A stretch of DNA of 64,000 nt from contig NZ_UNRA01000003.1 in assembly GCF_900537075.1 (NCBI RefSeq), positions 1 through 64,000 of the forward strand. The letters are read 5' to 3'. The position numbers and the translations under genes were made by a program. Position 1 is the stretch's first letter. Each line of letters starts with the position of its first letter. A model generated the notes under the pieces. That model was not told the origin of the DNA and searched no databases. It saw only the letters and a list, made by a program, of their open reading frames with translations. Of the stretch, positions 1 through 64,000 are shown one piece after another. The stretch is from Tropicibacter sp. Alg240-R139. GTDB taxonomy: Bacteria > Pseudomonadota > Alphaproteobacteria > Rhodobacterales > Rhodobacteraceae.

Positions 1-444
<444 letters not shown>

Positions 445-470
445 GGTTAGGCTCCTCTTTATCTGCGGAT

Positions 471-522
471 GGTGGGGCAGGCCCCACCCTACGGTGGTGG
501 GTAGGGCGGGGTTCACCCCGCC
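471..522. repeat. Two tandem GC-rich palindromes in the fusA-tuf spacer
   Basis: Two perfect inverted repeats lie side by side in the 86-nt spacer: GGTGGGGC/GCCCCACC (471-478 and 481-488) and GGCGGGGT/ACCCCGCC (505-512 and 515-522). Neither is followed by a T tract, so they do not look like intrinsic terminators. They could tune processing or stability of the fusA-tuf mRNA, or be a copy of a dispersed GTAGGGCGGGG-type palindrome. A related imperfect hairpin sits at the rpoB-rpoC junction. Confidence 0.6.
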
Positions 523-530
523 ACCCGGAT

Positions 531-2648
531 TTATGCGAATTTGGCCTGGATCTCTTCCGAGATGTTGCCCGGGACCGGATCGTAGTGATCAAACTGCATC
601 GAGAACTGGGCGCGGCCCGACGACATCGAACGCAGAGTGTTGATGTAGCCGAACATATTCGCCAGCGGTACAAAGCAATCAATCGCGATTGCGTTGCCGC
701 GAGGCTCTTGACCAGACACCTGACCCCGACGCGATGTCAGGTCACCAATGATGCCACCCGTATATTCTTCCGGCGTGATCACTTCGACCTTCATGATCGG
801 TTCCAGCAGCTTGGCGCCAGCTTTCTTCATGCCTTCGCGCATGCCCATACGAGCCGCGATTTCAAAGGCCAGAACGCTGGAGTCAACGTCGTGGAACTTA
901 CCATCGATCAGGGCAACCTTGAAGTCGATCACGGGGAAGCCAGCCAACGGGCCGCTATCCATGACGGACTTGATGCCTTTTTCAACACCTGGGATGTATT
1001 CCTTAGGAACAGCACCACCAACGATGCGGCTCTCGAACGAATACCCTTCGCCCGGCTCTGTCGGCGAGATGATGATCTTCACCTCGGCAAACTGACCCGA
1101 ACCACCCGACTGTTTCTTGTGGGTATAGGTGTGCTCGACTTCGTGACCGATGGTCTCACGGTATGCAACCTGAGGTGCACCAATGTTCGCTTCGACCTTG
1201 AATTCACGCTTGAGACGGTCAACCAGGATGTCCAGGTGAAGTTCGCCCATGCCTTTCATGATGGTCTGACCGCTTTCGATGTCAGTTTCCACACGGAAGG
1301 AGGGGTCTTCTGCAGCCAGACGACCCAGACCCTGAGACATTTTCTCTTGGTCCGCTTTGGTTTTCGGTTCAACAGCGATCTCGATAACCGGATCGGGGAA
1401 GGTCATAGTTTCAAGAACCACCGGATCGTTCTGCGCGCAGAGCGTGTCACCTGTGGTGGTGTCTTTCAGACCTGCCAGCGCAATGATGTCGCCCGCGAAC
1501 GCTTCCGTGATCTCTTCACGGTCGTTCGAGTGCATCATCATCATCCGGCCAACACGCTCTTTACGACCTTTGGTCGAGTTCATGAGCGTGTCACCCTTGT
1601 TCAGGGTACCCGAATAGATGCGGGTGAAGGTCAGCGAACCAACGAAGGGGTCGTTCATGATTTTGAACGCCAGGCCTGAGAACGCCATGTCATCATCCGC
1701 ACGGCGGGGGATGTCACGGGTTTCAGTTTCGTCGCCGGGTTTAAAGCCCATGTAATCAACAACGTCCAGCGGGCTGGGCAGATAGTCGATCACCGCGTTG
1801 AGCAAGGGCTGAACGCCTTTGTTCTTGAACGCCGAACCACCCAGGACAGGAACAAACGCCATTTCCAAGGTGCCCTTGCGCAGCAGTTTGCGCAGGGTTG
1901 GAACGTCGGGCTCGTTGCCTTCCAGGTATTCCATCATCGCGTCGTCGTCCATTTCGACGGCCGCTTCGACCATTTTGCCACGCCACTCGTCGGCCATGTC
2001 CTGCAGGCTTTCGCGGATCGGTGCTTTGATCCACGATGCGCCAAGGTCTTCGCCCTGCCACAGCCATTCTTCCATGGTCACCAGATCAACCAGGCCTTCC
2101 AGCTCGGTTTCTGCGCCGATCGGAACACCAACCGGAACAGCGCGTGCACCAGTGCGGTCTTCGATCATGTGAACGCAGTTGAAGAAGTCAGCGCCGATTT
2201 TGTCCATCTTGTTGACGAACACCATACGCGGAACCTTGTAGCGGTCAGCTTGACGCCACACGGTTTCGGTCTGGGGCTCAACACCAGCGTTGGCATCCAG
2301 AACACAGACAGCACCGTCGAGAACCGCCAGCGAACGTTCAACTTCAATGGTGAAGTCAACGTGGCCAGGGGTGTCGATGATATTCAGACGGTGCTTTTCA
2401 GAGTCAGCAGTTTCGCCATCTTCGGTGCGTTCCCAGAAAGTGGTGGTCGCCGCTGAGGTGATGGTGATGCCGCGTTCCTGCTCCTGCTCCATCCAGTCCA
2501 TGGTGGCTGCACCGTCGTGCACCTCACCAATGTTGTGGGATTTGCCGGTGTAATACAGGATCCGCTCGGAGCAGGTGGTTTTACCTGCATCGATGTGCGC
2601 CATGATACCGAAGTTACGGTAATGGTTGAGTGTATACTCGCGTGCCAT
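531..2648 (-). CDS. fusA: Elongation factor G
   Basis: EF-G is the translocation GTPase that also helps recycle ribosomes. At 705 aa it has the usual length. The start reads [20 protein letters not shown], followed by [12 protein letters not shown] (P-loop), [12 protein letters not shown] (switch I), DTPGHVDFT (G3) and [10 protein letters not shown] (G4). The domain IV signature [12 protein letters not shown] is present. All catalytic motifs are intact, unlike the paralogue at 33400-35322. It lies 21 nt downstream of rpsG in the str operon and precedes tuf. Confidence 0.98.
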
Positions 2649-2669
2649 TGGTCTAATGTCCTCTGGAAT

Positions 2670-3155
<486 letters not shown>

Positions 3156-3527
3156 TTACTTAGGACGTTTCGCGCCGTACTTCGAACGACGTTGCTTACG
3201 ATCTTTGACGCCCTGGGTATCCAGAACACCGCGAAGGATGTGGTAACGCACACCTGGAAGGTCTTTTACACGACCGCCACGGATCAGAACCACAGAGTGC
3301 TCCTGAAGGTTGTGGCTTTCACCTGGGATGTACGAGATGACCTCGAAACCGTTGGTCAGGCGCACTTTGGCGACCTTACGCATAGCCGAGTTCGGCTTTT
3401 TCGGTGTGGTGGTGTACACGCGAGTGCAGACGCCACGCTTTTGCGGACACTGCTCAAGGTGCATGGACTTCGAGCGTTTTACTTTAGGCTGACGCGGCTT
3501 GCGGATCAGCTGTTGAATAGTTGGCAT
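3156..3527 (-). CDS. rpsL: 30S ribosomal protein S12
   Basis: S12 (123 aa from the chosen start) is the decoding-centre protein and the site of streptomycin-resistance mutations. I start it at the ATG at 3527 ([20 protein letters not shown]), the universal S12 N-terminus; the reading frame stays open further upstream but that part does not match the family. Conserved TTPKKPNSA and the [13 protein letters not shown] segment are present. The lysine in TTPKKPNSA that is changed in streptomycin-resistant mutants is wild type. First gene of the str operon. Confidence 0.98.
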
Positions 3528-3754
3528 TCCGGTTTCTTCCCCGTTTTGCAACACACATGACATGCACGCGCGGTTGCGTGCGGCTAAACTTGCTGCGTTC
3601 GTGCGTCCACAAGCGCAAAATCCGCGAACGTTCCCATTCCGAGGTGAACGTCGCGGTTGGTTTTCAGAGGGCGCGAACGAAAAAGGTGTTCGGGCCTTGA
3701 CCACTCCATCTCTGAAGTCGGCGGCGGGGCGACCCCCTATGCCGAGATAGCGCG

Positions 3755-3783
3755 CGTATATGGGGAGTCGGTCCGCGTGTCAA
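3755..3783 (-). promoter_or_regulatory. Predicted str operon promoter
   Basis: On the minus strand TTGACA (3783-3778) is followed after 17 nt by TATACG (3760-3755), a near-consensus housekeeping promoter. It would start transcription about 220 nt before rpsL. The 394-nt gap 3528-3921 otherwise holds only the rpsL leader and the start region of the divergent gene at 3922; no further gene is visible in it. Confidence 0.75.
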
Positions 3784-3921
3784 CAGTCGCTCGACCGTCG
3801 GGTTTTCCGTCGTTACCTTTTGCAATAGCACCTGAGCAGTTGCAACACCCACGGCTGCGCCACTTGCACCTGCAGGGGCGCGTTGTCATAGTTTGCTCGA
3901 CAAACACAAAACGGATTACTT

Positions 3922-4728
3922 ATGCAAGTCATTGGCCTGTGCCGCTTTTCTTATCCAGCATTGGGTGGCTTTCAGATTGAGCACGAATCTCTCGAAGCTC
4001 GGCGCCGCTTCTTGTACGATCCGGCCCGGCTGGAAGAGCGTTTTGCCCTATTTGAAACCATTTCGCTACCCTGCTTTCGCGAACAGACCGACGATGACTT
4101 CACCCTGCTCGTTGTAACCGGAACCTGCCTACCCAGAGAGTCACGAGACCGCCTGCAGGATGTGACGGCCAACATGAAACAGATTCAGATCGTTGAACGT
4201 GAACCCGACCGCCATCGTCCGGTGATGAAACAAGTGATCAACTCGGCCCGTAAGAACAAAAACCAACCTTGCCTTCAGTTTCGCCATGACGATGACGATG
4301 CAGTGTCCGTCGATTTTGTCGAGCGGCTGCGTGCCGCGCCTACGGACGCCAAGGGACTTATGGCTGACAACGCGACGGTTGCGATAGATTTCAATAACGG
4401 TTTTCTGGCCAGATTGGACAGAACTGGGATCAAATCCTGCTCGGTCTACCAGTCCCTACTAGGAGTCGGACTGGGTATGTATGTCGAAGGTGGTTGCAAT
4501 CAAACGATCATGAACTTCATGCACCACCGAATGGGACGCTTTATGCCTGTGATCAGCTACCCAGATGCCCCTATGTGGGTGCGTTCTTTTGGAGAGTTCA
4601 ACGATTCCAACGACGGACGCCGCAGCAAGGCTAAGCTGGAACCTTTGAACGCTGATCAATCAGCCGAGTTTCAAGCGCGCTTTGCCATCGACGAAGATCT
4701 GGTCAGGCAGGCTCATGCCGCTTTTTGA
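3922..4728 (+). CDS. Putative rhamnosyltransferase-family glycosyltransferase
   Basis: A 268-aa protein resembling the putative rhamnosyl transferase family common in Rhodobacteraceae. The N-terminal half reads like a compact GT-A fold: an LCRFSYP start, a FTLLVVTGTCLP strand, and an acidic RHDDDDAVSVDF run (about residues 121-132) in the place of a metal-binding DxD motif. The donor and acceptor sugars cannot be read from sequence. No signal peptide or membrane segment is visible, so it is likely cytoplasmic, acting on surface polysaccharide precursors. The start at 3922 has only a weak ribosome binding site (ACGGA). Its 3' end overlaps the convergent exporter gene by 26 nt. Confidence 0.7.
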   Translation: MQVIGLCRFSYPALGGFQIEHESLEARRRFLYDPARLEERFALFETISLPCFREQTDDDFTLLVVTGTCLPRESRDRLQDVTANMKQIQIVEREPDRHRPVMKQVINSARKNKNQPCLQFRHDDDDAVSVDFVERLRAAPTDAKGLMADNATVAIDFNNGFLARLDRTGIKSCSVYQSLLGVGLGMYVEGGCNQTIMNFMHHRMGRFMPVISYPDAPMWVRSFGEFNDSNDGRRSKAKLEPLNADQSAEFQARFAIDEDLVRQAHAAF

Positions 4729-5581
4729 CGACCCGTTCCCGGAATAGTGTAAACAATCCTGCTCCAACCACGGCCGTGGCGCCAATCAAAGTCACCTTGT
4801 CCGGCCAATCCCCAAACATGAACCATCCCAGCAACAACGCCCAAATCAGGCTTGTGTAGCGGAACGGTGCGATGAACGACACCTCTCCGATGCGCATGAC
4901 CATGACGCTGCACAGATACCCCAGCAAAATAAAAATCGCAGTGCTCGCGACCAAAACCATCGAACCTGGTGTAACCACCACCCAAGGCTCGGTCGCCGAG
5001 GCGACAGCGGCGACGCTCGTGACCGATAGCGCCGTCGCCAATGTCACAGTCATCGATGGCACATTTGCGGACATTTTGCGCGTGATCAAATCACGCAGCG
5101 TCACCAACAGCATCGCAGCCATGGCATAGAGCGAAAAGATGTTGAAACCCTCTGGCCCGGGACGAACAATCAGCAACATTCCGCAAAACCCCACGCCAAT
5201 GGCCATGTACCGGCGCCATCCCACCCGTTCGCCAAAGAACACTGCCGCCCCAAGCGTTACTGTCAACGGCAAGGCCTGAAGTACTGCAGTGACATTTGCG
5301 AGCGGGATATTCATCAACGCTGTCAAAAAGAAAAAGGTAGTTGCCACCTCGGCCGCACAGCGGATCAAGACAAGTAGCCGATCCCCTTTTGGTATCCTCA
5401 GATCCACTTTGCCAAGATAACGCGCAAGCATAAAAATCAGGATACAGGTCAACAGGCCCCGCATCGTGATCAGTTGGAACAGCGGGATCGTCGCTCCAAG
5501 CTTCTTCATAAAGGCATCGTTGATCGTAAAGGCTGCCATGCTGCACATCATCAGCAGCGCGCCGCGAATATTTGGAGACAT
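4703..5581 (-). CDS. EamA/DMT-family membrane exporter
   Basis: An inner-membrane protein of about 292 aa with ten predicted hydrophobic segments in two EamA repeats, the layout of drug/metabolite transporters. The first repeat begins MSPNIRGALLMMCSMAAFTI; the protein ends in a basic tail (RERVVKKRHEPA). The substrate is unknown; relatives export amino acids, nucleosides or drugs. I chose the ATG at 5581; a GTG two codons upstream (5587) is equally possible because GAGGG lies near both. It is convergent with the glycosyltransferase gene and overlaps it by 26 nt. Two further EamA proteins occur at 53998 and 58176. Confidence 0.85.
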   Translation of the reverse strand: MSPNIRGALLMMCSMAAFTINDAFMKKLGATIPLFQLITMRGLLTCILIFMLARYLGKVDLRIPKGDRLLVLIRCAAEVATTFFFLTALMNIPLANVTAVLQALPLTVTLGAAVFFGERVGWRRYMAIGVGFCGMLLIVRPGPEGFNIFSLYAMAAMLLVTLRDLITRKMSANVPSMTVTLATALSVTSVAAVASATEPWVVVTPGSMVLVASTAIFILLGYLCSVMVMRIGEVSFIAPFRYTSLIWALLLGWFMFGDWPDKVTLIGATAVVGAGLFTLFRERVVKKRHEPA

Positions 5582-5587
5582 GTTCAC

Positions 5588-5885
5588 TGCGCCCTCAAGT
5601 CGTCCAGAGTCATCTGGAAATGCGTCTCAGGATTCTTGGCAATACGTTCAAGGAAACGCAAGAGCTCGACTATTTTTATCGAGCGAGGCAAACGCCTCGG
5701 TGAAAAAAGGTCGGTGTCTGCATCGGAGATCGAACCGATCCAACTGTGCTGAGTTTCAGCAAGTCTCGGGCCCTATTGCACTTCACATTCACACGACACC
5801 ATGCGTACCCGAAGTAATAGCTGGACACGCAAAACCGGGTAACGCCCTGGCCTGCCCCCTTTACCTCAGATTAGGATCATCCGTA
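5588..5885. other. Intergenic gap with no recognised gene
   Basis: About 300 nt between the exporter start and the rpiB stop. I found no tRNA-like fold, strong hairpin terminator or ORF with a ribosome binding site. It probably holds the exporter promoter and the 3' region of rpiB. Confidence 0.5.
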
Positions 5886-6335
5886 TCACCCTTCGATGGC
5901 AGTGATCATATCGACGCGCGTCGCGTGACGGCCACCTTCGAACTCAGCGCCCAGAAACGCATCGACAATTTCCAACGCTAGCGCTTCGCCAATCACGCGG
6001 GCACCGATGGACAACATGTTGGCGTTGTTATGTTCGCGGATCATCCGGGCCGAGAAGGGGTCGGCGCAAACACCGCAACGAACACCCTTGACCTTGTTGG
6101 CTGCCATCATGATGCCCTGGCCGGTGCCGCACAGGATAATGCCCAGATCAGCCTTACCCGATGCAACGTGACGCGCCGCCGCTTCGCCGTGTTTCGGGTA
6201 ATGTGTACTTTCCGGTGTGGCCGGACCGATATCGACGACCTCCCATCCCATTGCCCCGATGTGTTTGGCAAGGCTCTGGCGCAGGTCGATGGCCGCGTGG
6301 TCGCTGGAAAGAACGATACGTTTGCTGGCAGTCAT
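5886..6335 (-). CDS. rpiB: Ribose-5-phosphate isomerase B
   Basis: Interconverts ribose 5-phosphate and ribulose 5-phosphate in the pentose phosphate pathway. The 149-aa product starts MTASKRIVLSSDHAAIDLRQ, the family's SDHAG/A-like N-terminus. It contains ILCGTGQGIMMAANK, with the active-site cysteine in CGTGQG, and VKGVRCG. I use the ATG at 6335 and not the upstream in-frame start, which would add 14 non-conserved residues. RpiB, RpiB-like allose isomerase and LacAB share the fold; the RpiB assignment is by overall similarity. It stands alone between the exporter gene and rpoC. Confidence 0.9.
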   Translation of the reverse strand: MTASKRIVLSSDHAAIDLRQSLAKHIGAMGWEVVDIGPATPESTHYPKHGEAAARHVASGKADLGIILCGTGQGIMMAANKVKGVRCGVCADPFSARMIREHNNANMLSIGARVIGEALALEIVDAFLGAEFEGGRHATRVDMITAIEG

Positions 6336-6407
6336 GGTCTTGGTCCGTTTGTGGTTGTGAGTGATGAACAGGTCCACGGCCCCTGTATCAGTAAGCCAGA
6401 AAAAAGA

Positions 6408-6440
6408 AAAACCCCCGCACCAACGGCGCGGGGGTTTTTT
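6408..6440 (-). terminator. Intrinsic terminator after rpoC
   Basis: On the minus strand a GCGC-loop hairpin with the stem ACCCCCGC/GCGGGGGT is flanked by T-rich runs on both sides. It begins 19 nt after the rpoC stop codon and closes the rplJL-rpoBC transcript before rpiB. Confidence 0.9.
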
Positions 6441-6458
6441 TACCAGCTATCGCGAAGA

Positions 6459-9400
6459 TCAATCGCGGCTTTCAGGCGTGTCCACCAGCGTGTCGAAATC
6501 ATCGTCACCGATGATGTCGCCGTCCATAACCGGAGCAGCCAGCGCAGCGGCAGCTTCAGCCTCTTCGCGGCGGGCTTCGATCACGACATTGTCGCGATCG
6601 GTTGCAATACCGCGAACGCTCTGAGTTGCGCCACCAGTACCAGCCGGGATCAGGCGACCCACGATGACGTTCTCTTTCAGGCCAACCAGTTTGTCCTTCT
6701 TACCTTGGACAGATGCCTCGGTCAGAACACGAGTTGTTTCCTGGAACGACGCAGCCGAGATGAACGAACGGGTCTGCAACGAAGCTTTGGTGATACCCAA
6801 CAGGATCGGTTCGCCCTGTGCCGGACGACCGCCTTTCGACAGTGCCTTTTCACAGGCAGCGTCGAATTCCTGTTTGTCCACATGTTCGCCTTTGAGCAGC
6901 GTGGTGTCACCAGAATCCTGGATCTCCCACTTCTGCAGCATCTGGCGCACGATAACTTCGATGTGCTTATCGTTGATCTTCACGCCCTGCAGACGGTAAA
7001 CGTCCTGAACCTCGTCGATCATGTAGTCCGCCAGCGCCTCGACACCCATGATGGACAGGATGTCGTGCGGGGCCGGATTACCATCCATCAGGTATTCACC
7101 CTTCTGGATAAAGTCACCTTCCGCAACTGGAATGTGCTTGCCCTTGGGCACCATGTATTCGACGGGCTCCTGACTTTCGTCCGAAGGTTCGATGGTGATG
7201 CGACGCTTGTTCTTGTAGTCGCGTCCAAAGCGCACGTAACCATCTTCTTCAGCGATGATTGCGTGATCCTTGGGACGACGCGCTTCGAATAGTTCGGCCA
7301 CACGCGGCAGACCACCAGTGATGTCCTTGGTCTTGGCGCCTTCACGCGGGATACGCGCAACAACGTCACCGGCCTTTACCTTATCGCCATCTTCAATCGA
7401 CAGGATCGCATCCACGGACATCGGATAGTGAACCGGGTTGCCCGCATCATTGCGGACCGGCTCGCCATCTTCGCCTACCAGGATGATCTCAGGCTTCAAC
7501 TCGTTGCCTTTGGGGGCCGCGCGCCAGTCGATCACGATCTTCTGGGTCATGCCGGTGGCATCATCGGTCTCGTCACGTACAGCGAGGCCAGACACCAGGT
7601 CGACATACTTTGCGGTGCCGTCTTTTTCAGCAATGATTGGCAGGGTGTAGGGGTCCCATTCGAACAGCTTGTCGCCGCGACCGATCTTGTCACCGTCCTT
7701 GACGAACAACTTGGAGCCGTAACCCAGCTTGAAGCTGGCACGCTCTTCGCCGTGCTCGTCATTGATGATCAGCTTCATGTTCCTGCCCATCACCAGGTTG
7801 TCACCTGCCGAGTTTGCCAGAGTCTGAGCGTTTTCAAAGACGATGACACCGTCCTGGCCAGCCTCTTGGAACGACTGCTGACCACCTTGGGCAACACCGC
7901 CGATGTGGAAGGTCCGCATCGTCAGCTGTGTACCAGGCTCACCGATGGACTGCGCCGCAATGATACCGACGGCCTCGCCGGTGTTCACCTTGGTGCCGCG
8001 CGCCAGGTCACGACCGTAACACATGGCACAGACGCCCTCTTCGGCCTCACAGGTAAGCGGGCTGCGAATCCGTGCTGAGGCGACACCAGCTTCGTCAACG
8101 GAGTCCGACATGCGCTCGTCAATCAATTGACCAGCCGCAATCAGAACCTCAGTTGTGCCCGGTTTAAGGATATCCTCTGCCGCAACACGGCCCAGAATAC
8201 GCTCGGCCAGCGAGGAGACGACTTCACCATCGTTGACGGCCGCTTCGGCGGTGATCGCAGTTTCGGTTCCGCAGTCGTTCATACGAACGATGCAGTCCTG
8301 CGCCACGTCTACCAGACGACGGGTCAGATAACCCGAGTTGGCCGTTTTCAAAGCAGTATCAGACAGACCCTTACGGGCACCGTGTGTCGAGTTAAAGTAC
8401 TCGAGAACGGTCAGGCCTTCTTTAAAGTTCGAGATGATCGGTGTCTCGATGATGTCGCCGTTCGGCTTGGCCATCAGGCCGCGCATACCGCCCAGCTGTT
8501 TCATCTGAGTAACCGAACCACGCGCACCCGAGTGGGCCATCATGTAGACCGAGTTCGGTTCCTTGTCAGAACCGTCCTCGTGCTTTTGCACGTCCGAGAT
8601 CGAGCCCATCATCGCATCGGTGACACGGTCGTTACACTTCGACCAGGCATCGACAACCTTGTTGTACTTTTCGCCCTGTGTGATCAGGCCGTCCATGTAC
8701 TGTTGTTCGAAATCCTTCACCTGATTGCGAGTCTCGTCTACGATTTCCCACTTGTCCTCCGGGATCAGCATGTCGTCCTTACCGAACGAAATACCGGCCT
8801 TAAACGCCTCGCGGAAGCCCATGGTCATGATCTGATCACAGAAGATGACCGACTCTTTCTGACCGCAGTAACGGTAGACGGTGTCAATGACCTGCTGCAC
8901 TTCCTTCTTACGTAGCAGGCGGTTCACCAACTCGAACGGAGCCTTGGCATTGGCAGGCAGTAGCGCACCCAAACGGACACGGCCTGGAGTGGTTTCAAAG
9001 CGCTCAAACACTTCGTTGCCTTCGTCATCGTACTGAGTGACCCGCGCAGTGATCTTTGTGTGCAGGTGTACGACACCTGCGTCCAACGCATGCTGAACCT
9101 CTTCGATCGAACCGAACACCATGCCTTGACCCGGCATGCCTTCACGCTCCAGGGTCAGATAGTAGAGACCCAAGATCATATCCTGCGATGGAACGATGAT
9201 CGGCGCGCCGTTTGCAGGCGACAAAACGTTGTTCGTCGACATCATCAGAACACGCGCTTCCAGCTGGGCCTCAAGGCTCAGCGGAACGTGAACAGCCATC
9301 TGGTCGCCATCAAAGTCGGCGTTAAAGGCCGAACAGACCAGCGGGTGCAGCTGGATCGCTTTACCTTCGATCAGGACCGGTTCGAACGCCTGAATGCCAA

Positions 9401-10703
9401 GACGGTGCAGCGTAGGCGCACGGTTCAGCATGACAGGGTGTTCGCGGATGACCTCGTCCAGAATGTCCCAAACTTCGGGACGCTCTTTCTCGACCAATTT
9501 CTTCGCCTGTTTCACAGTCGAAGACAGACCCTTGGCTTCAAGACGCGAGTAAATGAACGGCTTGAACAGCTCCAGCGCCATCTTCTTGGGCAGGCCACAT
9601 TGGTGCAGCTTGAGTTCCGGACCCGTGACAATAACCGAACGGCCCGAAAAGTCGACGCGCTTGCCCAAAAGGTTCTGACGGAAACGACCCTGCTTACCTT
9701 TCAGCATGTCCGACAGTGATTTCAGCGGGCGCTTGTTGGCGCCGGTGATCACGCGGCCACGACGGCCGTTGTCGAACAAGGCATCAACGGATTCCTGCAA
9801 CATCCGCTTTTCGTTGCGGACGATGATGTCAGGTGCACGCAGCTCGATCAGACGCTTCAGACGGTTGTTCCGGTTGATCACGCGGCGATACAGATCGTTC
9901 AGATCCGAGGTCGCGAAACGACCACCATCCAGCGGTACCAGCGGACGCAGTTCCGGCGGGATCACGGGGATCACGGTCAGGACCATCCATTCCGGGCGGT
10001 TGCCGGATTCCAGGAAGCTCTCAACCACTTTCAGACGCTTGATGATCTTCTTGGGCTTCAGCTCGCCAGTTGCTTCGGCCAGATCGGCACGCAGCTGCTC
10101 GGCTTCGGCTTCCAGGTCGATCGCAGCCAGCATTTCACGGATCGCTTCGGCGCCAATGTTGGCGGTAAAGGCGTCCATGCCAAACGCATCCTGCGCGTCC
10201 ATGTACTCTTCTTCAGTCATCATCTGACCATAGGTCAGGTCGGTCAGACCCGGCTCGATGACAACATAGTTTTCAAAATACAGAACACGTTCCAGATCGC
10301 GCAGCGTCATGTCCAGCATCAGACCGATGCGGGACGGCAGCGACTTCAGGAACCAGATGTGTGCAACGGGCGCGGCCAGCTCGATGTGGCCCATACGCTC
10401 GCGGCGCACTTTCTGGAGTGTAACTTCAACACCGCATTTCTCGCAGACAACGCCGCGATACTTCATGCGCTTATATTTGCCGCACAGGCATTCGTAGTCC
10501 TTGATCGGGCCAAAGATGCGAGCGCAGAACAGACCGTCACGCTCAGGCTTGAACGTACGATAGTTGATGGTTTCCGGCTTTTTGATTTCGCCGTATGACC
10601 ACGACAGAATCCGCTCCGGCGAAGCCAGCGAGACCTTAATCTCGTCAAAGACCTTCGGCGGGGTCAGCGGGTTGAACGGGTTATTCGTCAGTTCCTGGTT
10701 CAT
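6459..10703 (-). CDS. rpoC: RNA polymerase beta' subunit
   Basis: The 1414-aa catalytic beta' subunit of RNA polymerase. The N-terminal zinc finger is [10 protein letters not shown]...CEKC (cysteines at about 72, 74, 87 and 90). The active-site loop [15 protein letters not shown] is intact, with its three Mg2+-binding aspartates. The second zinc site near [16 protein letters not shown] is also present. Length and domain order are normal for alphaproteobacteria. It follows rpoB after a 49-nt spacer. Confidence 0.99.
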
Positions 10704-10731
10704 TTTGCGTCCTTACAAATTGGGATGGGAT

Positions 10732-10758
10732 GAGTGTGGGGCGCGACCGCCCCTACTC
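10732..10758 (-). other. Hairpin over the rpoB stop / rpoC leader
   Basis: GGGGCG (10738-10743) pairs with CGCCCC (10748-10753) across a CGAC tetraloop, and flanking GAGT/ACTC can extend the helix. The hairpin touches the rpoB stop codon and lies about 30 nt before the rpoC start. There is no T tract. It may limit ribosome or polymerase run-through, or affect mRNA stability. Confidence 0.4.
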
Positions 10759-13700
10759 TTCCTCCGCATCCAGGAGTTCCATATTCAGGCCGAGACCACG
10801 GACTTCTTTCACCAGAACGTTGAACGATTCCGGTACGCCCGCTTCAAAGTTGTCTTCGCCCTTGACGATCGATTCATAGACCTTGGTCCGGCCTGCAACG
10901 TCATCCGACTTGACGGTCAGCATTTCCTGCAGGGTGTAGGCGGCGCCGTAAGCTTCCAGAGCCCAGACCTCCATCTCACCAAAGCGCTGACCACCGAACT
11001 GCGCCTTACCACCCAGCGGCTGCTGCGTAACAAGCGAGTACGGACCAGTCGAACGCGCGTGGATCTTGTCGTCGACCAGGTGGTGCAGTTTCAGCAGGTA
11101 CTTGATGCCCACGGTCACCGAACGCGCGAACTGCTCACCGGTGCGGCCGTCGAACAGAACCGACTGACCGCTTTCCGAGAAGCCCGCTCGCACCAGCGCA
11201 TCGTTGACGTCTGCCTCTTTCGCACCGTCAAAGACCGGCGTTGCGATCGGCACACCACGGGTCACGTTACCAGCGGCTTCAACCAGTTCACCTTCGGACA
11301 GATCAGCCAGACCTTCGGCATAGACGTTTTCACCATAAGCATGGTTCATCGCCTCACGCACCGGGGTCAGGTCGCCCGAACGGCGGTATTCCTGCAGCGC
11401 ATCATCTACGTTCAGACCCAGACCGCGCGCGGCCCAACCCATGTGGGTTTCAAGGATCTGACCGACGTTCATACGCGAGGGAACACCCAGCGGGTTCAAA
11501 CAGAAGTCAACCGGTGTACCATCGGCCAGGAACGGCATGTCTTCCATCGGGACAACCTTGGAAATAACACCTTTGTTCCCGTGACGACCGGCCATCTTGT
11601 CACCCGGCTGCAGCTTGCGCTTCACGGCGATGAAGACTTTGACCATCTTCATCACACCCGGCGGCAGGTCGTCGCCACGGCGGACTTTTTCGACCTTGTC
11701 TTCAAAACGGGCATCCAAAGCGCGCTTTTGCACTTCGTACTGCTCGTTCAGAGCTTCGACCACCTGTGCGTCCTGCTCGTCTTCCAGGGCCAGCTGCCAC
11801 CACTGACCACGGATCAGCGTGTCCAGCAGATCTTGGGTAATTTCCGAACCGGCACGAACCCCTTTGGGGCCTTTGACGGCGGATTTACCCAGCAGCATGC
11901 CTTTGAGACGGGCATAGATGTTGCGGTCCAGGATCGCCATTTCGTCGTCCCTGTCTCGGGCCAGACGCTCGACTTCTTCGCGTTCGATCTGCAGCGCACG
12001 CTCGTCTTTTTCGACGCCGTGACGGTTGAACACACGGACCTCGACCACAGTACCGAAGTCACCCGGCTTCACGCGCAGCGAGGTGTCGCGCACGTCCGAA
12101 GCTTTTTCGCCAAAGATGGCGCGCAACAGCTTCTCTTCCGGGGTCATTGGGCTTTCGCCCTTCGGAGTGATCTTGCCGACCAGAATATCGCCCGGCTCAA
12201 CGTCCGCACCGATGTAAACGATGCCAGCCTCGTCGAGGTTGCGCAGCGCTTCTTCACCGACGTTCGGGATGTCGCGAGTGATCTCTTCTGGACCCAGCTT
12301 GGTGTCACGGGCGGCAACTTCAAATTCCTCGATGTGAACCGAGGTAAAGACGTCATCACGCGCGATACGTTCGCTGATCAGGATCGAGTCTTCGTAGTTG
12401 TAACCGTTCCAAGGCATAAACGCGACGACCACGTTTTTACCCAAGGCCAGTTCACCCATGTCAGTGGACGGGCCATCGGCAATCACTTCGCCCTTCAGAA
12501 CCGTGTCACCTACTTTGACCAGCGGACGCTGGTTAATGCAGGTGTTCTGGTTCGAACGCTGGAATTTGCGCATGCGGTAGATGTCAACACCAGCGTCGCC
12601 CAATTCCAGATCAGACGTCGCGCGGATAACGATACGCTGCGCATCGACCTGGTCGATGATGCCTGCACGCTTCGCCATGATCGCAGCACCCGAGTCACGG
12701 GCAACAACTTCTTCGATCCCGGTGCCGACCAGCGGCGCTTCGGCACGCAACAGCGGAACCGCCTGACGTTGCATGTTCGAGCCCATCAGAGCACGGTTGG
12801 CGTCGTCGTTTTCCAGGAACGGAATCAGAGAGGCCGCAACCGAGACCAGCTGCTTGGGCGACACGTCGATCAGGTCCACGTTTTCGCGCGGAGCTAAGGT
12901 GTAGTCGCCCGACTGACGGGTCGACACTAGATCGTTGATGAACTTGCCATTTTCATCCAGCGTCGCGTTAGCCTGAGCCACCGTGTGGCGCATTTCTTCG
13001 GTCGCGGACATGTAGTGGACCTCATCAGTCACCTCGGCGTCTTTGACGACGCGGTAAGGTGTTTCGATGAAACCATACTTGTTCACGCGGGCAAAAGTAG
13101 CCAGCGAGTTGATCAGACCAATGTTCGGACCTTCGGGCGTTTCAATCGGGCACATCCGACCATAGTGGGTCGGGTGCACGTCGCGCACCTCAAAGCCAGC
13201 GCGTTCACGTGTCAGACCACCGGGGCCAAGCGCCGAGAGACGGCGTTTGTGAGTGACTTCGGACAGCGGGTTGGTCTGGTCCATGAATTGCGACAGCTGC
13301 GACGAGCCAAAGAATTCGCGGACAGCCGCAGCAGCCGGTTTCGCATTGATCAGGTCTTGCGGCATGACGGTGTCGATCTCGACCGACGACATACGTTCCT
13401 TGATCGCACGTTCCATGCGCAGCAGGCCAACGCGATACTGGTTTTCCATCAATTCGCCGACCGAACGCACACGACGGTTGCCCAGGTGGTCGATGTCGTC
13501 GATGTCGCCACGGCCATCACGCAGGTCAACAAGCGCCTTGATGCAGGCAACAATGTCTTCCTTGCGCAGGGTACGCTGCGTGTCTTCGGCATCCAAAGCC
13601 AGGCGCATGTTCATTTTAACGCGGCCAACGGCGGACAGGTCGTAGCGCTCGCTGTCAAAGAACAGCGTTTCAAACAGCGCCGAAGCGGCCTCGACGGTGG

Positions 13701-14886
13701 GTGGTTCGCCCGGACGCATGACGCGGTAAATGTCCATGAGCGCAGTGTCGCGACCCATGTTCTTGTCTACAGCCATGGTGTTACGCATGTACGGACCGAC
13801 GTTGACGTTATCGATGTCGAGAACCGGAATGTCGTGGACACCGTTGTCGATCAGTTCCTTGACAGTACCACCGATAATGTCGCCGTCCTTGTCATATTCC
13901 AAGGTCAGCTCATCGCCGGCCTCAACATAGATGGCACCGGTTTCTTCGTTGATCACATCCTTGGCGACGTATTTGCCAACGATGTGTTCAAAAGGAACCA
14001 GAAGGTTGGTAACATCACCCGCTTCGATCAGCTTTTTGACTGCGCGCGGGGTAACTTTCTTACCCGCTTCGGCAATAACTTCACCGCTTTTCGCATCGAC
14101 CAGATCATAGGTCGGGCGGGTGCCGCGTACACGCTCGGGAAAGAACGGGGCAACCCAACCCTTGTTCTTGTCCAGCTTGTAGGAAACCGTGTTGTAGTAG
14201 GCATCCATGATCGCTTCTTGATCCAGACCCAGAGCATACAGCAGGGTTGTCACAGGCAGTTTACGACGCCGGTCGATACGAGCGAACACGATGTCCTTGG
14301 CGTCGAATTCGAAATCCAACCAGCTGCCGCGATACGGGATGATGCGGCAGGCAAACAGCAATTTGCCCGAAGAGTGGGTTTTGCCCTTGTCATGATCAAA
14401 GAACACGCCAGGCGAACGGTGCATCTGGGACACGATCACACGTTCGGTACCGTTCACGATGAAGGTACCGTTAGGTGTCATCAGGGGCATGTCGCCCATG
14501 AATACGTCTTGTTCCTTGATGTCCTTGACCGACTTGGCGCCAGTGTCCTCGTCGATATCAAACACGATCAGGCGCAGGGTGACCTTCAGCGGGGCGCTGT
14601 AGGTCATGTCGCGCTGCATGCACTCTTCGACGTCGTACTTGGGCTTCTCCAGATCGTACTTCACGAACTCCAGAACAGAAGTTTCGTTGAAATCTTTGAT
14701 CGGGAAAACCGATTGGAACACACCTTTGATGCCCTCGCCGTCAAGCGGCAGCTCGGCATCGCCCGAGCGCAGGAACAGGTCATAGGAGGATTTTTGAACC
14801 TCAATGAGGTTCGGCATATCCAGCACTTCGCGGATTTTGCCGTAATATTTACGAAGACGTTTCTGGCCAAGGAACGTTTGAGCCAT
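10753..14886 (-). CDS. rpoB: RNA polymerase beta subunit
   Basis: A 1377-aa beta subunit of RNA polymerase. The rifampicin-binding region is recognisable as [21 protein letters not shown] and following [10 protein letters not shown]; it reads wild type. The C-terminal [20 protein letters not shown] clamp segment is intact. I choose the ATG at 14886 ([17 protein letters not shown]) because AGGTGA lies 8 nt upstream; a GTG four codons earlier is also open. A 250-nt spacer containing a long hairpin separates it from rplL. Confidence 0.99.
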
Positions 14887-15021
14887 GTCAGATGTCACCT
14901 TTTCAATTTCTCATCGGTCAAGTCTGCCGTCGGGCCCCGGCAGCTTGGCCATTCGAGACAACGCGATCGGATCAATTCATGGCCACCGTCCCGAGTGGCA
15001 GCCTCCCGATCCATAAACCGC

Positions 15022-15098
15022 GTCTTAGAAAAGGCTTTGGGCAACAAAGCCCTTTCTAAGACAGGTTCGGCTGGACCCGGATTTCTCTGGGCCCAGCC
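15022..15098 (-). promoter_or_regulatory. Long hairpin pair in the rplL-rpoB spacer (possible RNase III/attenuation site)
   Basis: Positions 15022-15039 pair with 15045-15062: an 18-bp stem with one mismatch and a GGCAA loop. A second helix pairs 15069-15078 with 15089-15098 (GGCTGG/CCAGCC plus CCC/GGG). There is no T tract in the right place for a strong intrinsic terminator. Escherichia coli has a partial attenuator and an RNase III site in the same spacer, so a processing or attenuation role is likely. That role is inference. Confidence 0.6.
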
Positions 15099-15137
15099 AA
15101 ATTTTGCGATGCATCAGCGATGCACCTGTCGAGTGAC

Positions 15138-15512
15138 TTAGGCCACTTCGACTTCGGCGCCAGCTGCTTCCAGCTTGCCTTTGACGTCTTCGGCTTCGTC
15201 TTTCGACACGGCTTCTTTGATTTTGCCGCCAGCTTCGACCAGTTCTTTGGCTTCTTTCAGGCCCAGGCCTGTCAGAGCGCGAACTTCTTTGATCACGTTG
15301 ATCTTCGAAGCGCCGGCGTTCTTCAGAACGACGTCGAATTCGGTCTTTTCTTCCTCGGCTGCGCCACCGGCGTCGCCGCCAGCTGCCATGACAACCGCGC
15401 CGCCAGCTGCGGGCTCGATGCCATATTCGTCTTTGAGGATGGTTTTCAGTTCTTGTGCTTCCAGCAGGGTCAGACCCACGATGCTTTCTGCGAGTGCTTT
15501 CAGATCAGCCAT
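15138..15512 (-). CDS. rplL: 50S ribosomal protein L7/L12
   Basis: A 124-aa stalk protein that recruits translational GTPases to the ribosome. It starts [20 protein letters not shown], has an alanine/glycine-rich hinge (about residues 38-52) and the conserved C-terminal domain with [20 protein letters not shown]. It follows rplJ by 81 nt. L10 and multiple L7/L12 dimers form the stalk together. Confidence 0.98.
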
Positions 15513-15593
15513 TGTATCAGCTCTTTCCGTTTACAGTGTGTGTGTTCCAACGTCCTTGGAATTTCCCGACGCCAGTCATTCAGTGCCAACCGC

Positions 15594-16112
15594 TTACGCA
15601 GCTTCCGCCTTCTCTTCGATGGTCGAAAGGATGCTTGCGATGTTGCTTGCAGGTGCGCCAATTGCGCCGGCGATGTTCGAAGCAGGTGCGCCAATGCAGC
15701 TTGCGATCTGAGCAATAAGCTCTTCGCGAGACGGCATTTTCGAAACTGCCTGGACGCCAGCACGGTCCAGAGCGTTCTCGCCCATTGCACCGCCAAGGAT
15801 TTCGAACTTTTTGTTCTCCTTGGCGAAGTCCTCGGCAACCTTGGCCGCAGCCACAGGATCCTCGGAATAGGTCAGAACGGTCATACCCGTCAGCAGGTCG
15901 GCGATGCTTTCACACGGCTTTCCGTCGAGGGCGATTTTGGCGAGCCTGTTTTTGGCAACACGCACAGACCCACCCGCATCGCGTGCACGCGCGCGTAGGT
16001 CCTGCATTTCAGCAACTGTAAGACCGACGTAGTGGGAAACCACAACGACGCCAGAGCTTTCGAAGATTTGGCCGAGTTCCTCGACCACTTTCTCTTTCTG
16101 GGCTCTATCCAC
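15594..16112 (-). CDS. rplJ: 50S ribosomal protein L10
   Basis: L10 anchors L7/L12 to the ribosome and represses its own operon through the mRNA leader. I start it at a GTG at 16112 (reads [18 protein letters not shown] after the initiator), giving 172 aa, the family's usual size. GGAG lies 6 nt upstream of that GTG. An ATG 10 codons upstream (16142) is open but less well supported. The C-terminal helix carrying L7/L12 contacts is alanine-rich ([17 protein letters not shown]). Confidence 0.95.
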
Positions 16113-16214
16113 AGTTCTCTCCAAGTTTGGGGCGTCAGACACCCCGGCTCATATTTGCCGGAACCGAAATCCCGGCGTTTAGGTCCGCAATACGGGGTTG
16201 AGCCAAAATTCGCC

Positions 16215-16290
16215 CGAAGGTCCAGCCCTCGATCTCATTGGTCTTTCCCGTCTCAGGCAGGAGATTAAGACCTTTCGCAAGGTCACCCAC
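16215..16290 (-). ncRNA. Probable L10 leader (autoregulatory rplJL leader RNA)
   Basis: The minus strand upstream of rplJ carries GAAAGGTCTTAATCTCC then TGCCTGAGACGGG. These resemble conserved segments of the bacterial ribosomal L10 leader, where L10 (with L12) binds and represses translation. Boundaries are approximate. A covariance-model search would settle it. Confidence 0.6.
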
Positions 16291-16299
16291 CGTCTTGGA

Positions 16300-16340
16300 C
16301 GAAACAAAATAAAGCGCACGACGAATCGCACGCTTTATTC
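16300..16340 (-). terminator. Terminator between the rplA-linked glycosyltransferase and rplJ
   Basis: On the minus strand AATAAAGCG (16339-16331) pairs with CGCTTTATT (16316-16308), followed by TTGTTTC. It would end or attenuate the rplK-rplA-glycosyltransferase transcript just upstream of the L10 leader. Confidence 0.6.
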
Positions 16341-16404
16341 CGCACTCCTACTTAGGGCACAGCGGACGGGTTTCCAAGAGGTAAAACACGCGGTCGGGCG
16401 GAAA

Positions 16405-17325
16405 TCAGCCAGGAAAGGCATCGCCAAAAACACGACGCGCAATGGTGTCAAAATTCAGCTGCAGATCCAGCCGTGCGCCTTCCGCCTGCAGGCGCTTCAA
16501 CAGCTCGGGCGACGCCTTATGTAAGCGTGCGTGCAGTTCTTGCAACTCTACATCTGCATTTTCCGAGCCCATCGCCGTCTCTATCCGATGCGTCAACGGT
16601 ACGGTAAAACCCCGCGATCCAGCCCGCCACGCGAGCTTGCCATGCCAGGCATCATAATCCAGGCCAATGAAATGCAGCAGATATGCACCGTCCTGACGGC
16701 CAATCATGTGCTCCACCATCGGCTCACCATTGCGACGCTGCGGCCAATGCTGGCGCAACGAGACGCCTTCAATCCCGGTACGCGTAGCAGACTTACCCTG
16801 CGGATGCCCCACGAGCCCCTTGCGGCGGGGGCCGAACAGTTCAGCGTTATCCACATACACCCGGCGCGCCACGTCCCGCTCCATCGGCAGCCGAAAGGTC
16901 AGCGTATCCTGCGCAACCAAAGGCTCGACAATTTCGGCGGTTTCGATGCGAATGGCTTCCGTTTCCGCCGCTTGCGCAGACAACAGATCCGTGATCCTAC
17001 CCTCGTCCACATAAACAAACTCGTCCGCATCCACGTTCAGCAACCAGTCCTCAGATGTGGTGCGGTAGATATGGCTGAGTGCAAAATTCTGGCGTTTCGG
17101 AAAACGGGTGTCCTGCGTCAAACCCAGGCCCTCCCAAAATTCCGGAGTACAGGGGATACAGGTGACTTTGGGATCTGCCTCCAGGACCCCGATGGCGGGG
17201 TCCCGGGGATTGTCAAACATCAGGGTCAGACCGTCGGCGCCGGCCTCCAGATACCAAGCCGCAAACCGAAGAGTATCGGCCAGCGTCTCGTTCAGGATGG
17301 CTCCGACGCGCCAGGTTGCGGTCAT
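16405..17325 (-). CDS. Glycosyltransferase family 2-like protein inside the ribosomal protein cluster
   Basis: A 306-aa protein with the features of the Glyco_tranf_2_4-type family: an N-terminal VGAILNE motif, a WYLEAGADGLTLMFDN segment, and a DADE motif (about residues 99-102) in LNVDADEFVYVDEG that would bind metal and nucleotide-sugar. No signal peptide or membrane span is visible. Its substrate is unknown; cell-surface polysaccharide is the usual role. It begins 14 nt after the rplA stop on the same strand and is followed by a terminator, so it is probably co-transcribed with rplKA. That location is unusual, as rplA is normally followed by rplJ. Confidence 0.8.
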   Translation of the reverse strand: MTATWRVGAILNETLADTLRFAAWYLEAGADGLTLMFDNPRDPAIGVLEADPKVTCIPCTPEFWEGLGLTQDTRFPKRQNFALSHIYRTTSEDWLLNVDADEFVYVDEGRITDLLSAQAAETEAIRIETAEIVEPLVAQDTLTFRLPMERDVARRVYVDNAELFGPRRKGLVGHPQGKSATRTGIEGVSLRQHWPQRRNGEPMVEHMIGRQDGAYLLHFIGLDYDAWHGKLAWRAGSRGFTVPLTHRIETAMGSENADVELQELHARLHKASPELLKRLQAEGARLDLQLNFDTIARRVFGDAFPG

Positions 17326-17339
17326 GCCCTGCCTCCGGC

Positions 17340-18038
17340 TTACTCGCCAGCGGCCTGTGCGACGTCGATCGTCACGCCCGGACCCATGGTCGAGGACAGA
17401 GCGATCTTTTTCATGTAGGTGCCTTTGGAGCCCGACGGGCGAGCCTTGGCAACAGCCGAAACAAACGCGCGAACGTTTTCGACCAGCTTGGCTTCGTCGA
17501 ACGACGCTTTGCCAACACCAGCGTGAACAACGCCACCCTTTTCAGCCTTGAACTGAACTTCGCCACCTTTGGCTGCTTCCACGGCCGCTTTCACGTCCAT
17601 GGTCACGGTGCCAACTTTGGGGTTCGGCATCAGGTTGCGCGGGCCCAGGATTTTACCCAGACGTCCAACGACGGGCATCATGTCCGGGGTCGCAATGCAG
17701 CGATCAAACTCGATGGTGCCGCCCTGGATGCTTTCCATCAGGTCCTCTGCGCCAACGATGTCTGCGCCAGCCGCCTGAGCTTCTTCAGCTTTGGGACCGC
17801 GCGCGAATACAGCAACACGCATGGTTTTGCCGGTGCCGTTGGGCAGACCGATCACGCCGCGAACCATCTGGTCTGCGTGACGGGTGTCAACGCCCAGGTT
17901 CATGGCGATTTCGATGGTTTCGTCGAACTTCGAGGTTGCGTTGGTTTTGACCAGAGCAACAGCTTCTTCTACCGACAGGTTTGCCTTGCCAGCGAGAGCC
18001 TCGCGCGCAGCGCGGGTGCGTTTACCAAGCTTTGCCAT
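17340..18038 (-). CDS. rplA: 50S ribosomal protein L1
   Basis: L1 (232 aa) forms the mobile stalk that releases E-site tRNA, and in many bacteria represses its own operon. It begins [20 protein letters not shown], with the L1 signature [14 protein letters not shown] and the C-terminal [15 protein letters not shown]. It follows rplK by one nucleotide, consistent with translational coupling. Confidence 0.98.
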
Positions 18039-18039
18039 C

Positions 18040-18465
18040 TTACTTTACCTCGATGCCCATAGAGCGGGCAGAGCCCAGGATGATCTGCATTGCGCCTTCG
18101 ATGTCGTTGGCGTTGAGATCTTTCATCTTAGCTTCGGCGATTTCTTTCACCTGAGCTGCGGTCACGGTACCAACAGTTTCACGCGACGGGGTCTTTGCAC
18201 CCGACTTAACCTTGGCAGCCTTCTTCAGGTAGTAAGACGCAGGCGGCGTCTTGATGTCCATAGTAAAGGACTTGTCCTGATAGTAGGTGATCACGGTCGG
18301 GCACGGCGCGCCGGGCTCCATTTCCTGCGTCTTGGCGTTGAACGCCTTGCAGAATTCCATGATGTTGATGCCGCGCTGACCCAGTGCGGGGCCGACGGGC
18401 GGAGAGGGGTTTGCCTGACCTGCAGGAACCTGCAGCTTCATCGAACCAACGAGCTTCTTAGCCAT
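18040..18465 (-). CDS. rplK: 50S ribosomal protein L11
   Basis: L11 (141 aa) forms the GTPase-associated centre with 23S rRNA and is the thiopeptide target. The translation starts [20 protein letters not shown] and shows [19 protein letters not shown]. The proline-rich flexible hinge and the C-terminal rRNA-binding domain ([20 protein letters not shown]) are present. First gene of the rplK-rplA-glycosyltransferase unit. Confidence 0.98.
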
Positions 18466-18620
18466 TTGGTTTTCCTTTCAACTAAGGTGAAACGCGTTCC
18501 ACCCAAACTATGTTGCGTGGTCAGATCTCAGGATCGCGATCCATCAATCTCCCACGAGAGAATCTCGCCCAAAGACGATAAGAGCGGCAATTACAGGGGA
18601 GCGGTAAGGTTGGCAAGTGG

Positions 18621-18649
18621 GTAATCCGAGTGGGAGGTTGACTGGTCAA
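18621..18649 (-). promoter_or_regulatory. Predicted rplK promoter
   Basis: On the minus strand TTGACC (18649-18644) and GATTAC (18626-18621) are separated by 17 nt. This places a start site about 150 nt before rplK. The -35 is part of a small palindrome, TTGACCAGTCAA. The whole gap 18466-18843 holds this promoter and the nusG terminator, and nothing else I recognise. Confidence 0.55.
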
Positions 18650-18784
18650 ACTCACAAGGGAAGCGAAAGGCCAATGAAACAATCTGCAATTCGCAAGCGA
18701 ACCCCCAACTACGCACCAGTTTTCTGCGCTCCAAAGGTAGCCTAGGCTACAGCCTATCGCTCACCGTAGTCGGATATTACAAAA

Positions 18785-18817
18785 GAAAAACGCCGCGATC
18801 CCAAGGGAATCACGGCG
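18785..18817 (-). terminator. Intrinsic terminator after nusG
   Basis: On the minus strand CGCCG-TGATT-CCC pairs with GGG-ATCG-CGGCG (18817 down to 18791, with one mismatch and one bulge), followed by TTTTTCTTTT. It begins 27 nt after the nusG stop and isolates secE-nusG from rplKA. Confidence 0.85.
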
Positions 18818-18843
18818 CGGTAGGTATTGTTCTTACAGCAGTC

Positions 18844-19377
18844 TCAACCCTGTTTGGTGACCTGCGTGAATTCCAGTTCAACCGGTGTTTCGCGACCAAA
18901 GATCGACACCGACACCTTGAGGCGCTGGTTGTCGTCGTCCACCTCTTCGATCATGCCATCGAAATCCTCGAACGGGCCATCGTTGACTTTGACCTTCTCG
19001 CCGACTTCGAAAATGATAAGGGTCCGAGGAGCCTCTTCACCTTCCTGAACACGGTTGAGGATTTGGTTCACCTCGGCATCGCGCATCGGCATCGGGCGGC
19101 CCTGAGGACCAAGGAAACCGGTGACGCGGTTGATCGAGTTGATCAGGTGATACCCGTGATCCGACATTTCCATGTGCACCAGAACATAGCCTGGCATGAA
19201 ACGGCGCTCGGTTGTGACCTTCTTGCCGCGACGAACTTCGATCACCTCTTCGGTGGGGACCAGAACCTCGTCAATATCGTCTTCCAGACCCTGCTCGGCC
19301 ACGGACGTGCGGATCTGTTCCGCGATCTTCTTCTCGAAGTTCGAAAGTACGCTGACCGAGTACCACCGTTTCGCCAT
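18844..19377 (-). CDS. nusG: Transcription termination/antitermination factor NusG
   Basis: NusG (177 aa) couples RNA polymerase to Rho, NusE/S10 and ribosomes. It starts [20 protein letters not shown]; the frame stays open upstream, but those residues are not conserved. The NGN domain is followed by a KOW motif in [20 protein letters not shown] and by [14 protein letters not shown] at the C-terminus. It lies about 200 nt downstream of secE, with a hairpin in between. Confidence 0.97.
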
Positions 19378-19465
19378 GAACCTGTCGTCCTTGTCCTGTT
19401 CAGTCAGCCCATTCGGCACTGACCCAAAAACCTGATTTTTTCTACGGCACTTACCGCAGCTCCCG

Positions 19466-19498
19466 GAATAAAAAGCGGCGCGCAACTCGAATCGCCGC
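19466..19498 (-). terminator. Terminator-like hairpin between secE and nusG
   Basis: On the minus strand GCGGCG (19498-19493) pairs with CGCCGC (19480-19475) and is followed directly by TTTTTATT. It looks like a moderate intrinsic terminator or attenuator inside what is usually a bicistronic secE-nusG unit. Confidence 0.6.
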
Positions 19499-19581
19499 AC
19501 GCCCATCCCGAAGGTAGTGCGTCACCTACTCCGACCGCGCAAAATGCGCAAGAGGCAACGCCGTATTCTGCCGGGTCAGCG

Positions 19582-19779
19582 TTAGCCGAACATGCCCAGA
19601 ACCAACTTTAGCCCTTCGCGGATCGACAGATCGACCAACGCGAAAAACACAGCTGTCAAGGCTGCCATGATGAACACCATGACCGTGGTCAGCAGAACCT
19701 CGCGGCGGGTCGGCCATACAACCTTGGAAACCTCGGCGCGGACCTGCTGAATAAACTGGATCGGATTGGTGGTGGCCAT
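19582..19779 (-). CDS. secE: Preprotein translocase subunit SecE
   Basis: A 65-aa essential SecYEG subunit. The short alphaproteobacterial form has an amphipathic helix (IQFIQQVRAEVSKVVWPTRR) carrying the conserved VVWPTR motif, then a single transmembrane segment (LLTTVMVFIMAALTAVFFAL). It stabilises SecY in the inner membrane. It is upstream of nusG on the same strand, as in most bacteria. No tRNA-Trp gene is seen upstream, although one often lies there. Confidence 0.95.
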   Translation of the reverse strand: MATTNPIQFIQQVRAEVSKVVWPTRREVLLTTVMVFIMAALTAVFFALVDLSIREGLKLVLGMFG

Positions 19780-19812
19780 TTGGCTGTCATTCCTTCTCTA
19801 CCGAATGAACGG

Positions 19813-19841
19813 GACATAACGGGGCTTGCGAGCAAATTCAA
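19813..19841 (-). promoter_or_regulatory. Possible secE promoter
   Basis: On the minus strand TTGAAT (19841-19836) and TATGTC (19818-19813) are separated by 17 nt, about 35 nt upstream of the secE start codon. Moderate match to a housekeeping promoter. Confidence 0.4.
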
Positions 19842-20026
19842 GGCCGCTTTGCTAACCAGTCCAGAACCGGTTCAAAGTTACCCATGATCCGACTGACGCA
19901 GGCGTTCGTGTCGCCCCTTTTACAGCTGCAAGCGATCTCAAAGGGCAGCTCTTGTGCAATTACCACCTATTCTTTTGGCGCATCGGCGCTTGGCCGACAT
20001 CATAACGAAGATGAAAAACCATAGAT

Positions 20027-20431
20027 TTACTCAGGTTGCACCCGATAATCTGCATCGCTGACTTGTTCCAACCAATCAGCCACACGCCCTTCGTGCGCTT
20101 CTTGCATGGCAAGATGAACCATTCCGGTTTCTGGGCCTGCGCCGTGCCAGTGCTCTTCACCCGGCGGGATCCAGACAGTATCGCCTGCGCGGATCACCTT
20201 GGGTGGCTTGCCCCGCAACCCGACCAAGCCTACGCCGCTGAGCACATGCAACGTCTGGCCCATCGGGTGCGTGTGCCAAGCTGTCCGCGCTCCGGGCTCG
20301 AACCCCACTCGCAGGGCCCTGATCCGGGCAGGTTCGGGTGCTTCGATAACCGGATCCTGCCACACCGTGCCCGTAAACCAATCCGCATTGGCTTTGCGGG
20401 AGGGGCGAGTGCCTGCGCGGTAAATGTCCAT
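20027..20431 (-). CDS. Cupin-domain protein
   Basis: A 134-aa single-domain cupin. The metal-binding motif reads ARTAWHTHPMGQTLHVLSG, with two histidines and a glutamine where many cupins have glutamate; a second motif is IPPGEEHWHGA. Such small proteins include metal-dependent dioxygenase-like enzymes and sensors; the reaction cannot be assigned. It is 22 nt downstream of ccoS on the same strand, so it may be read from the ccoGHIS transcript, although no functional link to oxidase assembly is known. Confidence 0.8.
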   Translation of the reverse strand: MDIYRAGTRPSRKANADWFTGTVWQDPVIEAPEPARIRALRVGFEPGARTAWHTHPMGQTLHVLSGVGLVGLRGKPPKVIRAGDTVWIPPGEEHWHGAGPETGMVHLAMQEAHEGRVADWLEQVSDADYRVQPE

Positions 20432-20453
20432 CGAGACTCATGTCCTTTCGGGG

Positions 20454-20612
20454 TCAGGGTTTGGGATGATCGTCCCATTCATCGCTAAGGATGCGGCGGG
20501 CATCCCCTTCGGGATCGTCGTACTGGTTGCTGCGCACCGTGTAGACAAAGGCAATCAGTCCAACAGCCCCCAGAAACAAGGAAATCGGGATCAGATATGT
20601 GATCACGTCCAT
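20454..20612 (-). CDS. ccoS: cbb3-type oxidase assembly protein CcoS
   Basis: A 52-aa membrane protein that starts MDVITYLIPISLFLGAVGLI, with one transmembrane helix followed by a charged tail (YDDPEGDARRILSDEWDD). The single-helix layout and the DPEGDARRIL motif are typical of CcoS/FixS. CcoS is needed for cofactor insertion into the cbb3 oxidase. It begins 4 nt after the ccoI stop codon. It is too short to appear among longer ORFs, but its position, start and motif are convincing. Confidence 0.93.
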   Translation of the reverse strand: MDVITYLIPISLFLGAVGLIAFVYTVRSNQYDDPEGDARRILSDEWDDHPKP

Positions 20613-20616
20613 GGGT

Positions 20617-22800
20617 CTACCTCAACCTTAGTGCATTCAGTGAAACGGTAATCGAAGAGGTCGACATCGCCAAGGCGGCAATCAAAGGCGTCGCCAGCCC
20701 GGCCACGGCTAACGGCACGGCAATCACGTTGTAAACTGTCGCAATGCGAAAGTTTTCGCGAATGCGCCGTGTTGCTTTTTTGGCCACGTCGCAGGCCTCA
20801 GCGATTGGGGACAGGTCAGTGCCAAGCAGCACGATGTCTGAAGCCACTCGGGCTGCGTCCAACGCCGTCGCTGGAGAGATTGACACATGCGCTGCCGTCA
20901 GAGCCGCCGTATCATTCAGGCCATCGCCCACCATCAAAACGCACTGTCCCTGCCCGGTCATCTCGATGATGCGAGCGGCCTTGTCTTGCGGCAACGCTTC
21001 GGCCATCCAGTCGGTGATCCCCAACCGCTCGGCCAAAGCGCGGACTGCGCCGGTTGTATCACCGGACATCAGGACCACCTGTTTTTCCGACGCCATCAGG
21101 GACGAAACCGCCTCCTCTGCTCCAGGGCGCAAAGCATCGTTGAACCGAAACTCGACCGGTGCGGCACCATCCACTGATAACCAGGCAGCCGTATGAGCTC
21201 CTTGCTCGGCCCCGACCCAAGCTGCGCGACCAAAGCGGACCGTTTTGCCATCTAGTAACCCTTGAGAACCAAAGCCGGGAACCTCGGTTACGTCTGCCAC
21301 TGCCACTGCGTCGATCTCGGCCGCCTCGGCGGCCTGGGTCACCGCCCGCGACAATGGATGCGACGACGCCCCGGCCAAAGCCGCTGCAATCGACGCAGCT
21401 TCGCGTGGGATGTCGCTGAGGTTCGTCAGGTCAGGCGTGCCCTTCGTCAAGGTACCGGTCTTATCGAAAACCACAGTGTCAATCTCAGCCAGACGTTCCA
21501 AAGCGGTGGAATGCTTAATCAACATCCCCTTGCGAAACAACCGACCAGAAGCCGCTGTGGTCACTGCAGGAACTGCCAAACCAAGCGCACAAGGGCAGGT
21601 GATGATCAGAACCGCAGCAGCGATGTTGAGTGCCGTGCGTAAGTCGCCAGAGTAGAGATACCACCCAAAGAAACTAAGCGCGGACAGGATGTGCACACCC
21701 GGCGCATAAAGCTTCGCGGCACTGTCCGCCAACGAGGTGTAACGCGAGCGACCCGATTCAGCGACCGCCACAAGATCGGCCATGCGATGCAGCGATGTGT
21801 CAGTTCCAACCGCCGACGCGCGAATAGTCAGTGGACCGGTCAGATTGACCTCGCCCGCGCTTACTCCTGTGCCGGGTTCTGCGTAGACCGGGACGGTTTC
21901 GCCAGTTAGCAGAGAGCGGTCGAGTTCGGATTGCCCCTCGACAATCTCACCATCCACAGGCATCCGTCCACCAGGCCGCACCCGGATCAGATCTCCTATC
22001 CGCAGGTCAGCCACGGCAACTTCTTGTTCGGCACCGTCTTTGATACGCAAGGCGCGGGGCACTTCAAGCGCCGACAGCTCTTGCGCCGCTGATCGGGCAA
22101 TGGCCCGTGTGCGATGATCCAGATAGCGGCCCGCCAACAGGAAAAATACCAACGTCAGAGCCGCATCAAAATAGGCATGCTCGCCGCTGAGAGCCGTTTC
22201 CCAAAGCGACGTCGCCAGCGCCAGCGCGATGGCCAACACAATCGGCACGTCCATGTTCAGGCGGCGCATACGCAGCGCGCTCCATGCGCTTTCAAAGAAC
22301 GGCTTGCCTGCAAAGGCAATCGCAGGCAAAGCAATCGCGGCCGAGATCCAATGGAACATGTCCCGCGTTGCATCCGTGGCGCCTGACCAGACGGACACCG
22401 ATAAGAGCATAACGTTCATCGAGGCAAAGCCCGCCACTGCGAGCCGCATCAGCAACTCGCGCCCGGCCTTGTCGCTGCCGGTGACAGACAAGGCACCCGC
22501 ATCCAGCTCATGCGACTCGAAACCTTCGGCCTCAAGAACGGAGATAAGCGCATCGGCCCGGACACCCGGTTCAGCCTGTATCATCGCCCGTTTGAGCGTC
22601 AAGTTGACCCGCGCCGATTGCACGCCTGGCACTGCATTCAGCGCCCGCTCAACCTTGGATATACAAGCCTGACAGTGGATCGTCGGCAAGGACAGGGCCA
22701 GTTGCACATCTTTGGGAATCGGGCGCACGGGCTCGGTCGGCGTGACAACACAGCCGGGACAGGCCGCTGCGGGTTGGGGTCGTGCAGTGACTGCTCCCAT
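20617..22800 (-). CDS. ccoI: Copper-transporting P1B-type ATPase CcoI
   Basis: A 727-aa heavy-metal ATPase that supplies copper to the cbb3 oxidase. Features in order: a cysteine-rich N-terminus (ACPGC), a heavy-metal-associated domain with CQACISK, the transmembrane core with TCPCALGLAVPA (CPC), the phosphorylation site DKTGTLTKG, SSHPLSR, and GDGLNDTAAL. The neighbours and the CPC motif support CcoI/FixI over a general copper exporter. I start it at the ATG at 22800, just after the ccoH stop codon; the frame stays open 13 codons further upstream. Confidence 0.93.
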   Translation of the reverse strand: MGAVTARPQPAAACPGCVVTPTEPVRPIPKDVQLALSLPTIHCQACISKVERALNAVPGVQSARVNLTLKRAMIQAEPGVRADALISVLEAEGFESHELDAGALSVTGSDKAGRELLMRLAVAGFASMNVMLLSVSVWSGATDATRDMFHWISAAIALPAIAFAGKPFFESAWSALRMRRLNMDVPIVLAIALALATSLWETALSGEHAYFDAALTLVFFLLAGRYLDHRTRAIARSAAQELSALEVPRALRIKDGAEQEVAVADLRIGDLIRVRPGGRMPVDGEIVEGQSELDRSLLTGETVPVYAEPGTGVSAGEVNLTGPLTIRASAVGTDTSLHRMADLVAVAESGRSRYTSLADSAAKLYAPGVHILSALSFFGWYLYSGDLRTALNIAAAVLIITCPCALGLAVPAVTTAASGRLFRKGMLIKHSTALERLAEIDTVVFDKTGTLTKGTPDLTNLSDIPREAASIAAALAGASSHPLSRAVTQAAEAAEIDAVAVADVTEVPGFGSQGLLDGKTVRFGRAAWVGAEQGAHTAAWLSVDGAAPVEFRFNDALRPGAEEAVSSLMASEKQVVLMSGDTTGAVRALAERLGITDWMAEALPQDKAARIIEMTGQGQCVLMVGDGLNDTAALTAAHVSISPATALDAARVASDIVLLGTDLSPIAEACDVAKKATRRIRENFRIATVYNVIAVPLAVAGLATPLIAALAMSTSSITVSLNALRLR

Positions 22801-22804
22801 CAGG

Positions 22805-23263
22805 TCAACCCCTGACATCCAGCACAACGCGTTGGACAAATTCGGTGCCGTCCTGAGCCTTGGCCTTCATGCGAATGTTCCAGTTACCGCCGCCCAGTTC
22901 GGCCTTAGCCACATAGGCGCTGCCGTCGAATTGGAAATCGGGCTCAAAGTCCTCCTTCACATGGGTTGCGCGGCCCAAGACGGCCTCAAGCTGAGCGACC
23001 TGAACCGGCTGCCCGGCCTCATCGGTGATCGACAGGATCACCAGACCGCCTTTGGCCCTGGCATCAACGGTCCACCCCAATCCCTCTTGCGCGTCGCGGC
23101 GTTCGTTGAACTGCTGCGAAGCCACGTAAGAGTTCTTGGCCTCAAGCCCCGGAAACGTCGCGACCGCGTTGTAGGCCAAAATCAGATTGACCGTGATGAT
23201 GATCCCAAAGGCACCGATGAACACGGCCAGCATATGTTTGCCGGTAAACTCACGCTCGGCCAT
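22805..23263 (-). CDS. ccoH: CcoH/FixH family protein
   Basis: A 152-aa protein with an N-terminal membrane anchor (MLAVFIGAFGIIITVNLILA) and a periplasmic beta-rich domain that ends VQRVVLDVRG. CcoH stabilises the cbb3 oxidase during assembly. It lies between ccoG, which ends 3 nt before its start, and ccoI, the standard order ccoG-H-I-S. Confidence 0.93.
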   Translation of the reverse strand: MAEREFTGKHMLAVFIGAFGIIITVNLILAYNAVATFPGLEAKNSYVASQQFNERRDAQEGLGWTVDARAKGGLVILSITDEAGQPVQVAQLEAVLGRATHVKEDFEPDFQFDGSAYVAKAELGGGNWNIRMKAKAQDGTEFVQRVVLDVRG

Positions 23264-23265
23264 GA

Positions 23266-24693
23266 TCAGTTGCCTTTCCCGTTAAAGTTCGTGTCTTTAT
23301 ACGCGCGTTCGCCGTTCGACGTATCCTCGATCCAGATCCGCACATCGGTGCTGCCTGCCGTCGCGGGGCCTGCATCCTTGGGCGCCACGATATACACTCG
23401 CTGCAAAAACGAGGTGTCGGCGGGCACATCCACGGTATCACCAGAAAGCCCCTCAAGCTCAATCCGCATGGATGGATCACCCGCGATAGACAGCTGGAAG
23501 GGTCGATTTTCGCCGTGTTTGTTGCGCAGGCGCACGTCATAAGTGTTGCGGATCGAACCGTCGGACAGAGTCACAAAGGTCGGGTTGCGAACTGGGGCCA
23601 CTGTCAATTCAATGTCTGCACGAATGAACAGAGCAAACAGCAAACCGACACCAACAAGGCTCCACAAAGAGGTGTATAACATCGTGCGCGGGCGGAAGAT
23701 GTGCTTCCAGATGTTTCTAGGAGTCTGCCCCGCCCGTTCATTGGCCTCGTCACTCAACGCCATATAGTCGATCAGGCCACGCGGCTTGCCGATCTTTTCC
23801 ATCATGTCGTCACAGGCGTCGATACACAGCGCGCATGTGATGCACTCCATCTGCTGGCCATCGCGAATGTCGATTCCCATGGGACAAACGTTGACGCAGG
23901 CCATACAATCGATGCAGTCGCCAAGTTCGGAATCAGCTGTCCGCTTGCCTTTGCCGCGCGGCTCTCCCCGCCATTCGCGGTAGCCCACCGTCAGCGTATC
24001 CTCGTCCATCATCGCTGCCTGAATGCGCGGCCAGGGGCAGGCATAGATACAGATCTGTTCGCGCGCAAACCCGCCAAAGAAAAAGGTGGTCGCCGTCAGA
24101 ATGGCCATGGTGGTGTAGGCGATCGGATGTGCATTGCCAGTCACCAGATCGACGGACAGAGTTGGCGCATCAGCGAAATAGAACACCCAAGCACCACCAG
24201 TTGCCAAACCGATCAGCAGCCAGGTGATCCACTTGGTGATCCGTAAACGCACTTTGCGGAAATCCAGTTTCTTTTGCCTATGAAGACGCAGACGTGCGTT
24301 CCGGTCGCCTTCGATCCAGCGTTCCACCAGAATAAAGAGATCCGTCCAAACGGTTTGCGGACAGGCATATCCGCACCAGACCCGACCAAGCGCCGAGGTG
24401 AACAGGAACAGCCCAAGCCCAGCCATGATCAAAAGACCCGCAACAAAGTAGAACTCGTGCGGCCAAATCTCGACCCAGAAGAAATAGAACCGACGGTTCG
24501 CCATATCCAACAACACCGCCTGATCCGGCAGGTTAGGACCACGATCCCAACGGATCCAGGGGGTCAGATAGTAAATCCCTAGGGTCACCGCCATGATGAT
24601 CCATTTGAGGTTGCGGAACGGCCCTGAAACACGTCGAGGAAAGATCGGTTCCCGTGCGGCGTACAGGCTGGGGGCGGGCTCGGAATCGCTCAC
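23266..24693 (-). CDS. ccoG: cbb3 oxidase accessory iron-sulfur protein CcoG
   Basis: A 475-aa membrane protein (FixG/RdxA family) with several N-terminal membrane helices, a CGYACPQTVW motif, and two 4Fe-4S clusters of ferredoxin type: CIDCMACVNVCPMGID and CITCALCIDACDDMM. CcoG is thought to act as a cupric reductase during copper delivery to the oxidase. A C-terminal Ig-like domain follows the last helix. An FNR box lies 63 nt upstream of the start, so the ccoGHIS operon is likely under oxygen control. Confidence 0.95.
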   Translation of the reverse strand: MSDSEPAPSLYAAREPIFPRRVSGPFRNLKWIIMAVTLGIYYLTPWIRWDRGPNLPDQAVLLDMANRRFYFFWVEIWPHEFYFVAGLLIMAGLGLFLFTSALGRVWCGYACPQTVWTDLFILVERWIEGDRNARLRLHRQKKLDFRKVRLRITKWITWLLIGLATGGAWVFYFADAPTLSVDLVTGNAHPIAYTTMAILTATTFFFGGFAREQICIYACPWPRIQAAMMDEDTLTVGYREWRGEPRGKGKRTADSELGDCIDCMACVNVCPMGIDIRDGQQMECITCALCIDACDDMMEKIGKPRGLIDYMALSDEANERAGQTPRNIWKHIFRPRTMLYTSLWSLVGVGLLFALFIRADIELTVAPVRNPTFVTLSDGSIRNTYDVRLRNKHGENRPFQLSIAGDPSMRIELEGLSGDTVDVPADTSFLQRVYIVAPKDAGPATAGSTDVRIWIEDTSNGERAYKDTNFNGKGN

Positions 24694-24756
24694 GGCGTCA
24701 CTCCAGATAATGGGCTTATTCGAGGCGTGTTTTCACAGGTTATACATGAGGCAACT

Positions 24757-24770
24757 TTGACATGGGTCAA
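24757..24770 (-). promoter_or_regulatory. FNR/FnrL box upstream of ccoG
   Basis: TTGAC-ATGG-GTCAA, a perfect dyad matching the FNR consensus TTGAT-N4-ATCAA except for the T-to-C/A-to-G change in each arm. It is centred about 70 nt upstream of ccoG. The likely activator is the fnrL product encoded at 30997. Confidence 0.8.
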
Positions 24771-24882
24771 AAAGCGTATCCAAGGTTCACGTTTTAAGTA
24801 ATCAGTTACCATAGCATTGCATGGGCGGGGCCGGGGCTCCCAAAGCAGAAAAAAGTTCCAACTCTGCCCGAACTCCCCCAAT

Positions 24883-25764
24883 TCAGAGCATTTCCTGCGT
24901 TTTTTGACGCCTCAACCATTGTAGGAACGCTTTGACAGGTGGCCGCAGAACACCGGGACGGGTCACGATGAAATAGCCCCGTGCACTTTCGTCGCAGAAC
25001 AGTTCGACCAACCGCCCCGAGGCCAGATCGTCCTCGACGAACTTGCGAACGGTCACCGCGACCCCTTGACCCGCACGCACTCCTTCGATCAGCAGGTTGC
25101 CGGGCAATTGGATACGAGCCCCGCGCGACAACAACTCGACCCCATGGGACTCGAACCAGGTGTTAGCCTCGTTTGCGCCGATCTCTTCCAGCCATGGAAG
25201 CTCGGCCAGTTCCTCTGGGGTTACGCTCTGTCGGCCGCCGAGCAACGCGGGCGACGCCACAACAGACATGGCCGACGGCACCAGCATTTCGACATTCAGC
25301 CCCGGCCAATTCCCATCGCCATGGCGGATCGCCATGTCTACGCCGCCAGGTTCCAGCGCCACAATGCGCGGATTCGGGTCCAGCATTAAGTCGATTTCGG
25401 GGTGTTTCACGCGAAAGTCAGGCAGCCGCGGCATCAGCCAGATCGTCGCAAAGGTCGATGTGCAAGAGATATGCAACGGACGCGCGGCGTCGATTTGCAT
25501 CAACTCCTCAACCGCCGCGGTGATCGCACCAAATCCAAGCCGCAGGGCGCGTGCCAGCTGCTGTCCTTCAACCGTCAGAACAAGACTACGACCATTGCGA
25601 TCGACAAGCGAAACTCCCAAGTGCGCCTCAAGCTGCTTGAGGTGCTGACTAATGGCAGCATGGCTAACATTCAGGATCTGCCCCGCTTTAACGACGTTTC
25701 CCTCAACAGCAAAAGCATCCAGAGCGCGAAGAGAGATCAGGGAGGGCATGTTTCGCCAACTCAT
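24883..25764 (-). CDS. LysR-family transcriptional regulator
   Basis: A 293-aa regulator with the typical LysR winged helix-turn-helix near the N-terminus (ALDAFAVEGNVVKAGQILN then VSHAAISQHLKQLEAHLG). The C-terminal substrate-binding domain resembles GcvA-type regulators (LNVEMLVPSAMSVVASPALL). I choose the ATG at 25764; upstream in-frame residues are not conserved. The target is unknown. A 51-aa ORF lies divergently 100 nt away, the common LysR-target arrangement. Confidence 0.88.
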   Translation of the reverse strand: MSWRNMPSLISLRALDAFAVEGNVVKAGQILNVSHAAISQHLKQLEAHLGVSLVDRNGRSLVLTVEGQQLARALRLGFGAITAAVEELMQIDAARPLHISCTSTFATIWLMPRLPDFRVKHPEIDLMLDPNPRIVALEPGGVDMAIRHGDGNWPGLNVEMLVPSAMSVVASPALLGGRQSVTPEELAELPWLEEIGANEANTWFESHGVELLSRGARIQLPGNLLIEGVRAGQGVAVTVRKFVEDDLASGRLVELFCDESARGYFIVTRPGVLRPPVKAFLQWLRRQKTQEML

Positions 25765-25863
25765 ATGTAATCCTGACTTACATAAATGAATTATGATTGA
25801 ATCGCATTTTTCACAGCCCTGATCAATATGAATGTCAGACACCAACAACAAAGGATATTCGCA

Positions 25864-26019
25864 ATGCTTGGAGTTTATGCAGACAGTTTCCTGACCGCAG
25901 CCCGTGTTGCACCTCGTCGGAATTCGGCTTTTCCCGAACCGCCAGAGGGAGCCATTGTTCAGAAACGATCGACCATCACGCGAGTCTTTTCACGGTTAAC
26001 CGGGAAACACCGCAAGTAA
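25864..26019 (+). CDS. Small basic hypothetical protein divergent from the LysR gene
   Basis: 51 codons from the ATG at 25864 (MLGVYADSFLTAARVAPRRN) to a basic end (TITRVFSRLTGKHRK). AAAGGA precedes the ATG at 9 nt, better than the upstream in-frame start at 25828. It has no membrane segment or motif that I recognise; the N-terminus is mildly hydrophobic and the C-terminus Arg/Lys-rich. It may be a LysR target. Coding status is moderately supported by the ribosome binding site only. Confidence 0.45.
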   Translation: MLGVYADSFLTAARVAPRRNSAFPEPPEGAIVQKRSTITRVFSRLTGKHRK

Positions 26020-26128
26020 AATACCCGCCCACCGGCAAAGGTGGACGGGCTGCGAACCAGACCTTAGTCTGGGTTATCAGCGTCGGCTATTCAGGAAACG
26101 CGCGAACAGATCGAATAGCCAACGCCTG

Positions 26129-26152
26129 CCTTCGGGCCATCAGGCCCGAAGG
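26129..26152. other. Perfect hairpin downstream of ccoP
   Basis: CCTTCGGGCC (26129-26138) pairs with GGCCCGAAGG (26143-26152), loop ATCA, 16 nt after the ccoP stop on the minus strand. No T tract follows on either strand. It could stabilise the 3' end of ccoNOQP mRNA. A second, weaker inverted repeat (CCCGCCCACC/GGTGGACGGG, 26025-26050) lies nearer the small ORF. Confidence 0.5.
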
Positions 26153-26167
26153 TGTCTCAATCAGCGA

Positions 26168-27043
26168 TCACTCGCCGCCACCCAGCTGGTGGACATAGGC
26201 CGTCACGGCACGGATTTGCGCCTCGGTCAGGCGGGTGTTCCACGCAGGCATCACACCAAAGCGACTGTACGTCACCGTGTGCTTGATGTCCTCGTAATCC
26301 CCACCAAACAGCCAGATCGCATCCGCCAGGTTGGGCGCGCCCTGCTCGCGATCACCGGTGCCGTCTTCCATGTGGCACGAGGCGCAATTGTCCGCGTAAA
26401 GCACCGAACCGGCCTCAACCTGCGACGCATCATTGGCGTCACTCGACAGCGACATTACATAGTTCGTGACCTGATCGACTTCTTCTTCAGTCAACAGCTC
26501 GTCCCGACCAAAGGCAGGCATTTCAGAGTAGCGCGCGTCTTCGCTGTCCTCGTTGCGAATGCCGTGCGCCACAGTGAAATGGATCGCCTCCATGTCTCCG
26601 CCCCAGAGCCAGTCATCGTCCAGCAGGTTGGGATAGCCTTTGGCACCCGCCGCGCCCGACCCGTGACACTGCGCGCACCAAGTGCGGAACACAGCGCCAC
26701 CGGCCGACACCGCATAGGTGTTGAGCTCGGGATCGCCAACGATTGCGTTCAGATCAACCGCTTCAAGCTTGGCGTTGATCGGAGCATTGGCTTCCTCGAC
26801 CGCTTGGATTTCCGCGTTCACATCCGCCCGGGACGACCAGCCCAGAACTCCTGCAGTTGCCCCGCTAACAAGCGGCCAGGCCGGATAGGCGATTGTGTAA
26901 GCGACGGCCCAGATAATGGTCAGGTAAAAGGTCCAGACCCACCAGCGCGGCATGGGGTTATCCCATTCTTCGATGCCGTCCCAGTTATGGCCAGTCGTGC
27001 CATTCCCGTGCTCATTCTTCTTTTCAGACGTATTGTCGCTCAT
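26168..27043 (-). CDS. ccoP: cbb3 oxidase subunit III, dihaem cytochrome c
   Basis: A 291-aa membrane-anchored dihaem cytochrome that passes electrons into the cbb3 oxidase. One N-terminal helix follows the [20 protein letters not shown] region; two haem c sites follow: CAQCHG and CASCHM, each with a downstream methionine ligand candidate ([14 protein letters not shown]). The 4-nt ATGA overlap with ccoQ indicates translational coupling. Confidence 0.97.
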
Positions 27044-27225
27044 TGCCTCGCCTCCTTGGATGTGGCGGGTTTGTCTTCATGTCGGAACGGGATGTTTGCA
27101 GTATCCTGATAGGTTTTGGTGCTGCCCGGGCGAAACACCCAGAAAACAACCCCTACAAAGAAAGCGAACAGTCCGACCAGAAACCAGCTGTCTGCGAGTT
27201 GTCTAAGAAAAGTGTACTCTTCCAT
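27040..27225 (-). CDS. ccoQ: cbb3 oxidase subunit CcoQ
   Basis: A 61-aa single-helix protein ([20 protein letters not shown]) with a short polar tail. CcoQ/FixQ stabilises the interaction of CcoP with the CcoNO core. Order and spacing (11 nt after ccoO, overlapping ccoP) are standard. Confidence 0.95.
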
Positions 27226-27236
27226 GATCCCCTCCC

Positions 27237-27965
27237 TCAGCGGCTTGCGTCAGGTGTGAAGGTCGAGAAATCGACCAACGTGCCCAGCATCTGCAGATAG
27301 GCGATGATCGCATCGCCTTCGGAGATTCCCGGCTGACCGTCAAAGTTGCGAACGTTCACCTTGTCGCCATAGCGTTCCAGAAGGCCATCATAGTCACTAT
27401 CCGGGTCGGCCTGCGCGCGGAAGTCGGCCTGCGCCTGCGCCAGCATCTCATCCGAGTAAGGCACACCCACTATCGAGTGGCTGGTCATGACATCCTGGAT
27501 GTATTTGCCGTCGATCCGGGTTTCTTCCAGAAAGCCATATTTCGGCATGATCGATTCTGGCACCACTGCCTGCGGGTCACGCATGTGATCGACGTGCCAT
27601 TCATCCGAATAGCGTCCACCAACTCGGGCCAGATCCGGCCCGGTCCGTTTGGACCCCCACTGAAACGGGTGATCGTACATCGATTCCGCCGCCAGTGAGT
27701 AGTGACCATAGCGCTCGACCTCGTCCCGCATAGGGCGGATCATCTGGCTGTGGCAGTTGTAGCACCCTTCGCGAATGTAGATCTCGCGCCCGGCCAGTTC
27801 GAGCGGGGTGTAAGGGCGCATGCCTTCTACCTTCTCGATGGTGTTTTCCAACCAGAACAGCGGTGCGATCTGCACGATGCCACCGATGGTCACGACCAAA
27901 AAGCTGAAAATCAGCAGGAGGCTCGCGTTGGTCTCGAGGATTTTATGTTTGTCGAGAATTGCCAT
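27237..27965 (-). CDS. ccoO: cbb3 oxidase subunit II, monohaem cytochrome c
   Basis: A 242-aa membrane-anchored cytochrome with an N-terminal helix ([20 protein letters not shown]) and the haem site [11 protein letters not shown]. It relays electrons from CcoP to the catalytic subunit. It lies 14 nt downstream of ccoN. Confidence 0.97.
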
Positions 27966-27979
27966 TGCTCCGGCCCTCC

Positions 27980-29587
27980 TTATTCAGCCGGGACTGCGAC
28001 GGTCAGGCTAGCCTCTTTGGCCGGCGCTTTCCGTACAGTCATCAGCAGGTTGTAACACATGATCACAGCACCAGAGAGGAACATGAGACCACCAACCCCG
28101 CGTGCCACATAGGGCAAGAACTTGGCCGCAACGGTGTCGGCGAACGAGTTCACGAGGAAACCGTTGGCGTCCACTTCGCGCCACATCAGGCCCTCCATGA
28201 TACCGGTGACCCACATCGACGCCGCGTAGAGCACAATACCGATGGTCGCGAGCCAGAAGTGCCAGGACACGAGGCTAAGCGAGTAGAGACGTTCCCGCTT
28301 CCACAACACAGGCACCAGGAAGTACAGCGCACCAAAGGTGATCATGCCGTTCCAACCCAATGCACCCGAGTGAACGTGCCCAATGGTCCAGTCGGTGTAG
28401 TGGCTCAGCGAGTTCACGGCCCGGATCGACATCATCGGCCCCTCGAACGTGGACATGCCATAGAACCCAAGGCTGATCACCATCATACGAATAACAGGGT
28501 CGGTGCGCAGCTTGTCCCAAGCCCCCGACAGGGTCATCAAACCGTTGATCATGCCGCCCCAGGACGGCATCCACAGCACGATCGAGAACACCATGCCAAG
28601 GGTCGAGGCCCAGTCAGGCAACGCGGTGTAATGCAGGTGGTGCGGACCGGCCCAGATGTACAGGAAGATCAGCGCCCAGAAGTGGATGATCGACAGCTTG
28701 TACGAAAACACCGGACGCTCGGCCTGTTTCGGGATAAAGTAATACATCATGCCCAGGAAGCCCGCAGTCAGGAAGAAGCCCACCGCGTTGTGGCCATACC
28801 ACCATTGCGTCATCGCATCCTGCACACCGGACATAACCATGACAGAGCGCGAGCCCCAGATCGACACCGGCAAGGCTAGGTTGTTGACCACATGCAGCAT
28901 CGCAACGGTGACGATGAACGACAGGAAGAACCAGTTTGCCACGTAGATGTGCGGCTCTTTCCGCTTGACGATTGTACCTAGGAACACGGCCAGGTAAGCG
29001 ACCCAAACGATGGTCAGCCACAGATCAACATGCCATTCCGGCTCAGCGTATTCCTTGGATTGGGTCGAACCCAGCAGATACCCGGTTGCCGCCAGCACGA
29101 TGAACAGCTGATAGCCCCAGAATACGAACCACGCCAGGTTGCCGCCCCAAAGGCGCGCAGCGCAGGTTCGCTGTACCACATAGAACGATGTCGCGATCAA
29201 TGCGTTACCGCCAAAGGCAAAAATCACTGCCGAGGTGTGCAGCGGGCGCAGGCGACCAAAGTTGGCATACCCGTGAGCCCATTCAAAGTTCAGCGACGGA
29301 AACGCCAGCTGAAAAGCGATGATCACACCAACAAGAAAGCCAACAACACCCCACATGGCCGTCGCAATCACGCCGTAGCGGATCACACCGTCCATATACT
29401 CACCCGAGTAATCAACGTAGGTTTCTGGCTCGTCCGTATGGCGCAGTGTCCAAAGAAATAGCCCACCGGTGACGATCAGAATGATGATCGCATGCACCAT
29501 GTAAGCCGGATCGCGCGCGTAGTTGGCCGCCATCATGGCGAAGATGGCCACCACACCAAGCGCGATTAGCTTGATATAATTCGACAT
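27980..29587 (-). CDS. ccoN: cbb3 oxidase catalytic subunit I
   Basis: A 535-aa subunit of the high-affinity terminal oxidase, with twelve or more membrane helices. Haem and CuB ligand regions are visible: [50 protein letters not shown] and [12 protein letters not shown]. It is the first gene of ccoNOQP and begins about 100 nt from a perfect FNR box. The oxidase supports respiration at low oxygen. Confidence 0.98.
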
Positions 29588-29680
29588 TTTGCGTCCCTTT
29601 GCCTTGTCCCACGCGATCTTTGCGTCACGCCAGACGAATTCAGACTAGGCGCTACATGAAGAACGGAGGTCCAACTTGCT

Positions 29681-29694
29681 TTGATCTGTATCAA
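29681..29694. promoter_or_regulatory. FNR/FnrL box between ccoN and usp
   Basis: TTGAT-CTGT-ATCAA matches the FNR consensus exactly in both arms. It is centred about 100 nt from the ccoN start and 97 nt from the divergent usp start, so it could serve either or both genes. With the usual class II spacing (-41.5) the start sites would be near 29646 (minus) and 29729 (plus). Confidence 0.9.
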
Positions 29695-29784
29695 GACACT
29701 AACGCGAAATCTGTGACAGGCATAACTCAATGAATACGAGAATGCGTGAAACCTTATGGTGCGCATTGTAGTCAAGAGGTTCAA

Positions 29785-30624
29785 ATGGCTTACAAATCTC
29801 TACTAACCGTTTTGACGGATCCCGAATTGCCCAAAGCAGCCCTTGGTCAATTGGTCGCTTTGGCCGAGGTCCAGAACGCGCATGTCGAAGCCCTGTGTCT
29901 GGGTGTCGACCGTTCGCAAACCGGATATTACTATGCCGGGGCCAATGCGATGATCCTGCAGGAATCGCTCAAACGCGCCAACACCGACGCAGAAGAGATC
30001 AACGCGGCAGCCAAAGCCTATCTCGACGCAACAGGCGTTCGATGGTCTACCGAAGATGGCGTGGCGCAGATCGCCGACATCGGACGGCATGTGGCACATC
30101 GCGCCCGTTTTTCGGATCTGGTCGTGTTGCAGCGCCCCTATGGTGACAACAAGGGTGCCGAGGCCGAGCCGATTGTCGAGGCCGCGATGTTCGAAGGGCA
30201 CGCGCCGGTTTTGATCGTGCCGGACAACGCGCAACCCGTGGCACAGCCCAAGACGGTACTGGTGGCCTGGAACGAAAGTGTTGAGGCAATGCGCGCCATC
30301 CGCCGTGCCCTGCCTTTCCTTGTTGCCGCCGAAACCGTGCGCATCGTTGTAATCGACCCGCCGCAACATGGTCCAGATCGCTCTGACCCGGGCGGATTGC
30401 TGTCCCAGATGCTGGCCCGCCACGGAGTACGCTGCGAGATCGACGTGCTCAGCAAGACCATGCCGCGCGTGTCCGACGTGCTGAATCGTCATGCCGCGGA
30501 TACCCAGGCGGATATGATCGTGATGGGAGCTTACGGCCACTCGCGCTTTCGCGAAGCCATCCTTGGCGGCGCGACGCGCAACATGCTGGAAAACGGCACT
30601 GTGCCAGTCTTCCTGGCGCACTAG
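29785..30624 (+). CDS. Universal stress protein, tandem UspA domains
   Basis: A 279-aa cytoplasmic protein made of two Usp domains. The second ends in the signature ADMIVMGAYGHSRFREAILGG, a G2-x-G9-G-S/T-like ATP-binding loop, and NMLENGTVPVFLAH. The ATG at 29785 (MAYKSLLTVLTDPE) fits the family; AGAGG lies about 9 nt upstream. Being divergent from ccoN across an FNR box suggests induction at low oxygen, as seen for Usp genes near cco loci. The precise role is unknown. Confidence 0.9.
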   Translation: MAYKSLLTVLTDPELPKAALGQLVALAEVQNAHVEALCLGVDRSQTGYYYAGANAMILQESLKRANTDAEEINAAAKAYLDATGVRWSTEDGVAQIADIGRHVAHRARFSDLVVLQRPYGDNKGAEAEPIVEAAMFEGHAPVLIVPDNAQPVAQPKTVLVAWNESVEAMRAIRRALPFLVAAETVRIVVIDPPQHGPDRSDPGGLLSQMLARHGVRCEIDVLSKTMPRVSDVLNRHAADTQADMIVMGAYGHSRFREAILGGATRNMLENGTVPVFLAH

Positions 30625-30633
30625 AGCCAAAGC

Positions 30634-30663
30634 AAAACAGGCACCGCATTCGGCGCCTGTTTT
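30634..30663. terminator. Bidirectional intrinsic terminator
   Basis: AAAACAGGC (30634-30642) pairs with GCCTGTTTT (30655-30663) around a CC/GG-extended loop. T runs on both sides let it serve both usp (plus) and the glsB-like gene (minus), whose ends converge here. Confidence 0.85.
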
Positions 30664-30666
30664 CAT

Positions 30667-30921
30667 TCAAGCCTTTCGGATTAATCCAATCAAGAACAAC
30701 AAAATGACCGCGCCGATGGTGGCGTGAAATACCGAAGCGATAAACCCGCCGCCAACGGAAAACCCCAATGCCGGGAATATGAACCCAGCGGCAAAAGCGC
30801 CAACTACGCCGACAATGATATTGCCAAGGATGCCGAATCCCCGGCCCTCCATCAGTTTGCCTGCCAACCATCCAGACAAAGCCCCGATGATGAGCATCGC
30901 AAAAACGCTGCTGAATTCCAT
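30667..30921 (-). CDS. GlsB/YeaQ/YmgE family membrane protein
   Basis: An 84-aa protein made almost entirely of three hydrophobic, glycine-rich helices: FAMLIIGALSGWLAGKLMEG, GILGNIIVGVVGAFAAGFIF and TIGAVILLFLIGLI. This is the transglycosylase-associated, stress-response family. The biochemical role is not established. It lies between the bidirectional terminator and fnrL. Confidence 0.85.
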   Translation of the reverse strand: MEFSSVFAMLIIGALSGWLAGKLMEGRGFGILGNIIVGVVGAFAAGFIFPALGFSVGGGFIASVFHATIGAVILLFLIGLIRKA

Positions 30922-30996
30922 TACCTCACCCTTTCACTATCCCGTCACAGCAAACCAAGCAGCCTTGATGCCATCAGGCAAGCCTGGACCTGAGCT

Positions 30997-31740
30997 TCAG
31001 TTAAGGAAACCGCCGTCACTGTCGTCGCCTGCTTCGTCCATCAGACGGCGCATGTCCGGGATGGTCACGTGGCGTTTGCCTTCAAGCTGGATCACCGAGT
31101 CCTTGCGCAAAGCCGATATCTGGCGGCTCACCGTTTCCAGTGTCAGGCCCAAATAATCTGCCATCGCCTCGCGGGTCAGCGGCAGATCAAAGGTCTTGGA
31201 CCCCGTCGCTCCCTTTGCCGAAACAGAGGCATCGCGGCGGGCAATGATCGACAACAGGCTGGCAATCTTTTCTCTTGCTGTCTTGCGACCCAGAACCAGC
31301 ATCCACTCGCGCGCAGCGTCCAGTTCGTCGAGTGTCATCTGCAACAGGCGGTGCGCGATATGCGGGGTGCGCATCATCAGTTCTTCGAACGGTTTCTTGC
31401 GAAAGCAGCACATGACCACATCGGTTGTTGCCACGACGTTATAGGCCGCTCCATCACGACCGGGTCGACCGACAAAATCTGACGGCAGCAACAGACCAAC
31501 CATCTGGGTTCGGCCGTCTTCCATGGTCTGCGTCAGCGTCGCAATGCCGGACACAACGGATCCCACAAAGCTCATCATGTCACCGGACCAGATGATGGTT
31601 TGCCCGGCCTCGAAGGTGCGGTAGAATTTGATGCCTTCCAGCTCTAGCAGTTCGTCGTGGTCGCAATGCGAACACACAGCGCGATGCCGGATCGGACAAT
31701 CTCCGCAAGCGGAGGGAACATTTTGTGCATGGGTATTCAT
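30997..31740 (-). CDS. fnrL: FNR-type oxygen-responsive regulator (FnrL)
   Basis: A 247-aa CRP/FNR regulator that senses oxygen through a [4Fe-4S] cluster. Candidate ligands are the N-terminal cysteines in CGDCPIRHRAVCSHC (12, 15, 23 and 26) and one in VMCCFRKKPF (111/112). A cAMP-binding-like domain precedes the helix-turn-helix LTREAMADYLGLTLETVSRQ, where E-x-x-x-R contacts the TTGAT half-site. The start at 31740 (MNTHAQNVPSACGD) is chosen; an in-frame start 4 codons earlier abuts the FNR box. It probably controls the cco genes, usp, hemN and itself. Confidence 0.93.
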   Translation of the reverse strand: MNTHAQNVPSACGDCPIRHRAVCSHCDHDELLELEGIKFYRTFEAGQTIIWSGDMMSFVGSVVSGIATLTQTMEDGRTQMVGLLLPSDFVGRPGRDGAAYNVVATTDVVMCCFRKKPFEELMMRTPHIAHRLLQMTLDELDAAREWMLVLGRKTAREKIASLLSIIARRDASVSAKGATGSKTFDLPLTREAMADYLGLTLETVSRQISALRKDSVIQLEGKRHVTIPDMRRLMDEAGDDSDGGFLN

Positions 31741-31752
31741 GATCTGTCCCAA

Positions 31753-31766
31753 TTGATCTGGGTCAA
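31753..31766. promoter_or_regulatory. FNR/FnrL box between fnrL and hemN
   Basis: TTGAT-CTGG-GTCAA. It is centred 42 nt before the hemN ATG and 19 nt before the fnrL ATG. That position would activate hemN (class II) and could block fnrL transcription (autorepression). A TATTAC -10-like hexamer (31787-31792) follows toward hemN. Confidence 0.85.
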
Positions 31767-31801
31767 GGTTATTCGTCGAAGGCTCATATTACAGTATCGG
31801 A

Positions 31802-33157
31802 ATGATAGCGAAATCCCAATTGGCTCAGCTCGGACTATTTGACGCGAAAGTCCCCCGCTACACGAGCTACCCGACCGCGCCCCACTTCAGCAATGATGTG
31901 GGGTCTGATCTTTTTGGGCAATGGATGTCCGAAATTGCGCCTGAAAGCGCGATTTCCCTATATATCCACGTGCCATTCTGCCGTCGCCTGTGTTGGTTCT
32001 GCGCCTGTCGCACCCAGGGAACGCAATCAGACGACCCGGTGAAAGCGTATCTGGAGACGCTGAAATCCGAGTTGCGTTTGATCGCCGACCGCCTACCCAA
32101 GGGAATCACCTTGTCGCGACTGCATTGGGGAGGCGGCACGCCGACCTTGCTGCAACCCGCGATGATGACGGATCTGGCGCAGGCGATTTTTGACGTGGCC
32201 CCACTGGGCGACAACGCCGAATTTTCGGTCGAGATCGACCCCAATGAGATCGACGCGGATCGCTTGGACGCACTGGCCAACGCAGGGATGAACCGCGCTT
32301 CGATCGGGGTACAGGATTTCGATCCACTCATCCAAAAAACCATCGGCCGTATTCAAGGGTACGACATCACCCGTGAGGCGGTTGAAATGATCCGCGACCG
32401 CGGAATCACCAGCCTGAATGCCGACATCCTTTTTGGCTTGCCGCACCAGACTAAGGCGCGGATGACCGAAAGCGTTCAAAAGCTGCTTTCGCTCAACCCA
32501 GATCGCGTGGCGCTTTACGGCTATGCCCATGTGCCGTGGATGGCCAAGCGGCAACAACTGATTCCGTCAGACAAATTGCCGACGCCCGAAGAACGGCTGG
32601 ACCTATTCGAAACCGCGCGCCGCCTGTTCAAGTGGGACAACTACGCCGAGATTGGGATCGACCACTTCGCCACTCAAGATGATGGGCTGACCCAAGCGCT
32701 CAAGGCCGGGAGGCTCAAGCGGAATTTTCAAGGCTACACCGACGATCAGGCCAATGTCCTGATTGGGGTTGGTGCCTCCTCAATCTCGAAATTTCCACAT
32801 GGATATGCACAGAACGCCCCGGCCACATCGGCCCATACGGCGGCCATTCGTGACGGGTGGTTTTCGACCTCGCGCGGACATCAGTTTAAAGGGCAGGACA
32901 TTTTGCGCAGCCGTTTGATCGAAGGTTTGATGTGCGATTTTCGGATCGACCGAGCCGAAATCCTGCGCGATCACGAGATTTCCCCCAGCACTCTTGATGC
33001 CCTCTTTGAGCAGGTTAATCGTTCGTTTGACGGGGTCTTGCGGGTCTCGGACGAGGGGCTGTTCATCCCACCCGACGCGCGCCCACTGACGCGGATGATC
33101 GCGCGCGGATTTGATGAATACGACCTCAGCAAAGCCGGGCACAGCTCGGCCATCTGA
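31802..33157 (+). CDS. hemN: Oxygen-independent coproporphyrinogen III oxidase
   Basis: A 451-aa radical SAM enzyme that converts coproporphyrinogen III to protoporphyrinogen IX without oxygen, for haem and (bacterio)chlorophyll synthesis. The cluster motif is CRRLCWFCACR (cysteines at about 60, 64, 67 and 69). HWGGGTPTLL and the VEIDPNEIDADRLDAL segment are typical. R. sphaeroides has a homologue called HemZ/HemN under FnrL control. The ATG at 31802 lacks a clear ribosome binding site, fitting a near-leaderless transcript from the FNR-dependent promoter. Confidence 0.93.
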   Translation: MIAKSQLAQLGLFDAKVPRYTSYPTAPHFSNDVGSDLFGQWMSEIAPESAISLYIHVPFCRRLCWFCACRTQGTQSDDPVKAYLETLKSELRLIADRLPKGITLSRLHWGGGTPTLLQPAMMTDLAQAIFDVAPLGDNAEFSVEIDPNEIDADRLDALANAGMNRASIGVQDFDPLIQKTIGRIQGYDITREAVEMIRDRGITSLNADILFGLPHQTKARMTESVQKLLSLNPDRVALYGYAHVPWMAKRQQLIPSDKLPTPEERLDLFETARRLFKWDNYAEIGIDHFATQDDGLTQALKAGRLKRNFQGYTDDQANVLIGVGASSISKFPHGYAQNAPATSAHTAAIRDGWFSTSRGHQFKGQDILRSRLIEGLMCDFRIDRAEILRDHEISPSTLDALFEQVNRSFDGVLRVSDEGLFIPPDARPLTRMIARGFDEYDLSKAGHSSAI

Positions 33158-33208
33158 TCCGGAAGGGGAGAGCCGGATCAGAGCGGCGGGCGCCCTGAGG
33201 CCCGCCGC
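33154..33208 (+). other. Two hairpins at the hemN 3' end
   Basis: CTGATCCGG (33154-33162) pairs with CCGGATCAG (33173-33181) and includes the hemN stop codon. GCGGCGGGC (33183-33191) then pairs with GCCCGCCGC (33200-33208). No T tract follows, so they may be 3' stabilisers or Rho-dependent ends more than intrinsic terminators. Confidence 0.45.
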
Positions 33209-33399
33209 GCACCTCTAAAACACTTGACGGAACAGCCTTCGATTTCCGACACTCATAGAATATGACGCCGCCGCCCAAAGGGGTGCGCGTCCCGAGGCAG
33301 GTTGGTCACAAGACACCTCAAACGGACATTGCTCTGTTCGTCTGACCTATTCGCGCAGCTCAGAAACCCGTGCCGTGCACCAGTCAGAGGGACAATCAA

Positions 33400-35322
33400 A
33401 TGCGCGTCTTTACCGTATTAGGCCCAACCCAATCAGGCAAATCCACGCTCGTCGAGGCGATCAGCCGCCTGGACGGGCGATCCACAAAATTCAACGTGTC
33501 CGAAGTGGTTCAACTGCACAGCTTTTCCTATCTTGATGAACCTTGGTGTGCCGTTGACGTCAATGGCGGAAGTGACGCCCTGGCCTATGTCGGGCCAGCG
33601 ATGGCTATCAGCGACGCCGCCGTGATCGTCGTGCCGCCCGACCCGGACGCCGCCGTTCTGGCCGCGCCCTACCTGCGCTTGGCCGAAGAGGCAGGCATTC
33701 CGAGTTTTCTGTTCATCAACAAGATGGACAACCCCAACGGCCGCATCCGCGATATCGTTTCTGCGCTTCAAGGCTATTGTTCGCATCACATCACACTGCG
33801 CCAAATTCCGATTCGCGAAGACGAGCAGATCGTCGGCGCAGTCGACCTGATTTCCGAGCGCGCGTGGAAATATCAAGAGGGGCAACCCTCTGCCTTGATC
33901 GAGCTTCCGACATCCGCTGAGGATCGCGAACAAGAGGCCCGCACCGAATTGTTAGAAACCCTATCGGATTTCGACGACAATCTGCTTGAGCAACTGATCG
34001 AGGACAAACAGCCCCCCAGCGAAGAGATTTTTGATCTGGCGGCCAAGGTGCTCCAGAATCATCAGTTGATCCCCGCCTACCTTGGCGCTGCTAGTCACGC
34101 CAATGGGCTGACCCGCATGATGAAAGCACTGCGCCACGAGGCCCCCGAGTTTAACATCGCGCGGGACCGGGACGAGGCCGGAGAAAAGGCCCGTGCCATC
34201 GCAGGCTTTGCCGACGTCAAGAAGCACATCGGCAAGATCACTGTCTTGCGCGGCTTGGGCGACGGGGTCATTGCGCATCAAAACCTGGGCGGTGAAACCA
34301 TTGGCTCCTTGGTGGCATTGGACACCAAAACCCAGATTGAACGGATCAACGCGGGCGAGATCGGATTGGCAGTTAAGTCCGATCATTTGAGTCCCGGTTT
34401 CGTCCTTGACAGCAGCGGGTCCTCGCCCTTGCCCGAATGGGCGACGAGCCATGCACCCAGCCACCGGCAAAAGGTCACTCCAACCCATGAACGCGATGAC
34501 GTGCGCCTGTCGAATGCGCTCTCGCGCTTGAACGAGATCGACCCCGGCTTGCACCAGAGCCAAGACGAACTAGGCGGTCATGCGGTCCTGGGCACGCAAG
34601 GGCCACAGCATCTGCGGCGTTTGTCGGAGAAACTGGCAGAGGATTTCGGTATCGAAGTAACGACCGAGCCTGTAGAGACCGTGCATCGTGAGACGATTTC
34701 GAGGTCTGTGGATCATCGGCACCGACACCGCAAGCAATCCGGCGGGGCCGGGCAATTTGCAGATGTTGTACTGACGGTCGCCCCGGTGCCGCGCGGATCA
34801 GGGTTTCAATTCGACGACACCGTCAAAGGAGGTGCAGTTCCCAAGAATTACATACCGTCAGTCGAGGCAGGCGCTCTGGAGGCTTTGGCCGAAGGACCAG
34901 AAGGGTACCCGGTGATTGACGTCAAGGTCACCCTGACCGATGGCAAACACCACAACGTCGACAGCTCGGATTATGCGTTCAAGATGGCCGGTAGGGTAGC
35001 CGTACGCGAGGCCATTGGCATGGCAAAACCCGTGGTCCTGCAACCGGTCCTGCACGCCGAAATCCACCTGCCGACGTCTTTCGTGGGGGACATGGTCCCG
35101 ACGATCAGTAGCCTCCAAGGGCAAGTTCTTGGCTTTGAAGCCAACCCCAACGCCGCCGGATGGGAGATTTTCAACGCGCTTTTGCCCGCAGTCGCCGAGG
35201 ATGAACTGCACCGAACGATCGCCAGTTCGACACGCGGCACAGGTTGGGTGAACTTGAGCTTTGATCACTATGAGGAAATGCGGAGCCAAGGCACCAAAGC
35301 CAAAATGGCTCCGGCCAAATAA
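33400..35322 (+). CDS. EF-G-like GTPase paralogue with degenerate G domain
   Basis: A 640-aa relative of EF-G. The N-terminus has an intact P-loop (GPTQSGKST, residues 8-16) and NKMD (107-110), but the G3 motif is DVNG (53-56) in place of DTPGH, so the catalytic histidine is missing, and the ERGITI switch I segment seen in fusA (531-2648) is absent. Domain IV is kept (RHRKQSGGAGQFADV) as are NYIPSVEAG and the C-terminal domain. Such paralogues occur in Rhodobacteraceae; their ribosomal role is unclear. The ATG at 33400 has a GAGGG ribosome binding site. It follows hemN by 242 nt. Confidence 0.85.
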   Translation: MRVFTVLGPTQSGKSTLVEAISRLDGRSTKFNVSEVVQLHSFSYLDEPWCAVDVNGGSDALAYVGPAMAISDAAVIVVPPDPDAAVLAAPYLRLAEEAGIPSFLFINKMDNPNGRIRDIVSALQGYCSHHITLRQIPIREDEQIVGAVDLISERAWKYQEGQPSALIELPTSAEDREQEARTELLETLSDFDDNLLEQLIEDKQPPSEEIFDLAAKVLQNHQLIPAYLGAASHANGLTRMMKALRHEAPEFNIARDRDEAGEKARAIAGFADVKKHIGKITVLRGLGDGVIAHQNLGGETIGSLVALDTKTQIERINAGEIGLAVKSDHLSPGFVLDSSGSSPLPEWATSHAPSHRQKVTPTHERDDVRLSNALSRLNEIDPGLHQSQDELGGHAVLGTQGPQHLRRLSEKLAEDFGIEVTTEPVETVHRETISRSVDHRHRHRKQSGGAGQFADVVLTVAPVPRGSGFQFDDTVKGGAVPKNYIPSVEAGALEALAEGPEGYPVIDVKVTLTDGKHHNVDSSDYAFKMAGRVAVREAIGMAKPVVLQPVLHAEIHLPTSFVGDMVPTISSLQGQVLGFEANPNAAGWEIFNALLPAVAEDELHRTIASSTRGTGWVNLSFDHYEEMRSQGTKAKMAPAK

Positions 35323-35332
35323 CGCTCGAATC

Positions 35333-35408
35333 GCTCCCACCCGTCGTCAATTTTTCTGGCGAAAAACTTCCTCCCGTTGGGCCGCGCTGCGCGCGGCGCG
35401 TCACCGCA
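35333..35408 (+). repeat. Two-hairpin dispersed element, copy A
   Basis: Begins 11 nt after the stop of the EF-G-like gene. Layout: GCTCCCACCCGTCGT, hairpin 1 (TTTTTC tggc GAAAAA, 35351-35366), CCTCCCGTTGGGCC, then hairpin 2 (GCCGCGC tgc GCGCGGC, 35381-35397). Copies B and C share the linkers and the positions of both helices. It sits between convergent genes. Confidence 0.75.
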
Positions 35409-35449
35409 GAACGTCAGCGATCGGGATGTTTCGAAAGGGTGGCTTCGCC

Positions 35450-37030
35450 CTACCCCGCCGCCGCGATCAACTCGCGCGTGTAATCTGTTTGCGGAGACTC
35501 GAACAGTGCCTCGGACGGGCCCATTTCAATCACATCACCCTGTTTCATCACCATCACCTGATGCGACATGGCCCGGACCACTTTTAGGTCGTGTGAGATG
35601 AACAGATATGCCAGCCCGTATTTCTGTTGGAGGTTTCGCAGCAGCTCGACAATTTGCACCTGAACAGTCATGTCCAGAGCACTTGTCGGCTCGTCCAGCA
35701 CCAACAACTTGGGTCGTAACACCATAGCCCTGGCAATCGCAATCCGCTGGCGTTGCCCACCAGAGAACTCATGCGGGTAACGGTCCATTGCTGCGGGATC
35801 TAGTCCAGTTTCTTGCATCACTTCGGCCACCAGATCACGCGGCGCGCGGTGTGGATCGACGTTATGAACCGCCAGCCCTTCAGCAATGATCTGTGCGCAG
35901 GTCATGCGCGGGCTGAGCGATCCGAACGGATCCTGGAACACAATCTGCATATCCTTGCGCAGACGCCGCAGTTCGCGCGTGGACCACTTTCGCACGTCCT
36001 GATCGCGATAGGTGATGCCACCGTCAGAGGAGATAAGACGCATCAAGGCCAACGCAAGAGTCGTTTTACCTGAGCCGGATTCCCCAACGATACCAAGCGT
36101 CTCGCCAGCGCGAACGCTGATCGAGGCATCATTGACCGCCTTCACATGACCAACCGTCCGTTTCATGAACCCACGCTGGATCGGGAACCAAACGCGCAGA
36201 CCATTGGTATGTGCAATCACCTCTGCGTCACCGGCGATCGGTTCGGGAATACCCGACGGCTCTGCCGCCAACAGTTTCTGGGTGTAAGGATGTTGCGGGT
36301 TGTCGAAAATTTCGGATGTCGATCCGGCTTCGACAATCTCGCCGTCTTTCATGACGCATACCCGGTCCGCGATCCGCCGCACGATTCCCAAATCATGGGT
36401 GATAAAGAGCAATCCCATGTTTTCGGCCTTCTGCAAATCAGCCAACAGCTCTAAGATTTGCGCCTGAATTGTCACATCCAGTGCCGTTGTCGGCTCGTCT
36501 GCAATCAAGACATCGGGCTTGTTGGCCAATGCCATGGCGATCATCACCCGCTGACGCTGCCCACCCGAAAGCTGATGAGGATAGCTGTCTAGGCGGTCCT
36601 GTGGGTCGCGAATGCCGACTTTGTTCAACAGCTCGATAATGCGGGTCCGCGCCTCCGCTCCCGCCACGCCCTGATGCAAGGCCAGCGATTCCGCCATCTG
36701 CTTTTCGATCGTGTGCAGAGGGTTGAGCGAGGTCATCGGCTCTTGAAAGATAAAGCTGATGTCGTTGCCGCGCACCTGCTGCAGGCGCTGTTCATCGGCT
36801 CCGATCATCTCTTGCCCGTCATAAGTCACGGACCCTTCAACCTCGGCACTGCTACCCAGAAGCGAGACGGTCGACAACGCAGTCACCGACTTGCCCGACC
36901 CGGATTCGCCGACCAACGCCACAGTCTCACCCCGATCCACGGAAAAGGACACGCCCTTGACCGCCGGCGTAAGTTGACCATCCTGACGGAATGACACCCG
37001 CAGCCCGTTAACTTCCAGCAAGGCGCTCAT
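35450..37030 (-). CDS. yejF: Peptide ABC transporter ATPase, two fused NBDs (YejF)
   Basis: A 526-aa ATPase with two complete nucleotide-binding domains in one chain: Walker A GESGSGKS and GESGSGKTT, signatures LSGGQRQR and FSGGQRQR, and Walker B VLIADEPTT and LVLDEPTS. It powers import of oligopeptides through YejBE. The fused form is characteristic of YejF. Its start overlaps the yejE stop (ATGA). Copy A of the dispersed element lies just beyond its stop codon. Confidence 0.93.
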   Translation of the reverse strand: MSALLEVNGLRVSFRQDGQLTPAVKGVSFSVDRGETVALVGESGSGKSVTALSTVSLLGSSAEVEGSVTYDGQEMIGADEQRLQQVRGNDISFIFQEPMTSLNPLHTIEKQMAESLALHQGVAGAEARTRIIELLNKVGIRDPQDRLDSYPHQLSGGQRQRVMIAMALANKPDVLIADEPTTALDVTIQAQILELLADLQKAENMGLLFITHDLGIVRRIADRVCVMKDGEIVEAGSTSEIFDNPQHPYTQKLLAAEPSGIPEPIAGDAEVIAHTNGLRVWFPIQRGFMKRTVGHVKAVNDASISVRAGETLGIVGESGSGKTTLALALMRLISSDGGITYRDQDVRKWSTRELRRLRKDMQIVFQDPFGSLSPRMTCAQIIAEGLAVHNVDPHRAPRDLVAEVMQETGLDPAAMDRYPHEFSGGQRQRIAIARAMVLRPKLLVLDEPTSALDMTVQVQIVELLRNLQQKYGLAYLFISHDLKVVRAMSHQVMVMKQGDVIEMGPSEALFESPQTDYTRELIAAAG

Positions 37031-38133
37031 GAGAAAGTCTTTCTTGGATCAAACGCATCGCGCACGCCCTCAAAAATGAAGACCAGAAGCGAGAGCATGA
37101 TGGCAAAGGTGAAGAACGCGGTGAAAGCGAGCCAGGGCGCATTCAGGTTGTTTTTGGCTTGCAAGGTCAACTCGCCAAGCGAGGGGGCCGACGATGGCAG
37201 GCCAAAGCCCAGAAAGTCGAGCGAGGCCAGGCCACCGATGGTACCTGTAACAATGAACGGCATGAAGGTCAGCGTCGCGACCATGGCATTGGGCAGCATG
37301 TGGCGGCGCATGATGGTGATGTTGCCCACCCCAAGCGCTTTGGCAGCTCGCACGTATTCCAGGTTCCGCGCGCGCAGGAATTCTGCGCGGACCACGCCCA
37401 CAAGACCGGTCCAACCAAACAGGATCATCAAGGCGACCAGCAACCAGAAACTGCGCCCCAGAATGGCGAACATAATGATGATGACATAGAGCGACGGGGT
37501 CGCAGACCAGATCTCGATCACACGCTGGAAGATCAGGTCTGTCCAACCACCGAAATAGCCTTGCACCGCACCTGCCACCACGCCCAGGATGCTGGCTACG
37601 CCAGTCACCAAAAGCGTGAACAAGATCGACAGGCGGAAGCCGTAAATCACCCGCGCCAGCACGTCGCGCTTGGCGCTGTCTGTACCCAGCAGGTTCTGGC
37701 CGTTGGGCGGCAGGGGGGCAGCGCCGGGACGGTCCACGGTGGTGTTGAACGAATAGGGAATCGGTGGCCAGATGGCCCAGCCTTTTTTGAACCCGTCGGC
37801 TTGGAACGTGCCTGCACTGATTTGTTCCAGCATTTCCTCGGGTTCGTCAAAGCAATCCTGCAGACCACCGCTGACGATCAAGCATTGCACCTCAGGGTCG
37901 CTATAGATCGCTTCGGTCTGGAAATCGCCGCCAAAAGCGGTCTCGGGATAGAAATTGAAGACCGGCGTGAAATACTCACCCCGGTAATTCACCAGGATCG
38001 GTTTGTCGTTAGCAATGAATTCGGCGAACAGCGACAGCGTGAAAATCACTGAAAAGAGGATCAGCGACCAATAGGCCCTGCCGTTCTTGCGAAAATTGCG
38101 CCAACGGCGTTGGTTTAGAGGGGAAAGTGCCAT
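37027..38133 (-). CDS. yejE: Peptide ABC transporter permease YejE
   Basis: A 368-aa inner-membrane permease (DppC-like) with a long periplasmic loop after the first helix and the EAA cytoplasmic loop EYVRAAKALGVGNITIMRRH. It pairs with YejB. Three nt separate it from yejB and it overlaps yejF. The N-terminal extension between helices 1 and 2, with FYPETAFGGDF, is typical of YejE. Confidence 0.93.
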   Translation of the reverse strand: MALSPLNQRRWRNFRKNGRAYWSLILFSVIFTLSLFAEFIANDKPILVNYRGEYFTPVFNFYPETAFGGDFQTEAIYSDPEVQCLIVSGGLQDCFDEPEEMLEQISAGTFQADGFKKGWAIWPPIPYSFNTTVDRPGAAPLPPNGQNLLGTDSAKRDVLARVIYGFRLSILFTLLVTGVASILGVVAGAVQGYFGGWTDLIFQRVIEIWSATPSLYVIIIMFAILGRSFWLLVALMILFGWTGLVGVVRAEFLRARNLEYVRAAKALGVGNITIMRRHMLPNAMVATLTFMPFIVTGTIGGLASLDFLGFGLPSSAPSLGELTLQAKNNLNAPWLAFTAFFTFAIMLSLLVFIFEGVRDAFDPRKTFS

Positions 38134-38136
38134 GAA

Positions 38137-39222
38137 TTACCCCTCGCGGCTTTCAAAGTCGATGCGCGGATCGACCAGAACATACATCAGATCCGACAGG
38201 ATGCCGACCACCAGGCTCATCAGGCCAAAGATGAAAAGTGTTCCAAAAATCACCGGATAGTCGCGCGCCACTGCCGCCTCGAAACCAAGCCGTCCAAGAC
38301 CATCGAGCGAGAAGATCGTTTCGATGATGATCGAGCCGGAAAAGAAAACGCCAATGAACACTGCAGGGAAACCCGCAATCACGATCAGCATGGCGTTGCG
38401 GAAGACGTGGCCATAAAGGACGCGGCTTTCGCTCAGCCCTTTGGCGCGGGCGGTCATGACATAGTGTTTCTTGATCTCATCCAGGAACGAGTTCTTGGTA
38501 AGCAAGGTCAGTGTCGCAAAAGCCGCGATGGTCGAGGCGAGCACCGGCAGCGCGATGTGCCAAAAGTAGTCGCCAATCTTGCCCAGCAGACTCAGGTCGT
38601 CAAAGTTGTCGCTGGTCAGTCCCCGCAGCGGAAAGATCTGCCAGTAAGAGCCACCGGCAAACAGCACCAGCAGCAGGATGGCAAACAGGAAGCCGGGTAT
38701 CGCATAAGCCACGATGATCGCGCCGCTGGTCCAGGTGTCGAAAGAAGATCCATCATGCACGGCCTTGCGAATGCCAAGCGGGATCGACACCAAATAGGCA
38801 ATCAAGGTGGACCACAGACCAAGCGAGATCGAAACGGGCATCTTTTCCAACACCAGGTCGATGACGCTGATCGAGCGGAAGTAGCTCTCGCCAAAGTCCA
38901 GCGTCATGTAGTTGCCCAGCATGGTCAGAAAGCGTTCAAGCGGCGGCTTGTCAAAACCGAATTCTTTCTCCAGCTCGGCAATAAATTCGGGCGGCAGGCC
39001 ACGAGCGCCGACGTATTCCTCGTTGGGCGCACCTGATTGTGTTTGCACGTCGTCGCCACCGCCAGCGAAGCCTTCGAACACATCACCACCGCCTTGCAGT
39101 TCAGCGATGATCTGTTCAACCGGGCCACCGGGGACGAATTGCACCAGCGTGAAGTTGACGATCATGATGCCCAGAAGGGTCGGGATCACCAGCAACAGGC
39201 GTCTTAGAATATAGGCTCCCAT
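38137..39222 (-). CDS. yejB: Peptide ABC transporter permease YejB
   Basis: A 361-aa DppB-like permease: start [23 protein letters not shown] loop [21 protein letters not shown] long periplasmic segment after helix 1 ([18 protein letters not shown]) distinguishes YejB from DppB. It lies 9 nt downstream of yejA. Confidence 0.93.
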
Positions 39223-39231
39223 GGGTCTGGC

Positions 39232-41169
39232 TTACCTCAACGCGCGGTCGGATTTCAGTTTGGCGGCCTTTTCGGCGTCATACCACCAGAAGTCCAGCAC
39301 ACCTACGGCATATTCCGGCAGGTTTTCGGGGTGATCGTATTGATCCCAATAGGCGACCCAGCTTTGGTCGTTGTACCATACTGGTACCATGATCCGCTCG
39401 TACCGTAGCGCACGGTCTAGCGCCTGCAGGGCTGCGGCCTCTTCCTCTTTGCTGGTCGTTACAAGCGAGTGCTCGATGATCGCATCCACGAGCGGGCTGG
39501 CCAGACCTGCAGGATTGAACAAACTAAACTCGGCCTCCCCGGATCCATACATCTGCATCAGACCGGTACCTGCAGACAGGAAAGCGCGGTAGTTGTCGAA
39601 CACTATGTCATAATCGCGTTCACGATTGCGCAATGTGTATTGCGCCGAGTCAACCTTATCAGGGCGGGCGTCCACTCCCATCGCCACCAAATTCTTGGCA
39701 AAGCCATCAATCACTGCGGTCAACGTTGGGGACGACGACGAAGGGTACGGGATTTCAATCACCAGCTTTTCGCCTTGGGCGTTCCGCCGCATGCCGTCAT
39801 CACCAACAGCCCAACCGGCCTCATCCAGCAGATTCATCGCCGTGCGCAGGTTGCGACGGTCATTCAGGCGCTTGGCGCGCGACTCGTGGGCACGCACGGA
39901 CGGTTCGGTCAGCATGTCAGCGGGTACCAGATCACCCAGAGACTTGAGCAGATCAAGTTCGGCGCCTTGGGGTACGTCTTGGGCCATATGCGGGGCATTT
40001 TCCACGAATGAATGACGCTGCTTGAACAGACCGTACTGAAGCGATTCATTAGTCCATTCGAAATTGAACGCCAGCGACAAAGCTTCGCGCACACGTTTGT
40101 CCTGCAGCGCTGGGCGGCCTAGGTTAAACACGAACCCCGTGGGCGTTGGCGGCGTCAGATCCGGGAGTTCCTCTCGCTTGACCCACCCTTTGGTTACAGC
40201 TGGAAAATCATACTCGGTCGCCCAGCGCTTGGAATTGCCCTCGGCACGGAAGGTGTATTCGCCCGCCTTGAATGCTTCGAACCCTGCAGTATCGTCGGCA
40301 AAATACTCGACCCGGATGGTGTCAAAGTTGTAACGACCCTTGTTGATCGGCAGATCCTTGCCCCAGTAGTCAGGGTTGCGCTTGTAAACGATACGGCGGT
40401 TCACATTGTAGCTGTCGAGCTGATAGGGGCCTGACCCCGGTGCCGCATCAAGGCGCGGTTCATCCAGCCGAGCACCGGTTTCTTCGTACCAAGCTTTGGG
40501 AAACACGGGAACACCCCCAGCCTGATCAATCAAGGAACGGCGTGAAATGCCGGTGGCAAAAGTGAATTTCACCGTGTGATCATCCAGTGCCTCAGCCGAC
40601 AGGATACGTTTCTTGACCGCCTGCGCATATGACGGCAGCCCCTGTTCCAGGAACAGGTTGTGGCTGAACACAACGTCATGCGCGGTCACTGGGGACCCAT
40701 CGGCAAACCGCGCTTCGGGGCGCATGTAGAATATGACCCAGGTTTTGCCCTCGTCATACTCCAACCTTTCGGCCAGCAGCCCATAACTTTCCCCGATCAC
40801 ATCTGCAGGCAAACCGCCCGCGGTGGCGGGCATCTCACCCAGCAGGCTCTCATAAACCATCCAGGAGTAGCGACCCGCCCGGCCCTTGCGGCTGTAGGGG
40901 TTCATCGAATCAAACGTACCCGGAGCAGACACCGCGATTTCGCCCCCCTTGGGTGCGTCGGGATTCACATAGTCGAAGTGTTCGAAATCCGGCGGGTAGG
41001 TCAAATCGCCAAAGAACGAATAACCATGGCTTTCGATGATTTTATCATCCTCGGCATGCGCCAGACCTGTGGCGGCAAGCAGTAGGCCAATCGACAATCC
41101 GATCGCTCCCAACACCTTTGGTCGAATGTCCATTTGGCGAATTCGGGTCGCGACGCGGGGCGGTGTCAT
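39232..41169 (-). CDS. yejA: Periplasmic peptide-binding protein YejA
   Basis: A 645-aa family 5 solute-binding protein with a signal peptide (LGAIGLSIGLLLAATGLAHA, cut after AHA). The mature part begins EDDKIIESHGYSFFGDLTYP, and LSLAFNFEWTNESLQYGLFK is typical of YejA-like proteins. In E. coli YejABEF imports microcin C and peptides; here general oligopeptide uptake is likely. The ATG at 41169 is supported by GGAGGT 8 nt upstream. First gene of yejABEF. Confidence 0.93.
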   Translation of the reverse strand: MTPPRVATRIRQMDIRPKVLGAIGLSIGLLLAATGLAHAEDDKIIESHGYSFFGDLTYPPDFEHFDYVNPDAPKGGEIAVSAPGTFDSMNPYSRKGRAGRYSWMVYESLLGEMPATAGGLPADVIGESYGLLAERLEYDEGKTWVIFYMRPEARFADGSPVTAHDVVFSHNLFLEQGLPSYAQAVKKRILSAEALDDHTVKFTFATGISRRSLIDQAGGVPVFPKAWYEETGARLDEPRLDAAPGSGPYQLDSYNVNRRIVYKRNPDYWGKDLPINKGRYNFDTIRVEYFADDTAGFEAFKAGEYTFRAEGNSKRWATEYDFPAVTKGWVKREELPDLTPPTPTGFVFNLGRPALQDKRVREALSLAFNFEWTNESLQYGLFKQRHSFVENAPHMAQDVPQGAELDLLKSLGDLVPADMLTEPSVRAHESRAKRLNDRRNLRTAMNLLDEAGWAVGDDGMRRNAQGEKLVIEIPYPSSSSPTLTAVIDGFAKNLVAMGVDARPDKVDSAQYTLRNRERDYDIVFDNYRAFLSAGTGLMQMYGSGEAEFSLFNPAGLASPLVDAIIEHSLVTTSKEEEAAALQALDRALRYERIMVPVWYNDQSWVAYWDQYDHPENLPEYAVGVLDFWWYDAEKAAKLKSDRALR

Positions 41170-41333
41170 CAGGCTCTACCTCCGTATGGGTCTGATTGTC
41201 TCGGGTGAAACATAGACCAATTTTTGTTGTTGCCAGCTAAAGGTCCAGCGGGGCGAGATTCAAGTTTAGAATGCGTGAACGCATTGTGAAGACACGTTCA
41301 TGTGGCAGGAACTTGCGAATTTTGCACCGCTAA

Positions 41334-41371
41334 AACAAAAAAACCGCCACCCAAGTGGGCAGCGGCTTTCA
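41334..41371 (-). terminator. Intrinsic terminator after cycM
   Basis: On the minus strand CCGCTGCCC pairs with GGGTGGCGG (GU pairs allowed), followed by TTTTTTTGTTTT. It ends cycM transcription before yejA, about 20 nt after the cycM stop codon. Confidence 0.88.
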
Positions 41372-41392
41372 AATTCTCAAGAAGAGCGGAGC

Positions 41393-41899
41393 TTAATTGT
41401 CTAGGCTATCCAGATAAGCGATCAGGTTGACCCGATCTTTTTGCTTTTTCAGGCCCGAGAAGCTCATCGAGGTGCCGGAAACATCGGCGCTTGGCTTGAT
41501 CAGGAAGGCATCCAGGGCCTCGGGGGTCCAATCGCCCCCTTTTGCCTGCATCGGGCCCGAGTAGCCAAAACCTGCAGACGACGCGACTGGACGGCCCACA
41601 ACGCCATACAGGCTTGGGCCAGTGCTGTTCACTCCGTCTTCCAACTTGTGGCAGGCCGAGCATTTCTTGAACACTTTGGCGCCCTTGCCCACATCGGCGG
41701 CCATCATCAACTCATCAAAGCTGACTTCTTCGCCCGTGGTGATTTCTTCGGCAGGCTGCTCGGTCTCGATCACGTACGAAGCTTCACCATGCCCCCCTAC
41801 GTTATAGATCATCATAGCGGCCCATTTGCCAAGAAGAAGCACCAGGAAGGCGCCAAGCAGGCCGGCTGCGGCCTTGGTAACTGTCATCGTGTCGAACAT
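41393..41899 (-). CDS. cycM: Membrane-anchored cytochrome c (CycM/c552 type)
   Basis: A 168-aa cytochrome with an uncleaved N-terminal anchor (AAAGLLGAFLVLLLGKWAAM) and one haem c site, CSACHKLEDG, then GPSLYGVVGRPVAS and a methionine-containing SGTSMSFSGL ligand region. Such proteins carry electrons from the bc1 complex to terminal oxidases. I start at the ATG at 41899 (MFDTMTVTKAAAG); an in-frame ATG 5 codons upstream is possible. Confidence 0.88.
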   Translation of the reverse strand: MFDTMTVTKAAAGLLGAFLVLLLGKWAAMMIYNVGGHGEASYVIETEQPAEEITTGEEVSFDELMMAADVGKGAKVFKKCSACHKLEDGVNSTGPSLYGVVGRPVASSAGFGYSGPMQAKGGDWTPEALDAFLIKPSADVSGTSMSFSGLKKQKDRVNLIAYLDSLDN

Positions 41900-42019
41900 T
41901 GATCGCGAGTCCATTTCAGCTGTCTGGGCGGGTGTCTAAGGCTTCCCCTTGCAAGAGGCAAGGTATAGACACCGCGACTAAACGCCCAATTCAACAACTT
42001 GTTGCACGGAAACCGACAA

Positions 42020-42853
42020 ATGACCAATCGCATTGCCTTTCAGGGAGAGCCCGGCGCCTACAGCCACGAGGCCTGCCGCGACGCACGCCCCGACATGGAG
42101 GCACTGCCGTGTCGCACGTTCGAAGACGTGATCGAGGCCGTGCGCACCGGCGAAGCAAAGCTGGCGATGCTCCCGGTTGAGAACACCACCTATGGTCGCG
42201 TGGCCGACATTCACCGCCTACTGCCACACAGCGGGTTGCACATCATTGATGAAGCATTCGTGCGCGTGCACATTAATCTGCTGGCTGTTCCCGGCGCAAA
42301 GCTGACGGACGTGACCGAGGCGCATTCGCATCTGGTGCTACTGCCGCAATGCGAAAAATTCCTGCGGGAAAACAACATCCGTGGCCGTGTCAGCCCCGAC
42401 AATGCCCGCGCCGCGCGTGAGGTTGCCGAGGCAGGTGACATGCAATCCGCCGCTTTGGCCAGCGAACTTGCAGCAGAGATTTACGGGTTGGACGTACTGG
42501 CCCGCCATGTCGAAGATCAAGGCGACAACACAACCCGCTTTCTTGTGATGTCGCCTGAAGCAGACGAATCACGTCGCGGCGATCAGGGCATGATCACCAG
42601 CTTTGTCTTTCAGGTCCGCAACATTCCGGCGGCGCTGTATAAGGCGATGGGTGGATTTGCCACCAACGGTGTCAACATGATCAAGCTGGAAAGCTATATG
42701 GTTGGTGGCCGTTTTACGGCAACGCAGTTTTATGCGGATATCGAAGGGCACCCGGATGATGCCAACGTCCGCCTTGCGATGGATGAACTCGGGTACTTCA
42801 CCACAAACGTCGAAATTTTGGGCGTCTACCCAGCCGCGCGTGAACGCCACTAA
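42020..42853 (+). CDS. pheA: Prephenate dehydratase
   Basis: A 277-aa monofunctional enzyme that turns prephenate into phenylpyruvate in phenylalanine synthesis. It starts MTNRIAFQGEPGAYSHEACR; the TRF motif is in DNTTRFLVMS, and a C-terminal ACT domain (SFVFQVRNIPAALYKAMGGF, MIKLESYMVGG) suggests feedback inhibition by phenylalanine. No chorismate mutase domain is fused. It is divergent from cycM. Confidence 0.95.
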   Translation: MTNRIAFQGEPGAYSHEACRDARPDMEALPCRTFEDVIEAVRTGEAKLAMLPVENTTYGRVADIHRLLPHSGLHIIDEAFVRVHINLLAVPGAKLTDVTEAHSHLVLLPQCEKFLRENNIRGRVSPDNARAAREVAEAGDMQSAALASELAAEIYGLDVLARHVEDQGDNTTRFLVMSPEADESRRGDQGMITSFVFQVRNIPAALYKAMGGFATNGVNMIKLESYMVGGRFTATQFYADIEGHPDDANVRLAMDELGYFTTNVEILGVYPAARERH

Positions 42854-42904
42854 CGTCTGAGCAAACGCCGGAGCGCGACACGCGCAACACTTTGCGAAAC
42901 TATG

Positions 42905-43372
42905 TCAGGTCAAGCGCGATTGCCGACGCTCGATCTCTTTTGCCATATCCGCCAGCCGCATTTTGAATCGCTTGTTCAGGTTACCGCGGGCCAACTTCAG
43001 AGATTGCAGGAACAAGCGCGCCGCCAAAGTGTTTGCCGACAGCTTGATGTCGACGCTCAACCGAGTTCGGCGTGGCGACAGCGCCAGCAGTTCGACTACG
43101 CAATCACCGTTGACCCCCTTGCTACGCGAATCGAACCGCATCAGCGATGGCTCTGTGAACTCCACCAGCGCTACCAGCATGTCGCGCGGCTTTCCACGCA
43201 GATTGAAGGACGTGTTCCACGCCAGACCTGCATCAACCGGCAGTGAGGAATCCACGCGCTGAACCTCGATTCCGCGGCGAATTGCTGAACGTTCAAAGCT
43301 CTCAAATTCCGAAACTGCAGCAAAGACATTCTCGATCGATGCCTCGATATCTTCTTTACCCGAAAACTGCAT
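42905..43372 (-). CDS. SRPBCC (START-like) family protein
   Basis: A 155-aa protein with the pattern of a polyketide-cyclase/START-like fold: an N-terminal strand and helix (EDIEASIENVFAAVSEFESF), a beta-rich middle and a long basic C-terminal helix (RGNLNKRFKMRLADMAKEIE). The family binds hydrophobic ligands; the ligand here is unknown. It follows nudC by 35 nt on the same strand, probably one transcript. Confidence 0.75.
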   Translation of the reverse strand: MQFSGKEDIEASIENVFAAVSEFESFERSAIRRGIEVQRVDSSLPVDAGLAWNTSFNLRGKPRDMLVALVEFTEPSLMRFDSRSKGVNGDCVVELLALSPRRTRLSVDIKLSANTLAARLFLQSLKLARGNLNKRFKMRLADMAKEIERRQSRLT

Positions 43373-43407
43373 GTCGCCCCATTGTACTTGTTTGCCAAAT
43401 TGTCGTC

Positions 43408-44391
43408 TTAATCCAGCGTATCCGCAAGCCAGTTTTCCAAAAGGAAGTGCGCAATCGCTCCTTTGCGGGCTGGCAGAATCTTAGGGTGTTCCCCTGCAAA
43501 GGCCAGCATCATGTCCTGACGTGTGACCCAAATCGCGTCTTCAATCTCGACCGGATCAATGTTGATCTCTTGTGACAAAGCCTCACCCGCGCATCCAAAC
43601 ATCAGCGACGCCGGGAACGGCCAAGGCTGGCTGGAAAGATAGTCGACCTGACCAACCTTCACGCCCGCCTCTTCCATGACTTCGCGGCGCACGGCGGCCT
43701 CTAGCGTTTCACCAGGTTCTACAAAACCGGCCAACAACGAGTACATTCCCTCGGGCCATCCCGGCGAGCGGCCCATCAACACCGAATCCCCGTAAGTGAT
43801 CAACATGATCACGACCGGGTCCGTGCGCGGGAAATGCTGCGCCCCGCAGGCGTCACAGGATCGCTGCCACCCAGCCTGCACAATTTCACTTGGCGCGCCG
43901 CAGCGGGCGCAGAACTGATGCGTTTCATGCCAACCGATCACGGCCTTGGCTGATGCTGCCAATTCCGCGTCACGCGGCGACAATCGTGTCATGATCCGAC
44001 GAAGTTCAGCAAAGACGTGCCCCGGCGGGCAATCCGGATGGTGCTGCTCGGTCCGATCCACAAAACCACCAACGGTGCTGATGTCCTGACCTACAGGCTC
44101 CCAGCCCGAGATATCGAGCGCGAAACATGGGGCGCCGTCGTCCTCGAAGCCCAGAAAGATTATTTCTTCGGCGGCAGTTTGATACCCAGCTTTCAAAATC
44201 GGATGGGCCATCGTAACCCACGAGAGCCGATCCAGCCGCTCGCCGTGAACCATCACCTTGCCGCGCCACAACAGGATGCATGCGGCGTCGCTGTGTTGGC
44301 TGACTTCCGTCAAGGCGACTGCATCATTTCGGATGTGAGCGGCCCGGTTCAACCCCGAACCCCCAAACGTAACTTGCTCTGCCCGCTTCAT
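43408..44391 (-). CDS. nudC: NADH pyrophosphatase NudC
   Basis: A 327-aa Nudix hydrolase that splits NADH/NAD (and in some bacteria removes NAD caps from RNA). A zinc ribbon (CARCGAP...CDACG) precedes the Nudix box GFVEPGETLEAAVRREVMEE and AGV. SQPWPFPASLMFG, the SQPWPFPxS signature of NudC, follows. I choose the ATG at 44391; an in-frame ATG 5 codons upstream (44406) is possible. Confidence 0.93.
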   Translation of the reverse strand: MKRAEQVTFGGSGLNRAAHIRNDAVALTEVSQHSDAACILLWRGKVMVHGERLDRLSWVTMAHPILKAGYQTAAEEIIFLGFEDDGAPCFALDISGWEPVGQDISTVGGFVDRTEQHHPDCPPGHVFAELRRIMTRLSPRDAELAASAKAVIGWHETHQFCARCGAPSEIVQAGWQRSCDACGAQHFPRTDPVVIMLITYGDSVLMGRSPGWPEGMYSLLAGFVEPGETLEAAVRREVMEEAGVKVGQVDYLSSQPWPFPASLMFGCAGEALSQEINIDPVEIEDAIWVTRQDMMLAFAGEHPKILPARKGAIAHFLLENWLADTLD

Positions 44392-44607
44392 TTTTGCGCC
44401 CCCCATTTCCTCAATCAGAACTTCATATACCGTTGAGCGTTCATCACAACCCGCTTGACTGAATATGGTCCACGGGATGAACGTTGACGCAAATTGGGAT
44501 CACATCTGACACAAATTGAAGACACTTAAGTTCTTGTGATTGATTTAGATTTCTGTGCTCTGCTACTCGCAACAACTTTAACGCGAAAATATTCGGCGCC
44601 GAACTGA

Positions 44608-46515
44608 ATGACTCCAAACCAGACTTCACAACCGACACAAAGCGATACTTGTCCTGCGGGTCAGTCGGCGCAGGTGCGCATTCTGGCAACCAGCGATCTG
44701 CATATGAACCTGGGCAGCTTCGACTACTATGCAGACCGGCCAGATCCGTCTGTCGGACTAACGCGCATCGCAACGCTGATCCGAAACGCTCGACGCGAAG
44801 CTGAAAGAGCACTGGTGCTGCTCTTTGACAACGGTGACAGCATGCAGGGTACCCCGTTCGGTGATCTTGCCGTGCGGGACACTTCACGGCGCCATCCCCT
44901 GATGGCCGCATTCCAAGTGTTGAACTACGACGCCATCGGCCTGGGGAATCATGATTTCAATTTTGGCCTCAAAGCGCTCAACCGCGTGTTATCCAGCGCA
45001 CCGTGTCGGGTGGTCTGTTCGAATGTGCACGCCACCACGGACACAAATCTTGGCTGGCAGTCGAGCGTGATCCTTGAGCGGTCTGTGACCATCGAAAACA
45101 AGGTCTACCCTATCCGAATCGGAGTTTTGTCTGTTTTGCCGCCACAGACACTGGATTGGGATACACACCACCTTAGCGATCGGGTGTACATTTCGGATAT
45201 TGTCGACACTGCGTCGGACACTGCACGCAATTTGAGACAGGCGGGGTGCGACCTGGTAATTGCATTGGCCCACACCGGCCTGAGCGCAGGCCCCGATGAC
45301 AAAATGGCGGAAAACGCAGCCATCCCATTGGGTCAAATGGCGGACGTGGACGCCGTGATCGCGGGGCACACGCATTTGCATCTACCCGGCACGGCACACC
45401 AGGGGTTGGTCGGGGTCGAAGCAGACACCGGACGCATCCACGGCAAACCCGCAGTGATGCCAGGTTCGGCCGGTTCCCACTTGGGGCAGATCGATCTATG
45501 TGTGACCTCCGATGGACAGGGCGGTTGGGCCATCAATTCGGCGCAAAGCACCCTGAGGCCGATTTCCCGACCAGCGAACACGGGGCAAGTCATCTCGCTC
45601 GCAAACGAAGACCCTGAGCTGGTGCAACTGTTCCATCCACCTCACATTCAAACCCGCGACGCAATGCAAGAACCGGTTGGCCGAGTTGACCGCGCCCTGC
45701 ACAGCTATTTCACGTTCTTTGCGCCAGATCACGGGCTGGCATTGGTGGCAGCTGCGCAGGCTGCGGCCTTGCGCGCCAATCTAACATCCCAGGAAATCAG
45801 AGGCCTGCCGCTGCTCTCGGCTGCCGCGCCGTCCAAATTCGGAGGCCGGTCCGGCCCCCGCCGGTACACTGACGTACCGGCCGGTACTATTTCGATGCGC
45901 AACGTCGCAGATCTGCACGTCTTTCCCAACGAACTCAGCGCAGTGATTGCAACGGGCCGCCAGATTCGCGATTGGCTGGAAATGTCAGCCAGCGTGTTCA
46001 ATCAAGTCACCCCAGGCACCTCGGGCATGTTATTGCGAAACCGAGAGCACCCCGGACATAACTTCGATGTCATACACGGATTGACCTACGAGATCGACAT
46101 TACCGCCCCTGCCCGGTTTGACCTTACCGGAGATGTAGTGAACCCCGCCCACGTTCGGATTTGTAACCTGTGCCACGCCGGCACCTTGGTGGAAGACGAT
46201 CAAAGGTTTGCAGTCGCCTTGCCGAACTACCGCGCCAATGGTGGCGGCAACTTCACAGCTTTGAAAGACGCCGAACCAATTCCGGTGCTCGCACATCGTA
46301 TTCAACAACTGGTCCGCGACTATGTGTCGGGCACCATGTCACCAGAACCCCAAATCGCGGAACCTTGCTGGCAGCTTTCCACCGCCCCGGACACGCAAGT
46401 TCTGGAAGTTACCGGCCCCGCCGCGCGAGCCCACCTGACCGAATTACCCCCAGGCCGCGTCACAGATCTGGGATTGAACGAAGACGGCTTTTTGCAGCTG
46501 TCCATCAACTTGTGA
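44608..46515 (+). CDS. 5'-nucleotidase/2',3'-cyclic phosphodiesterase-like protein, no signal peptide
   Basis: A 635-aa protein with a calcineurin-like phosphoesterase domain: ATSDLHMNLG (D30, H32), NGDSMQGTP, GNHDFNFG (114-116) and GHTHLHLPG. A C-terminal 5_nucleotid_C domain follows (NVADLHVFPNELSAVIATGR, RANGGGNFTAL). Relatives such as CpdB are periplasmic, yet here the N-terminus is polar (MTPNQTSQPTQSDTCPAGQS) with no signal peptide; either it is cytoplasmic or the true start is different. A 216-nt divergent spacer to nudC contains no gene. Confidence 0.88.
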   Translation: MTPNQTSQPTQSDTCPAGQSAQVRILATSDLHMNLGSFDYYADRPDPSVGLTRIATLIRNARREAERALVLLFDNGDSMQGTPFGDLAVRDTSRRHPLMAAFQVLNYDAIGLGNHDFNFGLKALNRVLSSAPCRVVCSNVHATTDTNLGWQSSVILERSVTIENKVYPIRIGVLSVLPPQTLDWDTHHLSDRVYISDIVDTASDTARNLRQAGCDLVIALAHTGLSAGPDDKMAENAAIPLGQMADVDAVIAGHTHLHLPGTAHQGLVGVEADTGRIHGKPAVMPGSAGSHLGQIDLCVTSDGQGGWAINSAQSTLRPISRPANTGQVISLANEDPELVQLFHPPHIQTRDAMQEPVGRVDRALHSYFTFFAPDHGLALVAAAQAAALRANLTSQEIRGLPLLSAAAPSKFGGRSGPRRYTDVPAGTISMRNVADLHVFPNELSAVIATGRQIRDWLEMSASVFNQVTPGTSGMLLRNREHPGHNFDVIHGLTYEIDITAPARFDLTGDVVNPAHVRICNLCHAGTLVEDDQRFAVALPNYRANGGGNFTALKDAEPIPVLAHRIQQLVRDYVSGTMSPEPQIAEPCWQLSTAPDTQVLEVTGPAARAHLTELPPGRVTDLGLNEDGFLQLSINL

Positions 46516-46556
46516 CGGATGGCTTGTCATTTCCCGCGCCAGATCCTATATCGGCG

Positions 46557-46654
46557 GTGAGAGGTTGGCGCGGGCGAGCGCCTCGCCAACCTGGTCAGGT
46601 CCGGAAGGAAGCAGCCACAACGAGCCCCGCTTGGGTCGATGTCCAGCCTCTCAC
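46557..46654 (+). ncRNA. ffs: Signal recognition particle RNA (4.5S type)
   Basis: The core GGTCAGGTCCGGAAGGAAGC followed by AGCC and, on the return strand, GGGTCGATGTCC is diagnostic of bacterial small SRP RNA. The terminal helix GTGAGAGG (46557-46564) pairs with CCTCTCAC (46647-46654), which sets the boundaries at about 98 nt. It binds Ffh and targets nascent membrane proteins. It lies 42 nt after the nucleotidase stop codon. Confidence 0.95.
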
Positions 46655-46706
46655 TTGATCCAGTGATGGATCGTTAGTTTGACCGCTTAGCCCTAGGAGG
46701 GACTTT

Positions 46707-46745
46707 ATGATTGTAGTTGCATCCCCTCGGGCAGAGAACGTCTGA
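46707..46745 (+). CDS. Possible 12-residue micropeptide with a perfect Shine-Dalgarno
   Basis: ATG at 46707 follows AGGAGG by 6 nt, the best ribosome binding site in the region, and reads MIVVASPRAENV then TGA. It lies between ffs and rsgA. It may be a leader peptide for rsgA, whose ATG is 92 nt downstream, or an independent small protein. There is no homology evidence. Confidence 0.35.
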   Translation: MIVVASPRAENV

Positions 46746-46836
46746 ACTAAGGCTTTCCGTTTTTGCCTGACCCACTGACGCAGTCGCGCGCTTGGCCGCC
46801 ACTGTGGTATGTTTGCATTCTGCAACAGGTAGACCA

Positions 46837-47868
46837 ATGTCTTACAGCTATTCGGACCTGGGATGGTCCAACCACTTTGCGGCACAAGTAGCCGCACCTG
46901 AATCTGATCACATGTTTCGCATCACCGCTGTTCATCGCGACCGGCTGATGGGCCTATCGCCCGTTGGCGAACGCATTCTGCTCCCTCGCTCGGGTCAACC
47001 GACCGGGAGTTTTGCGGTCGGAGATTGGGTCGGCGCGAACCCAGATGGTTTGATCGACCAGACTTTGGATCGCAAAAGCCTGCTTTCGCGCCGCGCAGCA
47101 GGCAGCGGTGCGCAATCGCAGCTGATCGCGGCCAATGTTGACGTGCTGCTCATCACCAGCTCTTGCAACGCGGATTTCAGCGTCGCGCGGCTGGAACGCT
47201 ATCTGGCCCTTGCCCATCAGGCCGGGTGTTATCCGGTTATTGTCTTGACCAAAGCGGACGCCTGTGATGATCCGCAGGATTATGTGCGGCAGGCAGAGGC
47301 GATGGAACCGTTTCTGACGGTTTTGGCGGTGAATGCCCATAACGCGGATGATCTGCGGCACGTTCTGACTTGGTGCCCACGCGGTCAAACGGCGGCACTG
47401 GTGGGATCGTCTGGTGTGGGCAAAACCACCCTCACCAACGGACTGACGCAAACAACCGACATTACGGCAGGCATTCGAGAGGATGATGCAAAAGGGCGGC
47501 ACACCACAACCGCCCGCGCCCTGCGCTGCATGACAAACGGCGGCTGGCTGATCGACACGCCAGGCATGCGGGCCTTGCGCATGCTCGACAACACGGATGG
47601 CATTGACGAGGTCTTCTCGGATCTCGTTGCGCTGGCCCAAGACTGTCGCTTTTCGGATTGCGCGCATGGGTCTGAACCCGGCTGCGCCATTCAAGCGGCA
47701 ATCGAGGCCGATGAACTGAATCCCGACCGTCTGCAGCGGTGGCAAAAGCTGCTGCGCGAAGACCGGATGAATTCGGAAACCGTGGCCCAAGCCCGAGCGC
47801 GCGACAAGGCCTTTGGCAAAATGGTCCGGTCGGTCATGAAGGACACGAAGGGGCGCAAGGGCCGCTGA
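46837..47868 (+). CDS. rsgA: Ribosome small-subunit GTPase RsgA
   Basis: A 343-aa circularly permuted GTPase that tests 30S maturation. An N-terminal OB fold is followed by permuted motifs in the order G4 (VLTKADAC), G1 (GSSGVGKTTL), G3 (DTPGMRAL); a C-terminal zinc knuckle reads CRFSDCAHGSEPGC. The start at 46837 (MSYSYSDLGWSNHFAAQ) has AGG 7 nt upstream; the frame stays open 15 codons further. Confidence 0.93.
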   Translation: MSYSYSDLGWSNHFAAQVAAPESDHMFRITAVHRDRLMGLSPVGERILLPRSGQPTGSFAVGDWVGANPDGLIDQTLDRKSLLSRRAAGSGAQSQLIAANVDVLLITSSCNADFSVARLERYLALAHQAGCYPVIVLTKADACDDPQDYVRQAEAMEPFLTVLAVNAHNADDLRHVLTWCPRGQTAALVGSSGVGKTTLTNGLTQTTDITAGIREDDAKGRHTTTARALRCMTNGGWLIDTPGMRALRMLDNTDGIDEVFSDLVALAQDCRFSDCAHGSEPGCAIQAAIEADELNPDRLQRWQKLLREDRMNSETVAQARARDKAFGKMVRSVMKDTKGRKGR

Positions 47869-47904
47869 CTGTTACGAGCGCGTCCCGCACCGGATGCGCC
47901 CGAA

Positions 47905-48768
47905 TTACACCGCCGGAACCAAATCTGGCCACATTGCACTGCTGCGGCGAGCAAACGCCCCCAAGTGGCCGACCTCTTTCAACCCGTAATCCGAAGGTGA
48001 CAGCGTTCTTGTCTCAACCCCTTCACCGTAGAGTTCAGACAATTTCCACACACATTTGGGTGGAATGGTATCGTCATCGCTTAGCGCAATCATCGTCACC
48101 GGTGCGCCGCTGCGGCCCCAATCAGGCGTCGGAATGGTCAAGCCAGCTTCTGGCAAGTAGCTGCGTGGCGACGTGCACCATTTGCGCCACTGCCAATAAA
48201 CCTGCGGTGGCAGGTCGGCACCGAAGCCCGTGATCTTACCCGGCAAATACCCGAGCGCCTTCACCAGCAATGGGACATGGCCAAACCAGAACAACCGCGC
48301 CAGCCCCTGATAGGGCCAATCGTGATCCGTGTGATGCACAAGGCCTGAACAGACGCCGATCATCCGATCCACTTCCTCGATCCCGTCTTGGGATGGCATC
48401 AACATGCCACCCACGGAATGACCGATGACCCACAAGGGGACATCCGGAAAACGGTGCTTCATCTCGGCCCGCGCCGCGGGCATGTCGATCAGAGCCCAAT
48501 CCGACATGGTGACTGACGAGTCCTGCAACCACCCTTTCAGCGAGGTGCCAAAATCGCGGTAGTCATACGTCAGGCAGGCCATGCCGCGTTCTTCGACCAA
48601 CCACCGCGCGAAATGACGATAGTAGTCGCGCGGCACGCCCGTCGCTCCGTTCAAAACAACGGCGGCCAACGGTTTGCCAGCTGGTCGGTACAGGACCGCC
48701 GATAGCTCGGCTGGACCTGCAGGAAAGTGAAACTCTTCGACTTCGACAACAGCTTGGCTGTCCAACAT
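47905..48768 (-). CDS. Alpha/beta hydrolase
   Basis: A 287-aa serine hydrolase with a nucleophile elbow GHSVGG and an oxyanion-like NGATGVPRDYY segment. The C-terminal histidine is likely in KEVGHLGAF. The substrate is unknown; the pattern (TYDYRDFGTS, then WALIDMPAARAEM) is of the serine aminopeptidase/COG4757-like group. It is divergent from the tetR gene 94 nt away, which probably controls it. Confidence 0.82.
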   Translation of the reverse strand: MLDSQAVVEVEEFHFPAGPAELSAVLYRPAGKPLAAVVLNGATGVPRDYYRHFARWLVEERGMACLTYDYRDFGTSLKGWLQDSSVTMSDWALIDMPAARAEMKHRFPDVPLWVIGHSVGGMLMPSQDGIEEVDRMIGVCSGLVHHTDHDWPYQGLARLFWFGHVPLLVKALGYLPGKITGFGADLPPQVYWQWRKWCTSPRSYLPEAGLTIPTPDWGRSGAPVTMIALSDDDTIPPKCVWKLSELYGEGVETRTLSPSDYGLKEVGHLGAFARRSSAMWPDLVPAV

Positions 48769-48861
48769 AATGCATCCTCCGACACGACTCCGGCATCTGG
48801 ACCGATCAGTCTAGTCACGTCACTGGACCATTTGGTCTAGAGATGTCAATATCTCCCTCAC

Positions 48862-49425
48862 ATGACCGAACGTCCGCTTCCAACCAAAGATCGCCTGATC
48901 CGGGCTGCTGCCGATCTGTTTCGGCGCAGCGGCTATCATGGAGTTGGCCTATCGGAACTGCTGAGCGCAGCAGATGCCCCCAAGGGATCGCTTTACCATC
49001 ATTTTCCGAACGGAAAGTCCGACCTGGCAGTGGCAGCGGCGACCTGGGCTTCGGACGAAATGCTGCGGATGATCGCAGCCTCGTTCGAACCGGCCAAGGA
49101 CTTCGAGGCTGGCACCCGGACCTTGTGCCACAAGGCTGCCAAAATGTTCGACAAATCCGGCCAATGGGACGGGTGCCCGATCTCGGCGACGCTGTTTGAA
49201 GGCCCCGGCAACACGGATTTTCGCCAGCATGCCCACCACCTGTACGAAGGCTGGATCACCGAGGTCACACATCATGCAGCCCAGTTGGGGGAACCCGATC
49301 CGCGCGAGACAGCTGACACGCTGTTCATCCTGCTGCAGGGCGGCTGGCAATTGGCTCGAGCCCGCCAAAGCTCAGACGAGCTACGCAAGTTACCTGATCG
49401 GTTGTTTGCGACCAAAACCAATTGA
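48862..49425 (+). CDS. TetR/AcrR-family regulator
   Basis: A 187-aa one-domain-pair repressor. The helix-turn-helix is SGYHGVGLSELLSAADAPKG with SLYHHFPNGKSDL following, close to the LmrA/YxaF subgroup. The C-terminal ligand domain includes a cysteine (DGCPISATLFEGPG). Probable local target is the divergent hydrolase gene; TGGACCATTTGGTCTAG near 48825 is a candidate operator (dyad GACCA..TGGTC). Confidence 0.88.
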   Translation: MTERPLPTKDRLIRAAADLFRRSGYHGVGLSELLSAADAPKGSLYHHFPNGKSDLAVAAATWASDEMLRMIAASFEPAKDFEAGTRTLCHKAAKMFDKSGQWDGCPISATLFEGPGNTDFRQHAHHLYEGWITEVTHHAAQLGEPDPRETADTLFILLQGGWQLARARQSSDELRKLPDRLFATKTN

Positions 49426-49458
49426 CGCGTACCCTGCCAAACCGTTAGCCATTTCGTG

Positions 49459-49637
49459 ATGGTTCCCGAGTCGCGCATGCGCGATCGGGATGAAAAGGGA
49501 ATACGGTGCGGCCCAATCCGGGGCCAAGTCCGTGACTGCCCCCGCAACTGTGAGCGGAGAGCGAAGCCGAAACACCACTGACCGCAAGGTTGGGAAGGTC
49601 GGCCAAGCGATGACCCGCAAGTCAGGAGACCTGCCAT
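49459..49637 (+). promoter_or_regulatory. Cobalamin (adenosylcobalamin) riboswitch
   Basis: Conserved B12 riboswitch segments occur in the right order: ATGAAAAGGGAATACGGTGC; CCGTGACTGCCCCCGCAACTG; TGAGCGGAGAGC; a P-loop-rich CCACTG; then GCGATGACCCGCAAGTCAGG and AGACCTGCC (the B12 box region). It precedes the gene at 49738 by about 100 nt. On binding cobalamin it would reduce expression of that gene. Boundaries are approximate. Confidence 0.95.
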
Positions 49638-49737
49638 CGGAACTGAAACTCGAACTCGGACGGGGTGTCCGGGCCGAATCGATGGCGTTCTGCCACCTTT
49701 TCCGGTCACATGCCCTGTTCCGCGCGGAGGGCGCAAC

Positions 49738-50136
49738 ATGATCTGGAAGACCAACACTCACCTGTTCACGGCAACAGTGTGCCAGCACACAGGCAAAACC
49801 TGCCCGGCAGTTCAACGCATGGCCGAAAAACTGTCGCAAGCCATGGAGGCGTCAAAACCCGTGACCTCGGATGATTTTGAGATCGCAGGCAACAGCGTGC
49901 TCAATCATTGTCCGATGGAGTGCCCGGCCAAGTTCGAAGCCAGCCACGACCGAATCCGCATTTTCTGTGGTGTGACACCCGAGGCCGAGACAGAAGACTT
50001 GAATCGCTTTGCGGATGCCTTGTTTGATCCGCACCCGCATCCCCTGACCTCGACGAGGTTCGAACGCCCATGCGCGATTGTCGAAGCTGAACCTGTGACA
50101 GTGCATCAACCGTTAGAGCAATACGCAACCTTCTGA
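49738..50136 (+). CDS. Cysteine-rich small protein under B12-riboswitch control, function unknown
   Basis: 132 aa. Cysteines at 15 and 22 (VCQHTGKTC, C-x6-C), 58 and 62 (NHCPMEC, C-x3-C), then C77 (RIRIFCGV) and C112, plus HPHP at 99-102. The paired spacing and alternating strand-helix pattern recall thioredoxin-like [2Fe-2S] ferredoxins and the predicted metal-binding DUF1636 family; this is inference. No signal peptide. A strong GGAGG lies 7 nt before the ATG. The cobalamin riboswitch upstream ties it to cobalt/B12 economy, possibly cobalt handling, corrin reduction or a B12-independent substitute. Confidence 0.75.
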   Translation: MIWKTNTHLFTATVCQHTGKTCPAVQRMAEKLSQAMEASKPVTSDDFEIAGNSVLNHCPMECPAKFEASHDRIRIFCGVTPEAETEDLNRFADALFDPHPHPLTSTRFERPCAIVEAEPVTVHQPLEQYATF

Positions 50137-50159
50137 TAAAAAACTCCGATCCCGGAAGA

Positions 50160-50237
50160 GCTCCCGCCCGTCGTCGATGTTTCTGACGAAACATCTCCTC
50201 CCGTTGGGCCCAGCCTCGCTGCGCTCGGCGGTTGGCG
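50160..50237 (+). repeat. Two-hairpin dispersed element, copy B
   Basis: Begins 24 nt after the cysteine-rich gene. GCTCCCGCCCGTCGT, hairpin 1 (GATGTTTC tgac GAAACATC, 50176-50195), CTCCCGTTGGGCC, hairpin 2 region (GCCTCGC tgc GCTCGGC, imperfect), then GGTTGGCG. The rest of the gap to 50419 shows no gene. Confidence 0.75.
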
Positions 50238-50419
50238 ATTGTGGCAAACCAAATGCCCCAAGCGGAACCGCGCCGAGCCGAAGGCAAGGCGCCCGGCCCA
50301 AAGCCGTTAGCGAGGCTGACGCAGTCAGGATCGCTCGGGTGCGGGAGCGCTACGAGTTTGGCGTGAGGCTCGACCCCTTCTGGGCCAAGAACTGCGGAAG
50401 ATACCGTCGACAGGGCGCT

Positions 50420-50923
50420 CTACTCCAGCACACGCACCATGCGGCCGGTTGATGCCCATTGCAGCTGCTCGTCCGTTTCAACCGCGCAGGGCCGCACCGA
50501 ACGAAGGCGCGCCAGGGCGTCGCGCGGCTTCTCTCCACATTCAATCATCAGACGCAGCGCAATCATGCCTGACCGCCCGCAGCCTCCTTTGCAGTGAACC
50601 AGAACGCGCCCACCACCGGACAGCGCTTGCCGCGCTGATGCGCTTGCATCAGGCCATTGCTCCAGAACATCCTGTCCAGGCACTCCAAAATCATCAATCG
50701 GCAGGTGCACCCAACGGCAGGCCCGCCCCTGAATATCCGCGCCGAAGTTACGGGCGCCGTGCTGCAACATCTCGACCTCTGTCGTCATCGACAGCACAAT
50801 TCCTGGCGCCCAGGAAGCGATCAGATCCAGATCCGTCCCATAGTCGCCATACCGGCCCGGCAGTGGGGAAATCGCCAAGGTGCCGCCGCCGACCTGCAAC
50901 GCGTAGATCACCATTTCCGACAT
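50420..50923 (-). CDS. Dual-specificity/tyrosine phosphatase-like protein
   Basis: A 167-aa phosphatase. The active-site loop is HCKGGCGRSG (HCx5R-S/T pattern, the nucleophilic cysteine in HCK). A general-acid candidate is the aspartate in LPIDDFGVP. Length and motif fit the small DSP/PTP-like group found in Alphaproteobacteria. The start at 50923 (MSEMVIYALQVGGG) is chosen; the frame stays open for 44 more codons over the dnaX upstream region, but without family similarity. It is divergent from dnaX. Confidence 0.82.
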   Translation of the reverse strand: MSEMVIYALQVGGGTLAISPLPGRYGDYGTDLDLIASWAPGIVLSMTTEVEMLQHGARNFGADIQGRACRWVHLPIDDFGVPGQDVLEQWPDASASARQALSGGGRVLVHCKGGCGRSGMIALRLMIECGEKPRDALARLRSVRPCAVETDEQLQWASTGRMVRVLE

Positions 50924-51093
50924 GACTTCCCCCAAGGAATTCAACAGGCTCAAACGTACAGCCAACAGATGCAATTCCAAAACTTGTACAGCCAGCCCGA
51001 CCAATTCCAAACGAAATTCGCGCACGGTGGCTGTGGACGCCGATGGCTGCGGCAACTACGCTACGGCTTCATGACGAATCCGGCAGAGCAGAT

Positions 51094-52854
51094 ATGACCG
51101 ACACAGCCCCCACCCCTTATCAGGTTCTGGCCCGTAAATACCGCCCTGAAACCTTTGCCGACCTCGTCGGACAGGACGCAATGGTGCGGACGCTGAAGAA
51201 CGCGTTTGAAGCGGACCGGATCGCCCAGGCCTTTGTCATGACTGGCATTCGCGGCACGGGTAAGACCACGACCGCGCGAATCATCGCCAAGGGCATGAAC
51301 TGCATCGGGCCGGATGGTCAGGGGCAGCCGACAACCGAACCTTGCGGCCAGTGCGAGCATTGCGTGGCCATCATGGAAGGTCGCCATGTCGACGTCATGG
51401 AAATGGACGCCGCCAGCCGCACTGGTGTCGGCGACATCCGTGAAATCATTGACTCGGTACGCTATCGAGCTGCTTCGGCCCGCTACAAGATCTACATCAT
51501 CGACGAAGTGCACATGCTGTCGACCAGCGCCTTCAATGCGTTACTGAAAACGCTTGAAGAGCCGCCCGCGCATGTGAAATTCATCTTCGCGACCACTGAA
51601 ATCCGCAAGGTTCCGGTGACGGTTCTGTCACGTTGCCAGAGATTTGATTTACGCCGGATCGAGCCCGAAGACATGATCGCGCTGATGCGCAAGATTGCCG
51701 GGGCAGAAAACGCCGAGATCACGGACGATGCATTGGCCTTGATCACCCGAGCCGCCGAAGGGTCGGCGCGCGACGCCACATCATTGCTGGATCAGGCGAT
51801 CAGCCACGGCGCGGGCGAGACCACCGCTGATCAGGTCCGCGCCATGCTGGGTCTGGCGGACCGGGGCCGCGTATTGGACCTGATGGATATGATCTTGCGT
51901 GGCGATGCTGCAGGCGCGTTGACGGAACTCAGTGCGCAGTACGCCGAAGGTGCTGATCCTCTGGCCGTGCTACGCGATCTGGCGGAAATCACGCATTGGG
52001 TTTCTGTGGTCAAGATTACTCCAGATGCAGCCGAAGACCCCACGATCTCACCCGATGAGCGCACCCGTGGCGCACAGATGGCCGAAGCCTTGCCAATGCG
52101 CGTGCTGACGCGGATATGGCAGATGTTACTGAAAGCTCTGGAAGAGGTAGCAGCCGCCCCCAACGCCATGATGGCCGCCGAGATGGCGGTGATCCGTCTG
52201 ACCCATGTGGCTGATCTGCCCAGCCCGGAAGAATTGATCCGCAGGTTGCAGGACACACCACCTCCGCCGTCGCCGAACCCAGGCGGCGGAATGCCTGCAC
52301 CAGGGAACGGTGCACCTGTGGCAAGCCAGAGCGCAACGTCGGCCTACACCTCGGCCCCAATCGGCACAGGTGGCGGCGGAACGGCGACGGCGCTTGCGCA
52401 GGACACGGCGACGGCATTGGCGCGGTATCCGACATTTGAACACGTGGTGGAGTTGATCCGCACGCGGCGCGATGTAAAGCTGCTGGTGGACGTCGAAACT
52501 GGCGTGCGGCTGGTGGCCTATCAACCCGGACGGATCGAGCTCACCCCTTCCGAGGATGCACCCCGTGATCTGGCCGCCCGACTGGGCAGCAGACTGCAAT
52601 CCTGGACCGGCAACCGTTGGGCCGTGTCGGTTGTTTCAGACGGTGATGCACCCACGATCGCCGAATTGCGAGATGCGGCCGAGAATGCCTTGCGCAACGA
52701 AGCAGAGGCGCACCCATTGGTTCAGGCCATTTTTGCCGAATTCCCCAAAGCCAAGATCACCAACATCCAAACACCCGAAGACTTGGCCGCCAAGGTTGAA
52801 ACCGAAGCCCTGCCTGAGGTCGAAGATGAATGGGATCCGTTCGACGACGAATGA
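51094..52854 (+). CDS. dnaX: DNA polymerase III subunits gamma/tau
   Basis: A 586-aa AAA+ clamp-loader ATPase. Walker A GIRGTGKTTTAR, a zinc site CGQCEHC, Walker B IIDEVHML and sensor 1 FIFATTEIRKVP are intact. A proline/glycine-rich linker (about residues 390-440) leads to domain IV/V, ending EDEWDPFDDE. The start is the ATG at 51094 (MTDTAPTPYQVLARKYRPE). I saw no A6-type slippery site for a programmed frameshift. It heads dnaX-ebfC-recR. Confidence 0.95.
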   Translation: MTDTAPTPYQVLARKYRPETFADLVGQDAMVRTLKNAFEADRIAQAFVMTGIRGTGKTTTARIIAKGMNCIGPDGQGQPTTEPCGQCEHCVAIMEGRHVDVMEMDAASRTGVGDIREIIDSVRYRAASARYKIYIIDEVHMLSTSAFNALLKTLEEPPAHVKFIFATTEIRKVPVTVLSRCQRFDLRRIEPEDMIALMRKIAGAENAEITDDALALITRAAEGSARDATSLLDQAISHGAGETTADQVRAMLGLADRGRVLDLMDMILRGDAAGALTELSAQYAEGADPLAVLRDLAEITHWVSVVKITPDAAEDPTISPDERTRGAQMAEALPMRVLTRIWQMLLKALEEVAAAPNAMMAAEMAVIRLTHVADLPSPEELIRRLQDTPPPPSPNPGGGMPAPGNGAPVASQSATSAYTSAPIGTGGGGTATALAQDTATALARYPTFEHVVELIRTRRDVKLLVDVETGVRLVAYQPGRIELTPSEDAPRDLAARLGSRLQSWTGNRWAVSVVSDGDAPTIAELRDAAENALRNEAEAHPLVQAIFAEFPKAKITNIQTPEDLAAKVETEALPEVEDEWDPFDDE

Positions 52855-52974
52855 CCATCAGGGTTTCCACTAGTCATCTCAATCTGAACAACCAGAGTTC
52901 TCGAGCCCGCAACCCTTGCACACAAAGGGGACGGCCCGTATCTACGCCTCAACGCATTTGCTAGGAGACACGAC

Positions 52975-53319
52975 ATGCTCAAAGGACTTGGTGGCCTGGG
53001 CGACATGGCCAAGATGATGAAATCGGCGCAGGAACTACAGACCAAGATGACAGACATGCAGGACGAACTGCACAACGTCATGGTCGTCGGCGAATCCGGC
53101 GCGGGTCTGGTCAAGGCAACCGCTTCGGCCAAAGGCGAGCTCAAAGGCTTGGACATCGATCCGTCGATCTTTAACGGCGACGACAAAGAAGTGGTCGAAG
53201 ACCTAATCCTGGCCGCCATCAAGGACGCGCAGACCAAAGCCGCCGACAAAGCGCAGGAAGAGATGACCAAGCTGACCGAAAGCATGGGCCTGCCCAAGGA
53301 CGTCAAACTGCCGTTTTAA
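52975..53319 (+). CDS. ebfC: YbaB/EbfC nucleoid-associated protein
   Basis: A 114-aa DNA-binding protein that starts MLKGLGGLGDMAKMMKSAQE, with the typical VVGESGAGLVKATASAKGEL beta segment and a C-terminal helix (QEEMTKLTESMGLPKDVKLP). It commonly lies between dnaX and recR, as here. AGGAG precedes the start. Confidence 0.95.
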   Translation: MLKGLGGLGDMAKMMKSAQELQTKMTDMQDELHNVMVVGESGAGLVKATASAKGELKGLDIDPSIFNGDDKEVVEDLILAAIKDAQTKAADKAQEEMTKLTESMGLPKDVKLPF

Positions 53320-53339
53320 GTCGACCTGTGAATGAGGTA

Positions 53340-53359
53340 CGAGGGCGCCCGCGCCCTCG
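53340..53359. other. Perfect palindrome between ebfC and recR
   Basis: CGAGGGCGC (53340-53348) pairs with GCGCCCTCG (53351-53359) with only CC between. No T tract follows. Possible mRNA stability or processing element. Confidence 0.45.
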
Positions 53360-53410
53360 ACCTGATGCGCCTGACGCCCTAGACTGACACAAAACAACGG
53401 GCACGGGCAC

Positions 53411-54001
53411 ATGAGCAATTCAGACATCGACAACCTGATCGAATTGATGGCCAAGCTTCCCGGGCTTGGCCCACGCTCGGCCCGTCGCGCAGTGCTGCAC
53501 TTGATCCGCAAACGCGCTCTGTTGCTGACCCCGCTGGCCGACACGATCCAAACAGTCGCCGCCACCGCGCGCGAATGCCTGAACTGCGGCAATGTTGGCA
53601 CAACCGACATCTGCGAAATCTGCGTCTCGGAAAAACGCGCTACGGGCGAGTTATGTGTCGTCGAAGATGTGGCCGACCTTTGGGCGATGGAACGCTCGGG
53701 CGTGTTTCGCGGTCGCTATCATGTTCTGGGTGGTACGCTGTCGGCGCTCGACGCCATCGGACCTGAAGAACTACGCATCCCCCGTCTGATCGACCGAGTC
53801 ACCGGCGAAAACATAACCGAGGTGATCCTGGCGCTGAACGCCACGATCGACGGCCAGACCACCGCCCATTACATCGCCGACCTGCTTTATGGCCGTGTAC
53901 GCCTGACATCTTTGGCCCAAGGCGTACCCATCGGTGGCGAGCTGGATTACCTGGACGACGGAACAATCACCGCCGCCATGCAAGCTCGCAAGGAGCTTTA
54001 G
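53411..54001 (+). CDS. recR: Recombination mediator RecR
   Basis: A 196-aa protein of the RecFOR pathway that helps load RecA onto SSB-coated DNA. An N-terminal helix-hairpin-helix ([17 protein letters not shown]) is followed by a zinc finger [16 protein letters not shown] and a Toprim domain ([14 protein letters not shown]). The stop codon TAG overlaps the stop of the convergent exporter gene. Confidence 0.96.
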
Positions 54002-54846
54002 GCCGCTTCTCGCTGTGACCACAGGACAGCCACGCAGACTACGACCCCGCCAATCGCTGTCTGCACCGCCGGAACTTCGGCCAGAAAAACCCAGGCCAGC
54101 AGTGGCGCCAGTGGCATCTCGAGAGTGGAAATCAGCGCAGTTTGCGCAGGCGGCAGGCGCCGCGCGCCTTCGGCTAATGTGACCGACGCGACTGCAAAAA
54201 ACAGACCAAAGACCAGGGCAATACCAATCTCTGACAGGGGAACGGATAATGGATCGCCAAAGTTCGCGCCAAGTGGGACAAGAAACAGCGACGACATTGC
54301 AGCCGGAAACCCTGCGGGCGTGTCCGGCCAAATCCGGTAGATCACCATTATACCAGCCATCATCAGAGTCATCCAAAGGGCCAACAAATCGCCCGTCAGA
54401 TGACCGCTGACGCCCGAGCCCCAGAAGATCACCGCCACACCGCCACAGGTCACTGCACTGGCGATCAGGGTTTTCAATCCGGGCCGTTCGCCGATGAAGA
54501 TCCACGCCAGTGCTGCGGCCAGGAATGGCGACGCAGCATAGATCATCGACACATTAGCGACCGAGCTTAGCTTGAATGCTGGGATAAAGGCTGCCGTGCC
54601 TGCTGCCCCCAGGACGGCCACCGCCACAGATGGGCCACGAAAGACACGGACCTCTTCCCGCAATATCCCGCGCACGGCCAGATAGCACAGCGTAAATCCA
54701 GCAGCCGCAAGTCCTCGCCAAAACAAGATTTCCCATGCGCCCGCCGATACCCCCTTGGTGAAAATTCCCGCTGCACTGAATACGATGGCCGAGACCACCA
54801 CCAATCCAACTCCGGTGCTGCGTTGAATAGAAATTTGCTGTGTCAC
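53998..54846 (-). CDS. EamA/DMT-family exporter
   Basis: A 282-aa membrane protein with ten predicted helices in two EamA repeats ([38 protein letters not shown]). I choose a GTG start at 54846 because GGAGG lies 5 nt upstream; the frame is open to 54909. Its substrate is unknown. Second of three EamA proteins in the window. Confidence 0.85.
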
Positions 54847-55018
54847 ACGCCCCTCCGACTTTTGTAGGCCGGAAATACGACACCGCTCCTGACAGCTGTC
54901 TGTCAGCACTCTTGTTCGGCAACTGGTTGGGGCTCTGCTTCAACAAGCATAGTGGCCCTTACAGTATGACAAGCAACTACTGAAACCGGGCGTGCAAGAC
55001 ATCAATGCGCCTAAAGGC

Positions 55019-55414
55019 CTAGGGTTTGACTCCAATCTCAATCAGGTTGCCGTCGGGATCGCGAATGTAGACAGACATAATCGGGCTACTTGCTCCGGTG
55101 CGATCGACGGGACCATCTTCGATTGGAACCTCTAGCTGGAACAAGTGTTGGGTCCATTCATTGATCGTATGGTCCGTCAGAAAGCAAAGATCGGCTGACC
55201 CTGGTAAAGGATGCCGCGCCTTTGGATCAAAAGGGCGTTTAGCGGAGTGGAGATTAATCTTCTGCCGCCCAAACTTGAGCGCCGTTCGAGTAGAGCCATC
55301 AGCTGGATGAAACTCTTCGACCAAAAGTCCCAACACATCGGTATAAAACGCAACTGTTGCGGGGATGTCGGCAACGGTCAGAACCAGATGATCGAGCGAG
55401 GTGACAGAGGGCAT
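55019..55414 (-). CDS. VOC-family protein (glyoxalase/bleomycin resistance-like)
   Basis: A 131-aa single-unit VOC metalloenzyme fold: LDHLVLTVADIPATVAFYTD start with a metal-ligand histidine, and RDPDGNLIEIGVKP end with a ligand glutamate. Members include dioxygenases, isomerases and resistance proteins; the reaction here is unknown. It is divergent from the hot-dog dehydratase gene, which begins 38 nt away. Confidence 0.85.
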   Translation of the reverse strand: MPSVTSLDHLVLTVADIPATVAFYTDVLGLLVEEFHPADGSTRTALKFGRQKINLHSAKRPFDPKARHPLPGSADLCFLTDHTINEWTQHLFQLEVPIEDGPVDRTGASSPIMSVYIRDPDGNLIEIGVKP

Positions 55415-55452
55415 GCATTGTCCTTTGTGGTGATCCGCGTAAGGTGCCCGCT

Positions 55453-56259
55453 ATGACACTAGCTGACCAGCCCGAAATCCAAAACGACAGAATGGACCCT
55501 GCCCGCGCGCTGGCGTTCCAGATCGCTTTGGGGCAAGACCCTTCGATCGAGGCTGAAACACCCTTGCCTCCGTTTTTTCATCAGCTCTATTTCTGGACCC
55601 CGCGCCCGCCCAACGAACTTGGGCGTGATGGCCATCCGCAGGTTGGCGGTGGGCTGATCCCCGACATGGGATTGCCGCGCCGGATGTGGGCCGGAGGTCG
55701 TTTGACATTTTCGGCTCCTTTGCGGGCCGGGGTGGCGGCCGAGCGCCGTTCGACTCTGGAAAGCAAGACATCGAAGAAGGGGCGTACAGGACCGTTGGCA
55801 TTTGTCACTCTGCGCCATGACATCTGGCAAAACGGAGCTCTGTGTCTGAGCGAGTGGCAGGATCTGGTCTATCGCGAAGACCCCAGCAATGATGCGCCCA
55901 AGTCGACCGCGCCCCAAGCGCGCACGGACGAGACCGACATGCAAAAGGCCAGCTTCGATTCAACGTTCCTGTTTCGTTACTCAGCGTTAACTTTCAATGG
56001 GCACCGGATCCACTATGATCTGGACTATGCCCGTGAAGTTGAAGGATATTCGGGTCTCGTGGTGCATGGGCCGCTGCTGGCACAGAAACTGATGTTGCTC
56101 GCAACCGAAGTGATCGGACCATTGGCAGAATTTTCGTTCCGTGCGTCATCCCCATTGATGCATTTCGAGCAGGCAGAGTTTTGTCGAAACGGCAATGATC
56201 TTTGGGCGCGTGGCTCGGACGGGCGACTTTGCATGCAGGCGGTGGCGGTGGCTGAATGA
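55453..56259 (+). CDS. FAS1-like/MaoC-type hot-dog dehydratase
   Basis: A 268-aa double hot-dog protein (MaoC/HTD2 family). The C-terminal domain carries the hydratase motif FNGHRIHYDLDYAREVEGY (catalytic His), then GLVVHGPLLAQ. Related proteins act as mesaconyl- or itaconyl-CoA hydratases; the substrate here is not certain. The ATG at 55453 follows AAGGTG by 6 nt. Confidence 0.8.
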   Translation: MTLADQPEIQNDRMDPARALAFQIALGQDPSIEAETPLPPFFHQLYFWTPRPPNELGRDGHPQVGGGLIPDMGLPRRMWAGGRLTFSAPLRAGVAAERRSTLESKTSKKGRTGPLAFVTLRHDIWQNGALCLSEWQDLVYREDPSNDAPKSTAPQARTDETDMQKASFDSTFLFRYSALTFNGHRIHYDLDYAREVEGYSGLVVHGPLLAQKLMLLATEVIGPLAEFSFRASSPLMHFEQAEFCRNGNDLWARGSDGRLCMQAVAVAE

Positions 56260-56296
56260 AACCTAAATCGCGAAAGCGCGGCTAAGGTCTTTTCAT

Positions 56297-56375
56297 GCGC
56301 CAACCGCCGCGCGAAGCGCGGCCAGGCCCAACCGGAGGCGGCGGTCCGCATGGACCGTCAACGACGGGCGGGAGC
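56297..56375 (-). repeat. Two-hairpin dispersed element, copy C
   Basis: Minus-strand orientation, beginning 42 nt after the stop of the FAD oxidoreductase gene. GCTCCCGCCCGTCGT, hairpin 1 (CGGTCC atgc GGACCG, 56342-56357), CCTCCGGTTGGGCC, hairpin 2 (GCCGCGC ttc GCGCGGC, 56306-56322), GGTTGGCG. Linkers match copies A and B; hairpin 1 does not match in sequence but pairs perfectly. Confidence 0.75.
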
Positions 56376-56416
56376 ACCTCTGAATCTGGTGCTGCCATCT
56401 CGAAACACTAAGGTCT

Positions 56417-57451
56417 TCACAAGCTTTTCTCTGAGCGGAATTCATCAGGGATTTCATCGCGCCCTTCCAGCATCAGATCCGCCATCACCTCTGCGATTTT
56501 TGGGGCCATGCCAAACCCAATTTTAAAACCACCGTTGGCGATGAACTGTCTCGGATAGAGCGGATGTTCGCCCAGCATCGGTGCACGGCTTTTGGTTCGG
56601 GGTCGAACCCCGGCCCAACGTTCAATGACCTCTGCCCCATGCAACAAAGGCAGAGCGCGAATGGCGCGGTCCAGTACATCATCCAGCTGTTTGTCCGTGG
56701 TATCCGGGGCGTCATACTCTCTCTCTGACGTCGACCCGATCGCCAGTGTTCCGTTCGCATGTGGAATGAAATGCAGCGAATCTGCATAGAGTTGCGGGAC
56801 TTCTCCGGCGTCAAACCGCAGCAATGCGGCTTGCCCCTTTACGCCGTTGCCAACTGTTTTTCCCATTGCCTCGGACAGTTCCAACAATCCAGCCACTCCG
56901 GTGGCATGCACCACCTGGCCGCGATCCTCGCCGCTTGCCACAACCTGAACACCCATTGTTTGCAACGCCGCGACCAAAGCCGCACAAGCCAGGCGTGGGT
57001 GCATTCGGGCGCTTAGTGTGTCGTGGATGACAAATCCTGTCAGACTGGGGGGGCACCATCCCCCCATCTCTGACACCGGTTTCACACTCCAATCGGCCTT
57101 GCCTTGCCACAAATCCTTGGCAGTTTCAGCGCGCTTGTGCGCCAATTCCAATGTGCGCGTGTCGGCAATTGGCTGCAGTCGCCCCAATCGCCCATACCCT
57201 GAAGAAACGCCTCCCACCTGCTCAACCCGAAACCAGAACGCCTCAGCCATGATCAGACTGTCGAATTGAAACGCCTTCTTGGCGTTCCAGTTCTCGGGCA
57301 CGTGCGGAGCCAAAGCCCCAACCAATCCACCGCTGGACCCGGCACCTGCGCCATAAGGATCAATTACTTGCACTTTTGCGCCGCGCTGTGCGCAGGTCCA
57401 CGCAATAGACAGGCCAAAGATACCGGCCCCGCGTATCGTCACATCTGCCAT
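56417..57451 (-). CDS. FAD-dependent amine/glycine oxidase-like protein
   Basis: A 344-aa DAO-family flavoprotein. The FAD-binding GAGIFG is at residues 8-13; ATGVAGL and VIERWAGVRPRTKSRAPMLG match glycine oxidase (ThiO)-like proteins, and NGGFKIGFGMAPKIAEVM is the C-terminal FAD contact. It is divergent from mnmD, raising the possibility that it is the separate MnmC1-like oxidase of tRNA wobble modification; sequence alone does not decide between that and a general amine oxidase. The ATG at 57451 is chosen over a TTG two codons earlier. Confidence 0.75.
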   Translation of the reverse strand: MADVTIRGAGIFGLSIAWTCAQRGAKVQVIDPYGAGAGSSGGLVGALAPHVPENWNAKKAFQFDSLIMAEAFWFRVEQVGGVSSGYGRLGRLQPIADTRTLELAHKRAETAKDLWQGKADWSVKPVSEMGGWCPPSLTGFVIHDTLSARMHPRLACAALVAALQTMGVQVVASGEDRGQVVHATGVAGLLELSEAMGKTVGNGVKGQAALLRFDAGEVPQLYADSLHFIPHANGTLAIGSTSEREYDAPDTTDKQLDDVLDRAIRALPLLHGAEVIERWAGVRPRTKSRAPMLGEHPLYPRQFIANGGFKIGFGMAPKIAEVMADLMLEGRDEIPDEFRSEKSL

Positions 57452-57513
57452 TGCCAATCTGTGCCGCCTTCGTCAGTGTCGCGCTGTTTCACCAGCCTTT
57501 AGGGGATAATGCC

Positions 57514-58179
57514 ATGACTGACCAGCGCGCGGAACTGAGTTGGGCAGACGACACCATTCCCGTCTCAGACCGGTTCGATGACCCCTATTTTTCGCTCCAG
57601 AACGGGTTGGAGGAGACGCGTCATGTCTTTCTGGCGGGTAACGATCTGCCCACACGATTTGCCCCCGGATTTCGCATTGCCGAGCTGGGATTTGGCACCG
57701 GTCTGAACATGCTGACTGTTTGGGCGGAATGGGAACGGTCAGGGCAGACGACCCCCCTGCACTTCACCAGTTTTGAAGCCTATCCGATGGACCCGGCCGA
57801 CATGTCCCGCGCGCTGCAGGCCTTTCCCGAACTGTCGGATTGGTCGGCACGGTTTCTGGCGCACTGGAACGGCAAGACCTGCGATTTGGGTACGTTGCAA
57901 GTGCACGTCATTCAAGGGGATGCACGCCAGACGCTCGCAAATTGGAAGGGCGCGGCAGATGCCTGGTTCCTGGACGGGTTTTCGCCCGCCAAAAATCCCG
58001 AACTGTGGGAGTCGGATTTGATGGCTCATGTCGCAAACCACACAGCACCGGGCGGTACGGCTGCCACATATACCGCAGCAGGTTTCGTGCGCCGTGGGCT
58101 TGACGCAGCGGGCTTCACCGTCACGCGCACCCCCGGATACGGACGCAAACGGCATATGACACGGGCGGTTTTGGATTGA
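57514..58179 (+). CDS. mnmD: tRNA (mnm5s2U34)-methyltransferase, stand-alone MnmD
   Basis: A 221-aa SAM-dependent methyltransferase that methylates 5-aminomethyl-2-thiouridine at tRNA position 34, the role of the MnmC2 half of MnmC. It starts MTDQRAELSWADDTIPVSDR and contains the SAM motif ELGFGTGLNML (57-67) and WFLDGFSPAKNPELW. In gammaproteobacteria this domain is fused to the FAD-dependent MnmC1. Here the partner may be the divergent oxidoreductase. The ATG at 57514 has AGGGGA 7 nt upstream. Confidence 0.88.
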   Translation: MTDQRAELSWADDTIPVSDRFDDPYFSLQNGLEETRHVFLAGNDLPTRFAPGFRIAELGFGTGLNMLTVWAEWERSGQTTPLHFTSFEAYPMDPADMSRALQAFPELSDWSARFLAHWNGKTCDLGTLQVHVIQGDARQTLANWKGAADAWFLDGFSPAKNPELWESDLMAHVANHTAPGGTAATYTAAGFVRRGLDAAGFTVTRTPGYGRKRHMTRAVLD

Positions 58180-59051
58180 CGCAAAAGAACAACATTCCTG
58201 CGGGCATTGCCCTGATGGTGGGCGCGACCGTGGTCTTTGCCTTGCAGGATGGCATGTCGCGGCATCTGGCGGGCACCTACAACACCTACATGGTCGTTAT
58301 GATCCGCTATTGGTTTTTTGCGGCCTTTGTTATTGCTCTGGCCGCGCGCGCGCCTGGGGGACTGCGCGAGGCCGCGCATACCGAACAGCCTGTGCTGCAA
58401 ATTTTTCGTGGAATGCTGCTAGCCGGTGAGATCTGTGTCGCGGTCTATGCCTTCACTATCCTTGGATTGATCGAAAGCCAGGCGGTGTTTATCAGCTATC
58501 CGCTCTTGGTTGCCGCACTCAGCGGGCCAGTGCTGGGTGAAAAGGTCGGCTGGCGTCGGTGGGCCGCGATCGGAGTGGGGTGCATCGGGGTTCTGATCAT
58601 CTTGCAACCGGGCGTGGGCGTGTTCAACCCGGCAGCGATCATCCCGTTGATCTCGGCCCTGATGTTTGCGCTTTATGGTTTGCTAACCCGCTACGCGGCG
58701 CGCAAAGACAACACTGCAACGTCGTTCTTCTGGACTGGTATCTCTGGCGCCGTGATGATGACCGCGATTGGTTTGTGGTTTTGGGAACCGATGGCACCTG
58801 CCGATTGGGGCTGGATGGCGATGCTGTGCGTGTCAGGGGTTACTGGCCACTGGTTGTTGATCAAATGCTACGAGATGGCCGAGGCCAGCGCGGTACAGCC
58901 TTTCGCCTATTTTCACCTGATGTGGACTGCGATCGTGGGCATTACAATCTTTGGCGAGACCCTGCGCGATGCCGTGGTCATTGGCACGGCGCTGATTATC
59001 TCGGCAGGTCTATTCACTCTGTGGCGCGAACGCGCGCAAAGTCGAGCCTGA
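58176..59051 (+). CDS. EamA/DMT-family exporter with TTG start
   Basis: A 291-aa protein of about ten membrane helices in two EamA repeats (NTYMVVMIRYWFFAAFVIAL; GVTGHWLLIKCYEMAEASAV). The only plausible start at this end is a TTG at 58176 that overlaps the mnmD stop (TTGA), indicating translational coupling. An ATG 13 codons in would cut the first helix. Its 3' end overlaps the convergent transglycosylase gene by 42 nt. Third EamA exporter in the window. Confidence 0.82.
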   Translation: MTQKNNIPAGIALMVGATVVFALQDGMSRHLAGTYNTYMVVMIRYWFFAAFVIALAARAPGGLREAAHTEQPVLQIFRGMLLAGEICVAVYAFTILGLIESQAVFISYPLLVAALSGPVLGEKVGWRRWAAIGVGCIGVLIILQPGVGVFNPAAIIPLISALMFALYGLLTRYAARKDNTATSFFWTGISGAVMMTAIGLWFWEPMAPADWGWMAMLCVSGVTGHWLLIKCYEMAEASAVQPFAYFHLMWTAIVGITIFGETLRDAVVIGTALIISAGLFTLWRERAQSRA

Positions 59052-60992
59052 CAGCTCTTTTGAGAAGGGGATCGGTAGAGCCTCTTTCCCCAGTCGGGCG
59101 CGGTAAACCGGCAGGCTTTCAGTCACGCGCATGACGTAATTCCGAGTTTCGTTGAAGGGGATGTGTTCGATCCAGTCGACCATGTCCGGCGTGCCCGTGC
59201 GAGGATCACCAAAACGCTCCATCCACGAAATAGGTCGGCGGGGACCTGCGTTGTAGCCGGCAGACATCATCACAACGTTACCGACAAAATCACCTGCCAG
59301 ACCCGCCAGATAGTTGGCGCCGAGCTTGGCATTGTATTCCCAATCCCGTGTTAGTCGATCGGTTTTGTGACCACCAAGCAAGCCAAGATCCGTCGCCACC
59401 AGCTTGGCCGTTGCAGGCATAACCTGCATCAATCCGCGCGCCCCTGCACCGCTGATGACCACATGATCAAATTCACTCTCGCGACGCGCGATGGCGAGCG
59501 TCATTTCCTTGGCCATGGGCAGTTCTTTGCTCGCAACCGGGTGCAATGGGTAATAAGCAGATGGGATTACAACGCCTTGGCGCGCGGCGCGTTTTGCAAC
59601 CATCACTGCAAGGTGGGGTTGGCCCATGTCGATCACCATATCCCCCAGTTGCGCGGCTTGCTCGGCTGGCAGGTCCTCGACCAGATGAGTCAAGAAACGC
59701 TCTGCCAGATTGGTTTCACCTGCGCTCAGGAAGAGAAGCGACGCCTCAAGAACGCTCGACTTCATGAATGTAGCCTCTCGCCACGGCGGGTTCTCTGGCG
59801 GATTTGCCAGATCGGGATCGAACCCACGACCGATTTGCTCGGCAGCCAGCAGCCCATAAAACGACGTCTGATAGTTCGCGCCCGAGGCATAAGCCTCTTG
59901 CGCTTTGTCCACATCCCCCAGTTCAGCATAAGCGCGGCCGCGCCAGTATCCACCGCGACCTTTGGAAATCGGTGACGCAATCGCTGCCTCGAACCGCTCG
60001 AAATGGCGCACGGCAGTGGCTGGATCGCCCAATTTGCGTAGGGCAATAAAGCCTGCCAACCATTCCAGATCGGCATAGGCGTAGCCCATTTCGGGTGTCA
60101 TGTGATGGCGTGCGGCAACGCGGTAAGCCCGTTGATTGTTGCCTTGTCGCATTTCCAGCCTTGCCAACCTGCGCCGTCGTGGACCCCATTTGTCTGGCTC
60201 ACCCAAAGCCTCAGGGCTGGTGGAACGTTCCAGCATCAGGTCTACGGCACTGTCGTCCAGCTCTTTACGGTCGCGCCAGACAAATCGTTGATAGGCCAGA
60301 CCTGGAGAGTCCGACAGGGACTTGGGGATCGCGGTGATCTTGGTGTCCACTCCCGGCTCCATCTCGAACAATGCGATCCGCGCCTCGGCCAGCTTGCGCT
60401 GTCCTTCGCTGACCAGAGACAACATACGTTTCGAGCTGATCATGTGCTCGTCCCAGATCAGCCGATCCAGACGCGCAGCATGATGTGGTTTCAGCAACTT
60501 GCCAAAGTTTTCCAGGTAGTCCTTTTGTAACCCGCTGCCCATCGGCATCGTGCGCCAGGCCTTGACCAGTTCCGCCTCGGCATCACCCCGCTGGCCCGTG
60601 GCCATCAAGGCCGCGGCGTAGTTTAGGGCGCCCTCGGCGGTTTGTGGGGGCATCTGGGCATAGAATTTCAGCACCCGGTCCGGGTCGGCGTTGGTAAACG
60701 ACGGCTCGCTCTTGCGGCGCAGAAAGTCCAACCCCGGCCAGTCAGGCCGCCGGGCCAGAAACACCAGCACATCGCCCGATGTGCCAAATCCCTTACGCAG
60801 CCAATGCCACACAATGATGTCGCGCGGCACCGACCCACGACCGCCCGAAACGCGCAGTGCGTCGTTCCAATTTCCGGCCCGCATTTCCTTGAGACCTAGT
60901 TTCAGATCATCTGCCGGTCCTGCACCTGCAGAGCCCCCTATCGCAGCGCCAAGCAAAATTAGGGCCACAACAGCGGCCAGAACGCGCGTCAT
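59010..60992 (-). CDS. Soluble lytic murein transglycosylase
   Basis: A 660-aa Slt70-like enzyme that cleaves peptidoglycan with formation of 1,6-anhydro-MurNAc. A signal peptide ([20 protein letters not shown]) leads to a long alpha-helical superhelical domain, then the SLT domain with catalytic glutamate in [10 protein letters not shown] and [16 protein letters not shown] and [10 protein letters not shown]. It acts in the periplasm. I choose the ATG at 60992; nearby upstream starts are possible. It is divergent from dapA. Confidence 0.92.
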
Positions 60993-61125
60993 CACTTGCA
61001 TTTCCCAATCAACCAAGGCTAGAGCCTGTTACGTTAAGCCGTGTTCGGCCGGGATCAACACACAATCCCGAAAGAATGCAAGTTCGGCGGGTCACTGCCC
61101 GCATTGCCAACCAGGGAGCATCCCA

Positions 61126-61998
61126 ATGTTCACAGGCTCTATGCCAGCCCTCGTCACCCCGTTCCTCAATGGTGAGTTGGACCTGGATAGGCTCAAACAC
61201 CTGGTGGAATGGCATATCAGCGAAGGCTCGACTGGCCTTGTGCCCGTGGGCACCACGGGCGAAAGCCCGACCCTGAGCCATGACGAGCACGAAGCCGTTA
61301 TCGCCGAGGTGGTCAAAGCTGCAGCCGGTCGCGTGCCGGTCATCGCCGGTGCTGGGTCGAACAACACGGTCGAGACGATTCGCTTTGTTGAATTTGCTGC
61401 CCGCGTCGGTGCGGACGCTGCATTGGTCGTGACGCCATATTACAATAAACCGACACAGCGTGGCATGGTCGCGCATTTCACGGTGGCACATGACTGCGCC
61501 GATATCCCGATCATCATCTACAATATCCCGGGCCGTTCGATGGTAGACATGACCCCGGACACCATGGGTGAGCTGGCCAAGCTACCGCGCATCATTGGCG
61601 TCAAGGATGCCACGGGCGACATCGCCCGAGTCAGCCAGCAGCGCGGCTCATGTGGTGCGGACTTCTGCCAGTTGTCGGGCGAAGACGCGACCGCGCTTGG
61701 GTTCAACGCACATGGTGGCGTGGGCTGCATCTCGGTCACTGCAAATGTGGCGCCTAAGCTGTGTGCTAAATTCCAGCAGGCGACGCTTGCGGGCGATTAT
61801 GCCAAAGCGCTGGAGTATCAGGACAAGCTGATGCCGTTGCACGAAGCGATCTTTATCGAGCCGGGTCTTGTCGGTGCGAAATACGGCCTGTCGAAACTGG
61901 GCCTGTGCAGCGAAGAGGTCCGCTCGCCGCTGACTGGTCTGGAAGACAGCACCAAAGCCGCCATCGACGCGGCCATGGCGCACGCAGGATTGATCTAA
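61126..61998 (+). CDS. dapA: 4-hydroxy-tetrahydrodipicolinate synthase
   Basis: A 290-aa class I aldolase that condenses pyruvate and aspartate semialdehyde in lysine and meso-diaminopimelate synthesis. Signatures: [25 protein letters not shown] (catalytic Tyr) and GVKDATGD with the Schiff-base lysine. The ATG at 61126 ([16 protein letters not shown]) follows GGGAG; the longer open frame upstream overlaps the divergent gene and is not conserved. Confidence 0.96.
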
Positions 61999-62249
61999 TT
62001 GGCTAAAGTCGGGCAGCCGTCGAAAAGGGCGGTGCCAAAGCGGGTAAGCCTCTGACCAAGAGGGTTGCTGATCATGCGCTTGCGGGTGCGCGATCAGCAA
62101 CACCTCAATGACCGGTTTGAGCCCAAATCTGCCGGATGCCGCTGCTCTAAATCAATGCGTCAAACTACCGATTTCTGCTTGTGTATGAATGGTTTCCGCA
62201 TACTCTGAGTGCTCTCTATCGTTTTCACTTCAATACGGGAGGTCCAACA

Positions 62250-63326
62250 ATGTCGACGCACACTGGATATCTGCTGATCGCTGATATCACCGGCTACACT
62301 CAATTCCTGACCTCCTCAGAAATGGATCATGCCAATCCCATCTTGCAATCCTTGCTGAGTGTTTTGCTCGAGCAAATTGGTGACCCGCTGAACTTTTGGA
62401 AAACCGAGGGTGACGCTGTTTTGGCGTATTCGACGCGTCAGGACTTCCCGTCTGGTGAGACGTTTCTCACCATCTGCGAGACCATTTATAATGCGTTTAC
62501 TCAGAGGCGGCAGGACATAATCGCCAATACGACATGCCCATGCCAAGCCTGCGCCAATGTCGGAAATCTGGACCTCAAGATCATCGCCCATCATGGCAAG
62601 TTCGATGAGATGCAACTTGGCCCCACCAAAGACATTTCCGGCCCCGATGTCATCTTGGTGCACAGAATGACGAAGACCGACGTCACTGAACGTACCGGTA
62701 TTGGCAGCTATGCCCTGTTCAGTGAAGCAGCCGCACAAGCAATGAATATCAGTGACATAATGGAACCTTTTTCGCAGGACTTTGAGCACTTTGGCGAAGT
62801 CAAAATGAAGGTCTACGATTTGGCCAAATCATGGGAAAAGATGCGTGCCACCCGCGAACGCGATTTCCTTGAAGAAGATGACGGCATCTGGACAATACGA
62901 TACCATTTCGACGCTCCAAAGGGAGTTGTTTGGGAAGCGATCGTCGCTCCCGAACACAAGGTGAAGTGGACAGCCGATGTCACTGATATCAGGATGGAAA
63001 ACCCGCTTGGACGTCTTGGCCCAGGGTCCGGCTACCATTGCGCACACGCAATGTCCGATTTTTTCTTTCGGGTCACCTACTGGGAACCCTTTGAATATTT
63101 TTCGACGCAAATGCTCCACCCTGCGCGGCCAGAAATCAGCTTCCCAGACACGTACCATCTGATGGAGACCGATACCGGTACCGAAGTGCGCTATACCATT
63201 GGTATTGCTACTGACGCTGATGGAGTGCGATCGGAAGTTGCCGAACAAGAGCTATTGGCATTTGCTGCGGAATTCTGGGCGGCTTCATTTGCCGACTTGG
63301 ATGCGCAACTCAGCGCTTCCAAATAG
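62250..63326 (+). CDS. DUF2652 cyclase-like domain fused to an SRPBCC domain
   Basis: A 358-aa protein. The N-terminal half starts MSTHTGYLLIADITGYTQFL and carries FWKTEGDAVLAY, positions reminiscent of class III nucleotide cyclases, and a cysteine motif CPCQAC. The C-terminal half (GIWTIRYHFDAPKGVVWEAI onward) is a START-like lipid/ligand-binding fold. Whether it makes a cyclic nucleotide is unknown. GGGAGGT lies 7 nt before the ATG at 62250. A perfect terminator follows. The 251-nt gap after dapA shows no gene; its start codon region there carries the promoter. Confidence 0.75.
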   Translation: MSTHTGYLLIADITGYTQFLTSSEMDHANPILQSLLSVLLEQIGDPLNFWKTEGDAVLAYSTRQDFPSGETFLTICETIYNAFTQRRQDIIANTTCPCQACANVGNLDLKIIAHHGKFDEMQLGPTKDISGPDVILVHRMTKTDVTERTGIGSYALFSEAAAQAMNISDIMEPFSQDFEHFGEVKMKVYDLAKSWEKMRATRERDFLEEDDGIWTIRYHFDAPKGVVWEAIVAPEHKVKWTADVTDIRMENPLGRLGPGSGYHCAHAMSDFFFRVTYWEPFEYFSTQMLHPARPEISFPDTYHLMETDTGTEVRYTIGIATDADGVRSEVAEQELLAFAAEFWAASFADLDAQLSASK

Positions 63327-63412
63327 ACCACCATTATCAGAGCGAATCGAAAGCTCTATCATTGGACAGAGCAACGGCGGCTTTGTCCGCACATTTGCCT
63401 TTTGAAATGGCA

Positions 63413-63449
63413 GCACCCTCGCAGAAATCTGCGAGGGTGCTTGTATCTT
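63413..63449 (+). terminator. Intrinsic terminator after the cyclase-like gene
   Basis: GCACCCTCGCAGA (63413-63425) pairs perfectly with TCTGCGAGGGTGC (63428-63440), followed by TTGTATCTT. A strong stem with a modest T tract, about 90 nt after the stop codon. Confidence 0.75.
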
Positions 63450-63506
63450 GGGGGCCGCTGCTTTCTTTGTGTGAAGCCGGGGGAACCTGCCCCAACCCCG
63501 CGCAGT

Positions 63507-64000
63507 TTATCGTTTGCCGTAGTAAAGGCCGACCACGTGTTCGGCCTGAGCAAAGAACAGCCAGCGTGATGTGGCGATACCTGCCAGGTGCGACAGCACC
63601 GCGATCAGCGCGCCAAAGTGGTGGGGCGAGAGCAGCAGGATCAGGATCGGGAGTACAAAGGCCAGAGTGAAGGAAATCACCCGCAGCTTGGCCGCGTGTT
63701 TGCGACCGACCACATGCACAAACTCGCGCAGCAGATAGTTGGTGCCGGTGTGGGGCGGTTCAAAGGCGCGGACCTTACCGCGCGAGCCCAGACCCGTTGC
63801 CGTGCCCATATCGGTGCCCGAGTTGGCAAACGCACTGTCGCCCTGTTTCCAATAGGCGAGTTGCACCAGCGCAGCGATGGCCAGCAGGATCATGGCTGCA
63901 TCAACCTGGCCAGCCAGCAATGCGCCACCTGCGATTGAGAATGACAGGAACATCGCCGGAGTCAGCTTCATGTTCCAGCGCGGGATGGTCTTGAGCTGGG
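63507..64000 (-). CDS. dmsC: DMSO reductase anchor subunit family (DmsC-like), C-terminal part
   Basis: A hydrophobic protein whose gene continues beyond the right edge; the visible part, about 164 codons, ends the protein. It reads QLKTIPRWNMKLTPAMFLSF and includes HTGTNYLLREFVHVVGRKHA and the end SRWLFFAQAEHVVGLYYGKR, typical of the C-terminus of DmsC-like anchors. It would hold a molybdopterin oxidoreductase complex in the membrane; the catalytic subunits should lie to the right. TAA stop at 63507. Confidence 0.85.
   Translation of the reverse strand, partial: QLKTIPRWNMKLTPAMFLSFSIAGGALLAGQVDAAMILLAIAALVQLAYWKQGDSAFANSGTDMGTATGLGSRGKVRAFEPPHTGTNYLLREFVHVVGRKHAAKLRVISFTLAFVLPILILLLSPHHFGALIAVLSHLAGIATSRWLFFAQAEHVVGLYYGKR

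Follow-up and report, generated by a model that had tools for sequence, protein, structure and literature searches.

Intergenic palindromes of 100-200 nt, such as ERIC/IRU, are imperfect palindromes whose mobiliser is obscure. The CGTC-tagged REPs (PMC3733652) are mostly alphaproteobacterial, with families in all orders of Alphaproteobacteria; they are extragenic, lie near gene 3' ends between convergent or co-directional genes, form inverted pairs and have no dedicated transposase. REPs are described there as 20-40 bp long, and the CGTC ones as having stems of 8-9 bp that almost always begin with AT pairs; Di Nocera et al. argue that REPs are too unevenly distributed to have a general function common to all organisms (PMC3733652). 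BIMEs and REPINs (PMC3116915) consist of a pair of inverted palindromic units with a spacer between them; the pair folds as one and occurs in many extragenic copies. The role and origin of REP-like repeats are unsettled, and here we describe a large family with a defined predicted fold and inherited sites.

The best reading of this element is a REP/BIME-like repeat of Rhodobacteraceae, apparently not described before; we recognised no earlier description in the open-licence PMC literature, where a figure of PMC3733652 could list a related Rhodobacterales family. With the CGTC-tagged REPs it has in common its occurrence in Alphaproteobacteria, extragenic position, 3'-end placement between convergent or co-directional genes, inverted pairs, lack of a dedicated transposase as far as found, and a CGTC 5' of hairpin 1. 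It differs in its length of 130-240 nt, its outer stem, a hairpin-1 stem that starts mostly with G-C and then A-C or A-T, and a tag that seems partly paired, unlike their unpaired one; by size (about 130-240 nt when closed) and stem start (not AT pairs) it falls outside that class. Like BIMEs and REPINs, it has inverted arms around a centre, a single fold and many extragenic copies, but its arms are usually unlike each other, it is predicted to form a cloverleaf and not one hairpin, and no RAYT gene was found in two copy-rich genomes. It is of the same size class as ERIC/IRU and likewise an intergenic imperfect palindrome, and its branching sets it apart from these.

The window is the whole stretch analysed, positions 1 to 64,000 of contig NZ_UNRA01000003.1 (GCF_900537075.1, Tropicibacter sp. 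Alg240-R139). Its three copies and their neighbours are as follows.

33370..35322, forward: elongation factor G-like gene (Pfam); copy A begins 11 nt past its last base
35333..35413, forward: copy A, open form; head 35333-35383, hairpin-1 tip 35351-35366 (TTTTTC TGGC GAAAAA)
35381-35397, forward: hairpin 2 of copy A, then a short tail whose end at 35413 is an estimate
35450..37030, reverse: ABC transporter ATPase gene (Pfam), convergent partner at copy A
49443-49652: cobalamin riboswitch, upstream of the following ORF
49738..50136, forward: short ORF of 132 aa before copy B, no Pfam match
50160..50348, forward: copy B, closed long form; head 50160-50210, hairpin-1 tip 50176-50195
50204-50302, forward: hairpin 2 of copy B, branched, closing pair TTGGGCC/GGCCCAA
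50309-50335, forward: second-arm hairpin of copy B
50336-50348, forward: closing strand of the outer stem of copy B, CGGGTGCGGGAGC
50420..51055, reverse: dual-specificity phosphatase-like ORF of 211 aa (Pfam phosphatase domains), convergent partner at copy B
55444..56259, forward: FAS1-like dehydratase-region gene, convergent partner at copy C
56297..56375, reverse: copy C, open form; hairpin-1 tip 56357-56342 (CGGTCC ATGC GGACCG)
56322-56306, reverse: hairpin 2 of copy C, with GGTTGGCG tail
56417..57457, reverse: FAD-dependent oxidoreductase gene; copy C begins 42 nt past its last base

Re-reading the window recovered the three copies and their linkers where the original prediction had placed them, with hairpin-1 stems that are unrelated yet paired around 4-nt loops, and with starts 11, 24 and 42 nt past stop codons. 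Exact two-linker matches in the window fell at these three places only, and matches with up to three mismatches were at chance level. All three copies have convergent flanks; those of copy B are short ORFs, both skipped by our home-made gene finder. The two-hairpin description was right as far as it went but took in only half of the cloverleaf unit. Copy B, thought to have an imperfect hairpin 2, is actually a full closed element (50160-50348) whose second arm and outer stem had been overlooked.

A model search of this genome and other Rhodobacteraceae placed the three copies in a dispersed repeat family, far above chance. The exact two-linker pattern matched 39 times in this genome and a reversed control not at all, while a model of the head gave at least 128 matches here at E≤0.01 and at least 125-136 in each of three sister species; these single-genome counts are lower bounds, from the best 150 candidates scored. 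The suggested REP-like kind is supported, the element being a high-copy extragenic palindrome. When the best 38 candidates per genome were scored, at least 22 of 149 family genomes had matches, this genome and one sister included, and the 127 others had no model copy, a soft absence at that depth; equally soft is the absence of any further genome with a match from a class-wide sample of 289 (best 19 candidates per genome). Spread across genera is patchy, and element-bearing genomes hold from 1 match to more than 100. Plasmid records yielded 4 partial matches with no annotated features beneath them.

The complete unit, of about 130 or 185-240 nt, consists of two hairpin arms flanking a central hairpin, with an outer stem (CTCCCGC/GCGGGAG) that closes around the three. 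Seventy of the 128 copies run on into the second arm and close as a predicted cloverleaf; many copies have no second arm or an altered one. An outer stem with at least three branches was predicted for 61 of the 70 closed copies, against 14 of 27 interior-shuffled controls. Closed copies of other genera gave it in 26 of 27 cases, a count that includes each head of one two-headed element. The reverse strand gave the same predicted fold in 59 of 70 and 25 of 27, so that the cloverleaf, as predicted, is alike on both strands. Among 60 other-genus copies (of 66, the rest being dropped for too little flank or as repeats), 25 have GCGGGAG no more than 300 nt downstream, while the upstream control gave 0 of 60. 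The covariation score of 17 closed copies was 0.277, compared with 0.094 for shuffles and at most 0.066 for slid alignments; judged from these alignments, covariation across genera backs the cloverleaf. Another covariation set took in some same-genus loci, and a separate alignment of short closed copies used 13 of the 14 found, without one of 80 nt (L254). Because the other-genus copies in the fold, context, downstream-GCGGGAG and covariation sets were found via exact linkers, linker conservation in them was imposed by the search. Model matches from other genera have linker sequence alike.

Hairpin 1 is the top of a longer imperfect hairpin, and the linkers seem to be partly paired, as its lower stem. 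CGTC occurs at head positions 12-15 and 15-18, and positions 12, 13, 16 and 18 show covariation with the opposite strand in 25 of 26 family loci used (L183 left out). Hairpin-1 pairing within the genome was 85% versus 76% in shuffles here, and 83% versus 70% in the sister species G001. As many two-sided pair changes were reached by 9 of 500 shuffles here and 220 of 500 in G001, and as many pair types by 3 and 500 of 500, respectively. Within a single genome the covariation of hairpin 1 is less strong than it seems at first sight.

Comparison of the two species showed what was kept and what was changed. Matching copies here were found for 86 of 96 sister-species copies, and the sites are largely inherited. 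Stem sequences are exchanged among copies within a genome: stems of the TTTTTC/ATTTTC type occurred in 33 of 96 copies in one species and 2 of 128 in the other. Among 169 changed hairpin-1 pairs in orthologous copies, 75 were paired in both species and 94 were not. Pairing is indeed kept while stems change, but because of the stem exchange hairpin-1 covariation alone does not prove the selection on structure to which it had been said to point; palindrome-templated mutation could also keep the arms complementary. Covariation within repeats should be read with caution, since both selection and the exchange of copies can give rise to it.

Copies sit tens of bases past stop codons. In this genome 80 of 122 placed copies lie between convergent genes and 3 between divergent genes, approximate counts, since the gene finder missed both short ORFs at copy B and counted it as tandem; in a 464-kb sample of DNA, convergent gaps account for about 15% of the intergenic bases. 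One of the 128 matches fell inside a called, weak ORF. With 32 of 57 placed copies convergent in other genera, the predicted 3'-end location was borne out in this genome and in those genera. Same-strand orientation did not extend into a general rule: closed copies in tandem gaps were 9 forward and 13 reverse, which rules out a strict head orientation for them, and open copies were 13 and 4.

We then compared convergent gaps with and without the element. Two-way U-tract terminator-like sites were found in 7 of 77 gaps with it and 15 of 37 without it (p=0.0002), where the element-free control stretches were picked between known copies and not randomly. Counted by strand, sites numbered 35 of 152 versus 33 of 74 (p=0.001), whereas any site per gap gave no significant difference (29 of 77 versus 18 of 37; p=0.40 with 3 remnant gaps dropped). 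In other genera two-way sites numbered 0 of 30 versus 7 of 41 (p=0.018), and the by-strand counts (10 of 60 versus 23 of 82) did not differ significantly (p=0.16). Two-way intrinsic terminators are scarce in element-bearing convergent gaps, where terminator-like sites occur near the background rate. The element resembles intrinsic bidirectional terminators as a symmetric hairpin between convergent genes, but it mostly has no adjoining T-tract and sits in gaps mostly without such terminators. A stretch with 5 or more T in 8 was found just past the 3' end of 5 of 70 closed copies and past the other end of 8, so the GC hairpin followed by a T-tract that marks an intrinsic terminator is not its usual form. 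One convergent gene pair has the element in 3 genomes (gaps of 174-244 nt) and, in 2 genomes of other genera, a gap of just 25 or 36 nt with a plain hairpin fold. These two short gaps have no T-tract terminator either, indicating that the element does not simply replace a terminator there.

We propose, at about even odds, that this REP/BIME-like repeat acts as a bidirectional 3'-end barrier for convergent genes. As both strands would fold into the same cloverleaf, one copy could act on transcripts from both sides. Most likely it would form or protect mRNA 3' ends, its stable structure just past the stop codon blocking read-through as well as 3'-to-5' exonucleases. Rho may take part, and the gaps concerned are mostly without a two-way U-tract terminator. 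Its spread may proceed by gene conversion among copies today and may earlier have relied on some enzyme, perhaps one since lost. It is conceivable, though fairly unlikely, that a portable cloverleaf ends transcripts both ways without a U-tract and replaces ordinary terminators, its stems being rewritten among more than 100 fixed sites; if true, the site would be inherited and the sequence not.

A possible but somewhat unlikely alternative is that the element is purely selfish, a miniature unit of the REPIN/MITE kind, mobilised by an enzyme recognising single-stranded hairpins and settled at gene 3' ends as the least harmful sites. The patchy spread and widely varying copy number would fit it, as would avoidance of divergent gaps, greater sharing of stems within a species than across species, and an inverted-pair architecture that includes two-headed copies with two A arms (L216, L396 and L403). 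Selfishness alone does not, however, predict the lack of two-way terminators. Nor was there a clean empty site inside the genus among four sister sites without a listed counterpart, where what stood was a degenerate copy, half of one, a copy with an internal deletion, or DNA that had been replaced. Closed copies have inverted ends; no closely related empty site was found from which a target duplication could be read. The RAYT gene (Y1_Tnp, PF01797) had no match in this genome or G001, both among those richest in copies, and occurred in 15 of 149 family genomes, namely 4 of 22 element-bearing ones and 11 of the remaining 127; a RAYT association is not supported. Whether the element serves mRNA 3' ends or is selfish DNA becomes directly testable in culturable marine bacteria. 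Its fold is defined and its sites are inherited, nature has made the experiment of giving one convergent gene pair either the element or a plain hairpin, and the trade-off against two-way U-tract terminators can be measured.

E. coli BIMEs are sites for gyrase or nucleoid proteins. By analogy, the element might be a DNA-level site relieving supercoils between convergent genes, with the conserved lower stem and its mismatches as a putative protein-binding site. The preference for convergent gaps, the occurrence of both orientations and the like linker sequence in model matches from other genera agree with such a site, but covariation keeps pairing while sequence changes, which double-stranded binding does not need, and we consider it improbable. 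It is highly improbable that the element gives a small RNA, acting in trans or derived from 3' UTRs, with an exposed CUCCUCC that pairs with Shine-Dalgarno sequences: CTCCTCC is present in 91 of the 128 heads of this genome and in 66 of 96 heads of G001, but it is lost in several genera, copies lie in both orientations, no Rfam family matched the element in the window at gathering level, and five copy-bearing loci searched down to E=5 gave a single chance-level match, Pab19 on one copy (L006; E=2.3), whose 24.1 bits fall short of the gathering score of 55.

Sequence homology of arm A to the reversed arm B could not be demonstrated: shuffles reached the full comparison in 68 of 2000 and the core in 973 of 2000; the two arms are alike in architecture alone. 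The GTTGGGC of the element fits the R' consensus of integron attC sites, and an attC-like recombination site was therefore considered as a candidate.

The original prediction of three copies of a two-hairpin element was confirmed on the sequence, and a search of the whole window found the exact linkers solely at these copies. They lie in the window with several other features:

14919-15012, reverse strand: Rhodo-rpoB RNA motif
33370-35322, forward strand: elongation factor G-like protein, 650 aa, whose best GTPase-domain match begins at profile position 73 of 188
35333, forward strand: element copy A, open (without outer closure)
46558-46656, forward strand: bacterial small SRP RNA
49443-49652, forward strand: cobalamin riboswitch, before a 132-aa ORF (49738-50136) without any Pfam match
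50160, forward strand: element copy B, closed (second arm and outer stem present)
56375, reverse strand: element copy C, open

The covariance-model search suggested in the original prediction was run on the genome of Tropicibacter sp. Alg240-R139 (G000; 4.66 Mb, 14 contigs) with the 55-nt head of the element, which includes hairpin 1, and gave at least 128 matches at E≤0.01. A two-linker pattern gave 39 exact matches, against none for the reversed control. The total of 128 is a lower bound, since no more than 150 candidates were scored; partial matches outside the list (contig:position C2:218970, C3:332236, C1:586668, C2:631616 and C2:486013) show that the real count exceeds it.

The copies favored the ends of genes. 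Convergent gaps, which account for 15% of intergenic bases across a 464-kb DNA sample, held 80 of the 128. Tandem gaps held 39 (forward 22, reverse 17) and divergent gaps 3; 5 copies were at stretch edges and 1 was within a weak ORF. The head started a median of 30 nt past the end of the same-strand upstream gene, and within 100 nt in 91/106 cases. Of 66 copies from other genera, convergent gaps held 32, tandem gaps 21 and divergent gaps 4; the remaining 9 were at edges. Closed copies in tandem gaps showed no orientation bias (9 forward vs 13 reverse), whereas open copies may have one (13 vs 4, p=0.049).

We examined whether terminators share these gaps. Hairpin-plus-T-tract sites on both strands were found in 7/77 convergent gaps with the element, compared with 15/37 without it (p=0.0002); in gaps of at least 100 nt, the figures for two-way terminator-like sites were 7/75 and 10/20. 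Other genera gave 0/30 and 7/41 (p=0.018). Counting any terminator-like site per convergent gap revealed no significant difference (29/77 with vs 18/37 without), nor did counting by strand in other genera (10/60 vs 23/82, p=0.16). In element gaps, the one-strand rates were 18/76 and 17/76, close to the wrong-strand background of tandem gaps (22/115). Because two-way sites are scarce and single-strand rates are near background, the element tends to occupy gaps that lack a two-way terminator. The findings fit a REP/BIME-like repeat (known palindromic repeats) acting from both sides, on RNA or as cruciform DNA, and the simplest use of such a unit between convergent stops would be as a two-way barrier at 3' ends.

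The full unit is larger than two hairpins. In 70 of the 128 copies, hairpin 2 is followed by a second arm and then a strand complementary to the start (CTCCCGC/GCGGGAG). The lengths of these closed copies fall into two clusters, 131 nt and 184-241 nt, apart from three short copies (83-95 nt). Of the remaining copies, 19 carry a different conserved tail (form II) and 39 are other open forms; the sorting relied on motif matches that tolerated as many as 6 errors. GCGGGAG was also present 3' of the head in 25/60 copies from other genera, versus 0/60 in an upstream control. An inverted second head served as the second arm at locus L216 in Mangrovicoccus and at L396 and L403 in the sister species G001; homology of the second arm to the first was not demonstrable from sequence in ordinary closed copies. 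The conserved tail GCCGTCCGCAGGACGCAAGGCC..GGCCGCGCAG, which occurs in L177, L197, L217 and the form II copies of G000 and is similar between genera, may represent a third type of arm.

Folding predictions gave an outer stem enclosing three or more branches for 61/70 closed copies in G000 and 26/27 in other genera, compared with 14/27 controls whose interiors were shuffled with the ends retained. Reverse strands folded likewise (59/70 and 25/27). On an alignment of 17 closed copies, of which G000 supplied 3 and other genera 14, RNAalifold predicted 28 pairs, 12 of them changed on both sides, without hairpin 1. The covariation score was 0.277, against 0.094 for shuffled and at most 0.066 for slid alignments; because the structure was derived from the same alignment, the comparison with the slid ones is biased in its favor. 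In this alignment the outer stem was invariant, as the search had fixed both ends.

Hairpin 1 was scored separately, in 116 distinct inserts that include some of the same genus; mean folding energy was -8.9, versus -4.4 when shuffled and -4.9 with halves swapped. Within single genomes the test of its proposed covariation gave a mixed result: pairing was above every shuffle, whereas the numbers of pairs and of pair types stood above the shuffles only in part in G000 and not in G001. Mutual information in 242 distinct heads was highest for positions 18-39, 16-41 and 13-44, followed by 17-39, 13-45 and 12-45, none matched in 1000 shuffles. As four of these six pairs share one register, the conserved linkers, though present as predicted, seem to form in part a lower stem, rich in mismatches, within a single long hairpin. 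A counterpoint is that the most frequent bases mismatch at 18-39 (C-T) and 12-45 (C-C), and by eye a rival register, GCCCGTCG with CGTTGGGC, would pair well too.

Whether sites are inherited was determined by comparing 96 of at least 130 G001 copies (E≤0.01) with the 128 of G000. Both flanks matched a same-place copy in 79 cases and one flank in 1 more; 6 were arranged differently, for instance with reversed heads (two of these sites were two-headed), and 10 had no counterpart among the 128. Two G001 sites and two G003 sites that had no listed counterpart were inspected singly: three held a degenerate copy, a half copy and an internally deleted copy retaining the outer stem, and at the fourth the flank was replaced in G000. 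Same-site identity was 80% for upstream flanks and 72% for hairpin 1, with 68% for random between-species hairpin-1 pairs; hairpin 1 was identical in 1/54 comparable pairs. Of 432 hairpin-1 pair positions, 263 were unchanged, 75 had changed yet were paired in both species (in 69 of them both bases differed), and the remaining 94 had changed and were unpaired in at least one species. A single stem type accounted for 33/96 copies in G001 and 2/128 in G000. Tail form agreed in 56/79 site pairs, against about 36% expected by chance. This pattern points to transfer of short stretches from one copy to another.

The three sister species carried at least 125, 135 and 136 head-model matches (E≤1e-4). 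Matches occurred in 22/149 genomes of the family Rhodobacteraceae, G000 and G001 included, and in G000 only among 289 genomes sampled class-wide; the other 288 include at least 3 from the same family. At least 112 stretches carried the pattern among 84,980 species genomes; all 80 stretches among the matches listed bore Rhodobacterales names, except two (L277, L278) on JAHVJD010000003.1, titled Nocardioides marinus DP1N28-1. This record is probably mislabelled or contaminated, because its proteins, compared with the collected Rhodobacteraceae loci, match them at up to 96% identity.

Genes beside the element matched element-adjacent genes of G000 in 37/236 cases at other loci, some of the same genus, versus 21/612 for remaining genes. 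One convergent pair was traced in the 149 genomes (gene in 37, 30 loci read). The element was present in 3/30 loci (G000, G001, G041). G094 and G150 had a 25- or 36-nt gap with a predicted plain hairpin and no T-tract terminator. Gaps of 68-99 nt in G089, G077 and G141 lacked the element core and held terminator-like sites, on both strands in G089 and on one in the others. In the other 22, the gap exceeded 700 nt or no convergent partner lay within reach.

The text of PMC3733652, figures aside, reports REPs near 3' ends of convergent genes, states CGTC families for all alphaproteobacterial orders, and does not mention Rhodobacter, Roseobacter, Ruegeria, Silicibacter, Phaeobacter, Paracoccus, Dinoroseobacter or Jannaschia. 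The CGTC-tagged REPs of Alphaproteobacteria are reported there to lack a dedicated transposase; likewise, searches of G000 and G001 gave no match to the REP-linked Y1/RAYT transposase. REPIN populations, according to PMC8049555, persist for millions of years and can be maintained given a benefit from each copy. In G018 and G040, several copies were no more than about 150 bases from a contig end, a hint that longer repeats surround the element there. Another recurrent gene-end motif, of the type CCGGAGTATTTGG..AAGATGAAG, was found close to the element, or instead of it, at L180, L183, L213, L226 and L450, and its completeness differed between these loci.
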